Source: Duganella sp. CF402
GTDB taxonomy: Bacteria > Pseudomonadota > Gammaproteobacteria > Burkholderiales > Burkholderiaceae_D
NCBI RefSeq assembly: GCF_900109645.1
Contig: NZ_FOBG01000001.1
Location: 1,860,001-1,924,000, forward strand
DNA: 64,000 nt
Direction of reading: 5' to 3'
Part shown: piece by piece, positions 1 to 64,000 of the stretch
Position numbering within the stretch: position 1 is the stretch's first letter
How the letters are laid out: every line of letters begins with the position of its first letter
The notes under the pieces: generated by a model
The model's database searches: none
Told to the model about the DNA's origin: nothing
The model's input: the letters and a program-made list of their open reading frames with translations, nothing else
Position numbers and translations under genes: made by a program

Positions 1-252
1 GTGTTCCCGGTCTACATCCTGCACCAGACGCTGATCGTGGCGATGGCGCACTGGATGAAACCGATCAAGCTCGCCCCCGGCATCGAAGGCGTGTTCCTGA
101 TCGTGCTGACCTTCGCCATCAGCTTCGGCGTGTTTGAGGTGGTGCGCCGCATCGCCGTGCTCCGCCCACTGTTTGGACTGGGGCCGCTTACTTCACAAAC
201 GTCAGCGTATGCTGCGCAGGCCCCGGCAGCAGCGGCGACGCCCGGCCGGTAA
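1..252 (+). CDS. Acyltransferase family 3 membrane protein, C-terminal fragment
   Basis: The reading frame enters from the left edge, so the first codon (GTG, read here as Val) is probably internal. The visible 83 residues contain PVYILHQTLIV and a strongly hydrophobic helix (about residues 30-50), followed by a basic stretch. This matches the last one or two transmembrane segments of acyltransferase-3 (OafA/NodX-like) proteins, which transfer acyl groups onto sugars at the inner membrane. The Ala/Pro-rich tail is unremarkable. The stop lies 65 bases inside the convergent penicillin acylase gene, so the two genes overlap tail to tail. The acceptor cannot be predicted from the fragment. Confidence 0.65.
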   Translation: MFPVYILHQTLIVAMAHWMKPIKLAPGIEGVFLIVLTFAISFGVFEVVRRIAVLRPLFGLGPLTSQTSAYAAQAPAAAATPGR

Positions 253-2596
253 GCCAGTCGGTGCGGCCATCGAGGAAGTACGGCGACAGCGGATGGCCGC
301 TCTGCCCTCCCGGCATGTTGAAGATACCTTGCTCCTCATGGCCCGGCGACACGGTCAGGCGCTCCGACTGGCCGAAGTTGGGACCGGACACGCGCGGCAT
401 GTGCTGGTCGCCCGGCAGCATATCCGGCGCCACTTTCAGGTATTTGCCGAGCAGCGGGATCGCCGACGCCATCGGATGCGCGCTGGTGGCGGTGTTGCGC
501 TGGCCCCAGGTGGCAGCCGATAGCGGCTGGCCATCCTTGGTCAGGTCCTTGATCACGCGGTCCATCGCGGCGACCTGCAAGGCCTGCCAGTCCGCATACT
601 GCGATGGCAGCCAGGCCGCAGGCTGCTGGTCCAGCAGGCGCGCCAGCACCACAGGCCAGCGTGAGCTGACCGAGGCCATGCTGGATTTTGGATCGATCTT
701 CGCCAGTTCGGCGTTGGCGTTTTCGTAGACGATGTCGTACACCGCGTACATGAAGCCGCGCGTGATGCGGTAGCTGACCGAATCCACGCTGGCCTTGCCG
801 CTCCATTCATCCTTCAGCAGCTTGAGCGCTTCGGTGCGCTGGGTGTTGCCGGCGACGGCTTTGGCGTCCAGCGCCGCGATGGCACGCTCGCGCCACGCTG
901 TCAGGAACACGGCGCGGTCATCGAGGCCAATGGCGTAGACTTCCTTCACATCCGTCTTCGGACCGAGTGCGGCCAGATCGTCGCGCACCTGATGCGTGCG
1001 CGCGCCGAGATCGAAACCGCCGTCGCCGATCAGCGCCGCGTTGGCGCCAGCCAGCTGGCGGCTGTTGGCGGTGGCAAGGTGGCCGTCCGCAGGATTCACC
1101 ACTTTCGGATATTCCGCAGGCGACAGCCAGCCTTGCCATACGCCGGCGGTGTCGTCGGCGCTCATCGGATAAGTCGAGGCCACACCAGCCGGCGCGCGGC
1201 GCGGCAGCGGGCCGGCGATGGTCCAGCCGATATTGCCCTTGTCGTCGCCGCCGACAAAATTCTGCGCAGGGACACCCAGCGTGGCGGCAACCTCCAGCGC
1301 CTGATCCAGCGTGTCGGCCGATTCCATGCGCGCCAGATTGAAGTTGACGGCGCCCGGCAGATGCGCGGTCCAGTGCAGCGCATAGCTGCGGCCCGACGCT
1401 TCGCGGATCGGGCCGAGCGAAGTTTCGCGCACGGCCAGCTTGGCGGCAGGCGCGCCTTTCACCAGGATGGTTTCTTCATGCACCACCGGCGTCTCCCAGC
1501 CCGCTTGCGTGCGCACCTGGCCCGGCTTGGCCGCATCGCTATCGAGCGCGATGAAGTCCATGTAATCGCCGTAGCTGTTGGTGAAGCCCCATGCCACCTT
1601 GCCGTTACTGCCGACCACCACCAGCGGTGCGCCCGGCAGCGTGACGCCGACCATGCGGCGCTGGCCGCCCTTCCCGTCCGGGAATTGCAGCGCGGCGCGA
1701 TACCAGATGGTCGGCAGCGAGATCCCGAGGTGCATGTCGTCGGCGACGATGGCCGCGCCGGTGTCGCTGCGCGCGCCGGACACCGCCCAGTTGTTACTGC
1801 CCAAGGTGTTGAGGAATTCGGCAGCGGCCACCTTGGTGGGCGCCGGCGCGTCGGCCGCTTTCGGCTTGCCCCACCATGCAGGCGGCGCGGCAGGGATCAC
1901 CACATCGGCGGCTGCGATGGTCTGCGCATCAAGCGGAGCGTCCCACGGCGAGGACTCCGGCGCGAGGAAGGCGCGCTGCTCGTCGGTCGCGTGGTCCTTG
2001 AACCAGCCGCGCGCCAGTTCGCGCGGTTCCTGACTGCCTTGCAGGTCGAAGTACATGGCCCAGATGACCAGCATAGTGTCAGCCGGCTGCCATGCGCGCG
2101 GCGGCAGGCCGACCAGCGCATATTCAAACGGCTTGGCGCTGAGCGCATTCAAGCCGTCGTTGACGCCGGCGACGTAACGGTCCAGCAGCGCGCGGTCGGC
2201 CGGCGACATGGTTTTCAACGCAACTTCGGCACGGGCGCGGAAACGGTGCAGGCGGTGCGATTTATCGAGCGGCAGCGCGCGTTCGCCAAACAGCTCGGAC
2301 AATTCGCCGGCGGCCACACGGCGCAGCAAATCCATCTGGAAGAAGCGCTCCTGCGCGTGCACGAAACCGGTGGCGTAGGCCACGTCGGCCCGGCTGCCGC
2401 CGCTGATGAGCGGCACGCCCTGTGCATCGCGCGCCACGCTGGCGGTGGTTTCAAGACCCGCCGCCTGGCGCGAACCCTCCAGCTGCGCGAGGCTGCCGCG
2501 CAAATACAGCCACGCTGCGGCGATCGCCAACAACAGCAGCCCTACTGCGCCAATCAACACCCGCCTGGACCACACCATCACACGGTTTTTCTGCAT
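188..2596 (-). CDS. Penicillin acylase family protein (Ntn hydrolase)
   Basis: This is an 802-residue precursor of the N-terminal-nucleophile hydrolase family that includes penicillin G acylase and AHL/aculeacin acylases, which hydrolyse amide bonds of acylated substrates. Residues 10-30 form a hydrophobic signal or anchor segment, placing the enzyme in the periplasm. The family maturation site is visible as LGSNNWAVSG. Ser267 would become the N-terminal nucleophile of the beta subunit after autoproteolysis and spacer removal. Alpha-domain and beta-domain lengths fit the family. The ATG start follows GGGGATGGT. It is monocistronic and convergent with the acyltransferase. The substrate (beta-lactam, acyl-homoserine lactone or other amide) cannot be read from the sequence. 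Confidence 0.88.
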   Translation of the reverse strand: MQKNRVMVWSRRVLIGAVGLLLLAIAAAWLYLRGSLAQLEGSRQAAGLETTASVARDAQGVPLISGGSRADVAYATGFVHAQERFFQMDLLRRVAAGELSELFGERALPLDKSHRLHRFRARAEVALKTMSPADRALLDRYVAGVNDGLNALSAKPFEYALVGLPPRAWQPADTMLVIWAMYFDLQGSQEPRELARGWFKDHATDEQRAFLAPESSPWDAPLDAQTIAAADVVIPAAPPAWWGKPKAADAPAPTKVAAAEFLNTLGSNNWAVSGARSDTGAAIVADDMHLGISLPTIWYRAALQFPDGKGGQRRMVGVTLPGAPLVVVGSNGKVAWGFTNSYGDYMDFIALDSDAAKPGQVRTQAGWETPVVHEETILVKGAPAAKLAVRETSLGPIREASGRSYALHWTAHLPGAVNFNLARMESADTLDQALEVAATLGVPAQNFVGGDDKGNIGWTIAGPLPRRAPAGVASTYPMSADDTAGVWQGWLSPAEYPKVVNPADGHLATANSRQLAGANAALIGDGGFDLGARTHQVRDDLAALGPKTDVKEVYAIGLDDRAVFLTAWRERAIAALDAKAVAGNTQRTEALKLLKDEWSGKASVDSVSYRITRGFMYAVYDIVYENANAELAKIDPKSSMASVSSRWPVVLARLLDQQPAAWLPSQYADWQALQVAAMDRVIKDLTKDGQPLSAATWGQRNTATSAHPMASAIPLLGKYLKVAPDMLPGDQHMPRVSGPNFGQSERLTVSPGHEEQGIFNMPGGQSGHPLSPYFLDGRTDWLTGRASPLLPGPAQHTLTFVK

Positions 2597-2666
2597 ACCA
2601 TCCCCGTTATATGAAACATGAAGTTGGCAATACTGCCAGAGAGACGGGGTACGGGCAATCAGCTAT

Positions 2667-3605
2667 TTATAGAGGAAGTTCCCAAGTTTCGTTGACCATG
2701 TCCTTGCCGAAGGCGTGCACCGGCTCCTCGGCCACCAGCACATAACCTTTGTTCTGGTAGATGTGGCGCGCTTCCTTTTGCTGATCCGTGGTCCACAGGC
2801 GCATCTTGCGGTAGCCGGCGGCGCGCGCGAAGCTGTGGCATTCATCCACCAGCCGCGAGCCAAGGCCATAGCCGCGCGCTTGTTCCTCCACCAGCAGCAG
2901 TCGCAGCTTGGCCACGCCCTCCTCACCGCTGCGCGCCAGTGCGATCGAGCCAACCGGCTGGCCGTTCATCTCGGCGATCCAGCAGTGTTCCAGCGCCGGA
3001 TCGAAATCGCGTTCGAAATCGGCGCAGATCTGGCCGACGAGCGCTTCAAAGCTGCGGTCCCAGCCCTGATTAGCTTCATAGGTTTCGCCGTGGCGGCGCG
3101 TGATCCACGCCATGTCGCCGGGGCGGTGCGCACGCAGCACGAACGGCTGCGCGTATTTCATGCCGCTTTCGGCATCGAGCAGATCGCGGATGGTGCGCAT
3201 GGCGTCGAGCATGCGCAGCTGGTCCGACTCGCCGAAGCGCGACAGCATGTCGCCTACTTCCTCGCGCGAGCGGCGGTCCAGCGGTTCATAGATGGCGCGG
3301 CCATGATCGGTCAGGTGCAACAGCTTGGCGCGGCCGTCGGTGGCCGAGGGCACCTTGCTGACCAGCCCCGCGCTTTCGAACTTGGCGATGATGCGGCTCA
3401 GGTAACCGCGATCCAGCCCGAGGTCGCGGCACAGCGCGGCGGACGGCTGGTCGCCATGATGCGCCAGCTCGTACAGCACGCGCATCTCTGTCAGCGTAAA
3501 TTCGCTGTGCAGCAGGCCTTCGCGCAGCACGCCGATCTGGCGGGTGAAAAAGCGGTTGAACGAACGGACCGCCGCAACGCGGTCGTTAAACACAGGAACA
3601 GGCAT
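2667..3605 (-). CDS. MarR-type winged helix regulator fused to GNAT acetyltransferase
   Basis: The protein has two domains. Residues 1-145 are a MarR winged helix (LCRDLGLDRGYLSRIIAKFE is the recognition region, followed by a DGR wing). Residues about 150-312 are a GNAT N-acetyltransferase with the acetyl-CoA loop EEQARGYGLGSRLV. Such MarR-GNAT fusions are common in proteobacteria; their acceptor is generally unknown. I chose the ATG at 3605 because GGAG lies 5 bases upstream; an in-frame ATG at 3632 would add nine residues without a clear ribosome site. The gene stands alone between penicillin acylase and the divergent GAF gene, with about 125 bases of shared promoter region. Confidence 0.88.
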   Translation of the reverse strand: MPVPVFNDRVAAVRSFNRFFTRQIGVLREGLLHSEFTLTEMRVLYELAHHGDQPSAALCRDLGLDRGYLSRIIAKFESAGLVSKVPSATDGRAKLLHLTDHGRAIYEPLDRRSREEVGDMLSRFGESDQLRMLDAMRTIRDLLDAESGMKYAQPFVLRAHRPGDMAWITRRHGETYEANQGWDRSFEALVGQICADFERDFDPALEHCWIAEMNGQPVGSIALARSGEEGVAKLRLLLVEEQARGYGLGSRLVDECHSFARAAGYRKMRLWTTDQQKEARHIYQNKGYVLVAEEPVHAFGKDMVNETWELPL

Positions 3606-3730
3606 GGGCACTCCGGCTATCGTATGCGGCAATTTTGCGACAGATTGCTGACTGAGTCAACATTATAGCTAAGCCGATGATGCTAGAGTAAGCACAACAC
3701 GACTACGCGGCCATCGCGCCGTCTCTTGCC

Positions 3731-4237
3731 ATGTTAGCTGCGCCTATCCCCGACAACGACCGCGAACGCCTCATCGCTCTGCGCGAGATGCTGATCCTCG
3801 ACACGCCGCCGGAAGAACGCTTCGACAAGGTGGTGCAATTCGCGGCGCAGGAATTTGACGTGCCGGTCGCGCTGATCTCGCTGATCGATGAAAACCGCCA
3901 GTGGTTCAAAGCCCGGGTGGGGCTGGATGCTTGCGAGACCGGGCGCGATGTTTCGTTCTGCGGCCACGCCATCCTGCAGCCGGACATCTTCATCATCCCC
4001 AACGCGCGCGAGGACGAACGCTTCGCCGACAACCCGCTGGTGACCAGGCCGCCGCACGTGATCTTCTACGCCGGCGCGCCGCTGCGCATGCCGAACGGCT
4101 ACGCGATCGGCACCCTGTGCCTGATCGACCACCATCCGCGCGCAACGCTGGACAGGACCGAGCTGGCCATCCTCGGTTCACTGCGCGACTTGCTGGTGGA
4201 AGAGCTGACCGGTGCTGCGGAGGTGCCCGATGCCTGA
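3731..4237 (+). CDS. GAF domain protein
   Basis: A single GAF domain fills this 168-residue soluble protein. It has the usual opening RLIALREMLILDTPPEERFD, the DVPVALISLIDENRQWFK core and the GTLCLIDHHPR signature near the C-terminus. Stand-alone proteins of this type occur widely as sensory modules; small-molecule or redox binding is typical of the family, but no ligand can be predicted. The stop codon overlaps the next gene by eight bases (4230-4237), indicating co-translation with the receiver-like protein. It is therefore likely the sensory partner of that protein. Confidence 0.85.
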   Translation: MLAAPIPDNDRERLIALREMLILDTPPEERFDKVVQFAAQEFDVPVALISLIDENRQWFKARVGLDACETGRDVSFCGHAILQPDIFIIPNAREDERFADNPLVTRPPHVIFYAGAPLRMPNGYAIGTLCLIDHHPRATLDRTELAILGSLRDLLVEELTGAAEVPDA

Positions 4238-4634
4238 AGCACCGTCGCAAAACCTCAACATGCTGCTGGTGGAAGAGCAAAGCCTGCTACGCAAAACCGT
4301 CTCGCTGACGGCCCGCTCGCTGGGCCTGGGCACCGTGCACGAAGCGGCCACCATCCAGAGCGCCGAACGCATGCTGCGCGAGCGCGCCTTTAACGGCGCG
4401 GTGATCTCCATCGATTGCGGCGCGGACGGCGACTGCCTGTACAACCTGAGCCTGCTGGACAAAGTCCGCAACGGCATGTCCGCCAGCGCCGCCACCATTC
4501 CGATCGCCGTGATGGTGGACCACGCCACCGCAGAGCTGATGTACGAACTGCGAGAGCGCCAGGTCAGCCGCGTCATCCTCAAACCCTTCCGCGCCAAAAT
4601 CCTGCTGGAAGCGTTCGAGGCCTTCGGCAAGTAG
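4230..4634 (+). CDS. Stand-alone receiver-like protein (atypical response regulator)
   Basis: This 134-residue protein has a CheY-like layout without an output domain. LLVEE (residues 12-16) occupies the acidic-pocket strand, VISIDCG carries a candidate phospho-acceptor Asp62, and VILKPF near the C-terminus supplies the conserved Lys-Pro. The acidic pair is EE rather than DD or ED, and the segment after Asp62 lacks the usual MP turn, so it is divergent and may not be phosphorylated normally. The start at 4230 follows GGAGG six bases upstream and overlaps the GAF gene stop. It is co-translated with the GAF protein; its partner kinase is unknown. Confidence 0.7.
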   Translation: MPEAPSQNLNMLLVEEQSLLRKTVSLTARSLGLGTVHEAATIQSAERMLRERAFNGAVISIDCGADGDCLYNLSLLDKVRNGMSASAATIPIAVMVDHATAELMYELRERQVSRVILKPFRAKILLEAFEAFGK

Positions 4635-4650
4635 CCCGTTTCCTAAATTC

Positions 4651-4839
4651 AATTCAGGGTCAGCTCTGTCATTTGGACACGCACACACATTCTTTGAGAA
4701 ATATCAAAGCGCACACCTCAGATATCGCAGCTTAAAAAGAAGTTGGCCGCGATTGGAAAACCATAAAAATACGGTTAAGGCATTGATCTAGCACAAACAT
4801 GGTTCCCGCCTGTCCAAATGACAGAGCTGACCCTGAATT
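4651..4839. repeat. Inverted-repeat element, copy A (about 189 bp)
   Basis: The 29-base arms at 4651-4679 and 4811-4839 are perfect inverted copies, with core GGGTCAGCTCTGTCATTTGG on the left. The interior is AT-rich, contains a small hairpin (TTTGA-GAAATA-TCAAA at 4694-4709) and no gene. The element lies between the convergent receiver gene and the lumazine-binding-like gene. A second copy with the same arms lies at 39908-40127. It resembles a non-autonomous mobile element (MITE-like, or mobilised by a REP-associated tyrosine transposase); the mobilising enzyme is not in this window. Confidence 0.85.
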
Positions 4840-4850
4840 TAGTAGCCGGA

Positions 4851-5321
4851 TTATTTTTTGCTGACTTGGCGCGCGGTGTCGTGGTACTGCCAGAGTACGT
4901 TGACGATCTTCCATGTGCCGCTCTGGTTTTTGTAGAGGTGCATATAGTCGATCCACTCGTCGGCAGTCAGCTTGACGGTCGCCACGCGCTGGTCGATATC
5001 GAGGATCTTGATGCCGACGCGCGGCTGCGCCGGGAATTTGGTGCCGTCCTTGTTGTAGTTGCGGGCGACCTTGACCATCGTATCGAAGTCGGTATTCATG
5101 ACAAACTCCGAACCGTCGGCCTTCTGCCAGTAGGTGCGCTTGGCCAGTTGGGGATCAAGGCTACGCTCCATGCGGGCCGGGTCGACCTGGTGCTGCGACT
5201 CGATGTAGTCGCGCACCGCGTGCTCAATCAGCTGCTCATCGGTGGCGTCGGCAGCTTGCGCTGCCAGCGGCGACACCGCACACAGGAAAATCATCAAAGA
5301 CTTTTTAAGCGCCACCTGCAT
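4851..5321 (-). CDS. Secreted NTF2-fold / lumazine-binding-like protein
   Basis: This small 156-residue protein begins with a signal peptide (KKSLMIFLCAVSPLAAQAA). The mature domain has the SnoaL/NTF2-like pattern: VRDYIESQHQVD early, AKRTYW in the middle and a C-terminal sheet ending GTWKIVNVLWQ. It resembles putative lumazine-binding proteins (Lumazine_bd_2), whose biological role is not established. The ATG at 5321 follows GGAGGGGCAG; a longer frame to 5366 has no ribosome site and would overlap the LysR gene. It lies 25 bases downstream of the LysR gene on the same strand and may be read from the same transcript, although its role in arabinose use is unclear. Confidence 0.75.
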   Translation of the reverse strand: MQVALKKSLMIFLCAVSPLAAQAADATDEQLIEHAVRDYIESQHQVDPARMERSLDPQLAKRTYWQKADGSEFVMNTDFDTMVKVARNYNKDGTKFPAQPRVGIKILDIDQRVATVKLTADEWIDYMHLYKNQSGTWKIVNVLWQYHDTARQVSKK

Positions 5322-5346
5322 CTGCCCCTCCGTCCGCCATCTGGTT

Positions 5347-6285
5347 TCAGTAGATTTCGCGTGCAACCTCGCGCACCGATTTTAGCAGCAGTTCGGCGCC
5401 TGGGGAGAGGATGTGGCCATCCACGGTGATGATGCCGAAGGCGTCCATCCGGCACGGCAGTTCGATCGGCAGGATGTTCAGCACGCCCTGCGATTCGTAG
5501 TACTTGGCCACCGCGATCGGCATGACGTTGAGCGCGTCGGTCTGCTGCAGCAGCGGTTTAATCAGCAGCACCGCCGTGGTGTCGACCACGTTGATCGGCA
5601 CTTCCAGGCCAGCGCGGCGGAACATCAGTTCGCAGCGCGCGCGCAGGATGGAGCCTTGCGGCGGCAGGATCCACGGCTGGTTGGCGATGTCGCGCAGTTG
5701 CAGGTTTTTCGACGCCAGCAGCGGATGGCCGGCACGCACCACCGCGCACGCCGGCTCGTCGCCCAGTTCTTCGTAGCTCAGCCCTTCCGCGCTTTCACGC
5801 TCCGGAATGCGGCCGATCATGAAGTCGAGACGGCCGCGCTGCAGCTGCTCCAGCAGCACGTTGGACTGCTCCATCTCGACGCCGATGCGCAGCTTGGGAG
5901 CGGCCTGTTTGGTGCGCGTGATCGCCTGCGGCAGCAGCGCGATCCCCGGCGTCATGATGGTGCCGATGTCCACCTGCCCGGACAAGCCGGCCTTGATGGC
6001 GACGATGTCTTCATGCGCCAGCGAGAGACTGGTCAAGGCCATGCGCGCGTGGCGGATCATGGTCTCGCCGTAGATGGTCGGCTCCATGCCGCGCGGCAGG
6101 CGCTCGAACAGCTGCACGCCCAGCATTTCCTCGAGATCCTTGAGCTGCTTGGACGCGGCGGGCTGCGTCATGTGCAGCTCTTCCGACGCACGGTGGATGT
6201 TACGTTGTTCGTCCAGCGCGATCAGCAGCAGCAGCTGGCGCGTTTTCAGGCGCGCGCGCAGGAACCAATTCGGATTCGTATCCAT
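5347..6285 (-). CDS. gbpR: LysR-type regulator, GbpR-like, likely controller of the arabinose locus
   Basis: The protein is 312 residues long from the ATG at 6285; a GTG at 6291 overlapping the preceding stop would add two. The N-terminal winged helix reads LLIALDEQRNIHRASEELHM then TQPAASKQLKDLE, followed by LFERLPRGMEPT and a LysR substrate-binding domain. It resembles GbpR of Azospirillum, a LysR protein that controls a sugar-binding-protein transport system. It is the last arabinose-linked gene of the transporter operon and the only regulator in the 27-kb locus. Three promoters in the locus carry matching palindromes centred near -65, where LysR proteins usually bind. Autoregulation and control of all three units are inferred. 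Confidence 0.85.
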   Translation of the reverse strand: MDTNPNWFLRARLKTRQLLLLIALDEQRNIHRASEELHMTQPAASKQLKDLEEMLGVQLFERLPRGMEPTIYGETMIRHARMALTSLSLAHEDIVAIKAGLSGQVDIGTIMTPGIALLPQAITRTKQAAPKLRIGVEMEQSNVLLEQLQRGRLDFMIGRIPERESAEGLSYEELGDEPACAVVRAGHPLLASKNLQLRDIANQPWILPPQGSILRARCELMFRRAGLEVPINVVDTTAVLLIKPLLQQTDALNVMPIAVAKYYESQGVLNILPIELPCRMDAFGIITVDGHILSPGAELLLKSVREVAREIY

Positions 6286-6287
6286 AG

Positions 6288-7244
6288 TCACTTACAAGCA
6301 GCACTTGGGTTGGCCGCCGGGCCTTCCTTAGTCTGTTTGATGAACGGGATGGTGCCGTCAGCATTGTACGTGAATTCCTCCACCGCTACCGAACGGCGGA
6401 ACTCCGCGCCGCCCGGCAGTTTGGCGTTGTGGTAGAAGATGTAGTTCTTGCCGTTGAACTCGACGATGGCCTGGTGGATGGTCTTGACCTTGGCGTTCTT
6501 CGACATGATCACGCCCTGGTATTTCCACGGCCCGGTGGCGCCCGGGCCGGTGTAGTACGCCGTCTCTTCCGGGAAGTCGCGCGAGTAGGACAGGTAGTAG
6601 GTGCCCTTATGCTTGTGCAGGTACGGCGCTTCGGTGAAACGGTCCATGCCGACGGTGTGGATCGGGCCATCCAGCTCGGTCATGTTGGCTTTCAGCTTGG
6701 CGTACTTCAGGATCGTGTTGCCCCAGTAGAGGTAGGCCTGGCCATCGTCGTCGATGAATACCCCCGGATCGATGTCGTCCCACGCAATCGGCGCTTCCAG
6801 CGTCATGTTGTTGGTGATGAGCGCCGAGCCGCGCGCGTCGACGAACGGGCCTTCCGGTTTGTCCGACACGGCGACGCCGATGGCGCGCCCCGGAATCGTC
6901 GCGTGATCGACGGTGGCGTAGAAGTAGTATTTTCCATCGCGCTTGGTGATGTCGGCCGCCCATGCGTCGACTTTGCCTATCGCCCATTTGAAGGCCGATG
7001 GCTGGATCGGCGAGCCACGGTCGGTCCAGTTCTTCATGTCGCAGCTGCTGTACAGGCGCCATTCCTTCATGACGTAGTCCTTGTCGGTCGGCGATGCCTG
7101 GTCGTGGCCGACGTACAGGTAGACGGTGCCGTTTTCGACAAAGGCCGCAGGGTCGGCGGTGAACAGTTCAGGCAGGATGGGATTGGCCGCATTTGCGGCG
7201 CAAGCCAGCAGGCTCGCCGCAGCGAACATCAGACTTTTTTTCAA
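6288..7244 (-). CDS. Glycoside hydrolase family 43 protein (secreted)
   Basis: This 318-residue protein has a Sec signal peptide (MKKSLMFAAASLLACAANA). It is a single five-bladed beta-propeller of GH43. The three carboxylates expected of the family are visible: Asp31 in TADPAAF (base), Asp in DDIDPGVFIDDDG (pKa modulator) and Glu in RFTEAPYLH (acid). GH43 enzymes are inverting arabinofuranosidases, endo-arabinanases or xylosidases; the setting favours an arabinose-releasing activity in the periplasm. It follows the YjfF permease gene by 23 bases and its stop overlaps the possible GTG start of the LysR gene, so it belongs to the transporter operon. Exact linkage specificity is unknown. Confidence 0.88.
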   Translation of the reverse strand: MKKSLMFAAASLLACAANAANPILPELFTADPAAFVENGTVYLYVGHDQASPTDKDYVMKEWRLYSSCDMKNWTDRGSPIQPSAFKWAIGKVDAWAADITKRDGKYYFYATVDHATIPGRAIGVAVSDKPEGPFVDARGSALITNNMTLEAPIAWDDIDPGVFIDDDGQAYLYWGNTILKYAKLKANMTELDGPIHTVGMDRFTEAPYLHKHKGTYYLSYSRDFPEETAYYTGPGATGPWKYQGVIMSKNAKVKTIHQAIVEFNGKNYIFYHNAKLPGGAEFRRSVAVEEFTYNADGTIPFIKQTKEGPAANPSAACK

Positions 7245-7267
7245 GGTGCTCTCCAGTGTTTATCTAA

Positions 7268-8272
7268 TTATTTTTTTGTGCCACGCAGCGACATCAGACG
7301 CTGTACCACGCAGAAGATGAACAGCAAGCCGCCGATGACGATCTTGGTCCACCATGAACTGAGCGTGCCGTCGAAGGCGATCAGGGTCTGGATCGAGCCC
7401 AGTACCAGCACACCGGTCAGCGCGCCGGCCACGTAGCCGTAGCCGCCGCTCAGCAGCGTGCCGCCGATGACTACCGCCGCAATCGCATCCAGTTCCGTGC
7501 CCTGCGCATGCAGGCCGTAACCGGACAGCATGTAGAACGAGAACAGCACGCCAGCCAGCGCGGCGCAAAAGCCGCTGAATGCATAGATCAGCACTTTGGT
7601 GCGCGCCACGCGCAGGCCCATCATCAGCGCCGATTGCTCGTTGCCGCCGATGGCGTAGATGGCGCGGCCGAAAGGCGTGCAGTGCGCGACGTAGATGGCT
7701 GCAGCCAGCGTGATCAGCGCGATCAAGGCGCCCGGCGAGATGAAGCAGTCGCCGATTGGCAGCTGCGTTTGCGACAGCGCGACGAAGAACGGATCTTCGA
7801 TGGTGATCGAGTTGATGCTGATCAGGTAGCACAGGCCGCGCGCCAGAAACATGCCGGCCAACGTGACGATAAACGGCTGCAGTTTGAAGTAGTGGATCAT
7901 CGCGCCCATCGCCGCGCCGAACAGCGTGCCGACGGCCAGGCCGATGGCGATCACCAGCAGCGGCGGCAGGTGCCAGGTTTGCAGCATCCACGCGCAGATC
8001 ATCGTGGTCAGCGCCAGCACCGAACCGACCGACAGGTCGATGCCGCCGGACAGGATGACGAAGCTCATGCCGACCGCGATCACCAGCAGGAATGCGTTGT
8101 CGATCAGGAGGTTGAACAGCACTTGCAGGGACAGGAAGCCTGGATAGGCCGCGCCGCCCGCGCCCAGCAGGACTACCAGCAGGAAGACGGTAATCAGCGA
8201 TGTGAAATACGGCGATGATGCGATCGACGGCTTCGGAAGACTCGCGGTGCTCATTGTGCTCATTGTGCTCAT
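7268..8272 (-). CDS. yjfF: Sugar ABC transporter permease, YjfF type
   Basis: This 334-residue polytopic permease of the ribose/galactofuranose importer family shows LSGGIDLSVGSVLALTTMIC in the first half and ELDAIAAVVIGGTLLSGGYG near the end, the standard signatures. It pairs with the YtfT-type permease to form the membrane channel. The start at 8272 overlaps the upstream stop as ATGA, with GGAGGAAACGGGAA before it. The N-terminus is MSTMSTMST, encoded by three near-identical nine-base units that each begin with ATG (8246-8272). A longer open frame extends upstream, but it overlaps the YtfT gene and has no support. Confidence 0.93.
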   Translation of the reverse strand: MSTMSTMSTASLPKPSIASSPYFTSLITVFLLVVLLGAGGAAYPGFLSLQVLFNLLIDNAFLLVIAVGMSFVILSGGIDLSVGSVLALTTMICAWMLQTWHLPPLLVIAIGLAVGTLFGAAMGAMIHYFKLQPFIVTLAGMFLARGLCYLISINSITIEDPFFVALSQTQLPIGDCFISPGALIALITLAAAIYVAHCTPFGRAIYAIGGNEQSALMMGLRVARTKVLIYAFSGFCAALAGVLFSFYMLSGYGLHAQGTELDAIAAVVIGGTLLSGGYGYVAGALTGVLVLGSIQTLIAFDGTLSSWWTKIVIGGLLFIFCVVQRLMSLRGTKK

Positions 8273-9396
8273 TTCCCGTTTCCTCCGCGTGCGCCTGGGA
8301 AGGCACGGCGCCACATGGTTTTGAATTCCGCCGATTGCGACACGCAGATTACAAACACCACGACCGATTTGACCACCATGTTGACTTCCGGCGGCAGGCC
8401 GAGGGAGTAGATGGTGTAGGTCAGGGTCTGGATAATCAGCGCGCCGATCACGCTGCCGGCCAGGCTGAATTTGCCGCCGGCCAGCGAGGTGCCGCCCAGC
8501 GTGACGGCCAGGATGGCGTCCAGTTCCAGCAGCAGGCCGGCGTTGTTGGCGTCCGCGCTCTTGATGTTGGAGGTGATCATCAGGCCTGCCAGTCCGGCGC
8601 AGGCGCTGCAGAAGACGTAGACGAAGAAGATCAGCACTGCGGTCTTCAAGCCAGCCAGCCGCGCGGCCACCGGGTTGATGCCAACCGACTGGATGAACAG
8701 GCCAAGCGCCGTTTTCCGCAGCAGCAGCGCGGTCACGATGAATACGGCGGCAACGATGAACAGCGAGAACGGCAAGCCAAGCAGGTAGCCGCTGCCGAGG
8801 AAGAAGAACGGCTGGTAGTAGACGGTGATGATCTGGCCGTCGGTGAACAGCTGCGCCAGGCCGCGCCCTGCCACCATCAGGATCAGGGTGGCGACGATGG
8901 GCTGCAGGCCGAGGCCGGCCACCAGTGCGCCGTTCCATGCGCCGCACAGCAAGGCGGTGCCCATTGCGACGGCCAGTGCGATCCACATCGGGGTGTTGGC
9001 GACGTATTCGGGCACGCCGTTATTCATCACCATTGTGCCGCCGACCAGCATGGCGGCGACGGTGCCGCTGATGGCGACGGTGGCGCCGACCGAGATGTCG
9101 ATGCCGCGCGTGGCGATTACCAGTGTCATGCCGATGGCCGCCAGGATCAGCGGCGCGGCGCGGTTGGCGATGTCGATCAAGCTGCCGTACAGGTGGCCGT
9201 CCTTGATTTCAAGGTGGAAGAAGCCGGGGACCATGAACAGGTCGATCAGCAGCAAGATCGCCAGCGCGGCCAGTGGCCGGAATAAAGGATGGTGCAGCAT
9301 GGGTAGATTCGATTGGATTGATTTGCCGCCGCGCGCAGCGGCCGCAGGCGCGGCGGTGAGCGTCGCGGAGCCGGCGTCGCCGACGGGCTTATGCAT
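8269..9396 (-). CDS. ytfT: Sugar ABC transporter permease, YtfT type
   Basis: This 375-residue inner-membrane permease has a cytoplasmic N-terminal extension of about 35 residues and then multiple membrane helices. The family signatures ATRGIDISVGATVAISGTVA and ELDAILAVTLGGTSLAGGKF are present. It is the second channel subunit of the YtfQ-R-T/YjfF importer, which in Escherichia coli takes up galactofuranose. It overlaps the ATPase gene by eight bases and the YjfF gene by four, consistent with co-translation and fixed stoichiometry. In this locus the likely cargo is L-arabinofuranose, which has similar ring stereochemistry; that is an inference. Confidence 0.93.
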   Translation of the reverse strand: MHKPVGDAGSATLTAAPAAAARGGKSIQSNLPMLHHPLFRPLAALAILLLIDLFMVPGFFHLEIKDGHLYGSLIDIANRAAPLILAAIGMTLVIATRGIDISVGATVAISGTVAAMLVGGTMVMNNGVPEYVANTPMWIALAVAMGTALLCGAWNGALVAGLGLQPIVATLILMVAGRGLAQLFTDGQIITVYYQPFFFLGSGYLLGLPFSLFIVAAVFIVTALLLRKTALGLFIQSVGINPVAARLAGLKTAVLIFFVYVFCSACAGLAGLMITSNIKSADANNAGLLLELDAILAVTLGGTSLAGGKFSLAGSVIGALIIQTLTYTIYSLGLPPEVNMVVKSVVVFVICVSQSAEFKTMWRRAFPGARGGNGK

Positions 9397-10924
9397 GCTG
9401 GTCTCCTGCGGCGATCACTTGCAGCACGGAGGTTTCGTCCAGCGCGCCGCGCGGGTATTCGCCGCCGGCTTTGCGGTCGCGCATGACGACGATGCGGTCG
9501 CTCACGCGCAGCACTTCGGGCAGTTCGGACGAGATGAACAGGATGGACATGCCTTTCTTGCACAGGGCCGAGACGTAGTCCATGATTTCCTGCTTGGCGC
9601 GCACGTCGATGCCGCGCGTTGGTTCGTCCAGGATCAGCAGTTTTGGATCGGTGACCAGCCAGCGCGCCAGCAGCACTTTTTGCTGGTTGCCGCCGGAGAG
9701 TGAGCCGATCGGCGTTTCGATGCTGGCGGTTTTGATGCCGAGCGCTTTGACGTATTCTTCGGCCAGCTGCTGCTGGCGTTTGAGCGGGATGGCGCGCATG
9801 ATGCCACTGCGGGCTTGCAATGCGAGGATCAGGTTTTCGCGCACCGACAGGTCGAGGATGGCGCCTTCGTGTTTGCGGTCTTCGGAGCAGAAGCCGATGC
9901 CGGCGGCGATGGCGTCGCGCGGCGAAGACAGGCTGCGCTCCTTGCCGTCGATGGTAATAACACCGCTATCGGCTTTGTCGGCGCCGAACAGCAGGCGCGC
10001 GGCTTCGGTGCGGCCGGAACCCAGCAGGCCGGCAAGGCCCAGCATTTCACCTTCGCGGATTTCCAGATCCATCGGCGTGAGCGCACCCTTGCGGCCCAAA
10101 CCGACGGCGCGCAGGAAGGACTTGAAGCGCGACGGCGTGGCGTCGACGGCGATGGGAGCGGCGGCGGGTGTCGCGGTCTCGCTGGCGGCTGGTGCGCCGA
10201 CCATCTTGTTAACGAGCTCCACGCGCGACAGATCGGCGGCGAGGTACTCGCCTTCCCGCTCACCGTTGCGCATGACTGTGATGCGATCCGAAATCGCATA
10301 GGTCTGGTCGAGGAAGTGCGTCACAAACAGAATCGCCATTCCCTGCTCGCGCAGGCCGCGCAAGACGCTGAACAACAAATCAACTTCCTTCTCATCGAGC
10401 GAAGAAGTCGGTTCGTCCAGAATCAGCACCTTGGCCGACACCAGCAGCGAACGCGAAATCGCCACCATCTGCTGGATCGCCAGCGGATAGTGCGCCAGCG
10501 GCACCGTCACATCAATTTTGATCTGCATGCGCTCAAGCAGTTCAGCCGCCTGCTGCGCCATGCCGGCCCAGTCGATGCGGCCGAACTTGCGTGGATAGCG
10601 CCCAATGAAGATATTCTCCGCCACCGACAAATTCGGGCAAAGATTCACTTCCTGATAAACAGTGCTGATGCCGTGGTTCTGTGCATCCAGCGTGGACTGC
10701 GGCTGAATCGACTGGCCTGCCAGCACGATCTGGCCGTGATCCGGCGTATAAACGCCGGTCAGCACCTTGATCAGCGTAGATTTGCCGGCGCCGTTCTGGC
10801 CCATCAGCGTGTGCACCTCACCCGGATACAGGTTGAGCGACACGCCATTCAGCGCCTGCACGCCGGTGAACGCCTTGCTGATGCCGCGCAGCTCCAGCAC
10901 CGGCGCGGTAGATATCGTCGTCAT
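9389..10924 (-). CDS. ytfR: Sugar ABC transporter ATP-binding protein, YtfR type
   Basis: The 511-residue protein has two fused ABC domains, typical of the monosaccharide CUT2 importers. The first domain has Walker A GQNGAGKST (residues 42-50) and the Walker B segment ILDEPTSSLDEKE. The second has LSGGNQQKVLLARWL and LILDEPTRGIDVRAK, with a degenerate Walker A (GLLGSGRTE), as is usual for this family. It energises uptake by the YtfT/YjfF channel. The gene lies six bases after the binding-protein stop and overlaps the permease start. An Ala/Pro-rich linker near residues 245-265 separates the domains. Confidence 0.94.
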   Translation of the reverse strand: MTTISTAPVLELRGISKAFTGVQALNGVSLNLYPGEVHTLMGQNGAGKSTLIKVLTGVYTPDHGQIVLAGQSIQPQSTLDAQNHGISTVYQEVNLCPNLSVAENIFIGRYPRKFGRIDWAGMAQQAAELLERMQIKIDVTVPLAHYPLAIQQMVAISRSLLVSAKVLILDEPTSSLDEKEVDLLFSVLRGLREQGMAILFVTHFLDQTYAISDRITVMRNGEREGEYLAADLSRVELVNKMVGAPAASETATPAAAPIAVDATPSRFKSFLRAVGLGRKGALTPMDLEIREGEMLGLAGLLGSGRTEAARLLFGADKADSGVITIDGKERSLSSPRDAIAAGIGFCSEDRKHEGAILDLSVRENLILALQARSGIMRAIPLKRQQQLAEEYVKALGIKTASIETPIGSLSGGNQQKVLLARWLVTDPKLLILDEPTRGIDVRAKQEIMDYVSALCKKGMSILFISSELPEVLRVSDRIVVMRDRKAGGEYPRGALDETSVLQVIAAGDQHA

Positions 10925-10929
10925 CGCAA

Positions 10930-11889
10930 TCAGTATTTACGGTTCGGGAATTCCTTGGCCGCGACTTCTGCCGGGAACACGCCTTCTTGCGTCACAACGC
11001 GCTTAGGTACAGGCTTTCCGGCCGCGACGTCCTTGGCGATCTGCATCAGCTGAGGGCCGAGCAGCGGGTTGCATTCCACCGTCACATTCAGCTTACCGGC
11101 GATCATGGCTTCGAACGCGCCTTTTACGCCGTCGATCGAAATCACGATGATGTCCTTGCCCGGTTTCAGGCCGGCTTCTTCGATGGCCTGGATGGCGCCG
11201 ATGGCCATGTCGTCGTTGTGCGCGTACAGTACGTTGATCTTCTTGCCCTCGGCCTTGAGGAAGGCTTCCATCACTTCCTTGCCTTTGGCGCGGGTGAAGT
11301 CGCCGGTCTGGGAGCGGATCACTTTCAGCTTGGCGTTACCGGCGATGACTTCCTCGAAGCCCTTCTTGCGGTCCAGCGCAGGCGCGGAGCCCACGGTGCC
11401 TTGCAGTTCAACGATATTCAAAGCAGCATCAGGGGTTTTCTTCTGACGCTCGACCAGCCAGCGGCCGGCGCGGCGGCCCTCTTCCACGAAGTCCGAACCG
11501 AGGAAGCTGACGTACAGCGACGGATCGCTGACATTGACCGCACGGTCGGTCAGGATCACTGGAATGTTGGCGCGCTTGGCTTCGCGCAGCACGGTGTCCC
11601 AGCCCGACTCCACCACCGGCGAGAACGCAATCACGTCCACGCGCTGGGCGATGAAGGAGCGGATGGCCTTGACCTGGTTTTCCTGTTTTTGCTGGGCGTC
11701 GGCGAATTTGAGGGTAACACCTTCCTTCTTGGCGGCGTCCTTGATCGAGACGGTGTTCGCGGTGCGCCATTCGCTTTCGGCGCCAACCTGCGAGAAGCCG
11801 ATCACCAGCGGCTTGGCGGCGAAGGCCGGTGCGCTCAGGGCGACGGCGGCGGCCAATGCGGTGGTCAACAGGGTTCTACGCTTCATCAT
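10930..11889 (-). CDS. ytfQ: Sugar ABC transporter substrate-binding protein, YtfQ type
   Basis: This 319-residue periplasmic binding protein has a signal peptide (RRTLLTTALAAAVALSAPAFA). The mature part begins KPLVIGFSQVGAESEWR and contains FADAQQKQENQVKAIRSF and ILTDRAV, closely matching the pattern of YtfQ, the galactofuranose-binding protein. It is first in the transporter operon. The ATG at 11889 is preferred because GGAG lies eight bases upstream; a TTG six bases further out would be too close to it. A promoter (11928-11957) and an upstream palindrome (11975-11993) precede it. Binding of L-arabinofuranose released by the local hydrolases is inferred from context. Confidence 0.93.
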   Translation of the reverse strand: MMKRRTLLTTALAAAVALSAPAFAAKPLVIGFSQVGAESEWRTANTVSIKDAAKKEGVTLKFADAQQKQENQVKAIRSFIAQRVDVIAFSPVVESGWDTVLREAKRANIPVILTDRAVNVSDPSLYVSFLGSDFVEEGRRAGRWLVERQKKTPDAALNIVELQGTVGSAPALDRKKGFEEVIAGNAKLKVIRSQTGDFTRAKGKEVMEAFLKAEGKKINVLYAHNDDMAIGAIQAIEEAGLKPGKDIIVISIDGVKGAFEAMIAGKLNVTVECNPLLGPQLMQIAKDVAAGKPVPKRVVTQEGVFPAEVAAKEFPNRKY

Positions 11890-11927
11890 GGTCAAGTCTC
11901 CAATTAGGTTTTATGTTTTTCAGATAA

Positions 11928-11957
11928 ATACTATGAGAATTACAAATATCTATCCAA
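11928..11957 (-). promoter_or_regulatory. Candidate promoter of the ABC transporter operon (P1)
   Basis: On the minus strand TTGGAT (11952-11957) and TAGTAT (11928-11933) are separated by 18 bases. The predicted start near 11921 gives a leader of about 30 bases before the ytfQ ATG. The -35 box begins exactly 20 bases after the palindrome at 11978-11993. The promoters upstream of the L-arabonate dehydratase and the TonB receptor share this geometry. Confidence 0.65.
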
Positions 11958-11974
11958 TGATATTTTCGTATTCT

Positions 11975-11993
11975 TCGATATCGATTTTGATAT
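11975..11993 (-). promoter_or_regulatory. Candidate regulator-binding palindrome upstream of ytfQ
   Basis: Minus strand: ATATCAAAATCGATATCGA. The 16-base core (11978-11993) is a two-armed palindrome with a 2-base centre and one mismatched position. Its centre falls about 64 bases upstream of the predicted transcription start, the usual recognition position of LysR-type activators. It matches the site at 25946-25964 at 16 of 19 positions and resembles 32258-32276. It overlaps no coding sequence beyond touching the GH127 stop region. Confidence 0.65.
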
Positions 11994-11994
11994 A

Positions 11995-14409
11995 TCAGCG
12001 CAGCAGGCGCAGGCCGTACAAGCCGCCGGCGACCGAGTTTTCCCGCGCCACGAACTTGACGACCAGCTTGCCGGCCAGTGCGGCGCCGGCCGGAATAGCG
12101 TAGTCGCGGGTGTACAGGTCCGCAGGCGCGGTGGCGTCAAGGCGGACTTCCGCCAGCAGTTGTTCGTTGATTAAGATATCGAAGCGGCGGCCGGCGTCTG
12201 CTTTTGAGTATGTCAGCCGCAGGGTGCGGGCTTCGCCATGCTTGTCGGTCAGCTCGTAGCTAAACCAGCCGCGCGCATGGCGCCAGTGCTTGCCCTTGTT
12301 GACGCCCGCATCCGCGCCTTCGGCCTTGAAGAAGTGGTCGGACTCGGGCTGCTGCTCGCCGGGCGCCACCTGGTCGATGGTTTGGGCGTCCAGCGCGAGG
12401 CGTTCTTTTTCGTCGGCTGCGGCCTTGGCGCGGCGTTCTGCCAGGGCAGCGGGCGTGGCGTACGGCCAGTAGACCACGTAGCGCGCGTCGTGCACGCGGA
12501 AGAATGGGACGAAGGTGGTCGGGCCGCTGGCCGGCGATTGCACCAGACCCGGTGCGGTGAAGGTCAGCGGCCGACCGGGCACTGAGCGGAAGCGGCCGGC
12601 GAAGGATGCGCTCTCGCTGACCAGCACCGGCGCCTGCTCCAGCGGGCATACCGGGCCGCTGGCGATGTGCCCCATGCGGCTGTCGTCTGCCAGATAGTCA
12701 AGCTGCTCACCCGGGAATGGATTGGTTTTCGCGGCCAGCACCACGGGGCCGTGCAGTACGGCGTAGTAGTCGGATTTATCGGGCATCTGCTCGAGGCGCG
12801 TGGTCATCGGCAGGTGCAGTTCGAGCTGGTCGCCATCGCGCCATGCGCGGCGCACGTTGACGTAACGGTCGGCGCCGACGGCAGCGGCAACCGGCTTGCC
12901 GTTGACGGTGATGCGCAGCGCGCCTTGCCCCACCCATTCCGGGTAGCGGATCTTGAGCGTGAAGGTCTTGTTGCCCTTGATGGTGATGGTGCTGCGCTCT
13001 TCGTCCGGGAAGCGGTTGGACTGGCGGATTTGAACGCCCTGCTCGCGCCAGTCCAGCGTGGACGGGATGAACAGGTTGACATACAAGCTGTCGCCGCGAT
13101 GAGCGTAGATGAATTCCCCGTACTTGGCGTGGTTCTCGATACCGGAGCCGACGCAGCACCACATGGCCTTCTGCGCTTGCGAGTAGACGCGGTAGTGGTT
13201 GGGCCGCATCGGCGTGAAGTAAACGAAGCCACCGCTGTCGGGACGCTGCGAGGACAGGATATGGTTGTACAGCGCGCGCTCGTAGTAATCGGCGTAGCTG
13301 GCTTTGGCGTCACCGAGGAACAGCAGTTCGGTGAGCTTCAGCATATTGTAGGTGTTGCAGGTCTCCGGGCCTTCCACTTCCTCGATCATGGAGGTGTAGT
13401 CTTTGTCGTCGTGGAAGTGCTCACGCACGCTGTTGCCGCCGATGGCGACGGTGCGATGGTCGTGGACGGTCTGCCAGAAGAAGGCTGCGGCCTTTTGCCA
13501 GTCCTTGCGCTGCGTGATGTCGCCGATGCGTTTGAAGCCGATGACTTTCGGGATTTGCGTGTTGGCGTGCAGGCCGGTGAGCTGGTCCTTGCCCTCTTCC
13601 AGCGGCCGCAGGATGGCCTGGTGCGAGAAGCGGATGGCCAGGTCCATGTATTTCTGCTGGCCGGTCATTTGCGCGACGTCGGCCAGGACTTCGTTCATGC
13701 CGCCATGTTCGCTGCGCAGCATGGATTGCATTTGCTCTTCGGTGAGGTGCGATGTCAGCTCAAGCGTCCAGTCGCACAGGGCGATCAGCATGGTGCGGGC
13801 GTCGGCGTTGTTGGCGTGGACGTAGGCGTCGCGCAGGCCGGCGTAGGTTTTGTGGAGGTTGTACCACGGGACCCATTTGCCATTCACCGAGAAGTTGTCG
13901 GCGTGGAGCTGGCCTTGGGCGATGTCCTTCCATGCCGCCGCGCCGCCAGGGACGCCGCCGATGTAGCCGTTGCCGTTGGCTTGCTGGCAGCGTTTGAGTT
14001 CTGCAATGGTGTAGTTCAGGCGCTCGAGGACTTGCTGGTTGCCAGTGGCGGCGTACATGAGGGCCAGCGCCGATAGGTAGTGGCCGCCCATGTGGCCATC
14101 GAGGCCGGAGGATTCCCAGTTGCCGTAGCTGGGCTGCTTGAACGGCAGGCCGGCTTCGCGCAGGAATGGCACCAGCAGGCGGTCCGCATCCAGCGAGAGG
14201 ATGTAGCGCAGGTCGGTCTGTTGGGCTTCCAGGAAAGGACTCGGCCCGAGGCGCACTGCGTTCAGCGGGAATAGCGACAAGCCACCGCCCGCCGCATCCG
14301 TACGTGCGGCTGGCGTGGCGGCAAGTGCGCCGTGCGATGCAACGGTGGCGGCCGCGCCGGCAGCGAGCTTCAGCGCTCGACGGCGGGATAGCGTGCGCAA
14401 GGCGGCCAC
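11995..14409 (-). CDS. GH127 family beta-L-arabinofuranosidase-like protein
   Basis: The protein is 804 residues long from a GTG at 14409, which overlaps the previous stop as TAGTG; no good ribosome site is visible, and an ATG at 14472 lies inside the preceding gene. A Tat signal (LSRRRALKLAAGAAATVA) indicates folded export. The (alpha/alpha)6 domain is the former DUF1680. The zinc/cysteine centre of the characterised enzyme HypBA1 is conserved: Glu349 and Cys351 in GPETCNTYN, and Cys418-Cys419 in MWCCVGSG. A candidate acid lies in SVREHF. GH127 enzymes remove beta-L-arabinofuranose, notably from hydroxyproline-rich plant glycoproteins. It is the last gene of the catabolic operon. Confidence 0.9.
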   Translation of the reverse strand: MAALRTLSRRRALKLAAGAAATVASHGALAATPAARTDAAGGGLSLFPLNAVRLGPSPFLEAQQTDLRYILSLDADRLLVPFLREAGLPFKQPSYGNWESSGLDGHMGGHYLSALALMYAATGNQQVLERLNYTIAELKRCQQANGNGYIGGVPGGAAAWKDIAQGQLHADNFSVNGKWVPWYNLHKTYAGLRDAYVHANNADARTMLIALCDWTLELTSHLTEEQMQSMLRSEHGGMNEVLADVAQMTGQQKYMDLAIRFSHQAILRPLEEGKDQLTGLHANTQIPKVIGFKRIGDITQRKDWQKAAAFFWQTVHDHRTVAIGGNSVREHFHDDKDYTSMIEEVEGPETCNTYNMLKLTELLFLGDAKASYADYYERALYNHILSSQRPDSGGFVYFTPMRPNHYRVYSQAQKAMWCCVGSGIENHAKYGEFIYAHRGDSLYVNLFIPSTLDWREQGVQIRQSNRFPDEERSTITIKGNKTFTLKIRYPEWVGQGALRITVNGKPVAAAVGADRYVNVRRAWRDGDQLELHLPMTTRLEQMPDKSDYYAVLHGPVVLAAKTNPFPGEQLDYLADDSRMGHIASGPVCPLEQAPVLVSESASFAGRFRSVPGRPLTFTAPGLVQSPASGPTTFVPFFRVHDARYVVYWPYATPAALAERRAKAAADEKERLALDAQTIDQVAPGEQQPESDHFFKAEGADAGVNKGKHWRHARGWFSYELTDKHGEARTLRLTYSKADAGRRFDILINEQLLAEVRLDATAPADLYTRDYAIPAGAALAGKLVVKFVARENSVAGGLYGLRLLR

Positions 14410-15422
14410 TATTTCGCTGGCAGCTGGATGCTGCGGTATTTGTTCAGGTCTGCCTGCTCGACCGACGGCCAACCGGCGGCGTCGAATTTCATTTCCATGA
14501 TCTTCAGCTTTTGCAGGTAGTTGTCGGCCGTCTCGTAAGCGTGCAGCACCAGATAGTCTTTGCCGTCCATCGTGTAGGCGCTGTTGTGGCCCAGGCCTTT
14601 CCAGTCCTTGTCGCCGGCGATAAGCAGCGAGCCGCCGCCTTTCATCATGTCGACGCCGTTCTTATCGACATACGGCCCGGTGATGTCCTTCGAACGCCCG
14701 ACCACCACATGATAGGTACTATCGCCCTTGCGGCAACACAGCCCAAATGACGCAAACAGGTAGTAATAATCACCCTTCTTGAAAATGTAAGGCGCTTCGA
14801 TCTCGCCAACGCCGGCCTGCTCGCCCGCACCACTGGCGCCATTGGTGCGGCTGGCGATGGCGTGCCACTCCTGCGGCTCGGCCAGCGCCGTCCAATCCGC
14901 ATTCAGCTTCACCAGTTTCAGTCCGCTCCAGAAGGAACCGAAAGACATCCACGCATTGCCCTTGCCATCCTCGATCACATTCGGGTCGATGGCGTTCCAG
15001 TCGTCGCGATACGGCACCGACTGCAGCACCATGCCCTTGTCCTCCCAACGATAATCGGGCGAACGCGGGTCCAGCGTTTTATTGACGGTGACGCCGATGC
15101 CGGAGGTGTTCTTGCCAAATCCCGAAACGGAATAATACAAATAGTATCGACCGTTATGGAACTGGACGTCCGGCGCCCAGATATGACCGTCGAACGTCGG
15201 TGCAGCCTTCTTGGCCCACACCGGCTGCTCCTTGAACACGCGGCCTTCCAGCTGCCAGTTCTTCATGTCCTTTGAACTGTAGAACGTAATACCCGGCCCC
15301 GTGCTGAACACGTAGTAGGTATCGCCCTGCTTGGCCATCACCGGATCGTGCACGCTGACTTCCTTGGCCGTGCAGCCAACTGCAGCCAGCGCAAACGCCG
15401 CCGTCAATAAAACATACTTCAT
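14409..15422 (-). CDS. GH43 arabinan endo-1,5-alpha-L-arabinosidase-like protein
   Basis: This 337-residue protein has a hydrophobic export signal ending AAVGC, a possible but imperfect lipobox (Ala rather than Leu at -3). The single GH43 propeller carries VHDPV (base), WNAIDPNVI (modulator) and GVGEIEAPY (acid). The motifs FDGHIWAPDVQFHNGRYYLYYS and LGHNSAYTMDG are typical of endo-arabinanases, which cut internal alpha-1,5 bonds of arabinan. The ATG at 15422 has GAGG six bases upstream; a GTG one codon earlier is possible. It lies 12 bases after the upstream GH43 gene and overlaps GH127 by one base. Confidence 0.9.
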   Translation of the reverse strand: MKYVLLTAAFALAAVGCTAKEVSVHDPVMAKQGDTYYVFSTGPGITFYSSKDMKNWQLEGRVFKEQPVWAKKAAPTFDGHIWAPDVQFHNGRYYLYYSVSGFGKNTSGIGVTVNKTLDPRSPDYRWEDKGMVLQSVPYRDDWNAIDPNVIEDGKGNAWMSFGSFWSGLKLVKLNADWTALAEPQEWHAIASRTNGASGAGEQAGVGEIEAPYIFKKGDYYYLFASFGLCCRKGDSTYHVVVGRSKDITGPYVDKNGVDMMKGGGSLLIAGDKDWKGLGHNSAYTMDGKDYLVLHAYETADNYLQKLKIMEMKFDAAGWPSVEQADLNKYRSIQLPAK

Positions 15423-15434
15423 CACCTACCTCGT

Positions 15435-17003
15435 TTAGTTGCCAGTCCGTGCGCCCCAGATGGACACACCGTCCACCGATTGCGCCGTCCACGTCACCAC
15501 GAACGCGCTGGCGTTGGTATTCCACTGACGCGACAACACGCCAACGAAAGTCCCGGTCGCGCCGAGCGAAATGGTGATCTTGTTGCTGCCATCGTGCTTC
15601 CACGTGCCGCTGGCGGATCCGGACACCGTGCCATTCGCCGCCAGCACCACTTCCTGCGAAGCCTTGATGGTGGTCGAAATGTCTTTGCCGTGATTGATCA
15701 TCTTGTACGTGCCCGCCGCATCGGCCGCAGTCACCTCGGCCGACAAGGTGGTCGCGTTCTTGCTCAGCGGCGCGTAACGGAACGGCGCCACCACTGGCCA
15801 ACCGTCGGCATTGATGAACATCTCGTGCACGCGGATCTGGTGCAGCTCTCCCGTACCAGGGAAGCGGGTATGGAAGATCAGGAAGTACTGGCCAGTCGAC
15901 GGCTCGTAGTAGGCCGAGTTGTGGCCCGGCGATACGTAGCCCAGCGGCGTGCCGGTCTCGCCAGCCGCCAGCGCGAACTGGTGGTTGCCCATGATCTTCT
16001 GGCCAAACGGCGCGATGGTCGCATCGTCGAACAGCGGCAGCGCGGGATTCGACTTGACGTTGGCCATGTCGTTGCCCTTCGCGTCCAGGTACGGACCGTC
16101 CGGATTCAGCGAACGCGATACACGCATGTTGTACGCGCCGTTGGCATCCAGCCCGCCAAAGGACGTGAACATGTAGTAGTACTTGGACTGCGGGCTATAC
16201 AGCACATACGCGCCTTCGATGCGGCTGTGGTTCCCGCCGATCAGGTGCTTGCCGTAGCCCTGCCCCGGCTTTTGCAGGCCGGTGCTGGTGTCCATCTCGA
16301 GGATGAAGATGCCGCCCGAGTACGAGCCGTAGATCATCCACAGCTTGCCCTGCTGGTCGAAGAAGGTGTTCGGATCCACCACGTTCGGCATGGTCAGCGC
16401 GTCGTAGATGGTGACGCCGTCTTCGCCCGGCCCGCCCCAGTTGCCCGACTTGAGCAGGATTTGCTTGTTGACGTATGGGCCTTCTACCTTGTCCGCCACC
16501 GCGAGACCCAGCGCCGAGCGCGGGGAGTCGCCCTTGCAGGCGCAGTAGTAGTGATAGAACTTGCCGTCGGCGAGCTTCACCACATCCGGCGCCCACAGGT
16601 CCGTCACCTGTGCCCAGGCGAAGGTGTCGGCCAGTGAGGTCACCACGTTGTTGAACAACGGGTTGGCCGCGTTGACGCCGTCGGCGATCTTGGTCCAGTT
16701 CATCAGGTCCGTCGACTTGGCGGCGGCGAGGTGCGAACCAAACACGTAGAACGTGCCGTCCACCTTAATCACGGATGGATCGTGTACCGAAGCGTCCATG
16801 AATGTGATGCTGGTTGGCGTTGGCGTTGGCGTCGGCGTTGGCGTCGGCGTTGGTGTCGGAGTAGGCGTCGGCGTTGGAGTGGGCGTCGGCGTCGGGGTAG
16901 GCGTTGGCGTAGTGCCACCGCCACCGCCGCCGCAACCGGCCAGCACCAACGCCACGCCGCCGGCCGAAATGACCTTCCGGCGAGTGATGTTGATATCGTC
17001 CAT
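15435..17003 (-). CDS. GH43 lipoprotein with Thr-Pro linker, endo-arabinanase-like
   Basis: This 522-residue protein starts with a twin-arginine-like signal (ITRRKVISAGGVALVLAGC) ending in a good lipobox, LAGC, so it should be a membrane-anchored lipoprotein. After a Gly run, a linker of about 17 Thr-Pro units projects the catalytic domain from the membrane. The GH43 domain (about residues 65-415) has SVHDPSVIK as the base region and RIEGAYVLY around the probable acid. Residues about 420-522 form a beta-rich C-terminal domain ending WTAQSVDGVSIWGAR, as in extended endo-arabinanases (GH43_C type). The gene ends 12 bases before the next GH43 gene. It probably attacks polymeric arabinan at the cell surface or in the periplasm. 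Confidence 0.9.
   Translation of the reverse strand: MDDINITRRKVISAGGVALVLAGCGGGGGGTTPTPTPTPTPTPTPTPTPTPTPTPTPTPTPTPTSITFMDASVHDPSVIKVDGTFYVFGSHLAAAKSTDLMNWTKIADGVNAANPLFNNVVTSLADTFAWAQVTDLWAPDVVKLADGKFYHYYCACKGDSPRSALGLAVADKVEGPYVNKQILLKSGNWGGPGEDGVTIYDALTMPNVVDPNTFFDQQGKLWMIYGSYSGGIFILEMDTSTGLQKPGQGYGKHLIGGNHSRIEGAYVLYSPQSKYYYMFTSFGGLDANGAYNMRVSRSLNPDGPYLDAKGNDMANVKSNPALPLFDDATIAPFGQKIMGNHQFALAAGETGTPLGYVSPGHNSAYYEPSTGQYFLIFHTRFPGTGELHQIRVHEMFINADGWPVVAPFRYAPLSKNATTLSAEVTAADAAGTYKMINHGKDISTTIKASQEVVLAANGTVSGSASGTWKHDGSNKITISLGATGTFVGVLSRQWNTNASAFVVTWTAQSVDGVSIWGARTGN
16814..16911 (-). repeat. Hexanucleotide tandem repeat encoding the Thr-Pro linker
   Basis: About 16 imperfect GGCGTT/GGCGTC/GGAGTN units on the plus strand encode alternating Thr and Pro in the GH43 lipoprotein. 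Silent third-base changes break up the repeat. The unit is six bases, so gain or loss of units keeps the frame and changes only linker length. Confidence 0.9.
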
Positions 17004-17007
17004 GAGC

Positions 17008-18549
17008 TTACTCCACTGCCACCACGATCACGGCCTTGGCAGGCACTTTGACCGTCAGTTTGCCGTCGGCGCCGGCGGTGGCGCTGAACGCTGCAGGCTT
17101 GATCGCTTGCGGCGCGGCGAAGGTGTTGTGCGTATCCATCGCGGTGGAGGTCAGCACGCGGCCTTTCACAGCCTTCACGCTTTGGCCAGGAATATTCAGC
17201 GCGACATCCGAAGCCTTGTTCGGATTGGTGTTTACCAGCGCCACATACAGTTTGCCGTCGGTGCCGCGCGCGGCCGATGCGCTGATCTCAGGCACCTTCA
17301 CGTTGCCGACGCTGTAGTCCGGATTGTCCTTCAGCGACACCGGCAGCGAGGTCGCGTTCTGGAACGGCACATACATCTGGTACGCGTAGTAGGTCGGGGT
17401 CAGGATCATCTTGTCCTTGTCGGTGATGATCATCGCCTGCAGCACGTTGACCATCTGCGCGATATTGGTCATGCGCACGCGGTCCGCGTGAGCGTGGAAG
17501 ATGTTGAAGTTAAGCGCAGCGACAACCGCATCGCGCAGGGTGTTCTGCTGGAACAGGAAGCCAGGATTGGTGCCCTTTTCCACGTCGTACCAAGTGCCCC
17601 ACTCGTCCACGAACAGGCCCAGTTTCTTCTCCGGATCGTGCTTGTCCATTACGGCGGTGTTCTTCTGGATGTGGTCTTCCATGCGCAGCGTGTTGGACAT
17701 GGTGGAGATCCACTCGTTTTCCTGGAAGCCGGTCGAGGCGCCCTTCACTTCCCATTTACCGGTCGGCAGGGTGTAGTAGTGGAAGCTGATGCCGCTGGTC
17801 TGGTTCTTCAGCTGCTTGCTCAGCACATCGGTCCAGGTCACGTCATTGTCGTTGCCGCCGCTGGCGATGATCTGCGGGCGGTACTGCTTCGGTGCGCGCA
17901 GGAAGGTCTCGGCTTGCTTGTACAGGTCCGAGTAGTACTGCGGGCTCATATTGCCGCCGCAGCCCCACGCCTCGTTACCGACCGCGAAGTAGGCCACCTT
18001 GAACGGCTTGTCGCGGCCATTCTTGCGTCGCATATTGGCCAGCGTGGATTTGCTGTCGGAGGTCATGTACTCGACCCACTCCGACATTTCTTGCGAGCTG
18101 CCGGTGCCAAGGTTGCCGTTGACGTAGGCGTCCGCACCCAGCAGGTCGACCAGGTCAAAGAATTCATGCGTGCCGACAGCGTTGGATTCGTCCACGCCGC
18201 CCCAGTTGGTGTTGACCTTGACCGGTCGCTTCTCGCGCGGGCCTACGCCGTCGCGCCAGTGGTATTCGTCGGCAAAGCAGCCTCCCGGCCAGCGCACCAG
18301 CGGCACCTTGATGTCTTTCAGCGCGCCGACCACGTCGTTGCGCCAGCCCTTGGTGTTGGGGATCTTCGATTTAGGGCCGACCCAGATACCTTCGTAGATG
18401 CCGGTACCAAGGTGCTCGGCGAACTGGCCGTAAACGTCCTTGTTAATCACCGCGCCCGGCTTGGCCGCGTCGATGGTCAGTTCAACAGCGAATGCGCTGC
18501 CGGAAGCCAGCATGCACAGTGCGAGGACACCACGTTTGATTGGATTCAC
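17008..18549 (-). CDS. GH51 alpha-L-arabinofuranosidase, exported
   Basis: This 513-residue protein matches the usual GH51 length: a catalytic (beta/alpha)8 barrel followed by a C-terminal beta-sandwich. The acid/base is Glu193 in AVGNEAWGCGG and the nucleophile Glu316 in LFVDEWGTWYD, both in standard motifs. The enzyme removes terminal alpha-L-arabinofuranose from arabinan and arabinoxylan oligosaccharides with retention. Unlike many bacterial GH51 enzymes, it has a clear signal peptide (RGVLALCMLASGSAFA), so it acts outside the cytoplasm. It lies between GH97 (18-base gap) and the GH43 lipoprotein (4-base gap), within the catabolic operon. Confidence 0.94.
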   Translation of the reverse strand: MNPIKRGVLALCMLASGSAFAVELTIDAAKPGAVINKDVYGQFAEHLGTGIYEGIWVGPKSKIPNTKGWRNDVVGALKDIKVPLVRWPGGCFADEYHWRDGVGPREKRPVKVNTNWGGVDESNAVGTHEFFDLVDLLGADAYVNGNLGTGSSQEMSEWVEYMTSDSKSTLANMRRKNGRDKPFKVAYFAVGNEAWGCGGNMSPQYYSDLYKQAETFLRAPKQYRPQIIASGGNDNDVTWTDVLSKQLKNQTSGISFHYYTLPTGKWEVKGASTGFQENEWISTMSNTLRMEDHIQKNTAVMDKHDPEKKLGLFVDEWGTWYDVEKGTNPGFLFQQNTLRDAVVAALNFNIFHAHADRVRMTNIAQMVNVLQAMIITDKDKMILTPTYYAYQMYVPFQNATSLPVSLKDNPDYSVGNVKVPEISASAARGTDGKLYVALVNTNPNKASDVALNIPGQSVKAVKGRVLTSTAMDTHNTFAAPQAIKPAAFSATAGADGKLTVKVPAKAVIVVAVE

Positions 18550-18567
18550 TCTCAGTCTCCTTGGGTT

Positions 18568-20493
18568 TTATAGTTGGATGACGAAGCCGCCGTGCGGCTT
18601 GACGATTACTGCTACTTTTTTGCCGGCAGCGATGCTGCGCTGGCTGAAGCTGCGGGGCTGGTCGCCATCGGTGAAGATGACGCCCTGCTTTTTGCCGACG
18701 AAGGACAGGTCCAGCATCAGCGTTTTTCCCTGGTCGGTGCCGTTGATGCCTGCGATGTACCAGGTGTCACCGGCGCGGCGCGCGATGACAGCGTACTTGC
18801 CGGGATAGCCGTCCACCAGCCGGCTGTCGTCCCAGCTGCGCGGCAGGTTTTGCAGGAATTGCTTGACGTAGGCCGGCGCGGTGGCCATGCCTTCCGGCGT
18901 GTCGGCGAAGTGCTGGATGCCGGACAGGTAGAGCACCGAGGTGGCCAGTTCAAAGCCGTTGCTGCTGGCGCGCTTGATGTTGGGGATGTCGCCGAACACC
19001 ATCGGCGTGAAGTCCATCGGGTCGAACAGGTTGCGCGTGAACGGCAGCATGGCGGCGTGGCTTGGCATCAGGTCCTGGTCCTTCTGCTCGAAGGTGGTGA
19101 ATTCGAAACCGCGAATCGCTTCCATCGTCATCAGGTTAGGCCAGGTGCGCGCCCAGCCGCGCGGCAGCGTGGAGCCGTGGAAGTTGACCAGCAGGCCGGC
19201 ATCGGCGGCGTCGCGCAGGATGTCGTTGTAGTAGGCGATCATGGACTGGCCATCGCCGGCAAAGAAGTCGATCTTCAGGCCTTTGACGCCAAGCTCGCGC
19301 ACGCGCTTGAATTCCTTGACGCGCTGTTCGCGAGTCAGCAGTTGGCCTTTCGGCGAGTATTCGGTTTTGTTCCAGGCGCCGGACGAGTTGTACCAGAGGA
19401 TAAGGCCGACGTTTTTGGTGGCGGCGTAGTCGGCCAGCTCCTTGATTTTGTCGTAACCGATGTTGCGGTCCCAGTTCACGTCAATCAACGTGTAGTCCCA
19501 GTGCATGTCGGCGGCGTAGTCGATAAACTTTTTCTGGACGTCGTAGACGATGGAGTCGTCTTTCAGGATGGCCCAGCTCCACGAGGCGTGGCCGGGCTTG
19601 ACGCGCGCTGCATCGAAGGCGACGGCCGGTGCGGCCAGGTCGGTGCCGAGCGTGGAGTTGGTGACGGTGGCCAGCGGGCCCAGTACGATCACGCGCCACG
19701 GCGAGGTCAGTGTGCCCTCCACTTCGGCCATCAGGCCGCCGTTGGTGTACACCTCGGCCGGCATTGGGTTGTCGATGCTGTATTTACCGCCGGTGGAATC
19801 GGCGGCCAAGCGCGAAGCTTGCCAGGTCCCGTCCATATTGGCTTCGGAGATGGCGAGCCAGTTGGCGCCGGTCTTGAACAGGGCCGGGAATACCCAGCCT
19901 GCGTCGGTCGGCGCCTTGGTCCCGGCCGGGATCTCCATCTGGTAGTGTTCTTCGTAGGATGGATTGGTGTTGCTCCAGCCGGTTTGCGCGACCGCCATCG
20001 GCTGCAGCCAGGCTTTCGCACCGGTTGGCAGGGCGAAGCTGGTGTATTCCTGCACCAGTTTTTTCAGCGGCAGCGATGGCTCGGCGACGACGTAGCGGAA
20101 GGCGACACCGTCGTTCGATACGCGGAATACGATGTCGATTTTCTGCTGTTTGGCGTTTTGCAGCGAGTACGTTTGCTCGTTGGCGCGGTAGGTGATGTCT
20201 CGCTTTTTGCCGACTGCCATCTGGTAGCGGTCTTCCACCACGCGCGGGGCGCTTGCGGCCAGTAGCGTAAGGTCGTTGCGCAGATCGGCGCCGGCGAGTT
20301 GCAGGCCAAGGTCGGAGGCCAGCAGGACTGGCTTGCCGTCGCGGGCGATGGCGTATGTCAGCTTGCCGTCTTCCGCGCGAACGGTGACGGCGACATGTTT
20401 GTCCGGGCTGCGCAACGCTGTTGACTGCGCGGCGTGGGCGGGTGCGATAATTGCCGCAGCGCTCAGCGCGGCGGCTATGGTTGTCTTCACCAT
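18568..20493 (-). CDS. GH97 glycoside hydrolase, retaining type
   Basis: This 641-residue protein has a signal peptide (TTIAAALSAAAIIAPAHA), an N-terminal beta-super-sandwich (about 25-275), a catalytic barrel (about 280-560) and a short C-terminal sheet. The motif GLKIDFF places Asp409 where retaining GH97 alpha-galactosidases carry their nucleophile; inverting SusB-like enzymes lack this Asp. Retaining GH97 enzymes act on alpha-D-galactosides, and some act on beta-L-arabinopyranosides, which share the same ring stereochemistry. Placement inside an arabinose operon makes the latter attractive, but this is an inference. A 15-base inverted repeat, ACCAT-N5-ATGGT, lies at 20500-20514 just upstream. 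Confidence 0.88.
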   Translation of the reverse strand: MVKTTIAAALSAAAIIAPAHAAQSTALRSPDKHVAVTVRAEDGKLTYAIARDGKPVLLASDLGLQLAGADLRNDLTLLAASAPRVVEDRYQMAVGKKRDITYRANEQTYSLQNAKQQKIDIVFRVSNDGVAFRYVVAEPSLPLKKLVQEYTSFALPTGAKAWLQPMAVAQTGWSNTNPSYEEHYQMEIPAGTKAPTDAGWVFPALFKTGANWLAISEANMDGTWQASRLAADSTGGKYSIDNPMPAEVYTNGGLMAEVEGTLTSPWRVIVLGPLATVTNSTLGTDLAAPAVAFDAARVKPGHASWSWAILKDDSIVYDVQKKFIDYAADMHWDYTLIDVNWDRNIGYDKIKELADYAATKNVGLILWYNSSGAWNKTEYSPKGQLLTREQRVKEFKRVRELGVKGLKIDFFAGDGQSMIAYYNDILRDAADAGLLVNFHGSTLPRGWARTWPNLMTMEAIRGFEFTTFEQKDQDLMPSHAAMLPFTRNLFDPMDFTPMVFGDIPNIKRASSNGFELATSVLYLSGIQHFADTPEGMATAPAYVKQFLQNLPRSWDDSRLVDGYPGKYAVIARRAGDTWYIAGINGTDQGKTLMLDLSFVGKKQGVIFTDGDQPRSFSQRSIAAGKKVAVIVKPHGGFVIQL

Positions 20494-20577
20494 GTTCCTA
20501 CCATTTTCTATGGTTGCTATACCCCGCCGCGTCGATGCGCGGTGTCTCCGGGGGCGAACGGTGCTACTGCAGGCGGC

Positions 20578-21345
20578 TTACACCCAGCCTGCGTCGACGA
20601 TGAATTCCTGAGCGGTACACATGGCGCCATCATCGGCAGCCAGGAACAGCACCATCGATGCCACGTGCTGCGGCATCAGTTTGTTTTGCAGGCACTGGTT
20701 ACGCTTGATATCCTGCTCGCCGGCGTCGTCCAGCCACAGGTCGATCTGGCGCTGGGTCATCACCCAGCCCGGCGTGACGGTGTTGACGCGGATGCCGTGG
20801 GCGCCGTACTCGCGCGCCAGGCCACGGGTCAGGCCGTGCACTGCGGCCTTGGTGGTGGCGTAGGCCGGGTAGCCGGCGTTCTTCACGTGCCACGAGATCG
20901 AGCCGACGTTGATGATGGAGCCAGCTCCCTTCTTCTTCATGCCTTCCAGGACCGCCTGGCAAGTGAAGAACATCGGGCGCTGGTTGATGGCGATGCACTT
21001 GTCCCAGAATTCCTGCGTGACTTCGGCGGTGTCGTGGCGCTGGTCGTTGGCGGCGTTGTTGACGAGGATGTCGAAGTCGCCGATCAGGCCAGCCATTTCG
21101 GTCATGGTGGCTTGCAGTGCCGGGATGTCGGTGATGTCGCACTGGCGGAACAACGGCTCGGGATAGCCGGCTTCCTTCACACGGCGAATCAGCGCGAGGC
21201 TGGCGTCGCGCGCGATGTCGACGAAGGCCACTTGCGCGCCCTGCTCCGCAAAGGAAATCACCATCGCTTCACCGATGCCGGTGCCGCCGCCAGTAATGAA
21301 TACGCGCTTGCCGCGCAGGCTGCCAAACTTGGCCAGTTGGGTCAT
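20578..21345 (-). CDS. SDR-family dehydrogenase, probable L-arabinose 1-dehydrogenase
   Basis: This is a classical 255-residue short-chain dehydrogenase. The nucleotide loop is TGGGTGIG (residues 18-25), NNAA follows at 97-100, and the catalytic residues are Ser149, Tyr162 and Lys166 (YATTK). The C-terminus has the standard ending FIVDAGWV. The ATG at 21345 follows AGGAGACTGT; an upstream extension would read through a REP repeat and is rejected. It sits with the three later enzymes of oxidative arabinose breakdown, so oxidation of L-arabinose to L-arabinonolactone is the likely job. Galactose or another aldose could also be used. Confidence 0.85.
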   Translation of the reverse strand: MTQLAKFGSLRGKRVFITGGGTGIGEAMVISFAEQGAQVAFVDIARDASLALIRRVKEAGYPEPLFRQCDITDIPALQATMTEMAGLIGDFDILVNNAANDQRHDTAEVTQEFWDKCIAINQRPMFFTCQAVLEGMKKKGAGSIINVGSISWHVKNAGYPAYATTKAAVHGLTRGLAREYGAHGIRVNTVTPGWVMTQRQIDLWLDDAGEQDIKRNQCLQNKLMPQHVASMVLFLAADDGAMCTAQEFIVDAGWV

Positions 21346-21362
21346 ACAGTCTCCTGTTATCC

Positions 21363-21433
21363 GTCGCACCGGCGAAGGCCGGTGCCCAATTAATGCTTGC
21401 GCAGCATTGGATTCCGGCCTTCGCCGGAATGAC
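21363..21433. repeat. Paired REP-like palindromes
   Basis: Two GC-rich palindromes face each other: CACCGGCGAAGGCCGGTG near 21367-21384 and ATTCCGGCCTTCGCCGGAAT at 21411-21430, joined by a short AT-richer spacer that is itself partly palindromic (TGCTTGCGCAGCA). Another pair of the same family lies at 24017-24086. Such bacterial interspersed elements often sit between genes of an operon and can stabilise or attenuate transcripts. Confidence 0.85.
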
Positions 21434-21443
21434 GACGGGTCTT

Positions 21444-23012
21444 TTAGTTGCGGGTCAATTCGCCTTCGCGGCGCAGCCATTTGGCGCTGCCGTTGTCACG
21501 CAGGACTTCCGGCAGCAAGGCTTGCGACAGGTTCTGGTAGCACACCGGACGCAAGAAGCGCGAGATCGCGCCAGTGCCGACCGAGGTACTGCGGCCATCC
21601 GATGTCGAAGGGAACGGGCCACCGTGCACCATCGAGCTGCAGACTTCCACGCCAGTCGGATAGCCGTTGGCCAGAATACGGCCAACCTTGCGTTCCAATA
21701 CCGGCAGCAGCGCTTGCGCAGCTTCCAGATCACCTTCGTCCATCATCAGCGTGGCGGTCAGCTGGCCTTCCAGCTTATCCGCGACGGCGCGCAGCTCGGC
21801 CACGTCCTTGCAAGCCACCACCAGCGATGCTGGGCCAAAGATTTCCTCTTGCAGCGCATGCTGCGACAGGAAGGCCGACGCCGACGACACGAACAGCGCC
21901 GGAGCGCCCTTGCCTTCGGCTTGCGGCGCCAGGGCGAGCGTGGTCACATCCGCATGCTCCGCCAGCTGGCTCACACCGCGCGCGAAGTTCCCGGCAATAC
22001 CCGGCGACAGCATAGAGCAAGCCGCGCCGCCCACCAGCGCCTGCGAAGCCGCAGCGTTGAAGCGGTCCAGCTCAGGGCCGGCGATCGCCAGCACCAGGCC
22101 AGGATTGGTGCACATCTGCCCCACGCCCAGCGTCAGCGAACCGGCGAAACCGGCGGCGATGTCTTCGGCGCGGTTCTTCAGCGCCTGCGGCAGCAGGAAC
22201 ACCGGATTGATCGAACTCATTTCGGCATACACCGGAATCGGCACCGGACGCGCAGCCGCAGCGGCCATCAACGCCAGGCCGCCGCCACGCGAGCCGGTAA
22301 AGCCGACCGCCTTGATGGCTGGATGGCGCACCAGTGCTATGCCCAATTCATTGCCCACGCCGGTCAGCAGCGAGAACACGCCGGCCGGCAGGCCGCAGAT
22401 CTCAACCGCTTTCACGACCGCGCGGCCGACCAGCTCCGAGGTGCCCGGATGCGCAAAGTGCGCCTTCAGCACCACCGGGCAACCGGCGGCCAGCGCCGAC
22501 GCGGTGTCGCCGCCTGCTACAGAAAAAGCCAACGGGAAGTTACTGGCAGCGAAAACGGCCACCGGGCCAAGGCCGATCATGCGCATGCGCAGGTCCGGAC
22601 GCGGCGGCGTCCGATCCGGCAGGGCTTTGTCAAAACGCACGTCGTGCCACGATCCTTCGCGCAGCAAGTTGGCAAACAGTTTGAGCTGGCCGACAGTGCG
22701 GGCGCGCTCGCCTTCCACGCGCGGGCGCGGCAGGCTGGTTTCGGCCATCACACGTTCAACCAGCACATCGCCCAGTTCCATGATCTGGTCGGCGATGGTG
22801 TCGAGGAAGGCGGCACGCTTCTCGTCGCTCAGCGAGCGGAAGGTGTCGAAGGCTTCGTCGGCCAGGCGGCAAGCCTGATCGATTTGCGCCGCGTCCACGG
22901 TGCGGAATTCAGGCTCGATCACCTGCTGCGTAGCCGGGTTGTAGGCGCGGACGCCCGCGCCGGTGCCTTTGACGGATTGGCCGCCGATCAGCGCATCGCC
23001 GGTGATGATCAT
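21444..23012 (-). CDS. Aldehyde dehydrogenase, probable 2,5-dioxovalerate dehydrogenase
   Basis: This 522-residue NAD(P)-dependent aldehyde dehydrogenase has catalytic Cys301 in GQMCTNPG and general base Glu264 in AEMSSINP. The cofactor-loop region is GFTGSRGGG. Length and motifs fit the alpha-ketoglutaric-semialdehyde dehydrogenase group, which makes 2-oxoglutarate and so feeds the TCA cycle. Its start overlaps the AraD1 stop by four bases (ATGA), implying co-translation with the enzyme that produces its substrate. This is the final step of the oxidative arabinose route. Confidence 0.9.
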   Translation of the reverse strand: MIITGDALIGGQSVKGTGAGVRAYNPATQQVIEPEFRTVDAAQIDQACRLADEAFDTFRSLSDEKRAAFLDTIADQIMELGDVLVERVMAETSLPRPRVEGERARTVGQLKLFANLLREGSWHDVRFDKALPDRTPPRPDLRMRMIGLGPVAVFAASNFPLAFSVAGGDTASALAAGCPVVLKAHFAHPGTSELVGRAVVKAVEICGLPAGVFSLLTGVGNELGIALVRHPAIKAVGFTGSRGGGLALMAAAAARPVPIPVYAEMSSINPVFLLPQALKNRAEDIAAGFAGSLTLGVGQMCTNPGLVLAIAGPELDRFNAAASQALVGGAACSMLSPGIAGNFARGVSQLAEHADVTTLALAPQAEGKGAPALFVSSASAFLSQHALQEEIFGPASLVVACKDVAELRAVADKLEGQLTATLMMDEGDLEAAQALLPVLERKVGRILANGYPTGVEVCSSMVHGGPFPSTSDGRSTSVGTGAISRFLRPVCYQNLSQALLPEVLRDNGSAKWLRREGELTRN

Positions 23013-24001
23013 AATGCCTTCACCTTGGCCACTTCGGTTTTGTAGACGGCCAGCTTGTTGCGCAGGGCCGGGCCGAATTGCGGCGAATGGATCTCGAAGG
23101 TTTCACCCGGCTGCACCGAGATGTTGTCCGCCACACTCAGGGTCGCGGTGCCGAAGAAGTGCACATGCACGTCGCCCGGACGCTTGAACAGCGAGTACTT
23201 GAAGTGGTGGTGTTCCAGGTTGGCGATGGTGTGCGACATATTCTGTTCGCCGCTGAAGAATGGCTTCTCCCAGCGTACCTTGCCTTCCTTGTCGAGAATG
23301 CGCGAGATGCCTTCGATGCTGGCCGGCGCTTCGCCCACCAGCAGCGCAGGACCGAGACCGCATACGCGCAGCTTGGAGTGCGCGAGGTACAGGTAGTTCT
23401 GGCGTTCGGTCACGTGGTCCGAGAATTCGTTACCGATGGCGAAGCCGACGCGGTAAGGCTGGCCGTCGTCACCGATGACGTACAGGCCTGCCACTTCAGG
23501 CTCTTCGCCGCCGTCCAGCGCGAAGTCCGGCATGTTCAGGTCCTGGCCGCTGGCGGCGACGATCGAGCCGTCGCCTTTGTAGAACCATTCCGGCTGCACG
23601 CCTGCGGCGCCGGCGGCTGGCTTGCCGCCTTCCACGCCCATGCGGAACATCTTCATCGAATCGCTCAGCGATTCAACATCGCCGCCGATTTTCTTGTGCA
23701 TGGCGTCGCGGGTGTCGGCGGAGCCCAGATGGGTCAGGCCGGTGCCGGTGACGTAAGTGTGGGCGTCGTCCGAGTGATCCAGCGGCGACAGCAGGCGGCC
23801 GGCTGCGGCCACTGCGTCGAACGAGGTGGTTTGCGCGCCGATGGCTTTTTCAGCCAGCGTGGCCAGCGATACCGATTTGCGGATCGCATCCTGCGCCAAT
23901 GCGTAGGTGGTGCTGTAGCCGTCGATGATGCGGATGATTTCTTGTTCCAGCACGCCGATTTTACGCGCGCCTTGTTCGTTTTTAAATTGAACCAATAACA
24001 T
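23009..24001 (-). CDS. AraD1/GguC-like FAH-superfamily protein, probable 2-keto-3-deoxy-L-arabonate dehydratase
   Basis: This 330-residue protein belongs to the fumarylacetoacetate-hydrolase-related AraD1 (GguC) family. Visible features include VTGTGLTHLGSADTRDAMH, a metal-binding-type region DDGQPYRVGFAIGNEFSDH, and HVHFFGTATLSVAD near the C-terminus. Members are associated with arabinose loci and are proposed to dehydrate 2-keto-3-deoxy-L-arabonate to 2-oxoglutarate semialdehyde, replacing the DHDPS-like dehydratase used elsewhere. The ATG at 24001 has GGAG six bases upstream; the longer frame runs into a REP repeat. It is coupled to the downstream aldehyde dehydrogenase by an ATGA overlap. 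Confidence 0.88.
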   Translation of the reverse strand: MLLVQFKNEQGARKIGVLEQEIIRIIDGYSTTYALAQDAIRKSVSLATLAEKAIGAQTTSFDAVAAAGRLLSPLDHSDDAHTYVTGTGLTHLGSADTRDAMHKKIGGDVESLSDSMKMFRMGVEGGKPAAGAAGVQPEWFYKGDGSIVAASGQDLNMPDFALDGGEEPEVAGLYVIGDDGQPYRVGFAIGNEFSDHVTERQNYLYLAHSKLRVCGLGPALLVGEAPASIEGISRILDKEGKVRWEKPFFSGEQNMSHTIANLEHHHFKYSLFKRPGDVHVHFFGTATLSVADNISVQPGETFEIHSPQFGPALRNKLAVYKTEVAKVKAL

Positions 24002-24016
24002 ATGAATCTCCTTGCC

Positions 24017-24086
24017 GTCGCCCCGGCGAAGGCCGGGGTCCATGCTGAGCATGCGTTCTATGGGTCCCGGCCTGCGCCGGGACGAC
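24017..24086. repeat. Paired REP-like palindromes
   Basis: Palindromes CCCCGGCGAAGGCCGGGG (about 24021-24038) and GTCCCGGCCTGCGCCGGGAC (about 24064-24083) flank a spacer containing ATGCTGAGCAT. This is the same family as the pair at 21363-21433. It lies between the L-arabonate dehydratase stop and the AraD1 ribosome site, inside the operon. Confidence 0.85.
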
Positions 24087-24092
24087 GTGGGT

Positions 24093-25835
24093 TTAGTGCG
24101 AGTGACGTGGAACGGCCGAACCGCGATTACCGACCAGGAAGTCGAAGTCGCAGCCTTCGTCCGCTTGCAGCACGTGCTCGATGTACAGCTGCTGGTAGCC
24201 GGTCTTCGGACCTGGCGCGCTGCCTGCCACGCGGGCGGCCTGGCGTGCGGCGATTTCTTCGTCCGACACTTCCAGATTCAACTGACCGCCTGCGCAATCG
24301 AGCGTGATGTAGTCGCCATCCTTGACGATGCCCAGCGGACCGCCGGCCATCGCTTCCGGCGCCACGTGCAGCACCACCGTGCCATACGCCGTACCGCTCA
24401 TGCGCGCATCCGAAATACGCACCATGTCTTTCACGCCCGCTGCCAGCAACTTGGGCGGCAGGCCCATATTGCCTACTTCCGCCATGCCCGGATAACCTTT
24501 CGGGCCGCAGTTCTTCATCACCAGGATGGAGTCTTTATCGACGTCCAGGTTCGGATCCATGATGCGCGACTTGTAGTGTTCGAAGTCTTCAAACACCACG
24601 GCCTTGCCGCGATGCTGCATCAGTTCCGGCGTTGCGGCCGATGGCTTCAGCACCGCGCCGCGCGGCGCCAGGTTGCCGCGCAAGATGCAGATGCCGCCGT
24701 CCTTGCGGATCGGGTTGTCCAGCGTGCGGATCACTTCTTCGTCGTAGATCGGCGCATCCACGCAGTTTTCCCAGATGGTCTTGCCGTTGACGGTCAGCGC
24801 GTTCGGGTGCGGCAGGATGTTACCGTCGCCCATGCGGCGGATTACGCCCGGCAGGCCGCCGGCGTAGTAGAACTCTTCCATCAGGAAGCGGCCCGATGGC
24901 AGCAGGTCGACGATGGTCGGGGTGCCGCGGCCGACACGGGTCCAGTCTTCCAGTTCCAGATCCACGCCGATACGGCCGGCGATGGCTTTCAGGTGGATCA
25001 CGGCGTTGGTCGAACCGCCGATGGCGGCGTTGACGCGGATCGCGTTTTCAAAATTCTCTTTGGTCAGGATCTTCGACAGCTTCAGGTCCTGCTTCACCAT
25101 CTCGACGATGCGGATGCCCGACATGTGGGCCAGCACGTAGCGGCGCGCGTCGACAGCTGGGATGGCGGCATTGTGCGGCAGCGAGGTGCCCAGCGACTCG
25201 GCCATGCAGGCCATCGTCGAGGCAGTGCCCATCGTGTTGCAGGTGCCGGCGGAACGCGAGTGGCCCGCTTCGGCGCCAATGAACTCGTGCATCGAGATTT
25301 CACCGGCTTTGACTTGTTCGTGCAGCTGCCAGACGGCGGTGCCGGAACCGATATTTTTGCCGTTCAGTTTACCGTTCAGCATCGGGCCGCCGGTAACAAC
25401 GATGGTCGGAATGTCGACCGAGGCAGCGCCCATCAGCAGCGCCGGAGTGGTCTTGTCGCAGCCGACCAGCAGCACCACGCCGTCCATCGGATTGCCGCGG
25501 ATCGATTCTTCCACGTCCATCGAGGCGAGGTTACGGGTCAACATGGCGGTCGGACGCAGGTTCGATTCGCCGTTGGAGAATACTGGGAATTCAACCGGGA
25601 AGCCGCCGGCTTCGTAGATGCCGCGCTTGACGTGTTCCGCCAGTTTGCGGAAGTGGGCGTTGCATGGGGTCAGTTCGGACCAGGTATTGCAGATGCCGAT
25701 AATCGGCTTGCCTTCGAATTCGTGATCAGGGATGCCCTGATTCTTCATCCAGCTCCGGTACATGAAGCCGTTTTTGTCTTGGGTACCAAACCACTCGGCG
25801 GAGCGCAGCTTCACCTTTTTGTCATTCTCAGACAT
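24093..25835 (-). CDS. IlvD/EDD-family dehydratase, probable L-arabonate dehydratase
   Basis: This 580-residue protein belongs to the IlvD/Edd sugar-acid dehydratases. The three Fe-S ligands are visible as Cys58 (NTWSELTPCNAHF), Cys128 (LVGCDKTTPALL) and Cys201 (GTCNTMGTAST), at almost the same positions as in characterised L-arabonate dehydratase. It converts L-arabonate to 2-keto-3-deoxy-L-arabonate in the cytoplasm. The ATG at 25835 follows GAGGAGAAATGC; the 18-codon upward extension lacks support. It is first in the catabolic operon, behind promoter P2 and the strongest copy of the palindromic site. Confidence 0.93.
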   Translation of the reverse strand: MSENDKKVKLRSAEWFGTQDKNGFMYRSWMKNQGIPDHEFEGKPIIGICNTWSELTPCNAHFRKLAEHVKRGIYEAGGFPVEFPVFSNGESNLRPTAMLTRNLASMDVEESIRGNPMDGVVLLVGCDKTTPALLMGAASVDIPTIVVTGGPMLNGKLNGKNIGSGTAVWQLHEQVKAGEISMHEFIGAEAGHSRSAGTCNTMGTASTMACMAESLGTSLPHNAAIPAVDARRYVLAHMSGIRIVEMVKQDLKLSKILTKENFENAIRVNAAIGGSTNAVIHLKAIAGRIGVDLELEDWTRVGRGTPTIVDLLPSGRFLMEEFYYAGGLPGVIRRMGDGNILPHPNALTVNGKTIWENCVDAPIYDEEVIRTLDNPIRKDGGICILRGNLAPRGAVLKPSAATPELMQHRGKAVVFEDFEHYKSRIMDPNLDVDKDSILVMKNCGPKGYPGMAEVGNMGLPPKLLAAGVKDMVRISDARMSGTAYGTVVLHVAPEAMAGGPLGIVKDGDYITLDCAGGQLNLEVSDEEIAARQAARVAGSAPGPKTGYQQLYIEHVLQADEGCDFDFLVGNRGSAVPRHSH

Positions 25836-25898
25836 GCATTTCTCCTCAGTATTTTCCTGTGCAGGGACGTGAATGTCATGTCCCCGCATCGATAAGGC

Positions 25899-25928
25899 AT
25901 ACTAAGGCGGACTGAGATAACTTTCCAA
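25899..25928 (-). promoter_or_regulatory. Candidate promoter of the arabinose catabolic operon (P2)
   Basis: Minus strand TTGGAA (25923-25928), 18-base spacer, TAGTAT (25899-25904). The -35 box lies exactly 20 bases after the palindrome core at 25949-25964. The leader before the dehydratase ATG would be about 57 bases. Confidence 0.65.
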
Positions 25929-25945
25929 TAAATTGTTTATCGATA

Positions 25946-25964
25946 TCGATATCGAAATCGATAT
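25946..25964 (-). promoter_or_regulatory. Regulator-binding palindrome upstream of the L-arabonate dehydratase operon
   Basis: Minus strand ATATCGATTTCGATATCGA. The 16-base core (25949-25964) is a perfect palindrome, ATATCGA-N2-TCGATAT. A further GATATCGAT half-site overlaps it on the promoter side (about 25939-25950), so more than one dimer may bind. It lies in the 131-base gap between the mutarotase stop and the dehydratase start. Confidence 0.7.
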
Positions 25965-25966
25965 AC

Positions 25967-27025
25967 CTAGACGGTGGTGAAGCGGTAAGCCATCACCGTG
26001 CTGTACTCCTCGCCCGGACGCAGGATCGTCGACGGGAAATCAGGACGATTCGGCGAATCCGGGAAGTGCTGCGGTTCGAGGCAAAAGCCGCTGCGATGAC
26101 CGTAGATGCGCCCTTTTCCACTGACCGAGTCGTTCAGGAAGTTCCCGCTGTAGAACTGGATGCCCGGCTCCTGCGACAGCACTTCCAGCACACGGCCCGA
26201 CGACGGATCGACCACCCGGGCCGCCAGTTCCAATGCGCCCGGAGCAGATTTATTCAGCACGAAGTTGTGGTCGTAGCCGGAACCGAGTGCCAGCTGCGCA
26301 TCTTGCTGATCGATGCGCGCGCCGATGGCGGTCGCGCTGCGGAAGTCGAACGGCGTGCCGGCTACTGGCGCCGGCGCACCGACCGGAATCAGGCCGGGAC
26401 CGACCGGGGTGATGGCGTCGGCCGGGATAGTCAGCTCGTGGCCCAGGATGTCGCCCTTGCCGGCGAGGTTGAAGTAGGCGTGGTTGGTCAGGTTCATCGG
26501 CGTGGCCTTGTCGGCCACGGCGTGGAAGGCGATGCGCAATTCGTTATTGTCGCGCAGCTCGTAGATGGCGGTGATTTCGGCGGTGCCGGGATAACCCTGG
26601 TCGCCGGCGATGCTCAAATAAGTCAGGATCACGCCCGCCGATTTCGGCGTGGTGAAGATTTCGGCCTCCCACAGCTGGCGGTGGAAGCCATCGGCGCCGC
26701 CGTGCAGGTGGTTGACGCCATCGTTGACGTCCAGCTGCCAGGTCTCGCCGTCCAGCGTGAAGCGGCCGTTGGCGATGCGGTTGCCATAGCGGCCGATCAG
26801 CGCGCCGAAGTACTCCGATTTACCGAGGTAGGCGTCGACGTTGTCGAAGCCGTGGCAGACGTCGGCCAGCACGCCGTCGCGGTCCGGCACGTGCAGTTCC
26901 GTGATCACGCCGCCAAGGTTGCTGATCTTGGCGATCATGCCGTTGGCGTTGGTCAGGGTGTAGAGGGTGGCTGCGCGGCCGTCCGGCAGCTGGCCAAATG
27001 GGGATTCGGTGATCGTTGCTTGCAT
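25967..27025 (-). CDS. galM: Aldose 1-epimerase (mutarotase)
   Basis: This 352-residue cytoplasmic beta-sandwich protein of the GalM family contains the family's catalytic and binding residues: IGRYGNRIANGRF, VNHLHGGADGFHRQLW (first His), MNLTNHAYFNLAG (His), GYDHNFVL (Asp) and a C-terminal Glu region (TILRPGEEYSTVMAYRF). It interconverts the anomers of aldoses, here presumably L-arabinose, to supply the form used by the dehydrogenase. It is the last gene of the TonB-receptor operon, separated from the GH43 gene by a hairpin. No lactonase gene accompanies it. Confidence 0.93.
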   Translation of the reverse strand: MQATITESPFGQLPDGRAATLYTLTNANGMIAKISNLGGVITELHVPDRDGVLADVCHGFDNVDAYLGKSEYFGALIGRYGNRIANGRFTLDGETWQLDVNDGVNHLHGGADGFHRQLWEAEIFTTPKSAGVILTYLSIAGDQGYPGTAEITAIYELRDNNELRIAFHAVADKATPMNLTNHAYFNLAGKGDILGHELTIPADAITPVGPGLIPVGAPAPVAGTPFDFRSATAIGARIDQQDAQLALGSGYDHNFVLNKSAPGALELAARVVDPSSGRVLEVLSQEPGIQFYSGNFLNDSVSGKGRIYGHRSGFCLEPQHFPDSPNRPDFPSTILRPGEEYSTVMAYRFTTV

Positions 27026-27044
27026 GTTGACTCTCTAATGACAA

Positions 27045-27075
27045 GGCGGCCGAGAGGTTCCCCTGCTCGGCCGCC
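27045..27075 (-). other. Intercistronic hairpin
   Basis: GGCGGCCGAG (27045-27054) and CTCGGCCGCC (27066-27075) form a perfect 10-bp stem with an 11-base loop between the GH43 and mutarotase genes. No run of T follows on the minus strand, so it looks more like an RNA-stability or partial-termination structure than a full terminator. Confidence 0.6.
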
Positions 27076-27097
27076 GGAATATGTGCGCTCGCTTATT

Positions 27098-28045
27098 TTA
27101 GGCGATCGACGGCTTTCCGAAAACGGGCATACCCTGCTCGTCCCACTTCAGCGGTTTAACGTAGGTGTGACGGTCCGGATTCCACAGCGGGTCGCCGATA
27201 ATCTCGGTGTAGGTGCGTGCATGATAAACCAACATGACAGTTTCGCCATCATCGCCAACGGTGAAACTGTTGTGGCCGGGGCCATACACCTTGTGCTCGA
27301 AGCAGGTCTGCAGCACCGGCTCCTTGGCCTTGGTCCACGACTTCGGATCCATCACGTCGGCGTTTTCGTCCGCCCACAGCAGGCCCATTGCGTAGTTCTC
27401 GTCGGTGGCGCTGGCCGAATAGCTGAGGAAGATCTTGCCGTTCTTTTTGAGGATGGACGGACCTTCGTTGACCCAGAAGCCGCGAATCTCCCAGTCGAAT
27501 TCCGGCTTGCTCAGCATGACCGGCGCACCGCCCAGCTGCCACGGCGTTTTCATCGGCGCGATGTAGATGTTGGAGTTGCCCTCGATGGCGTTGTCCTTCT
27601 GCGCCCACACGTAGTACAGCTGATCCTTGTGGGTGAAGGTGGTGGCGTCCAGGCAGAAGGTGTCGATGCCGGTGTCGATCTGGCCTTTGAACTCCCACTC
27701 GCCTTCCAGCGGATTGGCGGCGGCGGTGCTGATCGCGTACATGCGGTGCTGGAACAGCTTGTACTTGATCTCGCGGCTAGGCGCGGCGGCGAAGTAGACA
27801 TACCACGCGCCCTGGTTGAAGTGCAGCTCGGGCGCCCAAACCAGTTCGCTGTACGGGCCAGTATCGGGCTTGCGCCAGACGGTGACCTTCTCGGCGTCGA
27901 CAAGGCCGGCGATGGTCTTGGCGCGGCGCAGTTCAATGCGGTCGTACTCCGGCACCGAGGCGACGAAGTAGTAATAGCCGTCGGTGTGGCGATAAATATG
28001 AGGATCGGCGCGCTGCTCGATCAGCGGGGTGAGGATGTTTTCCAT
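27098..28045 (-). CDS. Intracellular GH43 protein, arabinofuranosidase-like
   Basis: This 315-residue GH43 propeller has no signal peptide from the chosen ATG (28045, with GGAA upstream), so it should act in the cytoplasm on imported oligosaccharides. QRADPHIYRH carries the base Asp, DTFCLDATTF the modulator region and WVNEGPSIL a candidate acid Glu. GPGHNSFT is also typical. It lies 16 bases after the GPH symporter gene, which fits a pair that imports and then trims short arabino-oligosaccharides. Exo-alpha-L-arabinofuranosidase is the best guess; beta-xylosidase cannot be excluded. Confidence 0.88.
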   Translation of the reverse strand: MENILTPLIEQRADPHIYRHTDGYYYFVASVPEYDRIELRRAKTIAGLVDAEKVTVWRKPDTGPYSELVWAPELHFNQGAWYVYFAAAPSREIKYKLFQHRMYAISTAAANPLEGEWEFKGQIDTGIDTFCLDATTFTHKDQLYYVWAQKDNAIEGNSNIYIAPMKTPWQLGGAPVMLSKPEFDWEIRGFWVNEGPSILKKNGKIFLSYSASATDENYAMGLLWADENADVMDPKSWTKAKEPVLQTCFEHKVYGPGHNSFTVGDDGETVMLVYHARTYTEIIGDPLWNPDRHTYVKPLKWDEQGMPVFGKPSIA

Positions 28046-28061
28046 TTCAAGTTCCAAAAAA

Positions 28062-29414
28062 TTAGACTGCCACATAGCCTTTCGCTCCCATCTCTTCCTT
28101 GACCTGCGCGTAGTAGCCGTCGTTGAGGCGGTACTTGAACATGAGCAGGCCCATGACGGTATGGAAGAAGCCAGGAATCAGCGTCATCATCAGCACGATG
28201 CCGTGCAATGCGAAATCGGTTTGCTCAACGTTGGGTACATAGGCGAAGTACGCCAGCAGCTTGCCGACCACGATGCCGGCGATGCCCATACCGGCCTTCT
28301 GGCAGACCGAGATGCCGCCGAAGGCGAAGCCGGAGACGCGCTTGCCGGTCTTGAGCACGCCGTAGTCGATGGTCTCGGCGATGGCCGACCAGAACACCGG
28401 CGCGTGCAGGTCCACCACGAAGGACAGCAGGAAGTACAGCACGAAGGCCAGCGCCACGTCGCCCGGCTTGACCAGGAAGTAGATGGCGGCGCTGATCAGG
28501 CCCACAGCGATCTGGGTCCAGCGGAACAATTTGATCTTGCAGTAAAACTTGGTGATCCAGGTCGATGCCACCATCGACAGAATGGCCGCCACCACGCCGG
28601 TCGACAGGAATGCCGAGATCAAGGCGGCATCGGCATGCAGGTAGTATTTGGCGTAGTAGATGGCCACCGAACCGCGCAGCACATAGCCCACAGTGCCGGT
28701 GATGCACACGCCGCACAGGATCAGCCACTGGTCGTTGCGCACCAGGACTTTGATTTGCTCCCACAGCGGCTGGCGCTTGATTTCGTGCTGCACGCGCTCC
28801 TTGGTGGTGAAGAAGCAGAACAGGAACAGCGCCACGCCCATCGCCGCCATCACCGCCATCGCCAGCTCATAGCCGGCAGCCGCGTTGCCGTGGCCCAGGC
28901 GTTCGGACAGCAGCGGCACGATCACGGTCACCATGAAGGCGCCGATCTTGGCGAAGAACAGGCGGTAGCCGTTGGCCGACAGGGTTTCCTGCGGATCCTT
29001 GGACAGCACGCTAGGCAGCGAGATATAGGGAATGCCCACGCCCGCCGTCATGACGGTCATGATGATGTAGGTGGAATAAGCCCACACCAGTTTGGCGCTG
29101 TAGTCCCAGTCCGGCGTGAGGAACACGAAGAACACGCTGACGCCGTAAGGCACGGCCAGCAACAGCAGCCACGGACGATAACGTCCCCAGCGCATGGTGA
29201 CGCGGTCGGTGATCTGGCCCATCACCAGATCGGCCATCGCGCCGACAAATTTCACGACACCAAACATCAGCGCCAGGTCCGTGGTCTTCAAGCCGTAGAT
29301 ATCGGTGTAGAAGAAGGTAATGATCAACATCATCGACGAGATCACCACATTCAGCGCCATGTCGCCCGCGCCAAAACCGATTTTCTCCAGCACCGACATT
29401 TTTTGATTCGACAT
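28062..29414 (-). CDS. GPH-family sugar:cation symporter
   Basis: This 450-residue, 12-helix MFS-superfamily protein resembles the glycoside-pentoside-hexuronide symporters (MelB, XylP, XynB). The N-terminus EKIGFGAGDMALN and the loop MGQITDRVTMRWGRYRPWLL are family hallmarks. It would take up pentosides or oligosaccharides in symport with Na+ or H+. The ATG at 29414 follows GAGG; a 23-codon extension reads through an intergenic hairpin and is rejected. It lies between the TonB receptor and the cytoplasmic GH43, so the order is outer-membrane import, inner-membrane import, hydrolysis. Confidence 0.92.
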   Translation of the reverse strand: MSNQKMSVLEKIGFGAGDMALNVVISSMMLIITFFYTDIYGLKTTDLALMFGVVKFVGAMADLVMGQITDRVTMRWGRYRPWLLLLAVPYGVSVFFVFLTPDWDYSAKLVWAYSTYIIMTVMTAGVGIPYISLPSVLSKDPQETLSANGYRLFFAKIGAFMVTVIVPLLSERLGHGNAAAGYELAMAVMAAMGVALFLFCFFTTKERVQHEIKRQPLWEQIKVLVRNDQWLILCGVCITGTVGYVLRGSVAIYYAKYYLHADAALISAFLSTGVVAAILSMVASTWITKFYCKIKLFRWTQIAVGLISAAIYFLVKPGDVALAFVLYFLLSFVVDLHAPVFWSAIAETIDYGVLKTGKRVSGFAFGGISVCQKAGMGIAGIVVGKLLAYFAYVPNVEQTDFALHGIVLMMTLIPGFFHTVMGLLMFKYRLNDGYYAQVKEEMGAKGYVAV

Positions 29415-29435
29415 CGTGACTACCTCAAAGTGCGA

Positions 29436-29467
29436 GGCCGCGCCCTCGCTCAGGCGGGGACGCGGCC
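29436..29467 (-). other. Intercistronic hairpin after the TonB receptor gene
   Basis: GGCCGCG (29436-29442) pairs with CGCGGCC (29461-29467), and partial pairing continues inside the loop. It separates the TonB receptor stop from the symporter start. It lacks a T-tract and probably tunes mRNA stability, allowing much higher receptor expression than symporter expression. Confidence 0.5.
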
Positions 29468-29495
29468 GATTTGCATCAACCAAGCTTCAACTTAC

Positions 29496-32150
29496 TCAGA
29501 TCTTCCAGTTCAGGAACAGGCCAACCGAACGATCGTATTTACGCGTATCGCGTGGATACAGGTTCTTGTCGTTCCAGTAGTCGGTGTACTTGAAGTTCAA
29601 CAGGTTGGTGCCGGTCAGGGTGATCGAGGTGTTCTCGTTGATCTTGTAGCCCAGCGAACCATCCAGCGAAGACATCGGCGATGCGATCAGGTCCTTGCCG
29701 TCGCCGGTATCATTGTAGACCTGGGTGAACTTCGAGCGCCAGTTGTAGGCCAGGCGGCCCGAGACGCCATACTTCTCATACAGCGCCACCACGTTGTACG
29801 ACCATTTCGACATGCCGGCGAACGGCTTGCCGTTGGCTGCATTGTCCACCACCGAGGAGGTGGTGGTCTTGCCTTCAGTGTAGGTCGCATTCGCCTCTAC
29901 GCCAAAGCCGCTCATCCAGCCCGGCAGCTTGTCGAAGAAGCTGCGGTACGATACTTCTGCGCCTTGCAGGTAACCGTCGTCGGTGTTGAACGGACGATTG
30001 GTGTCATACACCACACCGTCGAAGGTCTCCTTGACCTTCTTGGTCATGATGTAGCCTTTGAACTCGTGGCGGAACAGCGCGACACTGGCCATGCCGGTCG
30101 ACGAGAAATACCACTCCAGCGAGCCGTCGTAGTTACGCGCGGTGAACGGCTTCAGGTCCGGATTGCCGCCGCTTGCCGATGCCTCCACCGTATTGCCGTT
30201 GGGTTTAATATAGGCGGTGCCTGGATTCAGCTGCGCGAAATCCGGACGGGTCATCGTCTTGGTCACGGAGAAGCGGCCGATCACGTCGTCACGCAGTTGC
30301 AGCTTGAAGTTTGCGCTCGGCAGATACGCCGTGTCACTGCCGCTGCTACCGGTATCGACATACGTGGTGGGCTGACCTACAACGCTGATGCCAAGTTTGC
30401 CGAGCAGTTTGGAATCGGTCTTGGTGACGCGCATACCGAGCACGCCATCGACCGGAATGCCGGCCACTTCCCAGCCCAGATGGGCCTTGCCGTACAAGGC
30501 GTAGTTCTTTTCCTCGTCGGCGAAGTACGAGCCGGGATCGATCGCCTTGGCAGCGCTGCTGCCAGTGACGGCCTTGCGCACGGCGGCGGTGTTGGTAATC
30601 AGGTAGTCCGCGCATGGGGTGTACCACGAGGTGGTGCCCCAGTTGTTTTGCATCTGCGCGGTGCAGCTCATGCCTTGCAGCGAAGCGGCGCTGACGCCAG
30701 CCGTTGCCGGCACCGAGCCTTCGAGCGACTTGATCGACGCGGCGGTGCGCTTGGCGGCGCGCACGCCGAAACCGAAGTCCTTGAACAGACCCTCGTCCTG
30801 CAGGGTGTAGGTGCCGTCGGCGCGCCAGTCGGTCGATGCGCCCTGGTCGTGGCCATAGCGGTCGAACAGCTGCGACAGCGTGTACTTCGACGGATCGTTC
30901 AGATCCATGCCGCCGTAGGCGACGTAGGAGCTGCCGCCGACATTGGTGTTCACGTTCGCGTTCGGCACGTTGGTGATGGTGTCGAGGATAGGATTCTGCC
31001 AGTCGTAGTCCGACAGCGTGCGGGCAAGCTCGGTGCTCAGGCGCAGGCCCGGCGCAGCATTCCAGCGGCCGCCGATGGCGTGCTGCTGGGTCACGTTGCT
31101 GGCGCGGTTGGCCTGGGTCGACATGATGGTGTTGACGTTGTGCGAATTGAGCGTCTGCAGTTGGTCCGAACCCGGGATTTTGGTGGCGGTCATTTGATCG
31201 CCCGGGCCCCACCACGGCAGGCCGACGAAGAAGTCGGTCTCGAAATTGTTCAGGTAGTGCGAAGACAAGCCTTCCGCATACACTTCAACGTCGCTGTTCG
31301 GTTTCCACTGCAAGGCGTAGTTGGCGGCGCTGCGGCGGCGGTCGCCCTTGATGCTTTCCAGGCCCACCAGGTCAGGACCGGTCAGATTCGGCAGCAGCCA
31401 GTTCTTGTTGATCGGTTTGGTGTTGAAAACGCGTTCTTCGGTGTAGTGGTTGCGCAGATAAGACACGCCAACCAGGGCGCCGAATTCGCCGATGTCGGTT
31501 TTCCAGCGGTTCGAGATCATGCCGCTGACGTTGGGGTCGGTGCGCTCGGCCTGCGAGTTGTTGGTGGCGCCTCCATTGACCACGGCGGTGAAGCCCTTGA
31601 AGTCGAACGGACGGTTGGTGCGCACGTCGATCACGCCGGCGATGCCGCCCTCGGGCAGGTCCGCACTCTGCGATTTGTACACGTCCACGCGCTGCAGCAT
31701 GGTCGACGGGATATCGGCCAGCTGGATGTAGCGGCCGACGGTGCTGAACATCTCACGGCCGTTCAGCAGCGTGGCGATGCCCGGCAAGCCGCGGATCAGC
31801 ACGGTGTTGGCTTCGCCGCCGTCGCGGCGCACTTGCACGCCGGTGACGCGGGCGATGGTTTCGGCCACGTTGGTGTCCGGGAATTTACCAATATCGTCGG
31901 CGACGATGGAGTCGATAACGTTATCTGCATCCTTCTTGATCTTCTGGGCGCTTTGCGCGGCGCGGCGAACACCGGTCACGGTCACGGTCGATTGTTCGGC
32001 CACGGCGGCCACTGGGGTATCGCCAGCCTGCTGGGCCATTACCGGGAGGGCATTCAGCAGGCCTGCGGCTGCCAGCACGGCAACGCCGGATTTCAGGACG
32101 AGACGATGCTTGGCCTGGGACTCGCAAGTCCCGGATACGGTGTGTTTCAT
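29496..32150 (-). CDS. TonB-dependent receptor, carbohydrate type
   Basis: This 884-residue outer-membrane receptor has an extended signal peptide ending near LNALPVMAQQ. The TonB-box region is TVTVTGVRRAAQSA. The plug contains DTNVAETIARVTGVQVRRDG and VLIRGLPG, and a long beta-barrel ends in the aromatic-terminal strand SVGLFLNWKI. The motif SIVADDIGKFPDTN is typical of receptors in proteobacterial carbohydrate-utilisation loci. It presumably imports arabinan or arabinogalactan oligosaccharides. The ATG at 32150 follows GGAGACCT; an in-frame ATG at 32210 overlaps the predicted promoter. It is the first gene of its operon, with a 217-base upstream region. Confidence 0.93.
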   Translation of the reverse strand: MKHTVSGTCESQAKHRLVLKSGVAVLAAAGLLNALPVMAQQAGDTPVAAVAEQSTVTVTGVRRAAQSAQKIKKDADNVIDSIVADDIGKFPDTNVAETIARVTGVQVRRDGGEANTVLIRGLPGIATLLNGREMFSTVGRYIQLADIPSTMLQRVDVYKSQSADLPEGGIAGVIDVRTNRPFDFKGFTAVVNGGATNNSQAERTDPNVSGMISNRWKTDIGEFGALVGVSYLRNHYTEERVFNTKPINKNWLLPNLTGPDLVGLESIKGDRRRSAANYALQWKPNSDVEVYAEGLSSHYLNNFETDFFVGLPWWGPGDQMTATKIPGSDQLQTLNSHNVNTIMSTQANRASNVTQQHAIGGRWNAAPGLRLSTELARTLSDYDWQNPILDTITNVPNANVNTNVGGSSYVAYGGMDLNDPSKYTLSQLFDRYGHDQGASTDWRADGTYTLQDEGLFKDFGFGVRAAKRTAASIKSLEGSVPATAGVSAASLQGMSCTAQMQNNWGTTSWYTPCADYLITNTAAVRKAVTGSSAAKAIDPGSYFADEEKNYALYGKAHLGWEVAGIPVDGVLGMRVTKTDSKLLGKLGISVVGQPTTYVDTGSSGSDTAYLPSANFKLQLRDDVIGRFSVTKTMTRPDFAQLNPGTAYIKPNGNTVEASASGGNPDLKPFTARNYDGSLEWYFSSTGMASVALFRHEFKGYIMTKKVKETFDGVVYDTNRPFNTDDGYLQGAEVSYRSFFDKLPGWMSGFGVEANATYTEGKTTTSSVVDNAANGKPFAGMSKWSYNVVALYEKYGVSGRLAYNWRSKFTQVYNDTGDGKDLIASPMSSLDGSLGYKINENTSITLTGTNLLNFKYTDYWNDKNLYPRDTRKYDRSVGLFLNWKI

Positions 32151-32210
32151 AGGTCTCCAGTAGTGTCTGTTTTTCTTAGGAGCGGCGAGGGGGAGCGCCG
32201 TCTGGAGCAA

Positions 32211-32240
32211 ATCTTAGGTGCTGGGGGAAAAACAAACCAA
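32211..32240 (-). promoter_or_regulatory. Candidate promoter of the TonB receptor operon (P3)
   Basis: Minus strand TTGGTT (32235-32240), 18-base spacer, TAAGAT (32211-32216). The -35 box is again exactly 20 bases after the upstream palindromic site. The predicted leader is about 54 bases. Confidence 0.55.
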
Positions 32241-32257
32241 TCAATTTTTGGCGGTTT

Positions 32258-32276
32258 TCGATACCAAAAAAGATAT
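32258..32276 (-). promoter_or_regulatory. Weaker copy of the arabinose-locus palindrome
   Basis: Minus strand ATATCTTTTTTGGTATCGA. It keeps the ATATC left arm and the TATCGA right end of the sites at 11975-11993 and 25946-25964. Two positions of the right arm differ (TTGGTAT instead of TCGATAT). Its spacing to the -35 box is identical to theirs. Confidence 0.5.
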
Positions 32277-32282
32277 CAGCCA

Positions 32283-32306
32283 ACGGCCGCCGCGCGCGGC
32301 GGCCGT
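32283..32306. terminator. Perfect 24-bp palindrome downstream of amn
   Basis: The sequence starting ACGGCCGCCGCG is identical to its own reverse complement over 24 bases. On the minus strand a run of six T (32266-32271) follows 11 bases later. It lies between the AMP nucleosidase stop and the TonB receptor promoter, so it could terminate amn transcription. The lack of a loop makes it atypical. Confidence 0.5.
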
Positions 32307-32367
32307 GGTAACGCTATCAATTTTGTAGTCAATGCACAACACACTGACGGGCAAGTGCCGCCTGCTC

Positions 32368-33870
32368 CTACTGGAAGGCCACTTCCGTGAAGCTGCGCAG
32401 CTTGCGGGAGTGAAGCTTGTCCACGCCCAGCGCGCGCAGCAGCTCCATCGCGCGGATGCCGATGCGCAGGTGCTGGTCGACACGGTCGCGGTAGAACTGG
32501 TTGGCCATGCCCGGCAGCTTGATCTCGCCGTGCATCGGCTTGTCGCTCACGCATAGCAGCGTGCCATACGGGACGCGGAAGCGGAAGCCGTTGGCCGCGA
32601 TGGTGGCGCTTTCCATGTCCAGCGCGATCGCCCGGCTCTGGCTGAAACGGCGCTCGGGCGTCCGCTGCGGCATCAACTCCCAGTTGCGGTTGTCGGTGCT
32701 GGCCACGGTCCCGGTGCGCATCACGCGCTTGAGGTCATGGCCGGTCAGCTGCGTGACTTCGGCCACTGCCGCCTCGATCGCCACCTGCACCTCGGCCAGC
32801 GGCGGGATCGGCACCCACAGCGGCAGGTCTTCGTCGAGCACGTGGTCCTCGCGCACGTAGCCGTGCGCCAGCACGTAATCGCCCAGTTCCTGCGTGTTGC
32901 GCAAGCCGGCGCAGTGGCCCAGCATCAGCCAGGCGTGCGGGCGCAGCACCGCGATGTGGTCGGTGATGGTCTTGGCATTGGCCGGGCCGACGCCGATGTT
33001 CACCATCGAGATGCCGGTGCCGTCGGCGCGAATCAAGTGATAGCCCGGCATCTGCGGCATGCGCGGGGGCGCGGCGCCCAGCGCATCGCCCGGCTGTACC
33101 GACTGCCCTACCCTGCGCGTCACCAGGTTGCCCGGTTCGACAAAGGCGATGTAGTCGTCGCCCGGCGCGCCGGATGGATGGGACATCAACTCGTGCCCCA
33201 GCCGGATAAATTCGTCGATGTAGAACTGGTAGTTGGTGAACAGGACGAACTTCTGGAAATGCTCGCACGAGGTGCCGGTGTAGTGGCGCAGGCGCAGCAG
33301 CGAGTAGTCGACGCGCGGCGCGGTGAACAGCGACAGCGGCTGCGCCTCGCCCATCGGCGGCTCGTGGGTACCGTTGGCGATGCCGTCGTCCATTGCCGCC
33401 AGATTAGGCAGGTCGAACACGTCGCGCATCAGCAGGCGGCGTTCCGCCGTCAGGCTGCCTTCGATGTGTTCATGTTCGGCGAACGAGAAGTGGATCGGAA
33501 TCGGCTGCGAACTGGTGCCGACTTCCAGCTTGACGTGGTGGCTGCCGTGGTTCTTCAGCAGCAGCTTGAATTGCTGGAGGTAGTAGCGCGCGAACAGGTC
33601 GGGCCGGGTGAGCGTGGTTTCGTAGGTGCCGGGGCCGGCGACGAAGCCGAACGCCAGCCGCGAATCGGCGCGCGCCACGGTGTCGGTATGGACCCGCACA
33701 AACGGATAGCAGGCCCGCACATGTTCACCCACGTCTTCGCCGGCGACGAAGCGCTTCATGGCGTCGCGCAGATAGGCGATGTTGGTGTCGTAGATGGCCA
33801 GAACCTGGTCGTAGGCGGCTTGAGCGTCGTCAAACTGCATGGGGGCGATGAATGGGCGGTGCGTAGACAT
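32368..33870 (-). CDS. amn: AMP nucleosidase
   Basis: This 500-residue enzyme cleaves AMP to adenine and ribose 5-phosphate in purine salvage. The N-terminal half is the AMP nucleosidase-specific domain (RVHTDTVARADSRLAFGFV, EVGTSSQPIPIHFSF). The C-terminal half is a phosphorylase-like catalytic domain with MVNIGVGPANAKTITDH, LMLGHCAGLRN and ALDMESATIAANGFRF. The length equals that of typical proteobacterial Amn. It stands alone, divergent from the Pls-like operon; the two starts are 109 bases apart. Confidence 0.95.
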   Translation of the reverse strand: MSTHRPFIAPMQFDDAQAAYDQVLAIYDTNIAYLRDAMKRFVAGEDVGEHVRACYPFVRVHTDTVARADSRLAFGFVAGPGTYETTLTRPDLFARYYLQQFKLLLKNHGSHHVKLEVGTSSQPIPIHFSFAEHEHIEGSLTAERRLLMRDVFDLPNLAAMDDGIANGTHEPPMGEAQPLSLFTAPRVDYSLLRLRHYTGTSCEHFQKFVLFTNYQFYIDEFIRLGHELMSHPSGAPGDDYIAFVEPGNLVTRRVGQSVQPGDALGAAPPRMPQMPGYHLIRADGTGISMVNIGVGPANAKTITDHIAVLRPHAWLMLGHCAGLRNTQELGDYVLAHGYVREDHVLDEDLPLWVPIPPLAEVQVAIEAAVAEVTQLTGHDLKRVMRTGTVASTDNRNWELMPQRTPERRFSQSRAIALDMESATIAANGFRFRVPYGTLLCVSDKPMHGEIKLPGMANQFYRDRVDQHLRIGIRAMELLRALGVDKLHSRKLRSFTEVAFQ

Positions 33871-33979
33871 GCGGCTCCTTAGTTTCGGCTCGTATGTCCT
33901 ATTGTAAAGGCTGTAAGCAGAACTTGCATTCCCCCCCTATCGGATACAATGACGGGCTGAATTCGAATAAAGTATCAGC

Positions 33980-36900
33980 ATGAATCAACCCGTAATACCG
34001 CTCAATCCAGACGTTCTATTTGGCCCATCGCAGGCGGACCTGCTGCGCGATGAGATTCTGGCCGATTTGCTGGAGGCCAGCGCCGCGCGCCATCCGGAGC
34101 GGATCGCGCTGGTTTTCGGCGAGCGCTCGCTGAGTTACGGGGAGTTGAACGCGCAGGCCGATCTGGTGGCGGCGCGCTTGATCGCGGCCGGCGTGCAGCC
34201 GGGCCAGATCGTCGGCCTTTGGCTGCCGCGCGGGATCGAGCTGCTGGTGCTGCAGGCGGGGATCGCCAAGGCCGGCGCCGCATGGCTGCCGGTCGATGAG
34301 GATACGCCGGTCGAGCGCTTGCAGGTTTGTCTTGATGATGCTTCTGGCGCCGGCGTGCTCACTTGCTCGGCGTTTGCGCCGCGTTTGGCCGATGTTGCCG
34401 ATGCGGCCAATGGCGGGCGCGCGGTATGGACGGCGGAGGCGCTGCTTGCGCCGCCGGCGGCTGGCGAAGTGCTGACGCGGCGCGGCGCGGTGTCGCCGGA
34501 CGTTCCGGCTTACGTCATCTACACTTCCGGTTCGACCGGCAAGCCGAAAGGCATCCTGATCACCCAGCGCAGCATCTGCCATTTCCTGCGCAGCGAGAAC
34601 GCGGTGCTGGGCGTGACCGGCGAGGACAAGGTGTATCAGGGCTTTTCGGTGGCATTCGACATGTCGTTTGAAGAGATCTGGATCGCCTACCTGGTTGGCG
34701 CGACGCTGTGGATCGGCCCCAAGGAAATCAGCGGCGATCCGGAGACGCTGCCGCGCATGCTGGCAGAGAATGGCGTAACGGTGCTGCACGCGGTGCCGAC
34801 GCTGCTGGCGCTCTTTAATCAGGAGGTGCCGAGCCTGCGCCTGATTAACCTCGGCGGCGAGGCCTGCCCGGAATCGCTGGTGCAGCGCTGGTGGCGCGAA
34901 GGCCGGCAAATGTTCAACACCTACGGCCCGACCGAGGCGACCGTCTCGGCCAGCCTCGCGCGCCTGCAACCGGGCCAGCCGGTCACCATCGGCACGCCGC
35001 TGCCCAACTACGGCCTGCTGGTCATCGATGCCAATACCGAACAGGGTCTGCGCCTGCTGGCGCGCGGTGAAATCGGTGAGCTGTGCATCACCGGTCCCGG
35101 CCTGGCCGCCGGCTACCTTGGCCGCCCTGACCTGACGGCCGAGAAGTTCCTGTCCAATCCGTGGTCTGCCGGCCCGCACGACGCGCGCCTATACCGCACC
35201 GGCGACCTCGCGCGCATTGGCGTTGACGGCGAAGTGGTCTGCCTCGGCCGCGCCGACGACCAAGTGAAAATCCGCGGCTTCCGCGTCGAACTGGGCGAAA
35301 TCGAAGCGCTGCTGGCGCAACAGCCAGGCGTCGGCACCGTCGCCGTCCTGCTGCGCAAGGACGATGGCATCGACCAACTGGTCGCCTACATCGTGCCGGA
35401 AGGGACGTCCGCGATTGATGCACGCGCGCTGCGCGCCGCCCTCGCCGCCAAGCTGCCGCCCTACATGGTCCCCGGCCGCTACGAAATGCTGGACGCCATG
35501 CCGCGCCTGACCTCCGGCAAAATCGACCGCAAGACACTGAAAGCCGCGCCGCTGCAAGTCGCGCCAGCCGGCAGCGCCGAAGACTCCGACCTGCCCGAAA
35601 CACCGGCCGAAGAAGCGCTGTTCGCCGCATTGGCCGCCCTGTTTCCCGGCCAGCCCATCCTGCGCAACGCCGACTTCTTCACCGACCTTGGCGGCCACTC
35701 CTTCTTCGCCGCCCGCCTGGCCTCCTCGCTGCGCGCCGACCCGCGCTACGCCCACGTCACCGTGCGCGACATCTACCAGCAGCGCCAGATCGGCAAAATC
35801 GCCCAGACGCTGGCCGACGCGCCCACCACCGGCGCGGAAGAACAGGACTGGACGCCGCCGCCCACGCTCAAGCGCTGGATCTGCGGCGCGGCGCAAGCGG
35901 CCGCCATGCCGCCGCTGGTCACGCTGCGCATGGCGCAGTGGCTGGCGCCGTTCTTCACCTACCACTTCTACACCGGCGATCCCGGCGACTCGGTGGCGCG
36001 CGCCATCGCCGCCTCGGTCGGCGTGTTCCTGCTGGCGACCATCGGTGAATTCGCCGTCGCCATCCTTGGCAAATGGTTGATCGCCGGCCGCCTGAAGGCC
36101 GGCGTCTACCCGTTGTGGGGCCTCACCTACTACCGCTGGTGGCTGGCCGACCGGCTGGTCGAAGCCGCGCCAGCCTACCTGCTGAGCGGCTCCTCGCTCA
36201 ACACATGGTGGCTGCGCGCGCTCGGCGCGAAAATCGGCAAGGACGTCATCATCGGCTCGATGACGCTGCGTGCGCCGGACCTGCTGCACATCGGCGACCG
36301 GGTCAGCATCGGCAACGCCGCCAACTTCGAAAACGCACGCGTCGAACGCGGACAACTCTACCTCGGCCAGATCACGCTGGAACAAGATGCCTGCGTCAGC
36401 TCCTTCGCCATCATGGAAGGCAACACCCGCGTTGAAGCGCTGGGCCACCTCGAAGGCCAATCGGCATTGAGCGACGGCGGCGTAGTGCCGGCCGGCCGCG
36501 TATGGGCCGGTTCGCCGGCGCGCGACATGGGCGCGTTCGAGAACCAGCTGCCGCCGCGCCCAAGCGCCAGCGCCGCGCGCCGCGCCGGCGAGGCGCTGTT
36601 CTTCATCTTCGGCATCCTGCTGGTGGTGACGCTGTTCTTCATGCCGGTGTTCCCAAGCTTCGTCATGATCGACTGGTTCGACGAAGCAGGCTGGCTGCCG
36701 TGGATCCAGGGCGAGGACATGCGCATCCGCCTGCTGCGCTACTTCCTGCTGGCCTTCCCGGCCAGCACCGTGCTGATTATCCTGACCGCGCTGGTGTCGG
36801 CCGGCATCCGCTGGAGCGCCTTGCCGCGCCTGAAGCCGGGCCAGTTCCCGGTGCACGGCAACACCTACTGCGCCAAGTGGCTGGTGAGCCAGATCCAGGA

Positions 36901-38008
36901 ATCGAGCCTCAACGTCTTGCACGGCATTTACGCCACCGTGTTCGCGCCGTACTGGTATCGCCTGCTGGGCGCCAAAGTCGGCAAGGATGCCGAGATCTCC
37001 ACCGCGCTGGGCGTGGTGCCGGACATGCTGACCCTTGGCGACGAAACCTTCATCGCCGACGCGGTCATGCTGGGCGACGAGGAAATCGACGGCGGCTGGA
37101 TGGTGATGAAACCGACCGTGGTCTCGCACCGCAGCTTCGTCGGCAACGGCGCCTACATCCCGGACGGTACCGTGCTGCCCGAGCATGTGCTGATCGGCGT
37201 GCATTCGCGCGCACCGGACAATGCGCAGATGAACAGCGGAGATACGTGGCTTGGCTCTCCGCCGATCAACCTGCCCGCGCGCGAGCAGACCAGCGGCTAT
37301 CCGGAGTGGCTGACCTTCCATCCATCGCCGTTGCGCCGTTTGGGGCGGGGCTTGATCGAAGCGTTCCGCATCGTCGCGCCGCATGCGCTGGTGATCGCGG
37401 TCGGCTACACGCTGGTACTGGCGGTGATGCCGGCCGCCGGCGCGGGCCGCTGGGGTGAGGTGATCTGGGACTTGGCGCTGGCCGGCTTGGTCTACGGCGT
37501 CGGCAACTACGTGTTCGTGGTGCTGCTCAAGTGGCTGCTGATCGGACGCTATCGCAAACAATCGGAGCCGATGTGGACGCCGTTTGTGTGGCTGTCGGAA
37601 GGCGTGACCAATCTGTACGAAGGCATCGCCGTGCCGAACTTCATGCGCTACCTGCGCGGCACGCCGTGGCTGCCGATGGCCTTCAATCTGCTGGGCTGCC
37701 GGATCGGCAAGGGTGTCTACATGGACACCACCGATATCACGGAGTTCGATTGCGTGCATATCGGCGACCATAGCGAGCTGAATGCGTTGAGCTGCCCGCA
37801 GACGCACTTGTTCGAGGACCGCGTGATGAAGATCGATCACGTGATGATCGGCGAGCGTGTCTACATGGGCGCGCGGGCGTCGGTGCTGTACAGCGCCAGC
37901 GTCGGCAACAACGCGCGGCTCGGCGCGCTGACGCTGGTGATGAAGGGCGAGACCATTCCGGCCAACGGCAACTGGGCCGGCTGCCCGGCCGCCCCGGCGC
38001 GCAAATGA
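33980..38008 (+). CDS. Pls/PosA-like single-module peptide synthetase with membrane-embedded acyltransferase-like domains
   Basis: This 1342-residue protein has an adenylation domain (about 25-520: YTSGSTGKPKG near 181, FNTYGPTEATV near 312, YRTGDLARI near 405, LTSGKIDRKTLK near 515). A carrier domain follows, with the phosphopantetheine serine in DLGGHSFF (Ser574). The C-terminal half has several transmembrane helices (about 670-730, 865-940, 1130-1200) interleaved with three left-handed beta-helix/hexapeptide-like segments. This is the layout of epsilon-poly-lysine synthetase (Pls) and relatives, which polymerise one amino acid at the membrane without a classical condensation domain. FDMSFEEIW retains the Asp that binds the alpha-amino group. 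The monomer is unknown. A TACAAT box lies at 33945-33950. Confidence 0.88.
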   Translation: MNQPVIPLNPDVLFGPSQADLLRDEILADLLEASAARHPERIALVFGERSLSYGELNAQADLVAARLIAAGVQPGQIVGLWLPRGIELLVLQAGIAKAGAAWLPVDEDTPVERLQVCLDDASGAGVLTCSAFAPRLADVADAANGGRAVWTAEALLAPPAAGEVLTRRGAVSPDVPAYVIYTSGSTGKPKGILITQRSICHFLRSENAVLGVTGEDKVYQGFSVAFDMSFEEIWIAYLVGATLWIGPKEISGDPETLPRMLAENGVTVLHAVPTLLALFNQEVPSLRLINLGGEACPESLVQRWWREGRQMFNTYGPTEATVSASLARLQPGQPVTIGTPLPNYGLLVIDANTEQGLRLLARGEIGELCITGPGLAAGYLGRPDLTAEKFLSNPWSAGPHDARLYRTGDLARIGVDGEVVCLGRADDQVKIRGFRVELGEIEALLAQQPGVGTVAVLLRKDDGIDQLVAYIVPEGTSAIDARALRAALAAKLPPYMVPGRYEMLDAMPRLTSGKIDRKTLKAAPLQVAPAGSAEDSDLPETPAEEALFAALAALFPGQPILRNADFFTDLGGHSFFAARLASSLRADPRYAHVTVRDIYQQRQIGKIAQTLADAPTTGAEEQDWTPPPTLKRWICGAAQAAAMPPLVTLRMAQWLAPFFTYHFYTGDPGDSVARAIAASVGVFLLATIGEFAVAILGKWLIAGRLKAGVYPLWGLTYYRWWLADRLVEAAPAYLLSGSSLNTWWLRALGAKIGKDVIIGSMTLRAPDLLHIGDRVSIGNAANFENARVERGQLYLGQITLEQDACVSSFAIMEGNTRVEALGHLEGQSALSDGGVVPAGRVWAGSPARDMGAFENQLPPRPSASAARRAGEALFFIFGILLVVTLFFMPVFPSFVMIDWFDEAGWLPWIQGEDMRIRLLRYFLLAFPASTVLIILTALVSAGIRWSALPRLKPGQFPVHGNTYCAKWLVSQIQESSLNVLHGIYATVFAPYWYRLLGAKVGKDAEISTALGVVPDMLTLGDETFIADAVMLGDEEIDGGWMVMKPTVVSHRSFVGNGAYIPDGTVLPEHVLIGVHSRAPDNAQMNSGDTWLGSPPINLPAREQTSGYPEWLTFHPSPLRRLGRGLIEAFRIVAPHALVIAVGYTLVLAVMPAAGAGRWGEVIWDLALAGLVYGVGNYVFVVLLKWLLIGRYRKQSEPMWTPFVWLSEGVTNLYEGIAVPNFMRYLRGTPWLPMAFNLLGCRIGKGVYMDTTDITEFDCVHIGDHSELNALSCPQTHLFEDRVMKIDHVMIGERVYMGARASVLYSASVGNNARLGALTLVMKGETIPANGNWAGCPAAPARK

Positions 38009-38595
38009 CCGCGCTGGCCGTCCACCTCTGGCCCGGCCCCGCGCCGACGCCGCAGGACGGCCTGTTCGCAATCCTGATCCGCACCGCCGACGCAGCGCAA
38101 CCGTCGCCGGCGGCCCAGCGCGACGCCGCCCGCCGCGCGATCCGGCTGGCCGCACGCGAGGCGCTGGCTGCGGTACTGGGCGTGCCCATCGCCGACATCA
38201 CCATCGCCTCCTCGCCCGGCACGCCGCCGGCCATCCTGCTGGCTGAGCGAGCCAGCATCATCGGCTGCTCCTTCAGCCACGACACCAACTACACATTGGC
38301 CGCCTTCAACCTGCGAGGCCCGATCGGTGCGGACCTCATACAGGTGCAGGACATCCCCGACTGGCAAACCGTCGCCCGCGACTACCTCGGCCCGCACATC
38401 GCCGCCGCGCTGCAAACCGCCGCCGACAAACCACGCGCCTTCACACAAGCATGGACACAACGCGAAGCCGCGTTAAAATGCCATGCCCAACAAATCAGCG
38501 AATGGCAAGCCGACCTTCCCGGACGATCCATCCCGCTAGCCCTGCCGGTGACCGGCCTGCTGGGCCACATACATATCGGAGACAGAAGCGCATGA
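38005..38595 (+). CDS. 4'-phosphopantetheinyl transferase-like protein
   Basis: This 196-residue protein fits a Sfp-type phosphopantetheinyl transferase: a GCSFSHD core motif, GPIGADLIQVQ around the metal site (Asp110) and WTQREAALK (Glu154, Lys158). It would attach phosphopantetheine to Ser574 of the preceding synthetase. The start overlaps that gene's stop as ATGA, so it is co-translated with its presumed client. The metal motif, normally G-x-D-x-E, reads GADLI; the second acidic residue is replaced by Ile, an oddity that could reduce activity or shift metal binding. Confidence 0.78.
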   Translation: MTALAVHLWPGPAPTPQDGLFAILIRTADAAQPSPAAQRDAARRAIRLAAREALAAVLGVPIADITIASSPGTPPAILLAERASIIGCSFSHDTNYTLAAFNLRGPIGADLIQVQDIPDWQTVARDYLGPHIAAALQTAADKPRAFTQAWTQREAALKCHAQQISEWQADLPGRSIPLALPVTGLLGHIHIGDRSA

Positions 38596-39308
38596 AAGTA
38601 CTCGCATTGATACTGGCAGCACTTGCAGGAACCGCCACCGCCGCCGACTGCGGCCCGGATAAACTGAATACCTCCCGCACCCTCACCCTGAAACGCGAAG
38701 GCGCAGCCTACGGCGCCAACCAGCACGCCGCGCTGCCGCTGGCCAAAGGCGAAGTCGTCCTGACCTTCGACGACGGCCCATCGCTGGAAAACACCCCTGC
38801 CGTCCTCAAAGCCCTGTCCGACCAATGCGCGAAAGCGACCTTCTTCATGATCGGCCAGAACATCGTGCAGCAAACCGAACTCGCACGCCGCGTGGTGCGC
38901 GAGGGGCACTCCGCCGGCATCCACAGCGACACCCATCCGCACCTGGCTTCGATGACAGCCGAGCAGCAGCTGGAAGACCTGAAGCGCAGCCGCGCCGCCT
39001 ACAAAACCGCCTTCGGCGTTGAAACGCCCGCTTACCGCTTCCCCTTCCTCGAAGAGACCCCGGCCCTGCTGGACGCGCTCAAGCAAGCCAACATCACCGT
39101 CGCCTCGATCGACCTCGGTATCGGTGACTGGGTTCCCGAAGACACCACCGCCATCCTGGCCCAGCGTCTAACAGAAAGCCTCGACAAAGCTGGCAGCGGT
39201 ATCATCCTGATGCACGACGCGAACGGACCGACGGCCAAAGCCCTGCCGACACTGCTGCAAGTCCTGAAAGACAAAGGCTACAAAGTCGTCCACCTTGAAT
39301 GGCAATGA
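38592..39308 (+). CDS. Polysaccharide deacetylase (NodB domain), exported
   Basis: This 238-residue protein has a signal peptide (VLALILAALAGTATA) and a complete NodB homology domain: TFDDGP (Asp60-Asp61), the metal ligands His111 and His115 in HSDTHPH, YRFPF and ILMHDANG. The family removes N- or O-acetyl groups from sugars such as peptidoglycan or N-acetylglucosamine polymers in the periplasm. The ATG at 38592 overlaps the PPTase stop by four bases, so it belongs to the Pls-like operon. Its link to a poly-amino-acid product is unexplained. Confidence 0.9.
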   Translation: MKVLALILAALAGTATAADCGPDKLNTSRTLTLKREGAAYGANQHAALPLAKGEVVLTFDDGPSLENTPAVLKALSDQCAKATFFMIGQNIVQQTELARRVVREGHSAGIHSDTHPHLASMTAEQQLEDLKRSRAAYKTAFGVETPAYRFPFLEETPALLDALKQANITVASIDLGIGDWVPEDTTAILAQRLTESLDKAGSGIILMHDANGPTAKALPTLLQVLKDKGYKVVHLEWQ

Positions 39309-39318
39309 GAGGAGACCT

Positions 39319-39903
39319 ATGAGCAACGACAAAGTTGACGCCTTCCTGGAGCGGGCCAAAAGCTGGCAGGAAGAATTCGCCGCCCTGCGCGAAATCATCG
39401 CCGCCAGCGGCGACCTGACCGAAGACCTCAAATGGGGCCAGCCCTGCTACACGCTGGAAGGCCGCAACGTGGTGCTGATGCACGGCTTCAAAGAATACTG
39501 CGCGCTGCTGTTCTTCAAAGGCGCGCTGATGCAAGACCCGAAGAACCTGCTGATCCAGCAAACCGAAAACGTGCAGGCCGCGCGCCAGATCCGCTTCAAA
39601 AGCCTGGCCGAAATCACCAAGCACAAGACCGCCCTGAAGAGCTACATCAAGGACGCCATCGCCCTTGAAAAGTCCGGCGCAAAAGTCGAACTGAAAAAGA
39701 CCGCCGAATTCTCCTTCCCCGAAGAACTGGAGCACGCGATGGACGACCAGCCCGCCCTGCGCACCGCCTTCGAAGAATTGACGCCGGGCCGCCAGCGCGC
39801 CTACCTGCTGCACTTCTCGTCCGCCAAACAAGCCAAGACCCGCATCGCCCGCATTGAAAAATCCACCCAGCGCATCCTCGACGGCAAAGGCTTGGATGAC
39901 TAA
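39319..39903 (+). CDS. YdeI/OmpD-associated family protein
   Basis: This 194-residue cytoplasmic protein has an N-terminal DUF1801-like domain (SWQEEFAALREIIAASGDLT then DLKWGQPCYTL) and a C-terminal helix-rich segment ending FSSAKQAKTRIARIEKSTQR, the OmdA-type tail of the YdeI family. The biochemical role of the family is unclear; some members affect resistance to cationic peptides. The ATG follows GAGGAGACCT, 10 bases after the deacetylase stop. It is the last gene of the operon, ending four bases before an inverted-repeat element. Confidence 0.85.
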   Translation: MSNDKVDAFLERAKSWQEEFAALREIIAASGDLTEDLKWGQPCYTLEGRNVVLMHGFKEYCALLFFKGALMQDPKNLLIQQTENVQAARQIRFKSLAEITKHKTALKSYIKDAIALEKSGAKVELKKTAEFSFPEELEHAMDDQPALRTAFEELTPGRQRAYLLHFSSAKQAKTRIARIEKSTQRILDGKGLDD

Positions 39904-39907
39904 AACC

Positions 39908-40127
39908 AATTCAGGGTCAGCTCTGTCATTTGGACAAGCGCACAAGCTTTTTGAGCAAGATCAATGCAACGTTTAATTCTGCGCGTACCAACCTCATCAG
40001 CAAAGAGCTAGATTACAAAGCCAGGACTGCCCACAAGAGCTTAGCTTGCCTCAAGAAACAAAACCTCATGCCTTGAGAAATATCAAATGTGCAGGTGGCG
40101 TGTCCAAATGACAGAGCTGACCCCGAA
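39908..40127. repeat. Inverted-repeat element, copy B (about 220 bp)
   Basis: The left arm (39908-39936) is identical over 29 bases to the left arm of copy A. The right arm (40101-40127) is its inverse, with one mismatch (ACCCCGAA instead of ACCCTGAA). The interior shares the TTGAGAAATATCAAA motif with copy A (40075-40089) but otherwise differs. It lies between convergent genes, abutting the stop codon of the GFA gene. No transposase is encoded. Confidence 0.85.
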
Positions 40128-40529
40128 CTAGAGATGCCTCACTTCATCCGGTGGGGTTTCCCAGTTATCGTTTTTCCCGTCGAGGTAGGTGATCGGTGCG
40201 TTCACCAGTTCTTCGGTACTGACGTCATCAAGACAGGTTACGTTGACGGAGTAGAATTCGCCCCAGCGCGGCGAGCGACCGGTGCCGAATGCGCGCACGC
40301 CGCAATGACGGCAGAACAGATGGCGGTCGGTCTTGGTAAGGAACTGATAGAGCGTCAGTTCCCCCTCGCCCGATTTGAGCCTGAATGCCTCCGGCTTGAT
40401 GATGGCCGGCCAGTAGCGCGCCTTCACGCAGATCGAGCAGTTGCAGCGCAGCGTGCCTTGACTCAGATCGATGTCGGCTTCAAAAGTCACTGCGCCGCAG
40501 TGACAACTACCGTGATAGGTTTTCAGCAT
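40128..40529 (-). CDS. GFA family (CENP-V/glutathione-dependent formaldehyde-activating-like) protein
   Basis: This 133-residue zinc-binding protein shows the family cysteines in order: GSCHCGAVTF (10-12 region), LRCNCSICVKARYW and LFCRHCGVRAFG. The Mss4-like fold binds two Zn ions. Family members were linked to glutathione-formaldehyde adducts, but the function of most is unproven. The start overlaps the stop of the preceding 72-residue gene by seven bases. It is the third gene of the beta-lactamase operon, and its stop codon touches the edge of repeat element B. Confidence 0.9.
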   Translation of the reverse strand: MLKTYHGSCHCGAVTFEADIDLSQGTLRCNCSICVKARYWPAIIKPEAFRLKSGEGELTLYQFLTKTDRHLFCRHCGVRAFGTGRSPRWGEFYSVNVTCLDDVSTEELVNAPITYLDGKNDNWETPPDEVRHL

Positions 40530-40741
40530 AGCTGCACAGCGGTGTTGTTGCGCGGGGTGGCGTCTTCATGGAACAGGTCGGACAGGTATTCGCACAGGCC
40601 TGCTTCCGCCACGTCGCCGGGTATGACAAAATCTGCCTCGCGGCGCTTGCCTTCGGCGCCGAAGTAGTAGGCGCGCCATGCGCCGGCCTGGCCGGTGACG
40701 GCGATGTGGCGGCCAAAGATCTTGAAGCGCAGCTCTTTCAT
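40523..40741 (-). CDS. Small conserved hypothetical protein (DUF7661-like)
   Basis: A 72-residue soluble protein beginning KELRFKIFGRHIAV and containing YFGAEGKRREADFVIP and CEYLSDLFHE. I recognise the pattern of a small uncharacterised family (DUF7661-like) but know no function. It starts within the beta-lactamase stop (ATGA) and its own stop overlaps the next gene, so all three genes are translationally coupled. Confidence 0.75.
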   Translation of the reverse strand: MKELRFKIFGRHIAVTGQAGAWRAYYFGAEGKRREADFVIPGDVAEAGLCEYLSDLFHEDATPRNNTAVQLC

Positions 40742-41619
40742 CGGAATGCCTCGATCACGATTTTCGCCGCTTCGCCGTGGATTTCGGGCCGCGTCTTGTC
40801 GTCTTTGTTCGGCTGCGTGGTGTACACCGCCAGCACGATCGGCGCTTTGCCCGGCGGCCAGATCACGGCGATGTCGTTGACGGTGCCATAATCGCCCGAG
40901 CCGGTTTTATCGGCCACCGGCCAGCCGGCCGGCACGCCCGCCCGGATGCGCGTCGCGCCGGTGGTGTTCCCCAGCATCCAGTCCTTGAGCTGCTTGCGCG
41001 CCGCCGCCGGCAGCGCTTCGCCCAGCACCAGCTTTTGCAGCGACTTCGCCATCGCCAGCGGCGTGGTGGTGTCGCGCACGTCGCCCGGCAGCGCGGTGTT
41101 CAGCGCCGTCTCCCAGCGCTCCTGGCGGAATTCGGTATCGCCGATAGAACGCGCAAACGCCGTCACCGCCGCCGGTCCGCCGATCTGCTTCATCAGCAGG
41201 TTGGCGGCGGCGTTGTCGCTGATTTGCAGGGTCGCTTCGCACAACTCGGCCACCGTCATGCCATCGGCCACGTGCTTGCTGGTGACCGGCGAGTACGACA
41301 CCAGATCGCTCTTGTGGTACTTGATGCGTTTTTTCAGCAGCGCCGGTTCGCGCGACAGGATCGCCGCCGACAGCATCATCTTGAAGGTGCTGCAAAACGG
41401 GAAGCGTTCATCGGCGCGATGCAGCACCTGCCGCCCGTCCGCCGTGTTCAGTGCCGCCACGCCCAGCCGGCCGCCATACTCCTTTTCCAGCCCCGCCAGC
41501 AACGCCGCCGGCGTCTGCGGCGCGGCGGCCGGTGCATGGTCCAGCAGGTCGGCGGCACGCGCCAAGGGAGTGGAGACCAGCGCCAGCATCAGCGCGCGAC
41601 GGGTTGTGAAATGCTTCAT
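40738..41619 (-). CDS. bla: Class A beta-lactamase
   Basis: This 293-residue protein has an export signal with a twin Arg (TTRRALMLALVSTPLARA). The class A motifs are complete: Ser77 and Lys80 in FCSTFK, Ser134-Asp135-Asn136, Glu170 in RWETALN (omega loop) and Lys238-Thr-Gly. The enzyme hydrolyses beta-lactams in the periplasm through a serine acyl-enzyme. A Cys precedes the catalytic Ser as in several extended-spectrum groups, but the partner Cys after KTG that carbapenemases use for a disulfide is missing (KTGSGDYG). No AmpR-type regulator is adjacent; a divergent monooxygenase starts 108 bases away. It is the first gene of a coupled three-gene unit. Confidence 0.95.
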   Translation of the reverse strand: MKHFTTRRALMLALVSTPLARAADLLDHAPAAAPQTPAALLAGLEKEYGGRLGVAALNTADGRQVLHRADERFPFCSTFKMMLSAAILSREPALLKKRIKYHKSDLVSYSPVTSKHVADGMTVAELCEATLQISDNAAANLLMKQIGGPAAVTAFARSIGDTEFRQERWETALNTALPGDVRDTTTPLAMAKSLQKLVLGEALPAAARKQLKDWMLGNTTGATRIRAGVPAGWPVADKTGSGDYGTVNDIAVIWPPGKAPIVLAVYTTQPNKDDKTRPEIHGEAAKIVIEAFR

Positions 41620-41727
41620 GGGCGACGTATAACAGTTAAGTAAATATAAACACATCATAACAGCGCCCCGGCAAAAATGCTTCACTGTTGTGCGCACCGC
41701 ATTTCGGCTTGGTTGTAGACTATTTTC

Positions 41728-43233
41728 ATGGCTACCCAAGTGCTCATCGTCGGTGCCGGTCCTACCGGTTTGGTGCTCGCTATTGCGCTGGCGAGACGGG
41801 GCGTCGCTGTCCGCATCATCGATAAAAACAGCGGGCCGGGCCTGGCCTCCCGCGCGATGGCGGTCCACGCCCGCACGCTGGAATTCTATCGCCAGCTGGG
41901 GTTCGCCGAAGTGGTGGTCAATCAAGGCATCAAGATAGAAGCCATCCACCTGCGCGAACATGGCGCCGATATCGTCGAGCTGCCGCTCAAGGATATCGGC
42001 GCCGGCCTCAGTCCCTATCCTTTCGTGCTGGCCTACCCGCAGGACGACCACGAACGTTTCCTCGTCGCGCAACTCGCCGCCGAAGGCGTGCAGGTGGAAT
42101 GGGACACCGAGCTCGAATCATTCACGCAGGATGAATGGGGCGTGCGCGCCGTGCTGCTGAAGGACGGCGAGCGCCACGCCTGCAGCAGCGCGTACCTGTG
42201 CGGCTGCGACGGCGCCCGCAGCCGGGTGCGCGAATCGCTGCGGCTCGATTTCAGCGGCGGCACCTACCAGCACCTGTACTACGTGGCCGACGTGCAGACC
42301 GCCGGCCCGCCCAACCACGATCTGGTCGCCCACCTGGCCGCCAACACTTTTGCGCTGATGCTGCCGGTGCGCTCGCGCGGCATGCAGCGTCTGATCGGCA
42401 TCCTGCCGGACGACGCCCCGCCCGAGCCGGACTTCGAAGCGGTGCGCCCTATGCTTGAGCCGCTGTTCGGCATCCGCGTCGAGCAGGTCAACTGGTTCTC
42501 GACCTACCGCGTGCACCACCGCGTGGCCGCGCACTTCCGCGCCGGCCGCTGCTTCCTGTCCGGCGACGCCGCCCACATCCACAGCCCGGCCGGCGGCCAG
42601 GGCATGAATACCGGCATCGGCGACGCCGTCAACCTGGCCTGGAAGCTGGCCCACGTGCTGCAAGGCCGCGCCCACGCCGCGCTGCTCGACACCTACGAGG
42701 CCGAGCGCATCGTCTTCGCCCGCAAGCTGGTCGCCACCACCGACCGCGCATTCCAGCTGATCGTCTCGCAAGGCACCGGCGGACAGCTGTTGCGCCACTG
42801 GCTGCTGCCGCACATAGCGCCGGTACTGAGCGGCTTTGCGGCGGCGCGCCGCACGCTGTTCAAGACCGTGTCGCAAGTGCTGATCCATTATCCCGACAGC
42901 CCGCTCAGCGGCGGCCGCGCCGGCGAGGTTATCGGCGGCGACCGGCTGCCGTGGCTCCCGTCCGATAATTTCAGCGCCCTGCAATCGCTGGACTGGCAGT
43001 TGCATGTCTACGGCCGCACCGATCCCGTGCTGGCCGCCGCCGCCCAAGCCCTGCGCCTGCCCTTGCATGCCTGGCCGTGGAGCGAGGACGCCGCCCGCGC
43101 CGGCCTGCTGGAGGATGCCGCCTACCTGGTTCGCCCCGACATGCACGTGGCGCTGGCCCTGCCCCGGCAGGAAGCCGACGTGCTGCAGGAGCTGGCCGCG
43201 CGCTTCGCATTACGGTTCAGCAGGGATAGCTAA
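41728..43233 (+). CDS. FAD-dependent aromatic monooxygenase-like protein
   Basis: This 501-residue flavoprotein belongs to the PheA/TfdB-type hydroxylases. The FAD loop VGAGPTGLVLAIALARRG lies at the N-terminus, the NAD(P)H/FAD motif CGCDGARSRVRESL is in the middle, and FLSGDAAHIHSPAGGQGMN binds the flavin ribityl. A thioredoxin-like C-terminal part completes the fold (from about 400). It would hydroxylate a phenolic or polyketide-like substrate with NAD(P)H and O2; the substrate is unknown. It is a single gene divergent from the beta-lactamase operon. Confidence 0.9.
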   Translation: MATQVLIVGAGPTGLVLAIALARRGVAVRIIDKNSGPGLASRAMAVHARTLEFYRQLGFAEVVVNQGIKIEAIHLREHGADIVELPLKDIGAGLSPYPFVLAYPQDDHERFLVAQLAAEGVQVEWDTELESFTQDEWGVRAVLLKDGERHACSSAYLCGCDGARSRVRESLRLDFSGGTYQHLYYVADVQTAGPPNHDLVAHLAANTFALMLPVRSRGMQRLIGILPDDAPPEPDFEAVRPMLEPLFGIRVEQVNWFSTYRVHHRVAAHFRAGRCFLSGDAAHIHSPAGGQGMNTGIGDAVNLAWKLAHVLQGRAHAALLDTYEAERIVFARKLVATTDRAFQLIVSQGTGGQLLRHWLLPHIAPVLSGFAAARRTLFKTVSQVLIHYPDSPLSGGRAGEVIGGDRLPWLPSDNFSALQSLDWQLHVYGRTDPVLAAAAQALRLPLHAWPWSEDAARAGLLEDAAYLVRPDMHVALALPRQEADVLQELAARFALRFSRDS

Positions 43234-43301
43234 ATGCCATTGACATCCCGGCGGCGGACGAGCTAAGGTCATCGTCCCGCTGTTTCCACTCGAAGGATGC
43301 C

Positions 43302-45155
43302 ATGACTTATTCCCGCCGCGAGTTCCTGCTGGCCGCACTTTCCGCTTCCGCCGTTCCGAGCCTGTCCTGGGCCGGCACCGACGCCGGCTCCGCCGATGCC
43401 AATTTCAGCCAGCTGCTGGCCGACATCGCGGAAGAAGTCCTGCGCCTGTCACCAACCAGCGCCACCGGCCTTGGTCTCGACAAGGGCGCGCGTGCCGGAC
43501 TGAAAGCGCAGCTGGAAGACCTGTCGCCGGCCGGCGACGCCGCCTGGGCTGCCGAAGTCAAAGCTATCGCCGCGCGCCTGCGCGCCATCGACCGCAAGGC
43601 CCTGAGCGCGGACGCGCAAACCCGCTACGACAGCGTCGCCTACGCGGCCGAATCGGGCCTCGCCGGCCTGCGCTTCCCGTTCGGCGGCGCGGCCAGCGGC
43701 TTCAATGGCGGCACCGCGCCCTTCCCTGTCACTCAGCAGGACGGCACGCTGACCCGCGTCCCGGAATTCCTCGATTCGCAGCACAGCATCGCCGACGCCG
43801 CCGACGCCGAGGCTTATCTCGAACGCCTGGCCGGCATGGCCAGAATGCTGGACCAGGAAACCGCGCGCATCGCCGAGCAAGCCGCCAAGGGCATCATGCC
43901 GCCGGACTTCATCTGCCGTACCGCGCTGGCCCAACTGCAGGACTTCCGCAAGACCGCCGCCGCCGGGCAAAAGCTGGTGACCTCGATCGCCGAGCGCACG
44001 CAAAAACAAAACATCGCCGGCGACTGGCAGGCGCGCGCCCTGAAACTGGTGGAAGGTTCGATCTACCCGGCGCTGGAACGCCAGATCGACACCTTCGCCA
44101 AGGCCTCGGCCAAGGCCACCAGCGTGGCCGGCGTACACCGCCTGCCGGACGGCGCGGCCTACTACGAGTGGGCGCTGCGGCTCGGCACCTCGACCACCCG
44201 CAGCGCCAAAGAGATTCACGCCATCGGACTGGAACAGAACAAGCAACTGCAAGCGCGCATCGACGCCATCCTGAAAAGGCAAGGCATCACCCAAGGCAGC
44301 GTGGGCCAGCGCCTGCTGGCGCTGTCGAAGGACCCGCAGCGCTTCTACGCCGACAATGACCAGGGCCGCGAACAGCTGATCGCCTACTGCAATGAGCGCG
44401 TACTGGCGGTACGCAAGCTGATGCCGCAGATTTCGCACCTCGACATGAAAGTGCCGCTGCAGATCAAGCGCGTGCCGCTCGATATCGAAGCCGGCGCGCC
44501 GCTCGGCTATATGAACTTCGCCTCGCTCGACGGCTCGCGCCCGGCGATCTACTACATCAACCTGAAATCGACCACGCTGTGGCCGAAATCGGAAATCGCC
44601 ACCTTGACCGCGCACGAAGGCCTGCCGGGCCACGCCTGGCAAGGCGCCTATCTGGCCGAGCATCACGAGCAGCTGCCGCTGATCTCCTCGCTGATCGGCT
44701 TCAACGCCTTCATCGAAGGCTGGGCGCTGTATGCGGAACAGCTGTGCGATGAATTCGGCCTGTACGCCAACGATCCGTTCAGCCAGATCGGCTATCTGCA
44801 AGCGCAGCAATTCCGCGCCTGCCGTCTGGTGGTGGACACCGGCATGCACGCCATGAAATGGACGCGCGAGCAGGCGATCCGCTTCCTGGTCGAGAACACA
44901 GGCCGTGGCCAGCAAGCCATGACCAGCGAAATCGACCGCTACACCGTGTCGCCGGGCCAGGCCTGCGGCTACAAGATGGGCCACAACGAAATCCTGCGCC
45001 AGCGCGAACGCGCCAAGGCGGCGCTGGGCGCGAAGTTCGACCTGGCCGGCTTCAACGACGCGCTGGTGACCAGCACCGGCGTGCCGCTGACCGTACTGCC
45101 GAGTGTCATCGACCGCTATATTGCATCGCAGCGCGCGAAACAACAGAAAGCATAA
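43302..45155 (+). CDS. DUF885 family metal-dependent hydrolase, Tat-exported
   Basis: This 617-residue protein has a twin-arginine signal (SRREFLLAALSASAVPSLSWA). The long all-helical DUF885 domain carries LTAHEGLPGHAWQ (His438, Glu439, His444), an HExxxxH-type metal site, and GWALYAEQL downstream, a gluzincin-like second region. Family members resemble carboxypeptidases or aminopeptidases, but few are characterised. It acts outside the cytoplasm. The next gene, a DadA-like dehydrogenase, follows after 39 bases, so a link to peptide or D-amino-acid turnover is possible but not proven. Confidence 0.85.
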   Translation: MTYSRREFLLAALSASAVPSLSWAGTDAGSADANFSQLLADIAEEVLRLSPTSATGLGLDKGARAGLKAQLEDLSPAGDAAWAAEVKAIAARLRAIDRKALSADAQTRYDSVAYAAESGLAGLRFPFGGAASGFNGGTAPFPVTQQDGTLTRVPEFLDSQHSIADAADAEAYLERLAGMARMLDQETARIAEQAAKGIMPPDFICRTALAQLQDFRKTAAAGQKLVTSIAERTQKQNIAGDWQARALKLVEGSIYPALERQIDTFAKASAKATSVAGVHRLPDGAAYYEWALRLGTSTTRSAKEIHAIGLEQNKQLQARIDAILKRQGITQGSVGQRLLALSKDPQRFYADNDQGREQLIAYCNERVLAVRKLMPQISHLDMKVPLQIKRVPLDIEAGAPLGYMNFASLDGSRPAIYYINLKSTTLWPKSEIATLTAHEGLPGHAWQGAYLAEHHEQLPLISSLIGFNAFIEGWALYAEQLCDEFGLYANDPFSQIGYLQAQQFRACRLVVDTGMHAMKWTREQAIRFLVENTGRGQQAMTSEIDRYTVSPGQACGYKMGHNEILRQRERAKAALGAKFDLAGFNDALVTSTGVPLTVLPSVIDRYIASQRAKQQKA

Positions 45156-45194
45156 AATCTGTTCCGGCGCCGATGGTTTTCTTGTAACATTGCT

Positions 45195-46463
45195 ATGCAA
45201 ATCATGAAAACCATCGCCATCATCGGCGGCGGCGTCACCGGAGTGACCACCGCCTACGCCCTCGCCAAGCGCGGCTTCGCCGTCACCCTGCTGGAACGCC
45301 ACCGCTACGTGGCGATGGAGACCTCGTATGCCAACGGCGGCCAGCTGTCGGCCTCCCATGCGGAAGTGTGGAACCACCGCGCCACCATCGCCAAGGCCCT
45401 GCAGTGGATGCTGCGCAGCGACGCGCCGCTGCTGGTGCACCTGCACCCGACCTGGCACAAGCTGTCCTGGTTCGCCGAATTCATCGGCGCCATGCCGCAC
45501 TATCACGACAACACCATCGCCCTCGCCCGCATGGCCGTCGCCGCGCGCGAGCACCTGTTCCAGTGGGCCGCCGATGAGGGCATCGCATTTGACCTGAAGC
45601 GGCAAGGCATCCTGCACCTGCACCGCGACCGCGCAGAGTTCGAGCATGCGGTGGCGGTCAGCAAGCTGCTGGAACGCGGCGGCGTGCCGCGCCGCGCCGT
45701 CACGCCGGAAGAGATGCGCGCGATTGAACCGGCGCTGCAAGGCCAGTACTACGCCGGCCACTACACCGAAAGCGACAGCAGCGGCGACATCCACAAATTC
45801 ACCACCGCCCTGGCGCAGGCCGCGCAGCGACTGGGCGCGCAGCTGCGCTTCAACCAGCAGGTGGTGCAGCTGGGCGTGAGCGATGACGGCGTCGGCGTCA
45901 CCGTGCTGCAAGGCGACAGCGCCGACACCACCGATTACGACGCAGTGGTGATCTGCGCCGGCGCCGCCAGCCGCGCACTGGCCGCGCAAGTAGGCGACGA
46001 CGTCAACGTTTACCCGGTCAAAGGCTACTCGGTCACCGTGCAGTTGGACGATGCGGCCAGCCGTGCCGCAGCCCCGCAAATCAGCCTGGTCGACGATACC
46101 GCAAAGCTGGTCAGCAGCCGCCTGGGCGAAGACCGCCTGCGCGTGGCCGGCACCGCCGAGTTCCACGGCTTTAACCGCGACATCCGCGCCGACCGCATCG
46201 CGCCGCTGACCGACTGGGTGCAACACAACTTCCCCGGCGTCAGCACACGCAACATCACGCCGTGGGCCGGCCTGCGGCCGATGATGCCGGACCTGATGCC
46301 GCGCGTCGGTCCCGGCAAGGCGCCGGGCGTGTTTTACAACACCGGCCACGGCCATCTGGGCTGGACCCTGTGCGCGGCCACCGCCGACATGGTCGCCGCC
46401 AGCATCGCCGCAGCACGCGATTCTGTGTCGCAGCGCACGGCAGGCCCCTTGAAATTGGCATAA
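45195..46463 (+). CDS. dadA: D-amino acid dehydrogenase-like FAD oxidoreductase
   Basis: This 422-residue protein has the DAO fold: the Rossmann FAD loop IIGGGVTGVTTAYALAKRG near the N-terminus, the ETSYANGGQLSASHAEVWN segment characteristic of DadA, and TGHGHLGWTLCAATADMVA at the C-terminus. DadA deaminates D-amino acids at the inner face of the membrane, passing electrons to quinones. Translation may start at either of two nearby ATGs (45195 or 45204). No alanine racemase (dadX) is adjacent. Confidence 0.88.
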   Translation: MQIMKTIAIIGGGVTGVTTAYALAKRGFAVTLLERHRYVAMETSYANGGQLSASHAEVWNHRATIAKALQWMLRSDAPLLVHLHPTWHKLSWFAEFIGAMPHYHDNTIALARMAVAAREHLFQWAADEGIAFDLKRQGILHLHRDRAEFEHAVAVSKLLERGGVPRRAVTPEEMRAIEPALQGQYYAGHYTESDSSGDIHKFTTALAQAAQRLGAQLRFNQQVVQLGVSDDGVGVTVLQGDSADTTDYDAVVICAGAASRALAAQVGDDVNVYPVKGYSVTVQLDDAASRAAAPQISLVDDTAKLVSSRLGEDRLRVAGTAEFHGFNRDIRADRIAPLTDWVQHNFPGVSTRNITPWAGLRPMMPDLMPRVGPGKAPGVFYNTGHGHLGWTLCAATADMVAASIAAARDSVSQRTAGPLKLA

Positions 46464-46505
46464 ACTGGCTTCATCTTAGGCCTGTCTTCAACAGGAGGTA
46501 ATCAA

Positions 46506-47453
46506 ATGACGGCGAAATCTATTGCACGTATCACCATGCTGGCCGGCGCACTTGCGTTCGCGGCCCCTGTATTTGCCGCCGAGCCCACGATTCACGACGT
46601 GTATGTGGCCGCCGAAGCGGGCAAGTACGCCGAAGCGCAAGCGATGATGGATCAGGTGCTGAAAGCGCACCCCAACAGCGCCACCGCCTATTTTGTCGAA
46701 GCCGAACTGCAGGCCAAGCAAGGCCAGTTCGTTGCTGCGCAAGCCTCGCTGGCGAAAGCCGAGCAGCTCTCGCCCGGCCTGCCGAAGGTGAAGCCGGAAG
46801 CCCTCGCCAAGCTGAAAACCCTGCTGGCGGAAGGCCAGAAGACCAATTACGCGCAGCAGCCCGCGCGCCACGCCAATAACGGCGGCGGCAGCAATTACGG
46901 CAACGGCGGCAACGCCAACCCAGTGCCAAGCAGCGGCATTTCGTTCAGCGGCATCCTGATTATCGGTCTGGGCCTGGCCGGCTTTATCTGGTTGGCGACC
47001 CGCTTCATGCAGCGCCGCCAGCAGCAACAGGCCAACGATGGCTTCAGCCCGACCGGTTACAACCCGGGTGCGGCGCCGGGCTATCCTCCGGGCGGCGGCT
47101 ATCCGCAGCAAGGCTATGGCCAACCGGGCTACGGTCAGCCGGGCTATCCGCAGCCTGCGCAACCGGGCATGGGCTCGCGCATCATGGGCGGCCTGGCGAC
47201 CGGCGCGGCGGTGGGTGCGGGCATCGTCGCCGGTGAAGCGATTGCGCGCCAGTTCACCGGCAACCACGATTCCAACTCGGGCAATCACGACCAGCCGCGC
47301 AACGATATCGTCTACGACGATCCATCCTCGCGCGATGAGCTGCTGCGCCGCGACGACATGGGCGGCAACGACTTCGGCACCAGCGGCGGCTGGGACGATG
47401 GCGGCGGCAGTGGCGGCGGCGATAGCGGCGGCGGTGGCGGCGACTGGGACTGA
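46506..47453 (+). CDS. TPR-containing single-pass membrane protein with glycine-rich tail
   Basis: This 315-residue protein has a signal peptide (ITMLAGALAFAAPVFA). Residues about 28-110 contain two TPR-like helix pairs (AGKYAEAQAMMDQVLKAHPN, KQGQFVAAQASLAKAEQLSP). One transmembrane helix (about 145-167) follows. The other side carries GYGQPGY repeats, a second hydrophobic Gly/Ala stretch (SRIMGGLATGAAVGAGIVAG) and a Gly/Asp-rich tail. The ribosome site AGGAGG is strong. The repeat-rich tail suggests a scaffold; no enzyme motif is visible and the function is unknown. Confidence 0.82.
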   Translation: MTAKSIARITMLAGALAFAAPVFAAEPTIHDVYVAAEAGKYAEAQAMMDQVLKAHPNSATAYFVEAELQAKQGQFVAAQASLAKAEQLSPGLPKVKPEALAKLKTLLAEGQKTNYAQQPARHANNGGGSNYGNGGNANPVPSSGISFSGILIIGLGLAGFIWLATRFMQRRQQQQANDGFSPTGYNPGAAPGYPPGGGYPQQGYGQPGYGQPGYPQPAQPGMGSRIMGGLATGAAVGAGIVAGEAIARQFTGNHDSNSGNHDQPRNDIVYDDPSSRDELLRRDDMGGNDFGTSGGWDDGGGSGGGDSGGGGGDWD

Positions 47454-47477
47454 TCCGCGCCACGCGCTAGTTTCACC

Positions 47478-48449
47478 TCACGGGGCGCGGCGCTCGCCCG
47501 CCCCGGCAGCCTCCATCGCAAGGTCCCAATACGTGGGACTGCCGAAGTACTCCTTCAAATGACGTATCAACAGCTGCGCCTTGCCCTGATTCGAGCGGCC
47601 CGGCATATGCACCGCATGGATCGCCGGCTCGTTCGGATCGCGCCGCGTGGTTGGCGTATCGCGTTCCACCGGCAGCATCGGAAACACCGGCACCAGCTGG
47701 CCGGAGACAATGGCGTCGCTGGCCAGCCAGTTCGCCAGATGCACGATCCCCGCGCCGCTGATGGCCGCGTGCAGCAGCGAATCGGTATCGTCGCACCGCA
47801 AGCGGCCCTTGACCGGCAAGGGCTGGTAGCCGTTCACTCCCTCGAAGCGCCACCAGCCGCGCGGCGGCACGCGGCCGTTCACCGTCAGGCATTCATGATT
47901 GAGCAGGTCTTGCGGCGTGGCTGGCCAGCCGTAGCGCTCCAGATAGGCCGGGCTGGCGCTGACCACGCGGTTCATGCCGGCCAGCCGCGTCGCCACCAGA
48001 TCGCTGGCCGGCAGCACGCCGGCGCGCACCGCCACATCGACGCGGCGCGCCGACAGGTCCACCACGTCGTCGCTCACATGCAGATCCACCTCGATCTTTG
48101 GATGGCGCTGCAAAAACGAGGCCACGGCCGGCGCCACGTGCAAGCGGCCGAAGGCGGCCGGCGCGGTCACCGTCAGCAGGCCGCGCGGTTCGCTGTCCAG
48201 CTCCTGCACCGCGCTGCGGCCATCCGCCAGCTCGGCCAGGATATTACGGGCGCGCGGCAAAAAACGCTCGCCCGCATCGGTCAGAATCACCTGCCGCGAA
48301 CTGCGCAGCAGCAGGCGCGCGCCCAGTTCCTGTTCCAGCGCATCGATCTTGCGCGACACCGAGGACACCGCTATTTCCAATTGCACCGCCGCGCGCGACA
48401 AGCTGCTGAGTTCCACCACTGTAACGAAGCATTCCAAAGCATCAATCAT
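47478..48449 (-). CDS. LysR-type transcriptional regulator
   Basis: This is a 323-residue LysR protein. The winged helix includes ELSSLSRAAVQLEIAVSSVS then RKIDALEQELGARLL, followed by an effector domain (GLLTVTAPAAFGRLHVAP to the C-terminus), as in the AaeR/DsdC-like clade. ATGs at 48452 and 48449 are both possible; the second is better spaced from GGAG. It is transcribed away from the metallo-beta-lactamase-fold gene across a 123-base gap, the usual arrangement of a LysR regulator and its target. Confidence 0.88.
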   Translation of the reverse strand: MIDALECFVTVVELSSLSRAAVQLEIAVSSVSRKIDALEQELGARLLLRSSRQVILTDAGERFLPRARNILAELADGRSAVQELDSEPRGLLTVTAPAAFGRLHVAPAVASFLQRHPKIEVDLHVSDDVVDLSARRVDVAVRAGVLPASDLVATRLAGMNRVVSASPAYLERYGWPATPQDLLNHECLTVNGRVPPRGWWRFEGVNGYQPLPVKGRLRCDDTDSLLHAAISGAGIVHLANWLASDAIVSGQLVPVFPMLPVERDTPTTRRDPNEPAIHAVHMPGRSNQGKAQLLIRHLKEYFGSPTYWDLAMEAAGAGERRAP

Positions 48450-48572
48450 CATTTCTCCATCGCCAGACAACTTTGCAGATTCCGCAAAGCGCTTTTCCTC
48501 GTTTGCGTATTGTGCCATTTATTGCAAAGCAGCATACTGCTGCTTATCGACAAATTGTTAAGGAAGATCGCA

Positions 48573-49508
48573 ATGAAATTCACACCGCTGCTGGCCGCAC
48601 TGGCCATCTCCGCTCCCGCCTTTGCCGCCGCGCCGCTGGCCGGCACCAACGCTCCCGGCTTCCATCGCATCATGCTGGGCGACTTTGAAATCACCGCCAT
48701 CAGCGACGGCACCGTGGACCTGCCGGTCGACAAACTGCTGCACCAGCCGGCCGCCGCCACCACCAAGGCGCTGGCCCGCAACTTCCAGAGCGTGCCGACC
48801 GAGACCTCGGTCAACGGCTTCCTGGTCAACACCGGCAGCAAGCTGATTCTGATCGACACCGGCGCCGGCGGCCTGTTCGGCCCTACCCTCGGCAAGCTGG
48901 CGGCCAACCTGAAGGCCGCCGGTTATCAGCCGGAGCAGGTCGACGAAATCTACCTGACCCACTTGCACCCGGACCACGTGGGCGGCCTGGCTGCCAACAG
49001 CCAGTCGGTATTCCCCAACGCGGTGGTGCGCGCCGACCAGCGCGATACCGATTTCTGGCTGAGCCAAGCCAACCAGGATAAAGCGCCGGCCGACAGCAAG
49101 GGCTTCTTCCAGGGTGCGGTGGCCTCGCTGTCGCCGTACGCGGCGACCCAGCACCTGAAGCCATTCAGCGGCGACACCGAACTGGCGCCGGGCGTGCGCG
49201 CCACCTCGACCTACGGCCACACGCCGGGTCACACCATCTATACGGTGGAGAGCAAGGGCAAGAAGCTGGTGCTGCTGGGTGACCTGATCCACGTCGGCGC
49301 GGTGCAGTTCGACCATCCGGAAGTGACCATCGGCTTTGACAGCGACGCCAAGGCGGCGGCAGCGGCGCGCGCCAAGGTGTTCCAGGCAGTGGCCAAAGAC
49401 GGCGCCCTGGTCGGCGTGTCGCACCTGTCCTTCCCTGGCCTGGGCCACTTGCGCAGCAACGGCAAGGGCTACCAGTGGGTGCCGGTGGCTTACACGCAGT
49501 TACGCTAA
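48573..49508 (+). CDS. Secreted MBL-fold metallohydrolase
   Basis: This 311-residue protein has a signal peptide (TPLLAALAISAPAFAAAP). The metallo-beta-lactamase fold motif is YLTHLHPDHVGG (His130, His132, Asp134, His135), with later ligands in YGHTPGHT, LLGDLIH and a final His in VSHLSFPG. The overall pattern is closer to AHL-lactonase- or methyl-parathion-hydrolase-like periplasmic MBL proteins than to true carbapenemases. The ribosome site AAGGAAG precedes the ATG. It is the likely target of the divergent LysR protein. The substrate is unknown. Confidence 0.87.
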   Translation: MKFTPLLAALAISAPAFAAAPLAGTNAPGFHRIMLGDFEITAISDGTVDLPVDKLLHQPAAATTKALARNFQSVPTETSVNGFLVNTGSKLILIDTGAGGLFGPTLGKLAANLKAAGYQPEQVDEIYLTHLHPDHVGGLAANSQSVFPNAVVRADQRDTDFWLSQANQDKAPADSKGFFQGAVASLSPYAATQHLKPFSGDTELAPGVRATSTYGHTPGHTIYTVESKGKKLVLLGDLIHVGAVQFDHPEVTIGFDSDAKAAAAARAKVFQAVAKDGALVGVSHLSFPGLGHLRSNGKGYQWVPVAYTQLR

Positions 49509-49519
49509 GTTGCGTTGAT

Positions 49520-50143
49520 ATGGACGACACCATCTCAGTCCTGGTCGTCGACGACCACCCGCTGCTGCGCGCTGGTCTCGGCGAAGCCATCTCCGCGCAG
49601 CCCGACATGCGCGTGGTCGGCGAAGCCTGCAACGGCCATGAAGCCGTGGAGGCCTGGCAGCGGCTGCGGCCCGACGTCACCATCATGGACATCGCCATGC
49701 CAGTGATGGACGGCGTCGCCGCGCTGCAGGAGATCCGGCGCGAGCATAACAACGCCCGCGTCGTGATGCTGACCACTTACAAGGGCGACGCGCAGATCCT
49801 GCGCGCCGTACAAGGCGGCGCCGCCGGCTTCCTGTTGAAGAGTACTTTGCGCAAGGACTTGCTGGATACGGTGCGCGGCGTGCACATGGGGCAGCGCCGC
49901 ATTCCGCCGGAGATCGCGATGGAACTGGCCCAGCACATGGGCCAGGGTCCGTTAAGCTCGCGCGAAATGGAAGTGTTGCACTACGCGGCGAGCGGCAATT
50001 CGAATCGCCGCATCGCCGAGCGCCTGTCGATTTCCGAGGAAACCGTGAAGGCGCATATGAAGAACGTGCTGGCCAAACTGGCCGCGAACGATCGCACTCA
50101 CGCGGTGACGATCGCCCTGAAACGCGGGATTATTACAATCTAA
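49520..50143 (+). CDS. NarL/LuxR-type response regulator
   Basis: This 207-residue two-domain regulator has a receiver with VDDHP, phospho-acceptor Asp57 in TIMDIAMPVMDG and Lys in FLLKS, followed by a LuxR helix-turn-helix (LSSREMEVLHYAASGNSNRR, ISEETVKAHMKNVLAKL). It begins 11 bases after the MBL-fold gene and its stop overlaps the convergent YoaK gene. No kinase gene is adjacent. Its sequence closely parallels the regulator at 56570-57217 (both have SxISEETVKxHMKxxLAKL and NDRTHAVT-like ends), so the beta-propeller kinase at 53548 may serve both. Confidence 0.92.
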   Translation: MDDTISVLVVDDHPLLRAGLGEAISAQPDMRVVGEACNGHEAVEAWQRLRPDVTIMDIAMPVMDGVAALQEIRREHNNARVVMLTTYKGDAQILRAVQGGAAGFLLKSTLRKDLLDTVRGVHMGQRRIPPEIAMELAQHMGQGPLSSREMEVLHYAASGNSNRRIAERLSISEETVKAHMKNVLAKLAANDRTHAVTIALKRGIITI

Positions 50144-50796
50144 TCCTTCGCTGCCGCCGCGAGCCACACCAGGATCGCGCAGGGCAGCAGCAGGCCGTGG
50201 AAACCGGCCAGCACAAACGCCACACCGCCGCTCATGCAGCCGGCGGTGAAAGCCAGCACCGGCCACGTCAGTTTCTTGCAGCGGCCGATCGCTTCCGCGT
50301 CGCCGCGCAGCGAGTCCACCAGCTCGATCACCAGCGTGGTCACATTCCCCGTCATCACCGTCGTCGCTGCGGCCTTGCCCAGCAATAGCTTGCCGTAGGC
50401 GTTTTGCACCGCCATCGCGCCGGCGCACAGGGCGCCGGTCAGCAGCGTCAGTGGCGCCGAGGCTTCGATCACGGGTGCGGCCTGCCACGCGCAGAGCACC
50501 GTCGCCAGCATCGTGAACAGCTGGAACAGGAAGCTGTTGCGCAGCGACTTCGCGCCGCTGCGATCCCAGTGCAGTATCGCCAGCCGCGCCAGCGCCACGA
50601 ACAGGATAAACACCGGGAACACCATCAGCTTGATGGCGATGGTTTGCGAGGGTTCGATCAGCGCGCGGCCAATCAGCACGAAGTTGCCGGTCACGTGGGC
50701 CGTGAACAGGCCGAATAGCCCGACGAAGCCCAGCGTGTCGACGTAGCCGGCCAAAAAGCCCAGCGCCACGCCTAGTTTGATATCACTACGTTCCAT
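50140..50796 (-). CDS. YoaK family (DUF1275) membrane protein
   Basis: A 218-residue protein with about six membrane helices and the family motifs LGFLAGYVDTLGFVGLFGLF, TAHVTGNFVLIG and TVMTGNVTTLVIEL. YoaK/DUF1275 proteins are small integral membrane proteins of unknown function. It overlaps the preceding DoxX gene by 11 bases and is the last of four coupled genes (XapX, amidohydrolase, DoxX, YoaK). Confidence 0.9.
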   Translation of the reverse strand: MERSDIKLGVALGFLAGYVDTLGFVGLFGLFTAHVTGNFVLIGRALIEPSQTIAIKLMVFPVFILFVALARLAILHWDRSGAKSLRNSFLFQLFTMLATVLCAWQAAPVIEASAPLTLLTGALCAGAMAVQNAYGKLLLGKAAATTVMTGNVTTLVIELVDSLRGDAEAIGRCKKLTWPVLAFTAGCMSGGVAFVLAGFHGLLLPCAILVWLAAAAKD

Positions 50797-51217
50797 TACT
50801 ACCTTTCTGTAAATCCAGCCAGGCCACCAGCAGGAAGGCGCCGGTCAGGCCGAGGTGTTCGAAGAAGCTGTTGGCCGCCATGAAGCGATCATGGCCGCCC
50901 ATCTCCCAGAAGCGGTTGGCCACAAAGGTCGCCATCAGCGTGAACACGCCGAGGAAGCCCGCGCCCAGCCAGCGATAGTAGCCGGTCAGGATGGCCAGCG
51001 AGGCGCCCAGTTCCAGCGCAATCACCAGCGCAGCCAAAGGCGCCGCCGGCGACAGGCCGAAATGCTGCATCTCGCCGACCGCCGCATCGAAGTCGAGCAG
51101 CTTGTTGATGCCGCCCTGCAGATACGCAGCGCACAGCAGCAACAGGCATACCCAGTGTATCCACGGCGCGCGTTCGGCCAGCGAACGCGCGGAGGTTGCA
51201 ATCGACGGCGCCCGCAT
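50786..51217 (-). CDS. DoxX family membrane protein
   Basis: This 143-residue protein has four predicted membrane helices. The pattern includes YLQGGINKLLDFDAAVGEMQ, ALELGASLAILTGYYRWLGA and a final AFLLVAWLDL, as in DoxX/SURF4-like quinone-associated proteins. The ATG at 51217 overlaps the amidohydrolase stop (TGATG), so a longer upstream frame is rejected. It is co-translated with both neighbours. The function of isolated DoxX proteins varies and cannot be assigned here. Confidence 0.85.
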   Translation of the reverse strand: MRAPSIATSARSLAERAPWIHWVCLLLLCAAYLQGGINKLLDFDAAVGEMQHFGLSPAAPLAALVIALELGASLAILTGYYRWLGAGFLGVFTLMATFVANRFWEMGGHDRFMAANSFFEHLGLTGAFLLVAWLDLQKGSNGT

Positions 51218-53136
51218 CACACCGCCCAGCAGGCGCAGCCCAGCGCGCCCCAGAAGCTCTTGAGGTCCGACACCGGCATCTTGCTGGCCCACGAGTTGGC
51301 GTGCTGGTGGCCGTGCACATTGCAGTTGTTGGCGCAGCCGCAGGCGGCGGCCTGCTGTTCACGCTCGCGCTTCTGCTTCAACTGGCGCTGTTCCAGTTCC
51401 TTGAGCGCGGCGCGGCTGGTGCCCTGCTTCTCGCCCCATCCCGCGTAGCCGCCGAAACGGCGCACCGGCGACCAATCCGGCATGGCCGGCGGTGGCAACG
51501 TGTCGTGGCTGGCGAAGGCGCCGGCCGCGTACACGATCTTGCCGCCAACGACCGTCAGGTTGGAGGTCAGGTCCCAGATCTCGCTTTCAGCGCAGGCAAA
51601 GAAGTCCTTGTCCGGCACGATCAAGTCGGCCAGCTGGCCAACCTGGATGCGGCCCTTCTTGCCTTCCTCATTGGAGAACCAGGTGGTGTTCTCGGTCCAC
51701 ATGCGCAGCGCGGTTTCGCGGTCCAGGCAATTGGCGCGCGGGTAGAGTTGGGCGCCGCTCACGGTTTTACCGGTGATCATCCACGCCAGCGACACCCACG
51801 GATTGTACGAAGCCACGCGAGTGGCGTCGGTGCCGGCCGACGTTTTCACGCCCGCTTCGATGATCTTCTTGATCGGCGGCGTGGCTTCGGCCGCGCCGTG
51901 GCCGTAGCGCTCGATGAAGTATTCGCCCTGATAGGCCATGCGGTGCTGCACCGCCACGCCGCCGCCCAGCGCCGCGATGCGGTCGATCGAACGGTCCGAA
52001 ATGGTTTCGGCGTGGTCGAAGAACCAGTTCAGGCCTGCCAGCGGAATTTCCTGATTCACGCGCTCGAACACGTCCAGCGCGCGGCTGATGGTTTCGTCGT
52101 AGGTGGCGTGCATGCGCCACGGCCAGCGGTTCTGCGCCAGCACCCGCACCACGCCTTCCAGATCGTCCTCCATATTGTCCGGCATGTCGGGACGCGGCTG
52201 GCGGAAGTCTTCAAAGTCGGCCGCCGAGAAGGTCAGCATTTCGCCGGCGCCGTTGTGGCGGAAGTAGTCGTCGCCCTGCTGGTACTTTACGCTTTGCGTC
52301 CAGTTCAGGAAGTCTTCCTTCTCCTGCTTTGGCTTCTGCGTGAACAGGTTGTAGGCCATGCGGATGGTCAGCTGCTGGGCGTCGGCCAGTTGCTGCACCA
52401 CTTCGTAATCGTCCGGGTAGTTCTGGAAACCGCCGCCGGCGTCAATCACGCCGGTCACGCCGAGGCGATTCAGCTCGCGCATGAAGTGGCGGGTCGAGTT
52501 GACCTGGTATTCAAGCGGCAGCTTCGGCCCCTTGGCCAGCGTCGAATACAGGATGGAGGCGTTCGGCTTGGCCAGCAGCAGGCCGTTCGGATTACCGGCG
52601 CCGTCGCGCAGGATCTGGCCGCCCGGCGGTTCCGGCGTGTCCTTGGTGTAGCCGACGGCGCGCAGCGCGGCGCCGTTCAGCAGCGCGCGGTCGTACAGGT
52701 GCAGGATGAACACCGGCGTGTCCGGCGCCACCGCGTTCAGTTCTTCGATGGTCGGCAGGCGCTTCTCGGCGAATTGATGTTCGGTGAAGCCGCCTACCAC
52801 GCGCACCCACTGCGGCGCCGGCGTGATCGCCACTTGCGCCTTCAGCATCGCCATCGCGTCGGCCAGCGAGCGCACGCCGTCCCAGCGCAGTTCAAGGTTG
52901 AAATTCAGGCCGCCGCGAATGATGTGGCAGTGATTATCGATCAGGCCTGGCAGTACGCGCTTGCCTTGCAGGTCGATCACCTTGGTCTGCGGACCGGCCA
53001 GTGCCATGATCTCGTCGGCGCGGCCGACGTGGGTGAAGCGGCCATCCTTGATGGCGACCGCTTCGGCATGCGGGTTGCTGCGGTCCAGCGTGGTGAACAG
53101 GCCTCGATGGAGAATCAGATCCGGGGATTGCGACAT
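51217..53136 (-). CDS. YtcJ-like amidohydrolase with Cys/His-rich tail
   Basis: This 639-residue metal-dependent amidohydrolase has the metal motif LIDNHCHI near the N-terminus, WRMHATYDE, FDHAETISDRSIDRIAALGG and GTDATRVASYNPW, and a composite beta-sandwich at both ends (VIDLQGKRVLPGLID; GQLADLIVPDKDFF). YtcJ-like enzymes hydrolyse amides or related bonds; the substrate is unknown. There is no signal peptide. An oddity is the C-terminal extension: a charged helix (about 575-595), then CGCANNCNVHGHQH and a final ALGCACWAV, looking like a metal- or cofactor-binding tail. Starts and stops overlap both neighbouring genes. Confidence 0.88.
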   Translation of the reverse strand: MSQSPDLILHRGLFTTLDRSNPHAEAVAIKDGRFTHVGRADEIMALAGPQTKVIDLQGKRVLPGLIDNHCHIIRGGLNFNLELRWDGVRSLADAMAMLKAQVAITPAPQWVRVVGGFTEHQFAEKRLPTIEELNAVAPDTPVFILHLYDRALLNGAALRAVGYTKDTPEPPGGQILRDGAGNPNGLLLAKPNASILYSTLAKGPKLPLEYQVNSTRHFMRELNRLGVTGVIDAGGGFQNYPDDYEVVQQLADAQQLTIRMAYNLFTQKPKQEKEDFLNWTQSVKYQQGDDYFRHNGAGEMLTFSAADFEDFRQPRPDMPDNMEDDLEGVVRVLAQNRWPWRMHATYDETISRALDVFERVNQEIPLAGLNWFFDHAETISDRSIDRIAALGGGVAVQHRMAYQGEYFIERYGHGAAEATPPIKKIIEAGVKTSAGTDATRVASYNPWVSLAWMITGKTVSGAQLYPRANCLDRETALRMWTENTTWFSNEEGKKGRIQVGQLADLIVPDKDFFACAESEIWDLTSNLTVVGGKIVYAAGAFASHDTLPPPAMPDWSPVRRFGGYAGWGEKQGTSRAALKELEQRQLKQKREREQQAAACGCANNCNVHGHQHANSWASKMPVSDLKSFWGALGCACWAV

Positions 53137-53399
53137 TAAGAGCTCCTGGTTTCATCGGTCTTCTGCGCGGATGGCAGCTGGCCGAAGCAATGTGGTTTGA
53201 CGTGGTCTTCGATCCACGATACTTGTTTGGCCTCGGTCTGGCGCAGCTGCCGCAGCAGCGGTGGTATCTGCTCGCCGAGCAGGATACCCAGCAGGCCAAC
53301 CAGCGCGATCACCGGCGGCGCCGGCGAACGCACGTTGAGGAAGCCATAGATCAGCCCAACCAGCAGGCCAACCGCCAACGACACGATATACATTTTCAT
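53136..53399 (-). CDS. XapX domain (DUF1427) small membrane protein
   Basis: An 87-residue protein with two membrane helices (IVSLAVGLLVGLIYGFLNVR and PPVIALVGLLGILLGEQ) separated by a short Ser-Pro loop, the XapX pattern. The cytoplasmic tail is polar and carries His and Cys. Its stop overlaps the amidohydrolase start (TAATG). It is the first gene of the four-gene operon; the family is of unknown function but often accompanies amidohydrolases. Confidence 0.88.
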   Translation of the reverse strand: MKMYIVSLAVGLLVGLIYGFLNVRSPAPPVIALVGLLGILLGEQIPPLLRQLRQTEAKQVSWIEDHVKPHCFGQLPSAQKTDETRSS

Positions 53400-53547
53400 G
53401 ATTTAGCGTAGCTCCAAAAGATAATAGTTAAATCGTGCCCACAGTGTAAAGACGCACGCGCTTTATGACATCACCGGTATTGATCGTGCGTGCCCCTCCC
53501 ATTTGGGGGATCCCGGCTAGCGCATGGATAGGTGCTAAAATTATCAG

Positions 53548-56500
53548 ATGACTACTGCGCGCGCATCCCTGCTCCTGCAAGCCGCAGCCTTGTGCGGCCT
53601 GCTGTGGTGCGCGTCGGCGCCGGCGCAGCAGCCGCCTTCCCAGCTGCAGGAACAATACACCCACACCGCATGGAGTGCGCTCGATAACGCGCCGGTCGAC
53701 ATCCTCAACATCGCCCAGACCAGCGACGGCTGGTTATGGCTGGCCGCCGGCACCGGTTTGTACCGCTTCGACGGCCGCCGCTACGAACGCATGGACAGCG
53801 TCGAAGGCCATGCTCTGCTCTCCTCCAACGTGCGCACCTTGTACGCACCGCCCGAAGGCGGCCTGTGGGTCGGCTACCGCATGGGCGGCGGCATCAGCTA
53901 CTTCCACAACCATCAGGCGCGCCACTACGCGGCCGGGGATGGGCTGCCGGCCGGCGCCATCACCAGCATCGTGCGCGCGCCGGACGGCGTGCTGTGGGTG
54001 GCGGCGCGCGACGGCCTGGCGCGGCTGGACGGCGAACGCTTTGTCACGGTCGGCGCGGAAGCTGGCCTGCCGCAGCGGCGCGCGCGCCAGGTGCTGTTCG
54101 ACCGCAGCGGACGGCAATGGGTGGCCATGCAAGGCGGCGCCTACAGCCGCGCCGACCAGCAAGCGCCGTTCCGCCCCGCCTGGCCGCAGGGTGACTTCAG
54201 CAGCCTGTCGCTGGCGCCGGACGGCACGGTGTGGGCCTCCGACGCCGACAACTACTACCGCATGCTGCCCAGCGCACCGGCGGGCGACGCCACCGCCCGG
54301 CCCGAGCTTGGCGGCAGCAATATGCATTACGACCGCGATGGCAACCTATGGCTGTTCCGCGCCGGCGGGCTGGAACGGCGCAGCGCCAGCGACGCCGAAA
54401 GCGGCGAGACGGCGCAGCAGCAAAACCTGAACGGCGGCCTGCCGCAAAGCTTTTTCCAGGACCGCGAAGGCAACGTATGGATCGGCACCTCGGCCGGCCT
54501 GAATCGCTTCCGCCGCAACCGCCTCCTGACGCTGCCGCTGCAAGCGATCTTCAATCATCCGGCCATCGCACCGGCGGCCGGCGGCGGCGTCTGGGCCGGA
54601 GACCGCAACGGCGCGCTGCATGCGCTGGGCGTCGGCGGCGAGCGGCGCAGCGTGCTGTCCGGGCGCATCTCGGCTTTGTACCGCGATCCCGACGGCGTGC
54701 TCTGGGCCGGCAACAGCGAAGAAGTGTGGAGCGTGAACGGCGCCCCGGGCGGCCGCGTCGAGCGCTATCCGCTGCCGCCGGAAGCGCGCAGCTACGAGGT
54801 GCAGGCCATGAGCCGCGCCGCGCAAGGCGGCTTGTGGGTCTCAGTGGTGCGCGAAGGCCTGTACCTGCTCAAGGGCGGCCAGTGGCGGCGCCAGGCTATC
54901 CCGCCGCTGGCCATGCCCGGCATGGCCGACCAGTTCCCCACCAGCCTGGCCGATGGCGGCGATGATGTGCTGTGGGCCGGCTACATCCGCAACCACATCG
55001 TGCGCCTGGCTGGCGGCATGGCCACGGTATACGGCATCGAGCGAGGCGTTGAACTGGGCAACGTGCTGACCATGCACCGCGCCGGCGGCCAGCTATGGGC
55101 CGGCGGCGAGCGCGGTGTGGCATGGTTCGACGGCGCGCGCTTCGTGCCGCTGCACGGCCGCAACGGTGAGATGTTCCGTGGCGTGTCCGGCATCGCCCGC
55201 ACCGCGCAGGGCGACCTGTGGCTGTTCGGCACCGAAGGCCTGAGCCGCGTCAGCGCCGACCAACTGGCGCATGCGCTGAAGGAACCCGGCTACGAAGTGG
55301 ACTACGAACGCTTCGACGCCCACGACGGGCTGCTCGGCGCGGCCTCGCAGCTGCGCCCCATGCCGTCGCTGGTGCTGGGCGACGACGGCCTGCTGTGGAT
55401 GGCCACCGCCAACCGCATCAACTGGATCGACCCGTCGCGCATCGTGCGCAACCCGGTGCCGCCGGCGGTGCTGGTGCAGGGCCTGGCCATCGGCGAGCAG
55501 CGCTACAGCGCCCTGCCCGGCCTCAAGCTGCCGGAATCGACCACCAGCCTGCGGCTCGACTACACGGCCCTGAGCCTGAGCGTGCCGGAGCGGGTGCGCT
55601 TCCGCTATCGCCTCGATGGCGTCGACCGCGACTGGCAAGACCCCGGCACGCGCCGCCAGGCCTTCTACACCAACCTGGCGCCCGGCGACTACCGCTTCCG
55701 CGTGATGGCCGCCAACGAGGACGGCGTGTGGAATCCGCAGGAAGCCGAACTGGCGTTCAGCATCCCGCCCACCTTTATGGAAACCGCGTGGTTCAAGCTA
55801 CTGTGCGCGCTGGCGGCCGGCCTGCTGCTGTGGGTCGCCTATCGCCTGCGCCTGCAGCACGTCACGCGCCAGCTGCGCCGCCGGCTGGAAGATCGCGCCG
55901 AGGAACGCGAACGCATCGCCCGCACGCTGCATGACACCTTCCTGCAAAGCGTGCAAGGCCTGATGCTGCGCGTGCAGACGCTGCTCAAGCGCCTGCCGCC
56001 GGACAGCGAAGCCTATCTGCTGGTGGAGAAAATCCTCAACCAGGCCGACGGCGTTCTCGCCGAAGGCCGCAACCAGGTCAACGGCCTGCGCGCCGTCACC
56101 GCGTGGCAGCATGACTTGCCGCGTTTGTTCAGCGAACTGGGACAACAGCTACGCGAAGAACACGCGGCCGATTTCGCGCTGATCGTCACCGGCCAGCTGA
56201 CCGCCCTGAACGAACCGGCCGGGGAACATCTTTACCACATCGGCCGCGAAGCGCTGCTCAACGCCTTCCGCCACGCGGGCGCCTGCCGCATCGAGCTGGA
56301 ACTGGGCTACGCGCAGGAGCACATCACGCTGCAGGTGCGCGACGACGGCGCCGGCATACCGGAAGATGTGCTGGCGGCCGGCGAGCTGCCCGGCCACTGG
56401 GGCCTGACCGGCATGCGCGAACGCGCGCTGCAAATCGACGCCACGCTGGAGTTCTGGTGCCGCCCCGGCCTGGGGACGGTGATGGAATTGCGGGCGCCGG

Positions 56501-56565
56501 CGGCAACGGTGTACCAGCGCCGGCGCGGCGCGCTGCGGCGCTGGCTGGCGCGCGAAGCCGCTTGA
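53548..56565 (+). CDS. Beta-propeller (Reg_prop/Y_Y_Y) sensor histidine kinase
   Basis: This 1005-residue membrane kinase has a signal peptide (SLLLQAAALCGLLWCASAPA). Repeated propeller blades of the type GLWVGYR, LWVAARDGLARL and VWIGTSAGLNRF span about residues 30-620. A Y_Y_Y domain (about 640-725) and one membrane helix (about 735-757) follow. The cytoplasmic HisKA_3 region has His795 in RIARTLHDTFLQSVQG, and the ATPase domain has HIGREALLNAFRHAGA and a GLTGMRER box. Periplasmic propeller sensors commonly detect carbohydrates or other polymers. It ends four bases from the convergent NarL regulator, its likely partner. Confidence 0.92.
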   Translation: MTTARASLLLQAAALCGLLWCASAPAQQPPSQLQEQYTHTAWSALDNAPVDILNIAQTSDGWLWLAAGTGLYRFDGRRYERMDSVEGHALLSSNVRTLYAPPEGGLWVGYRMGGGISYFHNHQARHYAAGDGLPAGAITSIVRAPDGVLWVAARDGLARLDGERFVTVGAEAGLPQRRARQVLFDRSGRQWVAMQGGAYSRADQQAPFRPAWPQGDFSSLSLAPDGTVWASDADNYYRMLPSAPAGDATARPELGGSNMHYDRDGNLWLFRAGGLERRSASDAESGETAQQQNLNGGLPQSFFQDREGNVWIGTSAGLNRFRRNRLLTLPLQAIFNHPAIAPAAGGGVWAGDRNGALHALGVGGERRSVLSGRISALYRDPDGVLWAGNSEEVWSVNGAPGGRVERYPLPPEARSYEVQAMSRAAQGGLWVSVVREGLYLLKGGQWRRQAIPPLAMPGMADQFPTSLADGGDDVLWAGYIRNHIVRLAGGMATVYGIERGVELGNVLTMHRAGGQLWAGGERGVAWFDGARFVPLHGRNGEMFRGVSGIARTAQGDLWLFGTEGLSRVSADQLAHALKEPGYEVDYERFDAHDGLLGAASQLRPMPSLVLGDDGLLWMATANRINWIDPSRIVRNPVPPAVLVQGLAIGEQRYSALPGLKLPESTTSLRLDYTALSLSVPERVRFRYRLDGVDRDWQDPGTRRQAFYTNLAPGDYRFRVMAANEDGVWNPQEAELAFSIPPTFMETAWFKLLCALAAGLLLWVAYRLRLQHVTRQLRRRLEDRAEERERIARTLHDTFLQSVQGLMLRVQTLLKRLPPDSEAYLLVEKILNQADGVLAEGRNQVNGLRAVTAWQHDLPRLFSELGQQLREEHAADFALIVTGQLTALNEPAGEHLYHIGREALLNAFRHAGACRIELELGYAQEHITLQVRDDGAGIPEDVLAAGELPGHWGLTGMRERALQIDATLEFWCRPGLGTVMELRAPAATVYQRRRGALRRWLAREAA

Positions 56566-56569
56566 ATTC

Positions 56570-57217
56570 TTACTGAATCACGCCGCAGGCATGCAGGTCG
56601 AGGATGCCGCGTTCGATCGCCATCGTCACCGCATGGGTGCGGTCGCTGGCATTGAGCTTGGCGAGGATGCTCTTCATGTGCACCTTGACCGTTTCTTCCG
56701 AAATCGCCAGATGCATGCCGATGCGCTTATTGCTCTGGCCTCCGGCCACCAGCTGCAGCACTTCCACTTCGCGCTTGCTCAGCGCTCCCTCGTGCCAATG
56801 CTCGGCGATGCCGCTAGCCACCGCCGCCGGAATGCTGCGCCGTCCCTCGTGCACGCAGCGGATGGTCGCCAGCAGCTCCTTGCGCAGCATGCTTTTCAAC
56901 AGATAACCGGTGGCGCCGGCGGTAATGGCGCGCTGCGCCAGCACGTCGCCTTCGTAGGTGGTCAGCACCACGATGCGGGCGTTGGGGAATTCCTTGCGAA
57001 TGGCGATGGTGGCGTCGATGCCGTTCATTTCAGGCATCTGGATGTCCATCAGTGTGACGTCTGGCTGCAAGCGACGGTAGGCCTCGACCGCCTGCACGCC
57101 GTTGGTGGCTTCTTCCACCAGCAGCATATCGGCTTCGTCGGCGATTACGCTGGCTATGCCCTCGCGGAACATGGGGTGATCATCCACACTCAGGATGGTT
57201 ATAGGCGGCGCGTTCAT
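56570..57217 (-). CDS. NarL/LuxR-type response regulator, likely partner of the propeller kinase
   Basis: A 215-residue regulator: receiver with VDDHP, Asp58 in TLMDIQMPEMNG and Lys in YLLKSMLRK; a LuxR helix-turn-helix with LSKREVEVLQLVAGGQSNKR and ISEETVKVHMKSILAKL. It is convergent with the kinase gene (4-base gap), unusual for a cognate pair but common for recently shuffled systems. It is a clear paralogue of the regulator at 49520-50143. The upstream gap (57218-57291) contains promoters for it and the divergent DoxX-like gene. Confidence 0.92.
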   Translation of the reverse strand: MNAPPITILSVDDHPMFREGIASVIADEADMLLVEEATNGVQAVEAYRRLQPDVTLMDIQMPEMNGIDATIAIRKEFPNARIVVLTTYEGDVLAQRAITAGATGYLLKSMLRKELLATIRCVHEGRRSIPAAVASGIAEHWHEGALSKREVEVLQLVAGGQSNKRIGMHLAISEETVKVHMKSILAKLNASDRTHAVTMAIERGILDLHACGVIQ

Positions 57218-57291
57218 ATCTCAAGCATGACATAAACGCAAGCGTTTGCCTATACCTCCATCTAGGTAGGGGCTACCTCCCGGATCGGGGC

Positions 57292-57705
57292 GTGGCAAAG
57301 CGGATTGGAAACCTTATCCTTCTGTTCATGCGGGGATTCAGTTCCAGTTTTCCGCGCGGTGGCGCGGGTGCCGGCCTCTTGATACTGAGGGTAGCCGTGG
57401 GATTGCAGCTGATGATCGAAAGCGGCTGCGGCGGCGTCACGCCCTGGTGGCTGGCGTTGCTGGAACTGGTGCTGGCACTGGCCTTGGCAGTGGGCGTATT
57501 GACGCCGGTGGCGGCACTGGTCAGCGCCGTTTTTTATGCAGCCTGCCTGCTGCATGCCGACTGGCCGCATGCCGCCGCGCTGATGATCGCGACCATGACG
57601 CCGATCGCGCTGGTGCTGCTGGGCGCTGGCGCCTATTCCGTGGACGCGCGCCTGTTCGGGCGGCGCCGGCTGGTGCTGCCGCCCGACCCGATGGACAGCA
57701 ATTGA
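57292..57705 (+). CDS. DoxX-like small membrane protein
   Basis: A 137-residue hydrophobic protein with about four helices: ILRVAVGLQLMIESG, WWLALLELVLALALAVGVL, VAALVSAVFYAACLL and ALMIATMTPIALVLLGAGA, then DARLFGRRRLVLP, a common DoxX ending. The start is uncertain: GTG at 57292 or ATG at 57328, neither with a strong ribosome site. It precedes the atypical LuxR regulator by 28 bases and may be in one transcript with it. The function is unknown. Confidence 0.7.
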   Translation: MAKRIGNLILLFMRGFSSSFPRGGAGAGLLILRVAVGLQLMIESGCGGVTPWWLALLELVLALALAVGVLTPVAALVSAVFYAACLLHADWPHAAALMIATMTPIALVLLGAGAYSVDARLFGRRRLVLPPDPMDSN

Positions 57706-57733
57706 TTTGAGTTTTTATATTGAGGAGAGTGAC

Positions 57734-58339
57734 ATGCAAGACGAGCAAGTGAGCGTCAGGATCGCCCATGCGGACCCCATCGTCAGCGCCGGCCTGGCCG
57801 CGCTGCTGGGCGCACACAGCGACATGGAAATCACCGGCGCCGAGCAGGCCGACGTGATCATCTTCGATCATCGCGGCGGCCTGGAACACATGCGCCGCTG
57901 CGCCAACGCGCCGCACAACGACGCCCAGCCGCGCGTGCTGATCGTCACCCAGCTGGAACGCGAATGGGAAGTGCGCACCGCCATGATGGCCGGCGTGCAC
58001 GGCTACCTGCTGCAAAACGCCGGGTCGGAACAGCTGCTGACCGCCGTGCGCTCGCTGAGCCGGGGCATGCGCTACCTGAGCGCGGAGTTGAGCCGCTGCG
58101 TGGCCGACAGCTTCACCCGCATCGGCCTGACCAGCCGCGAGACCGACGTGCTGCAACTGCTGGCGCAAGGCCAGTGCAACAAATCGATCGCGCGCGAGCT
58201 GGGCATCGGCGTCGGCACCGTCAAGACCCACGTCAAAGGCCTTTTTGACAAGCTTGGCGCAACGGCACGCACCCACGCCGTGGTGCTGGCCACGCGGCGC
58301 GGATTAGTCGGCGACTCGTATCTCAATCAGCCACATTGA
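57734..58339 (+). CDS. LuxR-family regulator with degenerate receiver domain
   Basis: This 201-residue protein has an intact LuxR helix-turn-helix (LTSRETDVLQLLAQGQCNKS, LGIGVGTVKTHVKGLFDKLG), but its receiver is worn. The acidic pair is reduced to AHADP (one Asp), the candidate acceptor is Asp45 in IIFDHRGG, and the conserved Lys is replaced (YLLQNAG). It is likely phosphorylation-independent or controlled by another signal. The ATG at 57734 has GAGGAG nine bases upstream; the frame to 57707 is rejected. It precedes the DUF2946-like/TonB receptor pair. Confidence 0.85.
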   Translation: MQDEQVSVRIAHADPIVSAGLAALLGAHSDMEITGAEQADVIIFDHRGGLEHMRRCANAPHNDAQPRVLIVTQLEREWEVRTAMMAGVHGYLLQNAGSEQLLTAVRSLSRGMRYLSAELSRCVADSFTRIGLTSRETDVLQLLAQGQCNKSIARELGIGVGTVKTHVKGLFDKLGATARTHAVVLATRRGLVGDSYLNQPH

Positions 58340-58367
58340 TTCAGCCGCATTGATGTAAAATCGCGGG

Positions 58368-58703
58368 ATGCACGCAACAGCCATCAACCACAGCAAGCCA
58401 CATCGCCAGACGCGTTATCAACGCGTCATGATGTTCTTCGTGCTGCTGTTCCTGGCCTTGCAACTGCTGGGCGCGAACTCGCACAGCCACGCCTACACCG
58501 ACCACGAACCTGATTGCGCCGCCTGCTCGGTGGTGCACCTGCCGGCCGGCGGCGTGCCACCGGCGACGTTGTCGGTGGCTGCGCCGGCGCCGCAAGCCGG
58601 CCTCGCGCTGGTCGCACCGCAAGCCGTGGCGCCACTGCCGCAGACCCATTACCTCCTCCCACCATCTCAAGCGCCGCCCGGCGTTGCTGTTTCCTCCATC
58701 TGA
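58368..58703 (+). CDS. Small membrane-anchored Cys/His protein, DUF2946-like
   Basis: A 111-residue protein with one N-terminal membrane helix (VMMFFVLLFLALQLLGANS) followed by HSHAYTDHEPDCAACSV and a Pro/Ala-rich tail. The His cluster with a CxxC motif resembles DUF2946 proteins, which are often found next to TonB receptors and metal genes. Copper or another metal as the ligand is an inference. The TonB receptor gene begins 55 bases downstream. Confidence 0.7.
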   Translation: MHATAINHSKPHRQTRYQRVMMFFVLLFLALQLLGANSHSHAYTDHEPDCAACSVVHLPAGGVPPATLSVAAPAPQAGLALVAPQAVAPLPQTHYLLPPSQAPPGVAVSSI

Positions 58704-58758
58704 ATTTAGTTCGCTATCCGCCTGGGTAGCGTCGTACCTGCACATTCAAGGATTTAAC

Positions 58759-60852
58759 ATGCAACTCCGTACCATGCCGCTGCTGATCGCAGCCATTTTC
58801 TGCACTCACGCCCGCGCCGAAGACGATGCGGTGATCCCGCAAGTCGAAGTGACCGCCGCGCACATGAAAAATGCGCGCATCGATTTATCGCCCAACGTGG
58901 GCACCACCATCTACAGCATCGACAAGCACATGGTCGACCAGCTGGGCCAGGGCGACAACACGCCCTTCAATGAAGTGCTGCTGCGCCTTCCCGGCGTGAG
59001 CCAGGATTCGAAAGGCTCCGGCTCCATCCACGTGCGCGACGACCACGGCAACGTGCAGTACCGCGTCAACGGCGTGCAGCTGCCGGAATCGATCAGCGGC
59101 TTCGGCCAGTCGATCGACACCCGCTTCGTCGAATCGACCGATTTCATTACCGGCGCGCTGCCGGCGCAATTCGGCCTGCGCACCTCCGGCATCGTCGATA
59201 TCCAGACCAAGGAAGGCCAGCCGAATAACGGCGGCCGCATCGGCGTACTGGTGGGCAGCCATGATCACGTCGAGCCGAGCGCGGAATTCTTCGGCACGCA
59301 AGGCGCGTTCAACTACTACCTGTCCGGCAGCTATGTGACCAACAAGCTCGGTGTCGAAAATCCGCTGCCGAGCACCAGCGCGCTGCACGACCACACGCAG
59401 CAAGCCAAATCGTTCGGCACCCTGTCCTACTTCCTCGACGACGACACCCGCCTCGGTCTGATGTTCGGCACCTACAACGGCCGCTTCCAGATTCCGAACA
59501 ATCCGGACCAGCAGCCGGCCTACACCATCGCCAACACGCCGGATTCGGCGCAACTGGACCAGCGCCAGCGCGAACTGAATCGCTTCCTGGTGCTGTCGCT
59601 GCAAAAAAGCGTGGGCGACCTGAATTACCAGCTGTCCGGCTTCCACCAGTATTCGGAGCTGCACTACACGCCCGATCCGGTGGGCGACCTGGCTTACACC
59701 GGCGTGGCCTCCAATACGCTGCGCTCCAACTCGGCCAACGGCCTGCAGTTCGACGCCAGCTACAAGCTGAATGACACCCACACCCTCCGCGCCGGCCTGG
59801 CCTACACCCGCCAGACCACGCACAGCGACAACAGCGTCGGCGTGTTCGACCTGAATGACGACGGCACGCAAGCCAGCACCACGCCGCGCACCATCATCGA
59901 CAACGGCAGCAAGACCGGCAAGCTGTCCAGCGTCTACCTGCAGGACGAATGGCATATCGGCGCGCCGCTGACCATCAACTACGGCGTGCGTTTCGATAAA
60001 GTGTCGGCCTACGTCGACGAGCAGCAATGGAGCCCGCGCGTCAACGTGGCCTACCAACTGGCCAAGGGTACGGCGCTGCACGCCGGCTATTCGCGCTACT
60101 TCACCCCGCCGCCGCAGGAACTTGCGGCACAGTCCAGCATCGATAAATACGCCGGCTCCTCGAACGCGCCGGAAGTGGCGGTATCGGATAACGTGAAATC
60201 CGAGCGCACACACTACTTCGACGTCGGCGCCAGCCACCAGATCAGCGACGCGCTGACCGTGACGGTGGACGCCTACTACAAAAAGATCCGCAACATGCTG
60301 GATGAAGGCCAGTTCGGCCAGGCGCTGATCCTGTCCCCGTTTAACTATGACCGTGGCTACGCCAAGGGACTTGAGCTGTCCGCCGTCTACAACCAGAAGA
60401 ACTGGGGCGGCTTCCTGAATGTGACCACGCAAAAGGCCGAAGGCAGCAACATCATCTCCGGCCAGTCGCTGTTCGCACCCGACGAACTGGCCTACATCGC
60501 CAGCCACTACATCCACGTCGACCACGACCAGACCGTGACGCTATCGGGCGGCGCCCACTACCATTGGGGCGACTCGCAAGTCAGCGGCGACTTCCTGTAT
60601 GGCAGCGGCTTGCGCATGACGCCGGACGACGCCGCACCGAACTCCGGCCACCTGCCGCACTACACCACCGTCAACCTGGCGCTGACGCACACGTGGAAAG
60701 CGACGCCGGTGGGCACGGTCGAGGGCCGCCTCGCCCTGATCAACGCCTTCGACAAGTCCTACCTGCTGCGCGACGGCTCCGGCGTGGGCGTGGGCGCGCC
60801 GCAGTACGGCGAGCGCCGCTCCCTGTACGCAGGGCTGTCGACCAGCTTCTAA
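58759..60852 (+). CDS. TonB-dependent receptor
   Basis: This 697-residue receptor has a signal peptide (LRTMPLLIAAIFCTHARA). The plug contains VPQVEVT-like VIPQVEVTA, NEVLLRLPGVSQDSKGSG and YRVNGVQLPE, followed by a barrel ending RRSLYAGLSTSF with the terminal aromatic. The ATG at 58759 follows AAGGATTTAAC. Its extracellular parts are rich in His (DHTQQ, HYIHVDHDQTV), which fits a metal or metal-chelate ligand better than a sugar. It is paired with the DUF2946-like gene upstream. The ligand remains unproven. Confidence 0.9.
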   Translation: MQLRTMPLLIAAIFCTHARAEDDAVIPQVEVTAAHMKNARIDLSPNVGTTIYSIDKHMVDQLGQGDNTPFNEVLLRLPGVSQDSKGSGSIHVRDDHGNVQYRVNGVQLPESISGFGQSIDTRFVESTDFITGALPAQFGLRTSGIVDIQTKEGQPNNGGRIGVLVGSHDHVEPSAEFFGTQGAFNYYLSGSYVTNKLGVENPLPSTSALHDHTQQAKSFGTLSYFLDDDTRLGLMFGTYNGRFQIPNNPDQQPAYTIANTPDSAQLDQRQRELNRFLVLSLQKSVGDLNYQLSGFHQYSELHYTPDPVGDLAYTGVASNTLRSNSANGLQFDASYKLNDTHTLRAGLAYTRQTTHSDNSVGVFDLNDDGTQASTTPRTIIDNGSKTGKLSSVYLQDEWHIGAPLTINYGVRFDKVSAYVDEQQWSPRVNVAYQLAKGTALHAGYSRYFTPPPQELAAQSSIDKYAGSSNAPEVAVSDNVKSERTHYFDVGASHQISDALTVTVDAYYKKIRNMLDEGQFGQALILSPFNYDRGYAKGLELSAVYNQKNWGGFLNVTTQKAEGSNIISGQSLFAPDELAYIASHYIHVDHDQTVTLSGGAHYHWGDSQVSGDFLYGSGLRMTPDDAAPNSGHLPHYTTVNLALTHTWKATPVGTVEGRLALINAFDKSYLLRDGSGVGVGAPQYGERRSLYAGLSTSF

Positions 60853-60857
60853 ATTTG

Positions 60858-60876
60858 ATTAGGAGTCCTTGCTAAT
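60858..60876. promoter_or_regulatory. Candidate MarR operator overlapping a -35 box
   Basis: ATTAGGAGTCCTTGCTAAT has matching outer arms (ATTAG/CTAAT) and an inner AGGAGTCCT palindrome. The 11-mer TTAGGAGTCCT recurs at 61590-61600, just before the AhpD-like gene. It overlaps the -35 box of the promoter at 60869-60896, as expected of an autorepressor site. Confidence 0.45.
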
Positions 60877-60896
60877 TCAAAATAGCTGTATATAAT
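60869..60896 (+). promoter_or_regulatory. Promoter with consensus -10, likely leaderless transcript
   Basis: TTGCTA (60869-60874), 16-base spacer, TATAAT (60891-60896). The expected transcription start is at about 60903-60904, which coincides with the second in-frame ATG of the MarR gene (60904), so translation may begin on a leaderless mRNA. Confidence 0.55.
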
Positions 60897-60903
60897 GCGA
60901 AGC

Positions 60904-61557
60904 ATGGACACCAAATCTAAAAAGCCGTGGCACGATACGCCTGATGTTTCAGCGCGCATCGTCACCTCTATCGGACGCATCGCCAGTGTGATGCGCTCCG
61001 GTATGTGGGAGTTTGCCACGGCCGAAAATCTGAATCCTACCCAGGCCGAGATGCTGCAACTGCTGCAGGGTCGCAAGCAAGGGGTGCGCTTGTCGTGGTT
61101 GGCGTCGCAGTTGTCGATCAGTGCGGCCAGCGCCAGTGATTCGGTATCGGCCTTGGTGTCCAAGGGTTTGCTGTACAAGGCGCGCGCAGAAGATGACGGC
61201 CGCGCCACTGCACTCTTCCTCACCCCGGAAGGTGCGGTGATGGCGGCCCGTATCGGTAGCGCCCTGGATTTTGCCGACCAAGCTGCGGCCGCCCTGCCTG
61301 CGTCACAACAGGCGGAGCTGCTTACCGGCTTGTTCAAACTGATCGCGCAGTTGCAAAAGACGGATCGCTTCCCCGAGATGCGTGCCTGCCTGTCGTGCCG
61401 GTTCTTCGAACCGAATCGCCATCCAGGCAAGCCAGCCCCGCACCACTGTGGTTTGGTGAATGCGCCGCTGTCGGTGCCGCTGTTGCGCATGGATTGCCTT
61501 GAACACGAGCCGGCCGATCCGGCAGCCAAGGCGCGTAACTGGAAAGTTTTTGCTTAG
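60904..61557 (+). CDS. MarR-type regulator with C-terminal four-cysteine motif
   Basis: This 217-residue protein has a MarR winged helix (about 15-125: QGVRLSWLASQLSISAASAS, then DDGRATALFLT as the wing). It also has an unusual C-terminal segment with Cys162, Cys165, Cys182 and Cys198 in the pattern CLSC-x16-HC-x15-C, plus His180, His181 and His201. This could hold a metal ion or Fe-S cluster, or act as a thiol switch. ATG 60904 is chosen because it matches the predicted transcript start; an ATG lies at 60895. The next gene, an AhpD-like protein, suggests control of a redox operon. Confidence 0.85.
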   Translation: MDTKSKKPWHDTPDVSARIVTSIGRIASVMRSGMWEFATAENLNPTQAEMLQLLQGRKQGVRLSWLASQLSISAASASDSVSALVSKGLLYKARAEDDGRATALFLTPEGAVMAARIGSALDFADQAAAALPASQQAELLTGLFKLIAQLQKTDRFPEMRACLSCRFFEPNRHPGKPAPHHCGLVNAPLSVPLLRMDCLEHEPADPAAKARNWKVFA

Positions 61558-61603
61558 TTTTTTAACCGCGTTTTTTTTGCTTAATTTACTTAGGAGTCCT
61601 ATC

Positions 61604-62140
61604 ATGTCGCGTATAAATCTTATCACTGAAGCCACCGGCGAACGTCAACAACTGCTGGCCCAGATCCACAGCGCGTTCGGCGCCACGCCCAATATGTTCA
61701 AAGCCGTAGCCAACTCCACCGCCGCGCTGAAAAGCATGTGGGGCTCGTTCGGCGCGCTGGGTAGTGGAGTCATCAACGCCAAACTCGGCGAACAAATCGC
61801 CGTCGCCATCGCCGACCGCAACGATTGCGAATACTGCCTCGCCGCGCACACCGTGCTGGGTCGCAAGGCCGGCGCCACCGCCGAAGAAATGAGCGCCGCG
61901 CAAGCCGGCCAATCGGCCGATCCAAAAACCGCCGCCGCCCTGCGCTTCGCCGTCGCCGTGGTCAACAACCGCGCGCAAATCTCGGACGAAGAAGTGAGCA
62001 ACCTGCGCGAAGTCGGCTACACCGACGAAGAAATCGTCGAGATCCTGGCCCACGTGGCGCTCAACCTGTTCACCAACTACGTCAACGTGGCGTTCAAGGT
62101 GCCGGTCGACTTCCCGTCGGTTAAACTGCGCGCCAAATAA
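61604..62140 (+). CDS. Carboxymuconolactone decarboxylase/AhpD-like protein
   Basis: A 178-residue all-helical AhpD-fold protein with the redox/proton-relay motif CEYCLAAHT (Cys75, Cys78, His82) and a conserved Glu63 upstream. The C-terminal helices EEIVEILAHVALNLFTNYVN match the family. The CxxC-H motif indicates peroxidase or disulfide-reductase activity (AhpD type) rather than the true decarboxylase. The ATG follows AGGAGTCCTATC, the same 11-mer found in the MarR promoter. It lies 46 bases after the MarR gene and 9 bases before the thioredoxin-fold gene. Confidence 0.9.
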   Translation: MSRINLITEATGERQQLLAQIHSAFGATPNMFKAVANSTAALKSMWGSFGALGSGVINAKLGEQIAVAIADRNDCEYCLAAHTVLGRKAGATAEEMSAAQAGQSADPKTAAALRFAVAVVNNRAQISDEEVSNLREVGYTDEEIVEILAHVALNLFTNYVNVAFKVPVDFPSVKLRAK

Positions 62141-62149
62141 GGAGCCGCC

Positions 62150-62659
62150 ATGTTCCCTATCGCCACCGAACTGCGGGTCGCGGAATGGCTGAACACCGCC
62201 AAGCCGCTGTCCTTGCGGCAGTTGCGCGGCAAAGTCGTCGCCATCTACGCCTTCCAGATGCTGTGCCCCGGCTGCGTTTCGCACGGCATCCCGCAGGCCA
62301 AAAGCATCCGCGCCGTGTTTGATGAGCAGGACGTGGCGGTGCTCGGGCTGCACTCGGTGTTCGAGCACCACGCGGTGATGAACCGCGCCGCGCTGGACGC
62401 CTTCGTGCACGAGTACCGCATCGGCTTTCCGGTGGCGATAGACCAGCCGTCCACCGACGGCACGATTCCGCTGACGATGGAGCAGTACCAGCTGCGCGGC
62501 ACGCCGACGCTGATCCTGATCGATCGCCAGGGACGGCTGCGGCTCAGCCACTTCGGCCGCGCCGAAGACATGCAGGTCGGCGCGCTGATCAGCCAGCTGG
62601 TGGCAGAACCCGCGCCGCAGCAGGCCCGGTGCGACGACGACGTCTGCAGCATCCGCTAG
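62150..62659 (+). CDS. Thioredoxin-fold redoxin with CPGC motif
   Basis: A 169-residue soluble protein of the AhpC/TSA-TlpA superfamily. GKVVAIYAFQMLCPGCVSHG contains the active-site Cys39 and Cys42. RGTPTLILIDRQGRLRLSHF supplies the cis-Pro loop. The C-terminus CDDDVCSIR carries two more Cys. There is no signal peptide, so it is cytoplasmic. The ribosome site AGGAGCCGCC follows the AhpD-like stop by a few bases; the pair probably forms a thiol-based reductase or peroxidase relay under the Cys-rich MarR regulator. Confidence 0.88.
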   Translation: MFPIATELRVAEWLNTAKPLSLRQLRGKVVAIYAFQMLCPGCVSHGIPQAKSIRAVFDEQDVAVLGLHSVFEHHAVMNRAALDAFVHEYRIGFPVAIDQPSTDGTIPLTMEQYQLRGTPTLILIDRQGRLRLSHFGRAEDMQVGALISQLVAEPAPQQARCDDDVCSIR

Positions 62660-62721
62660 CGCTTCCGGATTGCTTATTTTGTAACGTATAATCGGCCATC
62701 CTTTATCACGATGGCCGACAT

Positions 62722-63402
62722 ATGATCGAACTGGCGCTGGCGTTCTACCTGGTCTTCATCCTGCCCGGCAGGCATCTGTGGCGCAGCATTCGTCCGAATG
62801 ATGCGCCAAAACGTGAACTCACCGCGCGCTATCTCGAATCGATGCGCGACATCGGCCTGACGCTGCTGGTGCTGTTGGCGATCTGCTGGTGGAACGGCTA
62901 CAGCGCCGCCGACATGGGCCTCTCCGCCCCCACCGCCGGCGCGCCGCTGTGGTGCCTGGTCGTTGCCGCCGTCGCCATGACCGCGCTGCTCGTCGGCGGC
63001 GCCATCCAGACCGCGCGCATGTCGCCCGCCAAAGCCAAGGAAGCACTGGACAAGGGCGCCGATGCCGGCATGCCCGCCAGCGCCGCCGAACTGCGGCTGT
63101 TCCTGCCCCTGGCCGTGATGATCGGCGGCGGCTGGGAACTGCTGTATCGCGGCTTCCTGCTGCTGGTGCTCACGCCCTACGTCGGCGGCTGGGGCGCGGT
63201 GGCGGTGTCCGGCCTGGCCTACGGCGCGGCGCACGGCTACAAGAACCCCAAACAGTTTGCCCTCAGCGTGGCCTCCGCGCTGCTGTTCGCCACTGGCTAT
63301 CTCCTTAGCGGCAGCTTGTGGTGGCTGATGGTGATCCACATCGTGCTGCCGCTGAGCGGAGCGGTCAGCATGGTCCAGCTGCGCCAACGCGACTTCAACT
63401 AG
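62722..63402 (+). CDS. CPBP-family intramembrane protease-like protein
   Basis: This 226-residue membrane protein has about seven helices. The CPBP (CAAX protease and bacteriocin-processing) motifs are GGWELLYRGFLL (Glu139, Arg143), AYGAAHGY (His171) and a final MVIHIVLPL. The usual first motif EExxxR reads WELLYR, so the first Glu is replaced by Trp138; catalytic competence is uncertain. It has its own promoter region in the 62-base gap after the redoxin gene. The substrate is unknown. Confidence 0.82.
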   Translation: MIELALAFYLVFILPGRHLWRSIRPNDAPKRELTARYLESMRDIGLTLLVLLAICWWNGYSAADMGLSAPTAGAPLWCLVVAAVAMTALLVGGAIQTARMSPAKAKEALDKGADAGMPASAAELRLFLPLAVMIGGGWELLYRGFLLLVLTPYVGGWGAVAVSGLAYGAAHGYKNPKQFALSVASALLFATGYLLSGSLWWLMVIHIVLPLSGAVSMVQLRQRDFN

Positions 63403-63524
63403 CTTCATTTGATACGCCAAACCGGCCCGATTGTGTTCGTTCCGCGTCACATGGGCCGGTACTTCTTGAGTATTTGGCATTGTTATAGGCATAATCGATG
63501 CGACTTTAATGATCGCGCCGACCT

Positions 63525-64000
63525 GTGAATCCTATTGTCTTTGCCATTCCTGTCTTCATGGCTTCCATCCTGCTGGAAGTCTGGATCGCCCGCCGCCGGG
63601 GCCTGCAAGCCTACGACGCGGCGGACGCTCTCACCAGCCTGCACCTCGGTGTCCTGAGCCAGCTCACCGGCCTATTCGTTAAACTGGCGGCGCTCGGCAT
63701 CTACGCCGCCGTCTACGAAGAATGGCGCTTCACTAGCTTGCCGATGACTAGCCTGTGGGTCTGGCTCGGCGCACTGCTGGCCTACGATTTCTTCTACTAC
63801 TGGGCGCACCGCATGGGCCACGAGGTGGCGGTGCTGTGGGCCGCGCACGTGGTGCATCACTCGTCCGAGTTCTACAACCTGTCGACCGCGCTGCGCCAGA
63901 CTTCCAGCGGCTGGATCTTCGGCTGGATCTTCTACCTGCCGATGGCGCTGGCCGGCGTGCCGCCTATCGTGATGGGCGCGGTGGCGCTGATCGACCTGCT
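63525..64000 (+). CDS. Sterol desaturase/fatty acid hydroxylase family protein, N-terminal part
   Basis: The frame opens with a GTG (63525), or an ATG at 63558 eleven codons later, and runs off the right edge, so about 158 residues are visible. It has several membrane helices and two of the di-iron histidine motifs: YYWAHRMGHE and AAHVVHHSSEFYN. These define the membrane-bound O2-dependent hydroxylase/desaturase family. The remaining histidine cluster lies beyond the window. The substrate (sterol, fatty acid or carotenoid) cannot be predicted. Confidence 0.85.
   Translation, partial: MNPIVFAIPVFMASILLEVWIARRRGLQAYDAADALTSLHLGVLSQLTGLFVKLAALGIYAAVYEEWRFTSLPMTSLWVWLGALLAYDFFYYWAHRMGHEVAVLWAAHVVHHSSEFYNLSTALRQTSSGWIFGWIFYLPMALAGVPPIVMGAVALIDL

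Follow-up and report, generated by a model that had tools for sequence, protein, structure and literature searches.

A shared promoter architecture and its probable LysR-type regulator in the arabinose locus of Duganella sp. CF402

Results

Genes and promoters of the arabinose locus

We analysed a window of 64 kb (64,000 nucleotides) from Duganella sp. CF402, in which genes for arabinan and L-arabinose use are arranged on the minus strand in three presumed units, headed by the promoters P1, P2 and P3. The P1 unit starts with a YtfQ-like sugar-binding protein (10930–11889), followed by a YtfR-like sugar ABC ATPase (9389–10924) and a YtfT-like sugar ABC permease (8269–9396), each named after a best model that scored under its cut-off, then by a YjfF-like sugar ABC permease (7268–8260; PF02653, approximate start, named by gene order) and a GH43 glycoside hydrolase (6288–7244; profile match). 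The final gene of this unit (5347–6285), whose ATG lies two bases after the GH43 stop codon, encodes a LysR-type regulator, with an N-terminal HTH_1 domain (PF00126) and a C-terminal LysR_substrate domain (PF03466) both above gathering scores; its best NCBIfam model is PcaQ (TIGR02424), at 198 bits below the cut-off of 303.8, and no GbpR model was among the hits. Genes of the other two units were assigned by profile matches. The P2 unit comprises an L-arabonate dehydratase family gene (24093–25835), then an SDR sugar dehydrogenase, an aldehyde dehydrogenase and AraD1/GguC (20578–24052; the true starts of the SDR and AraD1 genes lie inside the longest frames), a GH43, a GH43 with a C-terminal domain, a GH51-type arabinofuranosidase (C-terminal domain match) and a GH97 (14409–20493), and at its end a GH127 beta-L-arabinofuranosidase family gene (11995–14472). 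The P3 unit begins with a TonB-dependent receptor (29496–32150) and contains an aldose epimerase, a GH43 and a GPH sugar symporter (25967–29483).

Direct reading of the window located the three promoter sequences on the minus strand where the preliminary description had placed them. P1 (11928–11993), 5′ of ytfQ (ATG at 11889), consists of the palindrome ATATCAAAATCGATAT, a 20-nt gap, TTGGAT, an 18-nt spacer and TAGTAT; P2 (25899–25964), 5′ of the L-arabonate dehydratase gene (ATG at 25835), has ATATCGATTTCGATAT, TTGGAA and TAGTAT, and P3 (32211–32276), 5′ of the TonB receptor gene (ATG at 32150), has ATATCTTTTTTGGTAT, TTGGTT and TAAGAT, both with the same 20-nt gap and 18-nt spacer. All three were recovered by pattern and by matrix, and P1 also by the alignment of relatives. 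The window contains three mismatch-free copies of the motif ATATC-N4-TYGRTATCGA, and the composite of ATATC-N6-GRTAT, a gap of 20, TTGGWW, a spacer of 18 and TARKAT matches the 6.24-Mb genome perfectly at three places, namely P1, P2 and P3. Two further genome matches appear when up to three mismatches are allowed, one with a single mismatch and one with two, and the reversed composite, which served as control, has 0 matches in the genome. Thus the claim that the three promoters share one architecture, including the 20-nt distance from palindrome to −35 box, is borne out. Moreover, a matrix built from the P1 sites of relatives alone ranked P1 (74.4), P2 (50.3) and P3 (41.0) first to third in the window, where the next best site scored 4.4 and the maximum over 20 locally shuffled windows was 3.1; P3 is, as had been described, the weakest of the three.

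LysR-type regulators have a recognition site near −65 and an activation site near −35. The palindrome centre lies 28 nt 5′ of the first base of the −35 hexamer, at about −64 if the predicted hexamers are right, which fits the position near −65 that was originally proposed. The −35 box of P1 is poor, since TTGGAT agrees with TTGACA at only three of six positions, and this is consistent with the expectation for an activated promoter. The hexamers proposed for P1 were not picked out by a generic sigma-70 scan of positions 4800–12500; within P1 it reported a different pair, at background frequency.

Conservation of the sites in relatives

A usable ytfQ upstream region was available for 68 of the 80 relatives' loci. 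The distance from the palindrome to TTGG is exactly 20 nt in 67 of these 68 P1 regions, the remaining one being without ATTGG, although six of the columns within the gap hold at most 0.2 bit each. Columns 27 to 47 are mostly conserved in the 58 distinct P1 sequences and form a second block over the −35 box; as is typical of LysR-type regulators, this block is a putative activation site, which the regulator would bind, and the TTGG within it probably also serves as the activation half-site. The comparison of orthologous loci that the preliminary description had suggested thus shows that the spacing is kept and that the P1 matrix transfers to P2 and P3. In 20 ytfQ upstream regions of family genomes, hand-chosen out of 60 genomes with ytfQ, the P1-only matrix scored 30–57 in all 20 (shuffle maximum 14.8); five of these are genomes of one genus (g27) in which the strict pattern is missing, and their drifted P1 sites were found by the matrix.

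At the dehydratase gene, the same matrix exceeded the shuffle maximum 5′ of 40 of 68 orthologues. The 28 upstream regions where no site exceeded it belong to G133, G097 and 26 genomes of the genera g15, g27 and g29, with g27 accounting for 11 of them. G133 has a degraded site in place, and G097 has no LysR orthologue at the threshold. Among the matches listed for the g15 and g29 genomes, 12 of 15 have a composite 4.4–4.7 kb further upstream on the same strand as the dehydratase, which in G117 heads a ChvE gene; for the other three (G028, G112 and G130) the matches listed include no composite at this distance.

Further sites in the genome

The palindrome alone is not a usable signature: ATATC-N6-GRTATCGA has five zero-mismatch sites genome-wide, one of which lies inside a coding frame (L005) and another at a glucarate-dehydratase-like locus with no TTGG at +20, and 45 scattered matches with at most one mismatch (control, 1). 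The loose pattern of palindrome, gap and TTGG was likewise rejected on its own as unspecific, with 26 matches in the genome versus 12 for its reversed control. Only six of the 26 score above 5.5 by matrix, the other 20 scoring 5.5 or less, and these six are P1, P2, P3 and sites 5′ of GH3, TonB-receptor and GH43 genes. Of the three extra sites, two reach only modest matrix scores (18.1 and 29.1), and the GH43 site has no −10 match. The regulon is larger than three promoters; unlinked GH3, TonB-receptor and GH43 genes also carry looser copies. The three promoters had been said to cover all arabinose genes of this strand; this holds for the contiguous cluster and fails genome-wide, where at least three related genes elsewhere carry the palindrome, gap and TTGG. 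It had also been reasoned that matches with the same spacing in front of unrelated genes would speak against a regulon, and as far as tested the result was in favour of one, the six top sites all preceding related genes.

We further fetched 20 regions from relatives, a non-random set hand-picked for genus spread and taken nearly all from among the composite matches listed. They contain 26 sites, and by blastp 17 of the genes that follow these sites are similar to members of the window's set or to the extra targets of its own genome (one of them a GH97 at only 26%); six more encode a TonB receptor, two ChvE proteins, a porin, a GH35 and an alpha-galactosidase, one an aldo/keto reductase, and two are without assignment.

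Co-occurrence of the composite and the LysR gene

The switch and the regulator are retained together in the genomes of relatives. The composite (at most two mismatches) was found in 59 of 195 family genomes and an orthologue of the LysR gene in 70, and all 59 lie within these 70, so that 0 of the 125 genomes without the orthologue have the composite; the reversed control pattern gave 0 matches in each of the 195. Fisher's test gives P = 4e-39, a value that overstates independence because relatives share ancestry. The LysR is also carried by 67 of the 68 dehydratase genomes. Eleven of the 70 LysR-positive genomes have no composite at two mismatches, namely G094 and ten of the eleven sampled g27 genomes, five of which were inspected and all have drifted P1 sites. 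In the order sample, nine of 14 LysR-positive genomes were without the composite, and the three of these that were fetched have weaker sites by matrix (25, 28 and 36). A two-mismatch match occurs in each of three LysR-negative genomes of this sample (G254, G261 and G372), which we take as chance. Outside the family, each of two genomes (G310 and G442) carries a site in the interval that separates lysR from a divergent gene; a second site in G442 precedes an unlinked arabonate dehydratase gene.

The palindrome at lysR and its loss

A palindrome is present within 75 nt 5′ of lysR in 64 of the 80 relatives' loci, compared with nine of 800 random stretches. The other 16 loci have no palindrome of at least 9/10 at lysR, and two of them (L033 and L036) are placed with the window. 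The window's lysR has no palindrome of its own, and comparison of the relatives' loci showed that its clade lost it through a 54-base deletion, while the close relatives Duganella radicis and Duganella sp. SG902 kept the old state with the operator.

Discussion

Taken as a whole, the data are best explained by the LysR at 5347–6285 being the common regulator of P1, P2 and P3, and from these sequence comparisons we consider this very probable. The single LysR regulon of the preliminary description is supported by the constant spacing, the transfer of the matrix between promoters, the one-way co-occurrence, the palindromes at lysR and the sites beside lysR in another family. A competing arrangement is that the whole locus forms one long transcript from P3, with P1 and P2 as minor internal promoters or operators. 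All genes of the locus share one strand, P1 and P2 start 2–3 nt past the preceding stop codons, and no minus-strand terminator-like site was seen near P1 in the scanned stretch 4800–12500. However, relatives have P1- or P2-type sites without other units upstream, for example in G442, before its unlinked dehydratase gene, and in L088, where the site separates lysR from the dehydratase gene, and conservation by matrix score is greatest at P1; hence we regard a single transcript as unlikely.

The palindromes might instead be bound by another paralogue of LysR, or by some unlinked regulator from a different family, while the linked LysR has a different target. The aligned LysR paralogues have many helix-turn-helix residues in common, and the locus of a 36%-identical paralogue (C2:3748853) has one exact palindrome; a palindrome by itself therefore does not identify its regulator. 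However, TTGG is missing at +20 from that palindrome, the composite (at most two mismatches) is confined, among the family genomes sampled, to those with the orthologue of the linked LysR, and the palindrome stands at lysR itself in 64 of 80 loci and beside it in G310 and G442. A 43% paralogue was rejected as regulator because its 19-kb neighbourhood has no composite, only one-mismatch palindromes of which none has TTGG at +20. We judge regulation by any such protein improbable. Chance convergence in the intergenic gaps, which are AT-rich with overlapping TATCGATA-like units at P2, was rejected through the reversed-pattern controls and shuffles and can practically be dismissed, given also a 20-nt gap that is invariant across diverged sequence.

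For the common LysR regulator, we propose that it would occupy the palindrome ATATC-N6-GRTAT at about −64 as recognition site and, with a tetramer geometry that we infer, reach the conserved block TGATTGGAT-N2-TATC further downstream, the candidate activation site overlapping the poor −35 box. L-arabinose or a breakdown product would be the effector, and LysR bound to it would activate transcription from predicted starts at 11921 (P1), 25892 (P2) and 32204 (P3). The functions switched on would be outer-membrane uptake by the TonB receptor, cleavage of arabinan and arabinosides, import by the ABC and GPH transporters, and oxidation via L-arabonate; a small number of unlinked GH and receptor genes would likewise be under LysR control. 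In the clade of the window, where the operator is gone, expression of lysR would depend on the P1 transcript, with translational coupling as the probable mechanism, and this would yield positive feedback. The 54-base deletion may have taken the lysR operator together with its promoter region and fused lysR to GH43. A regulator under separate control, which probably repressed its own gene, would in this way have become the final gene of an operon that it activates, with positive feedback in place of negative autoregulation; we put this forward tentatively, at somewhat less than even odds.

The predicted system resembles LysR-type regulators generally in the palindrome, the second block over the −35 box and the palindrome at the regulator gene of most relatives, whereas the lysR of the window's clade differs in ending a presumed target operon with its own operator deleted. 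AraR of Halomonas, a LysR-family protein predicted to control the divergent araMFGHCY genes (mutarotase, ABC transporter, dehydratase, dehydrogenase) and its own gene, is by description and prediction likewise a LysR regulator of oxidative L-arabinose genes, but the part of that account concerned with AraR mentions neither glycoside hydrolases nor a TonB receptor among its targets (PMC5507952). GbpR of Agrobacterium is described, in the relevant part of the source, as a LysR regulator of the sugar-binding protein gene chvE that responds to sugars (PMC4086400). Likened by that description, it is similar in pairing a LysR with a sugar-binding gene, and two relatives carry a similar site ahead of proteins that score above the ChvE cut-off of NCBI; however, chvE is not among the genes downstream of the six sites in the window's own genome. 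In Roseobacter litoralis a putative gbpR adjoins genes for a sugar ABC transporter and for L-arabonate dehydratase, a neighbourhood that is similar by annotation only, with no sites described in the part of the source that covers it (PMC3141670). A text search of the literature, with subscription journals mostly outside its reach, listed no described system for these bacteria.

The regulon is orderly and fairly ordinary for sugar use, apart from one recent rewiring, that of the gene encoding the regulator. For the use of arabinan and L-arabinose by Oxalobacteraceae and some other Burkholderiales, it yields a regulator, a list of targets and a predicted binding signature of 42 positions, and the signature can aid the annotation of GH, TonB-receptor and transporter genes without a known substrate. 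If the proposed change of feedback is true, it would be a natural rewiring by which arabinose induction could become switch-like or bistable, and in these soil bacteria, which are harmless, the deletion of the operator between sister species makes it directly testable.

Architecture of the promoters and their gene cluster

By protein family, the minus strand from ∼32.2 to 5.3 kb of the window is an arabinan and L-arabinose cluster. On the same basis, the P3 unit encodes a TonB receptor, a GPH symporter, a GH43 enzyme and an aldose epimerase; the P2 unit encodes an L-arabonate-dehydratase-type enzyme, AraD1, an aldehyde dehydrogenase and an SDR dehydrogenase, with GH97, GH51-type, two GH43 and GH127 hydrolases; and the P1 unit carries YtfQ-, YtfR-, YtfT- and YjfF-like transporter genes, a GH43 gene and the LysR gene (lysR, 5347–6285). 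Among named relatives, the closest are Duganella species. REP-like GC-rich repeats of the CCGGCCTTCGCCGG type lie intergenically within the P2 unit (21361–21434 and 24015–24090) and make the longest open frames of the SDR and AraD1 genes too long at the N-terminal end. A plus-strand open frame of 1342 aa (33980–38008) begins with AMP-binding enzyme domains over its first 514 residues (Pfam), and the remainder has no Pfam match.

The preliminary description had given P1 (11993–11928), P2 (25964–25899) and P3 (32276–32211) one exact architecture. All three sites are exactly in place, and they are the only perfect matches to the composite ATATC-N6-GRTAT-N20-TTGGWW-N18-TARKAT in the 6.24-Mb genome, with just two extra matches at up to three mismatches and none to the backward-read control pattern. 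The palindrome alone (ATATC-N6-GRTATCGA) is weaker evidence than the composite, because it has five zero-mismatch sites in the genome, one of them inside a coding frame.

Conservation and transfer of the P1 site

A usable ytfQ upstream region was present in 68 of the relatives' 80 lysR loci, and in 67 of them the palindrome-to-TTGG gap is exactly 20 nt (one locus was affected by a tie in the search); the sole exception, locus L107, has no ATTGG. Across 58 distinct P1 sequences, hardly any variation is seen in the outermost palindrome bases or in the block AAAA-N4-ATTGGAT-N4-AT, while six columns within the gap hold ≤0.2 bit, and this fixed length over variable sequence points to a spacing constraint. 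We interpret the second block, which extends past the −35 box, as what would be expected of a LysR activation site.

A matrix built solely from relatives' P1 sites and covering the two blocks scored 74.4 at P1, 50.3 at P2 and 41.0 at P3, compared with 4.4 at the next-best site of the window and at most 3.1 in 20 locally shuffled windows. In 20 of 20 further ytfQ upstream regions it scored 30.3–56.7, where 1,000 shuffles reached 14.8 at most. Upstream of the dehydratase, 40 of 68 regions in the family sample scored above every one of 1,360 shuffled controls and 28 did not, namely G133 (a degraded site), G097 (no LysR) and 26 genomes of genera g15, g27 and g29. Among the matches listed, 12 of 15 g15 and g29 genomes have the composite 4.4–4.7 kb farther upstream on the same strand, so that in these genomes a longer operon appears to start from the site. 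In G117, one of the 12, this composite stands in front of a ChvE gene.

Co-occurrence with the LysR orthologue

The composite (≤2 mismatches) occurs in 59 of 195 family genomes and the reversed control in none, and 70 genomes have the LysR orthologue (E ≤ 1e-100). All 59 fall inside these 70, and none of the 125 genomes lacking LysR carries the composite; comparison of both tables places each set in the same 11 of 44 genera. The Fisher value is 4e-39, which shared ancestry makes unreadable as a probability. Ten of the 11 LysR-positive genomes without a strict composite belong to g27, and in the five of these scored the matrix found drifted sites before ytfQ.

In an order-wide sample of 300 genomes, eight match the composite, five LysR-positive and three LysR-negative with two-mismatch hits that we take as chance; nine further LysR-positive genomes have no match. 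Two of the five LysR-positive matches lie outside the family; in both genomes the site is found between lysR and a divergent gene, with LysR identities of only 49% and 54%, and in one an unlinked dehydratase gene (80% identical) is preceded by a further site. Of all the results, these point most strongly to the LysR protein as the predicted binder.

Putative lysR operator and its loss

In 64 of 80 loci, the 75 nt upstream of lysR contain a palindrome, with its centre mostly 14–26 nt from the lysR start; random stretches contain one in 9 of 800 cases. TTGG at +20 is found in 0 of these 64 loci, and a palindrome so placed would be more likely to repress than to activate. The window has no palindrome upstream of lysR, whose ATG follows the GH43 stop by two bases; in Duganella radicis the same interval is 56 bases long, 54 more, and contains the palindrome. 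Duganella rivi and Duganella flavida have lost the palindrome as well, and because these two and the window form one side of a branch (20-row tree; moderate support, 86/86), a single event would suffice for them; 14 other loci without a strong lysR palindrome fall outside this account. In the window's clade, P1 should drive lysR, and the result would be a positive feedback.

Proposed further members and site variants

Three looser copies lie elsewhere in the genome: before a GH3 gene (C4:607334; one mismatch to the full composite, matrix 18.1), a TonB receptor gene (C2:902377; two mismatches, 43.9) and a GH43 gene (C2:512321; poorer palindrome, no −10 match, 29.1). On matrix score, the receptor site counts as strong and the GH3 and GH43 sites as modest; the other 20 hits of the looser pattern score 5.5 or less. 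A second genome from the genus also has the GH3 and receptor sites, there upstream of 92%-identical genes.

At G000:C2:3753607 (L145 6611), a TonB receptor gene and a glucarate-dehydratase-like gene flank an exact palindrome that lacks the TTGG block. A LysR paralogue of 36% identity is encoded ∼4 kb away, and the palindrome possibly marks a related regulon of that paralogue. In other genera, genes of ChvE-type sugar-binding proteins (L192, L195 and similar sites) follow a variant second block (GTGATTAGTA or GTGATTGGTG), which may be bound either by the same LysR or by a paralogue with shifted specificity. In G117, the composite also precedes a GH35 gene with ricin-type lectin domains and an alpha-galactosidase gene (L194, L196), hinting that its regulon takes in galactan or galactoside use.

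Relation to known regulators

Earlier papers describe a predicted LysR regulator, 'AraR', for Halomonas oxidative arabinose genes (PMC5507952), control of Agrobacterium chvE by GbpR (PMC4086400) and a putative gbpR adjoining L-arabonate dehydratase in Roseobacter litoralis (PMC3141670); the window LysR is likened to these from their descriptions, and it scores below the PcaQ cut-off. The single LysR regulon first proposed for P1, P2 and P3 is well supported by comparison, through spacing, matrix transfer and LysR co-occurrence, and the system would be a LysR-type L-arabinose regulon.
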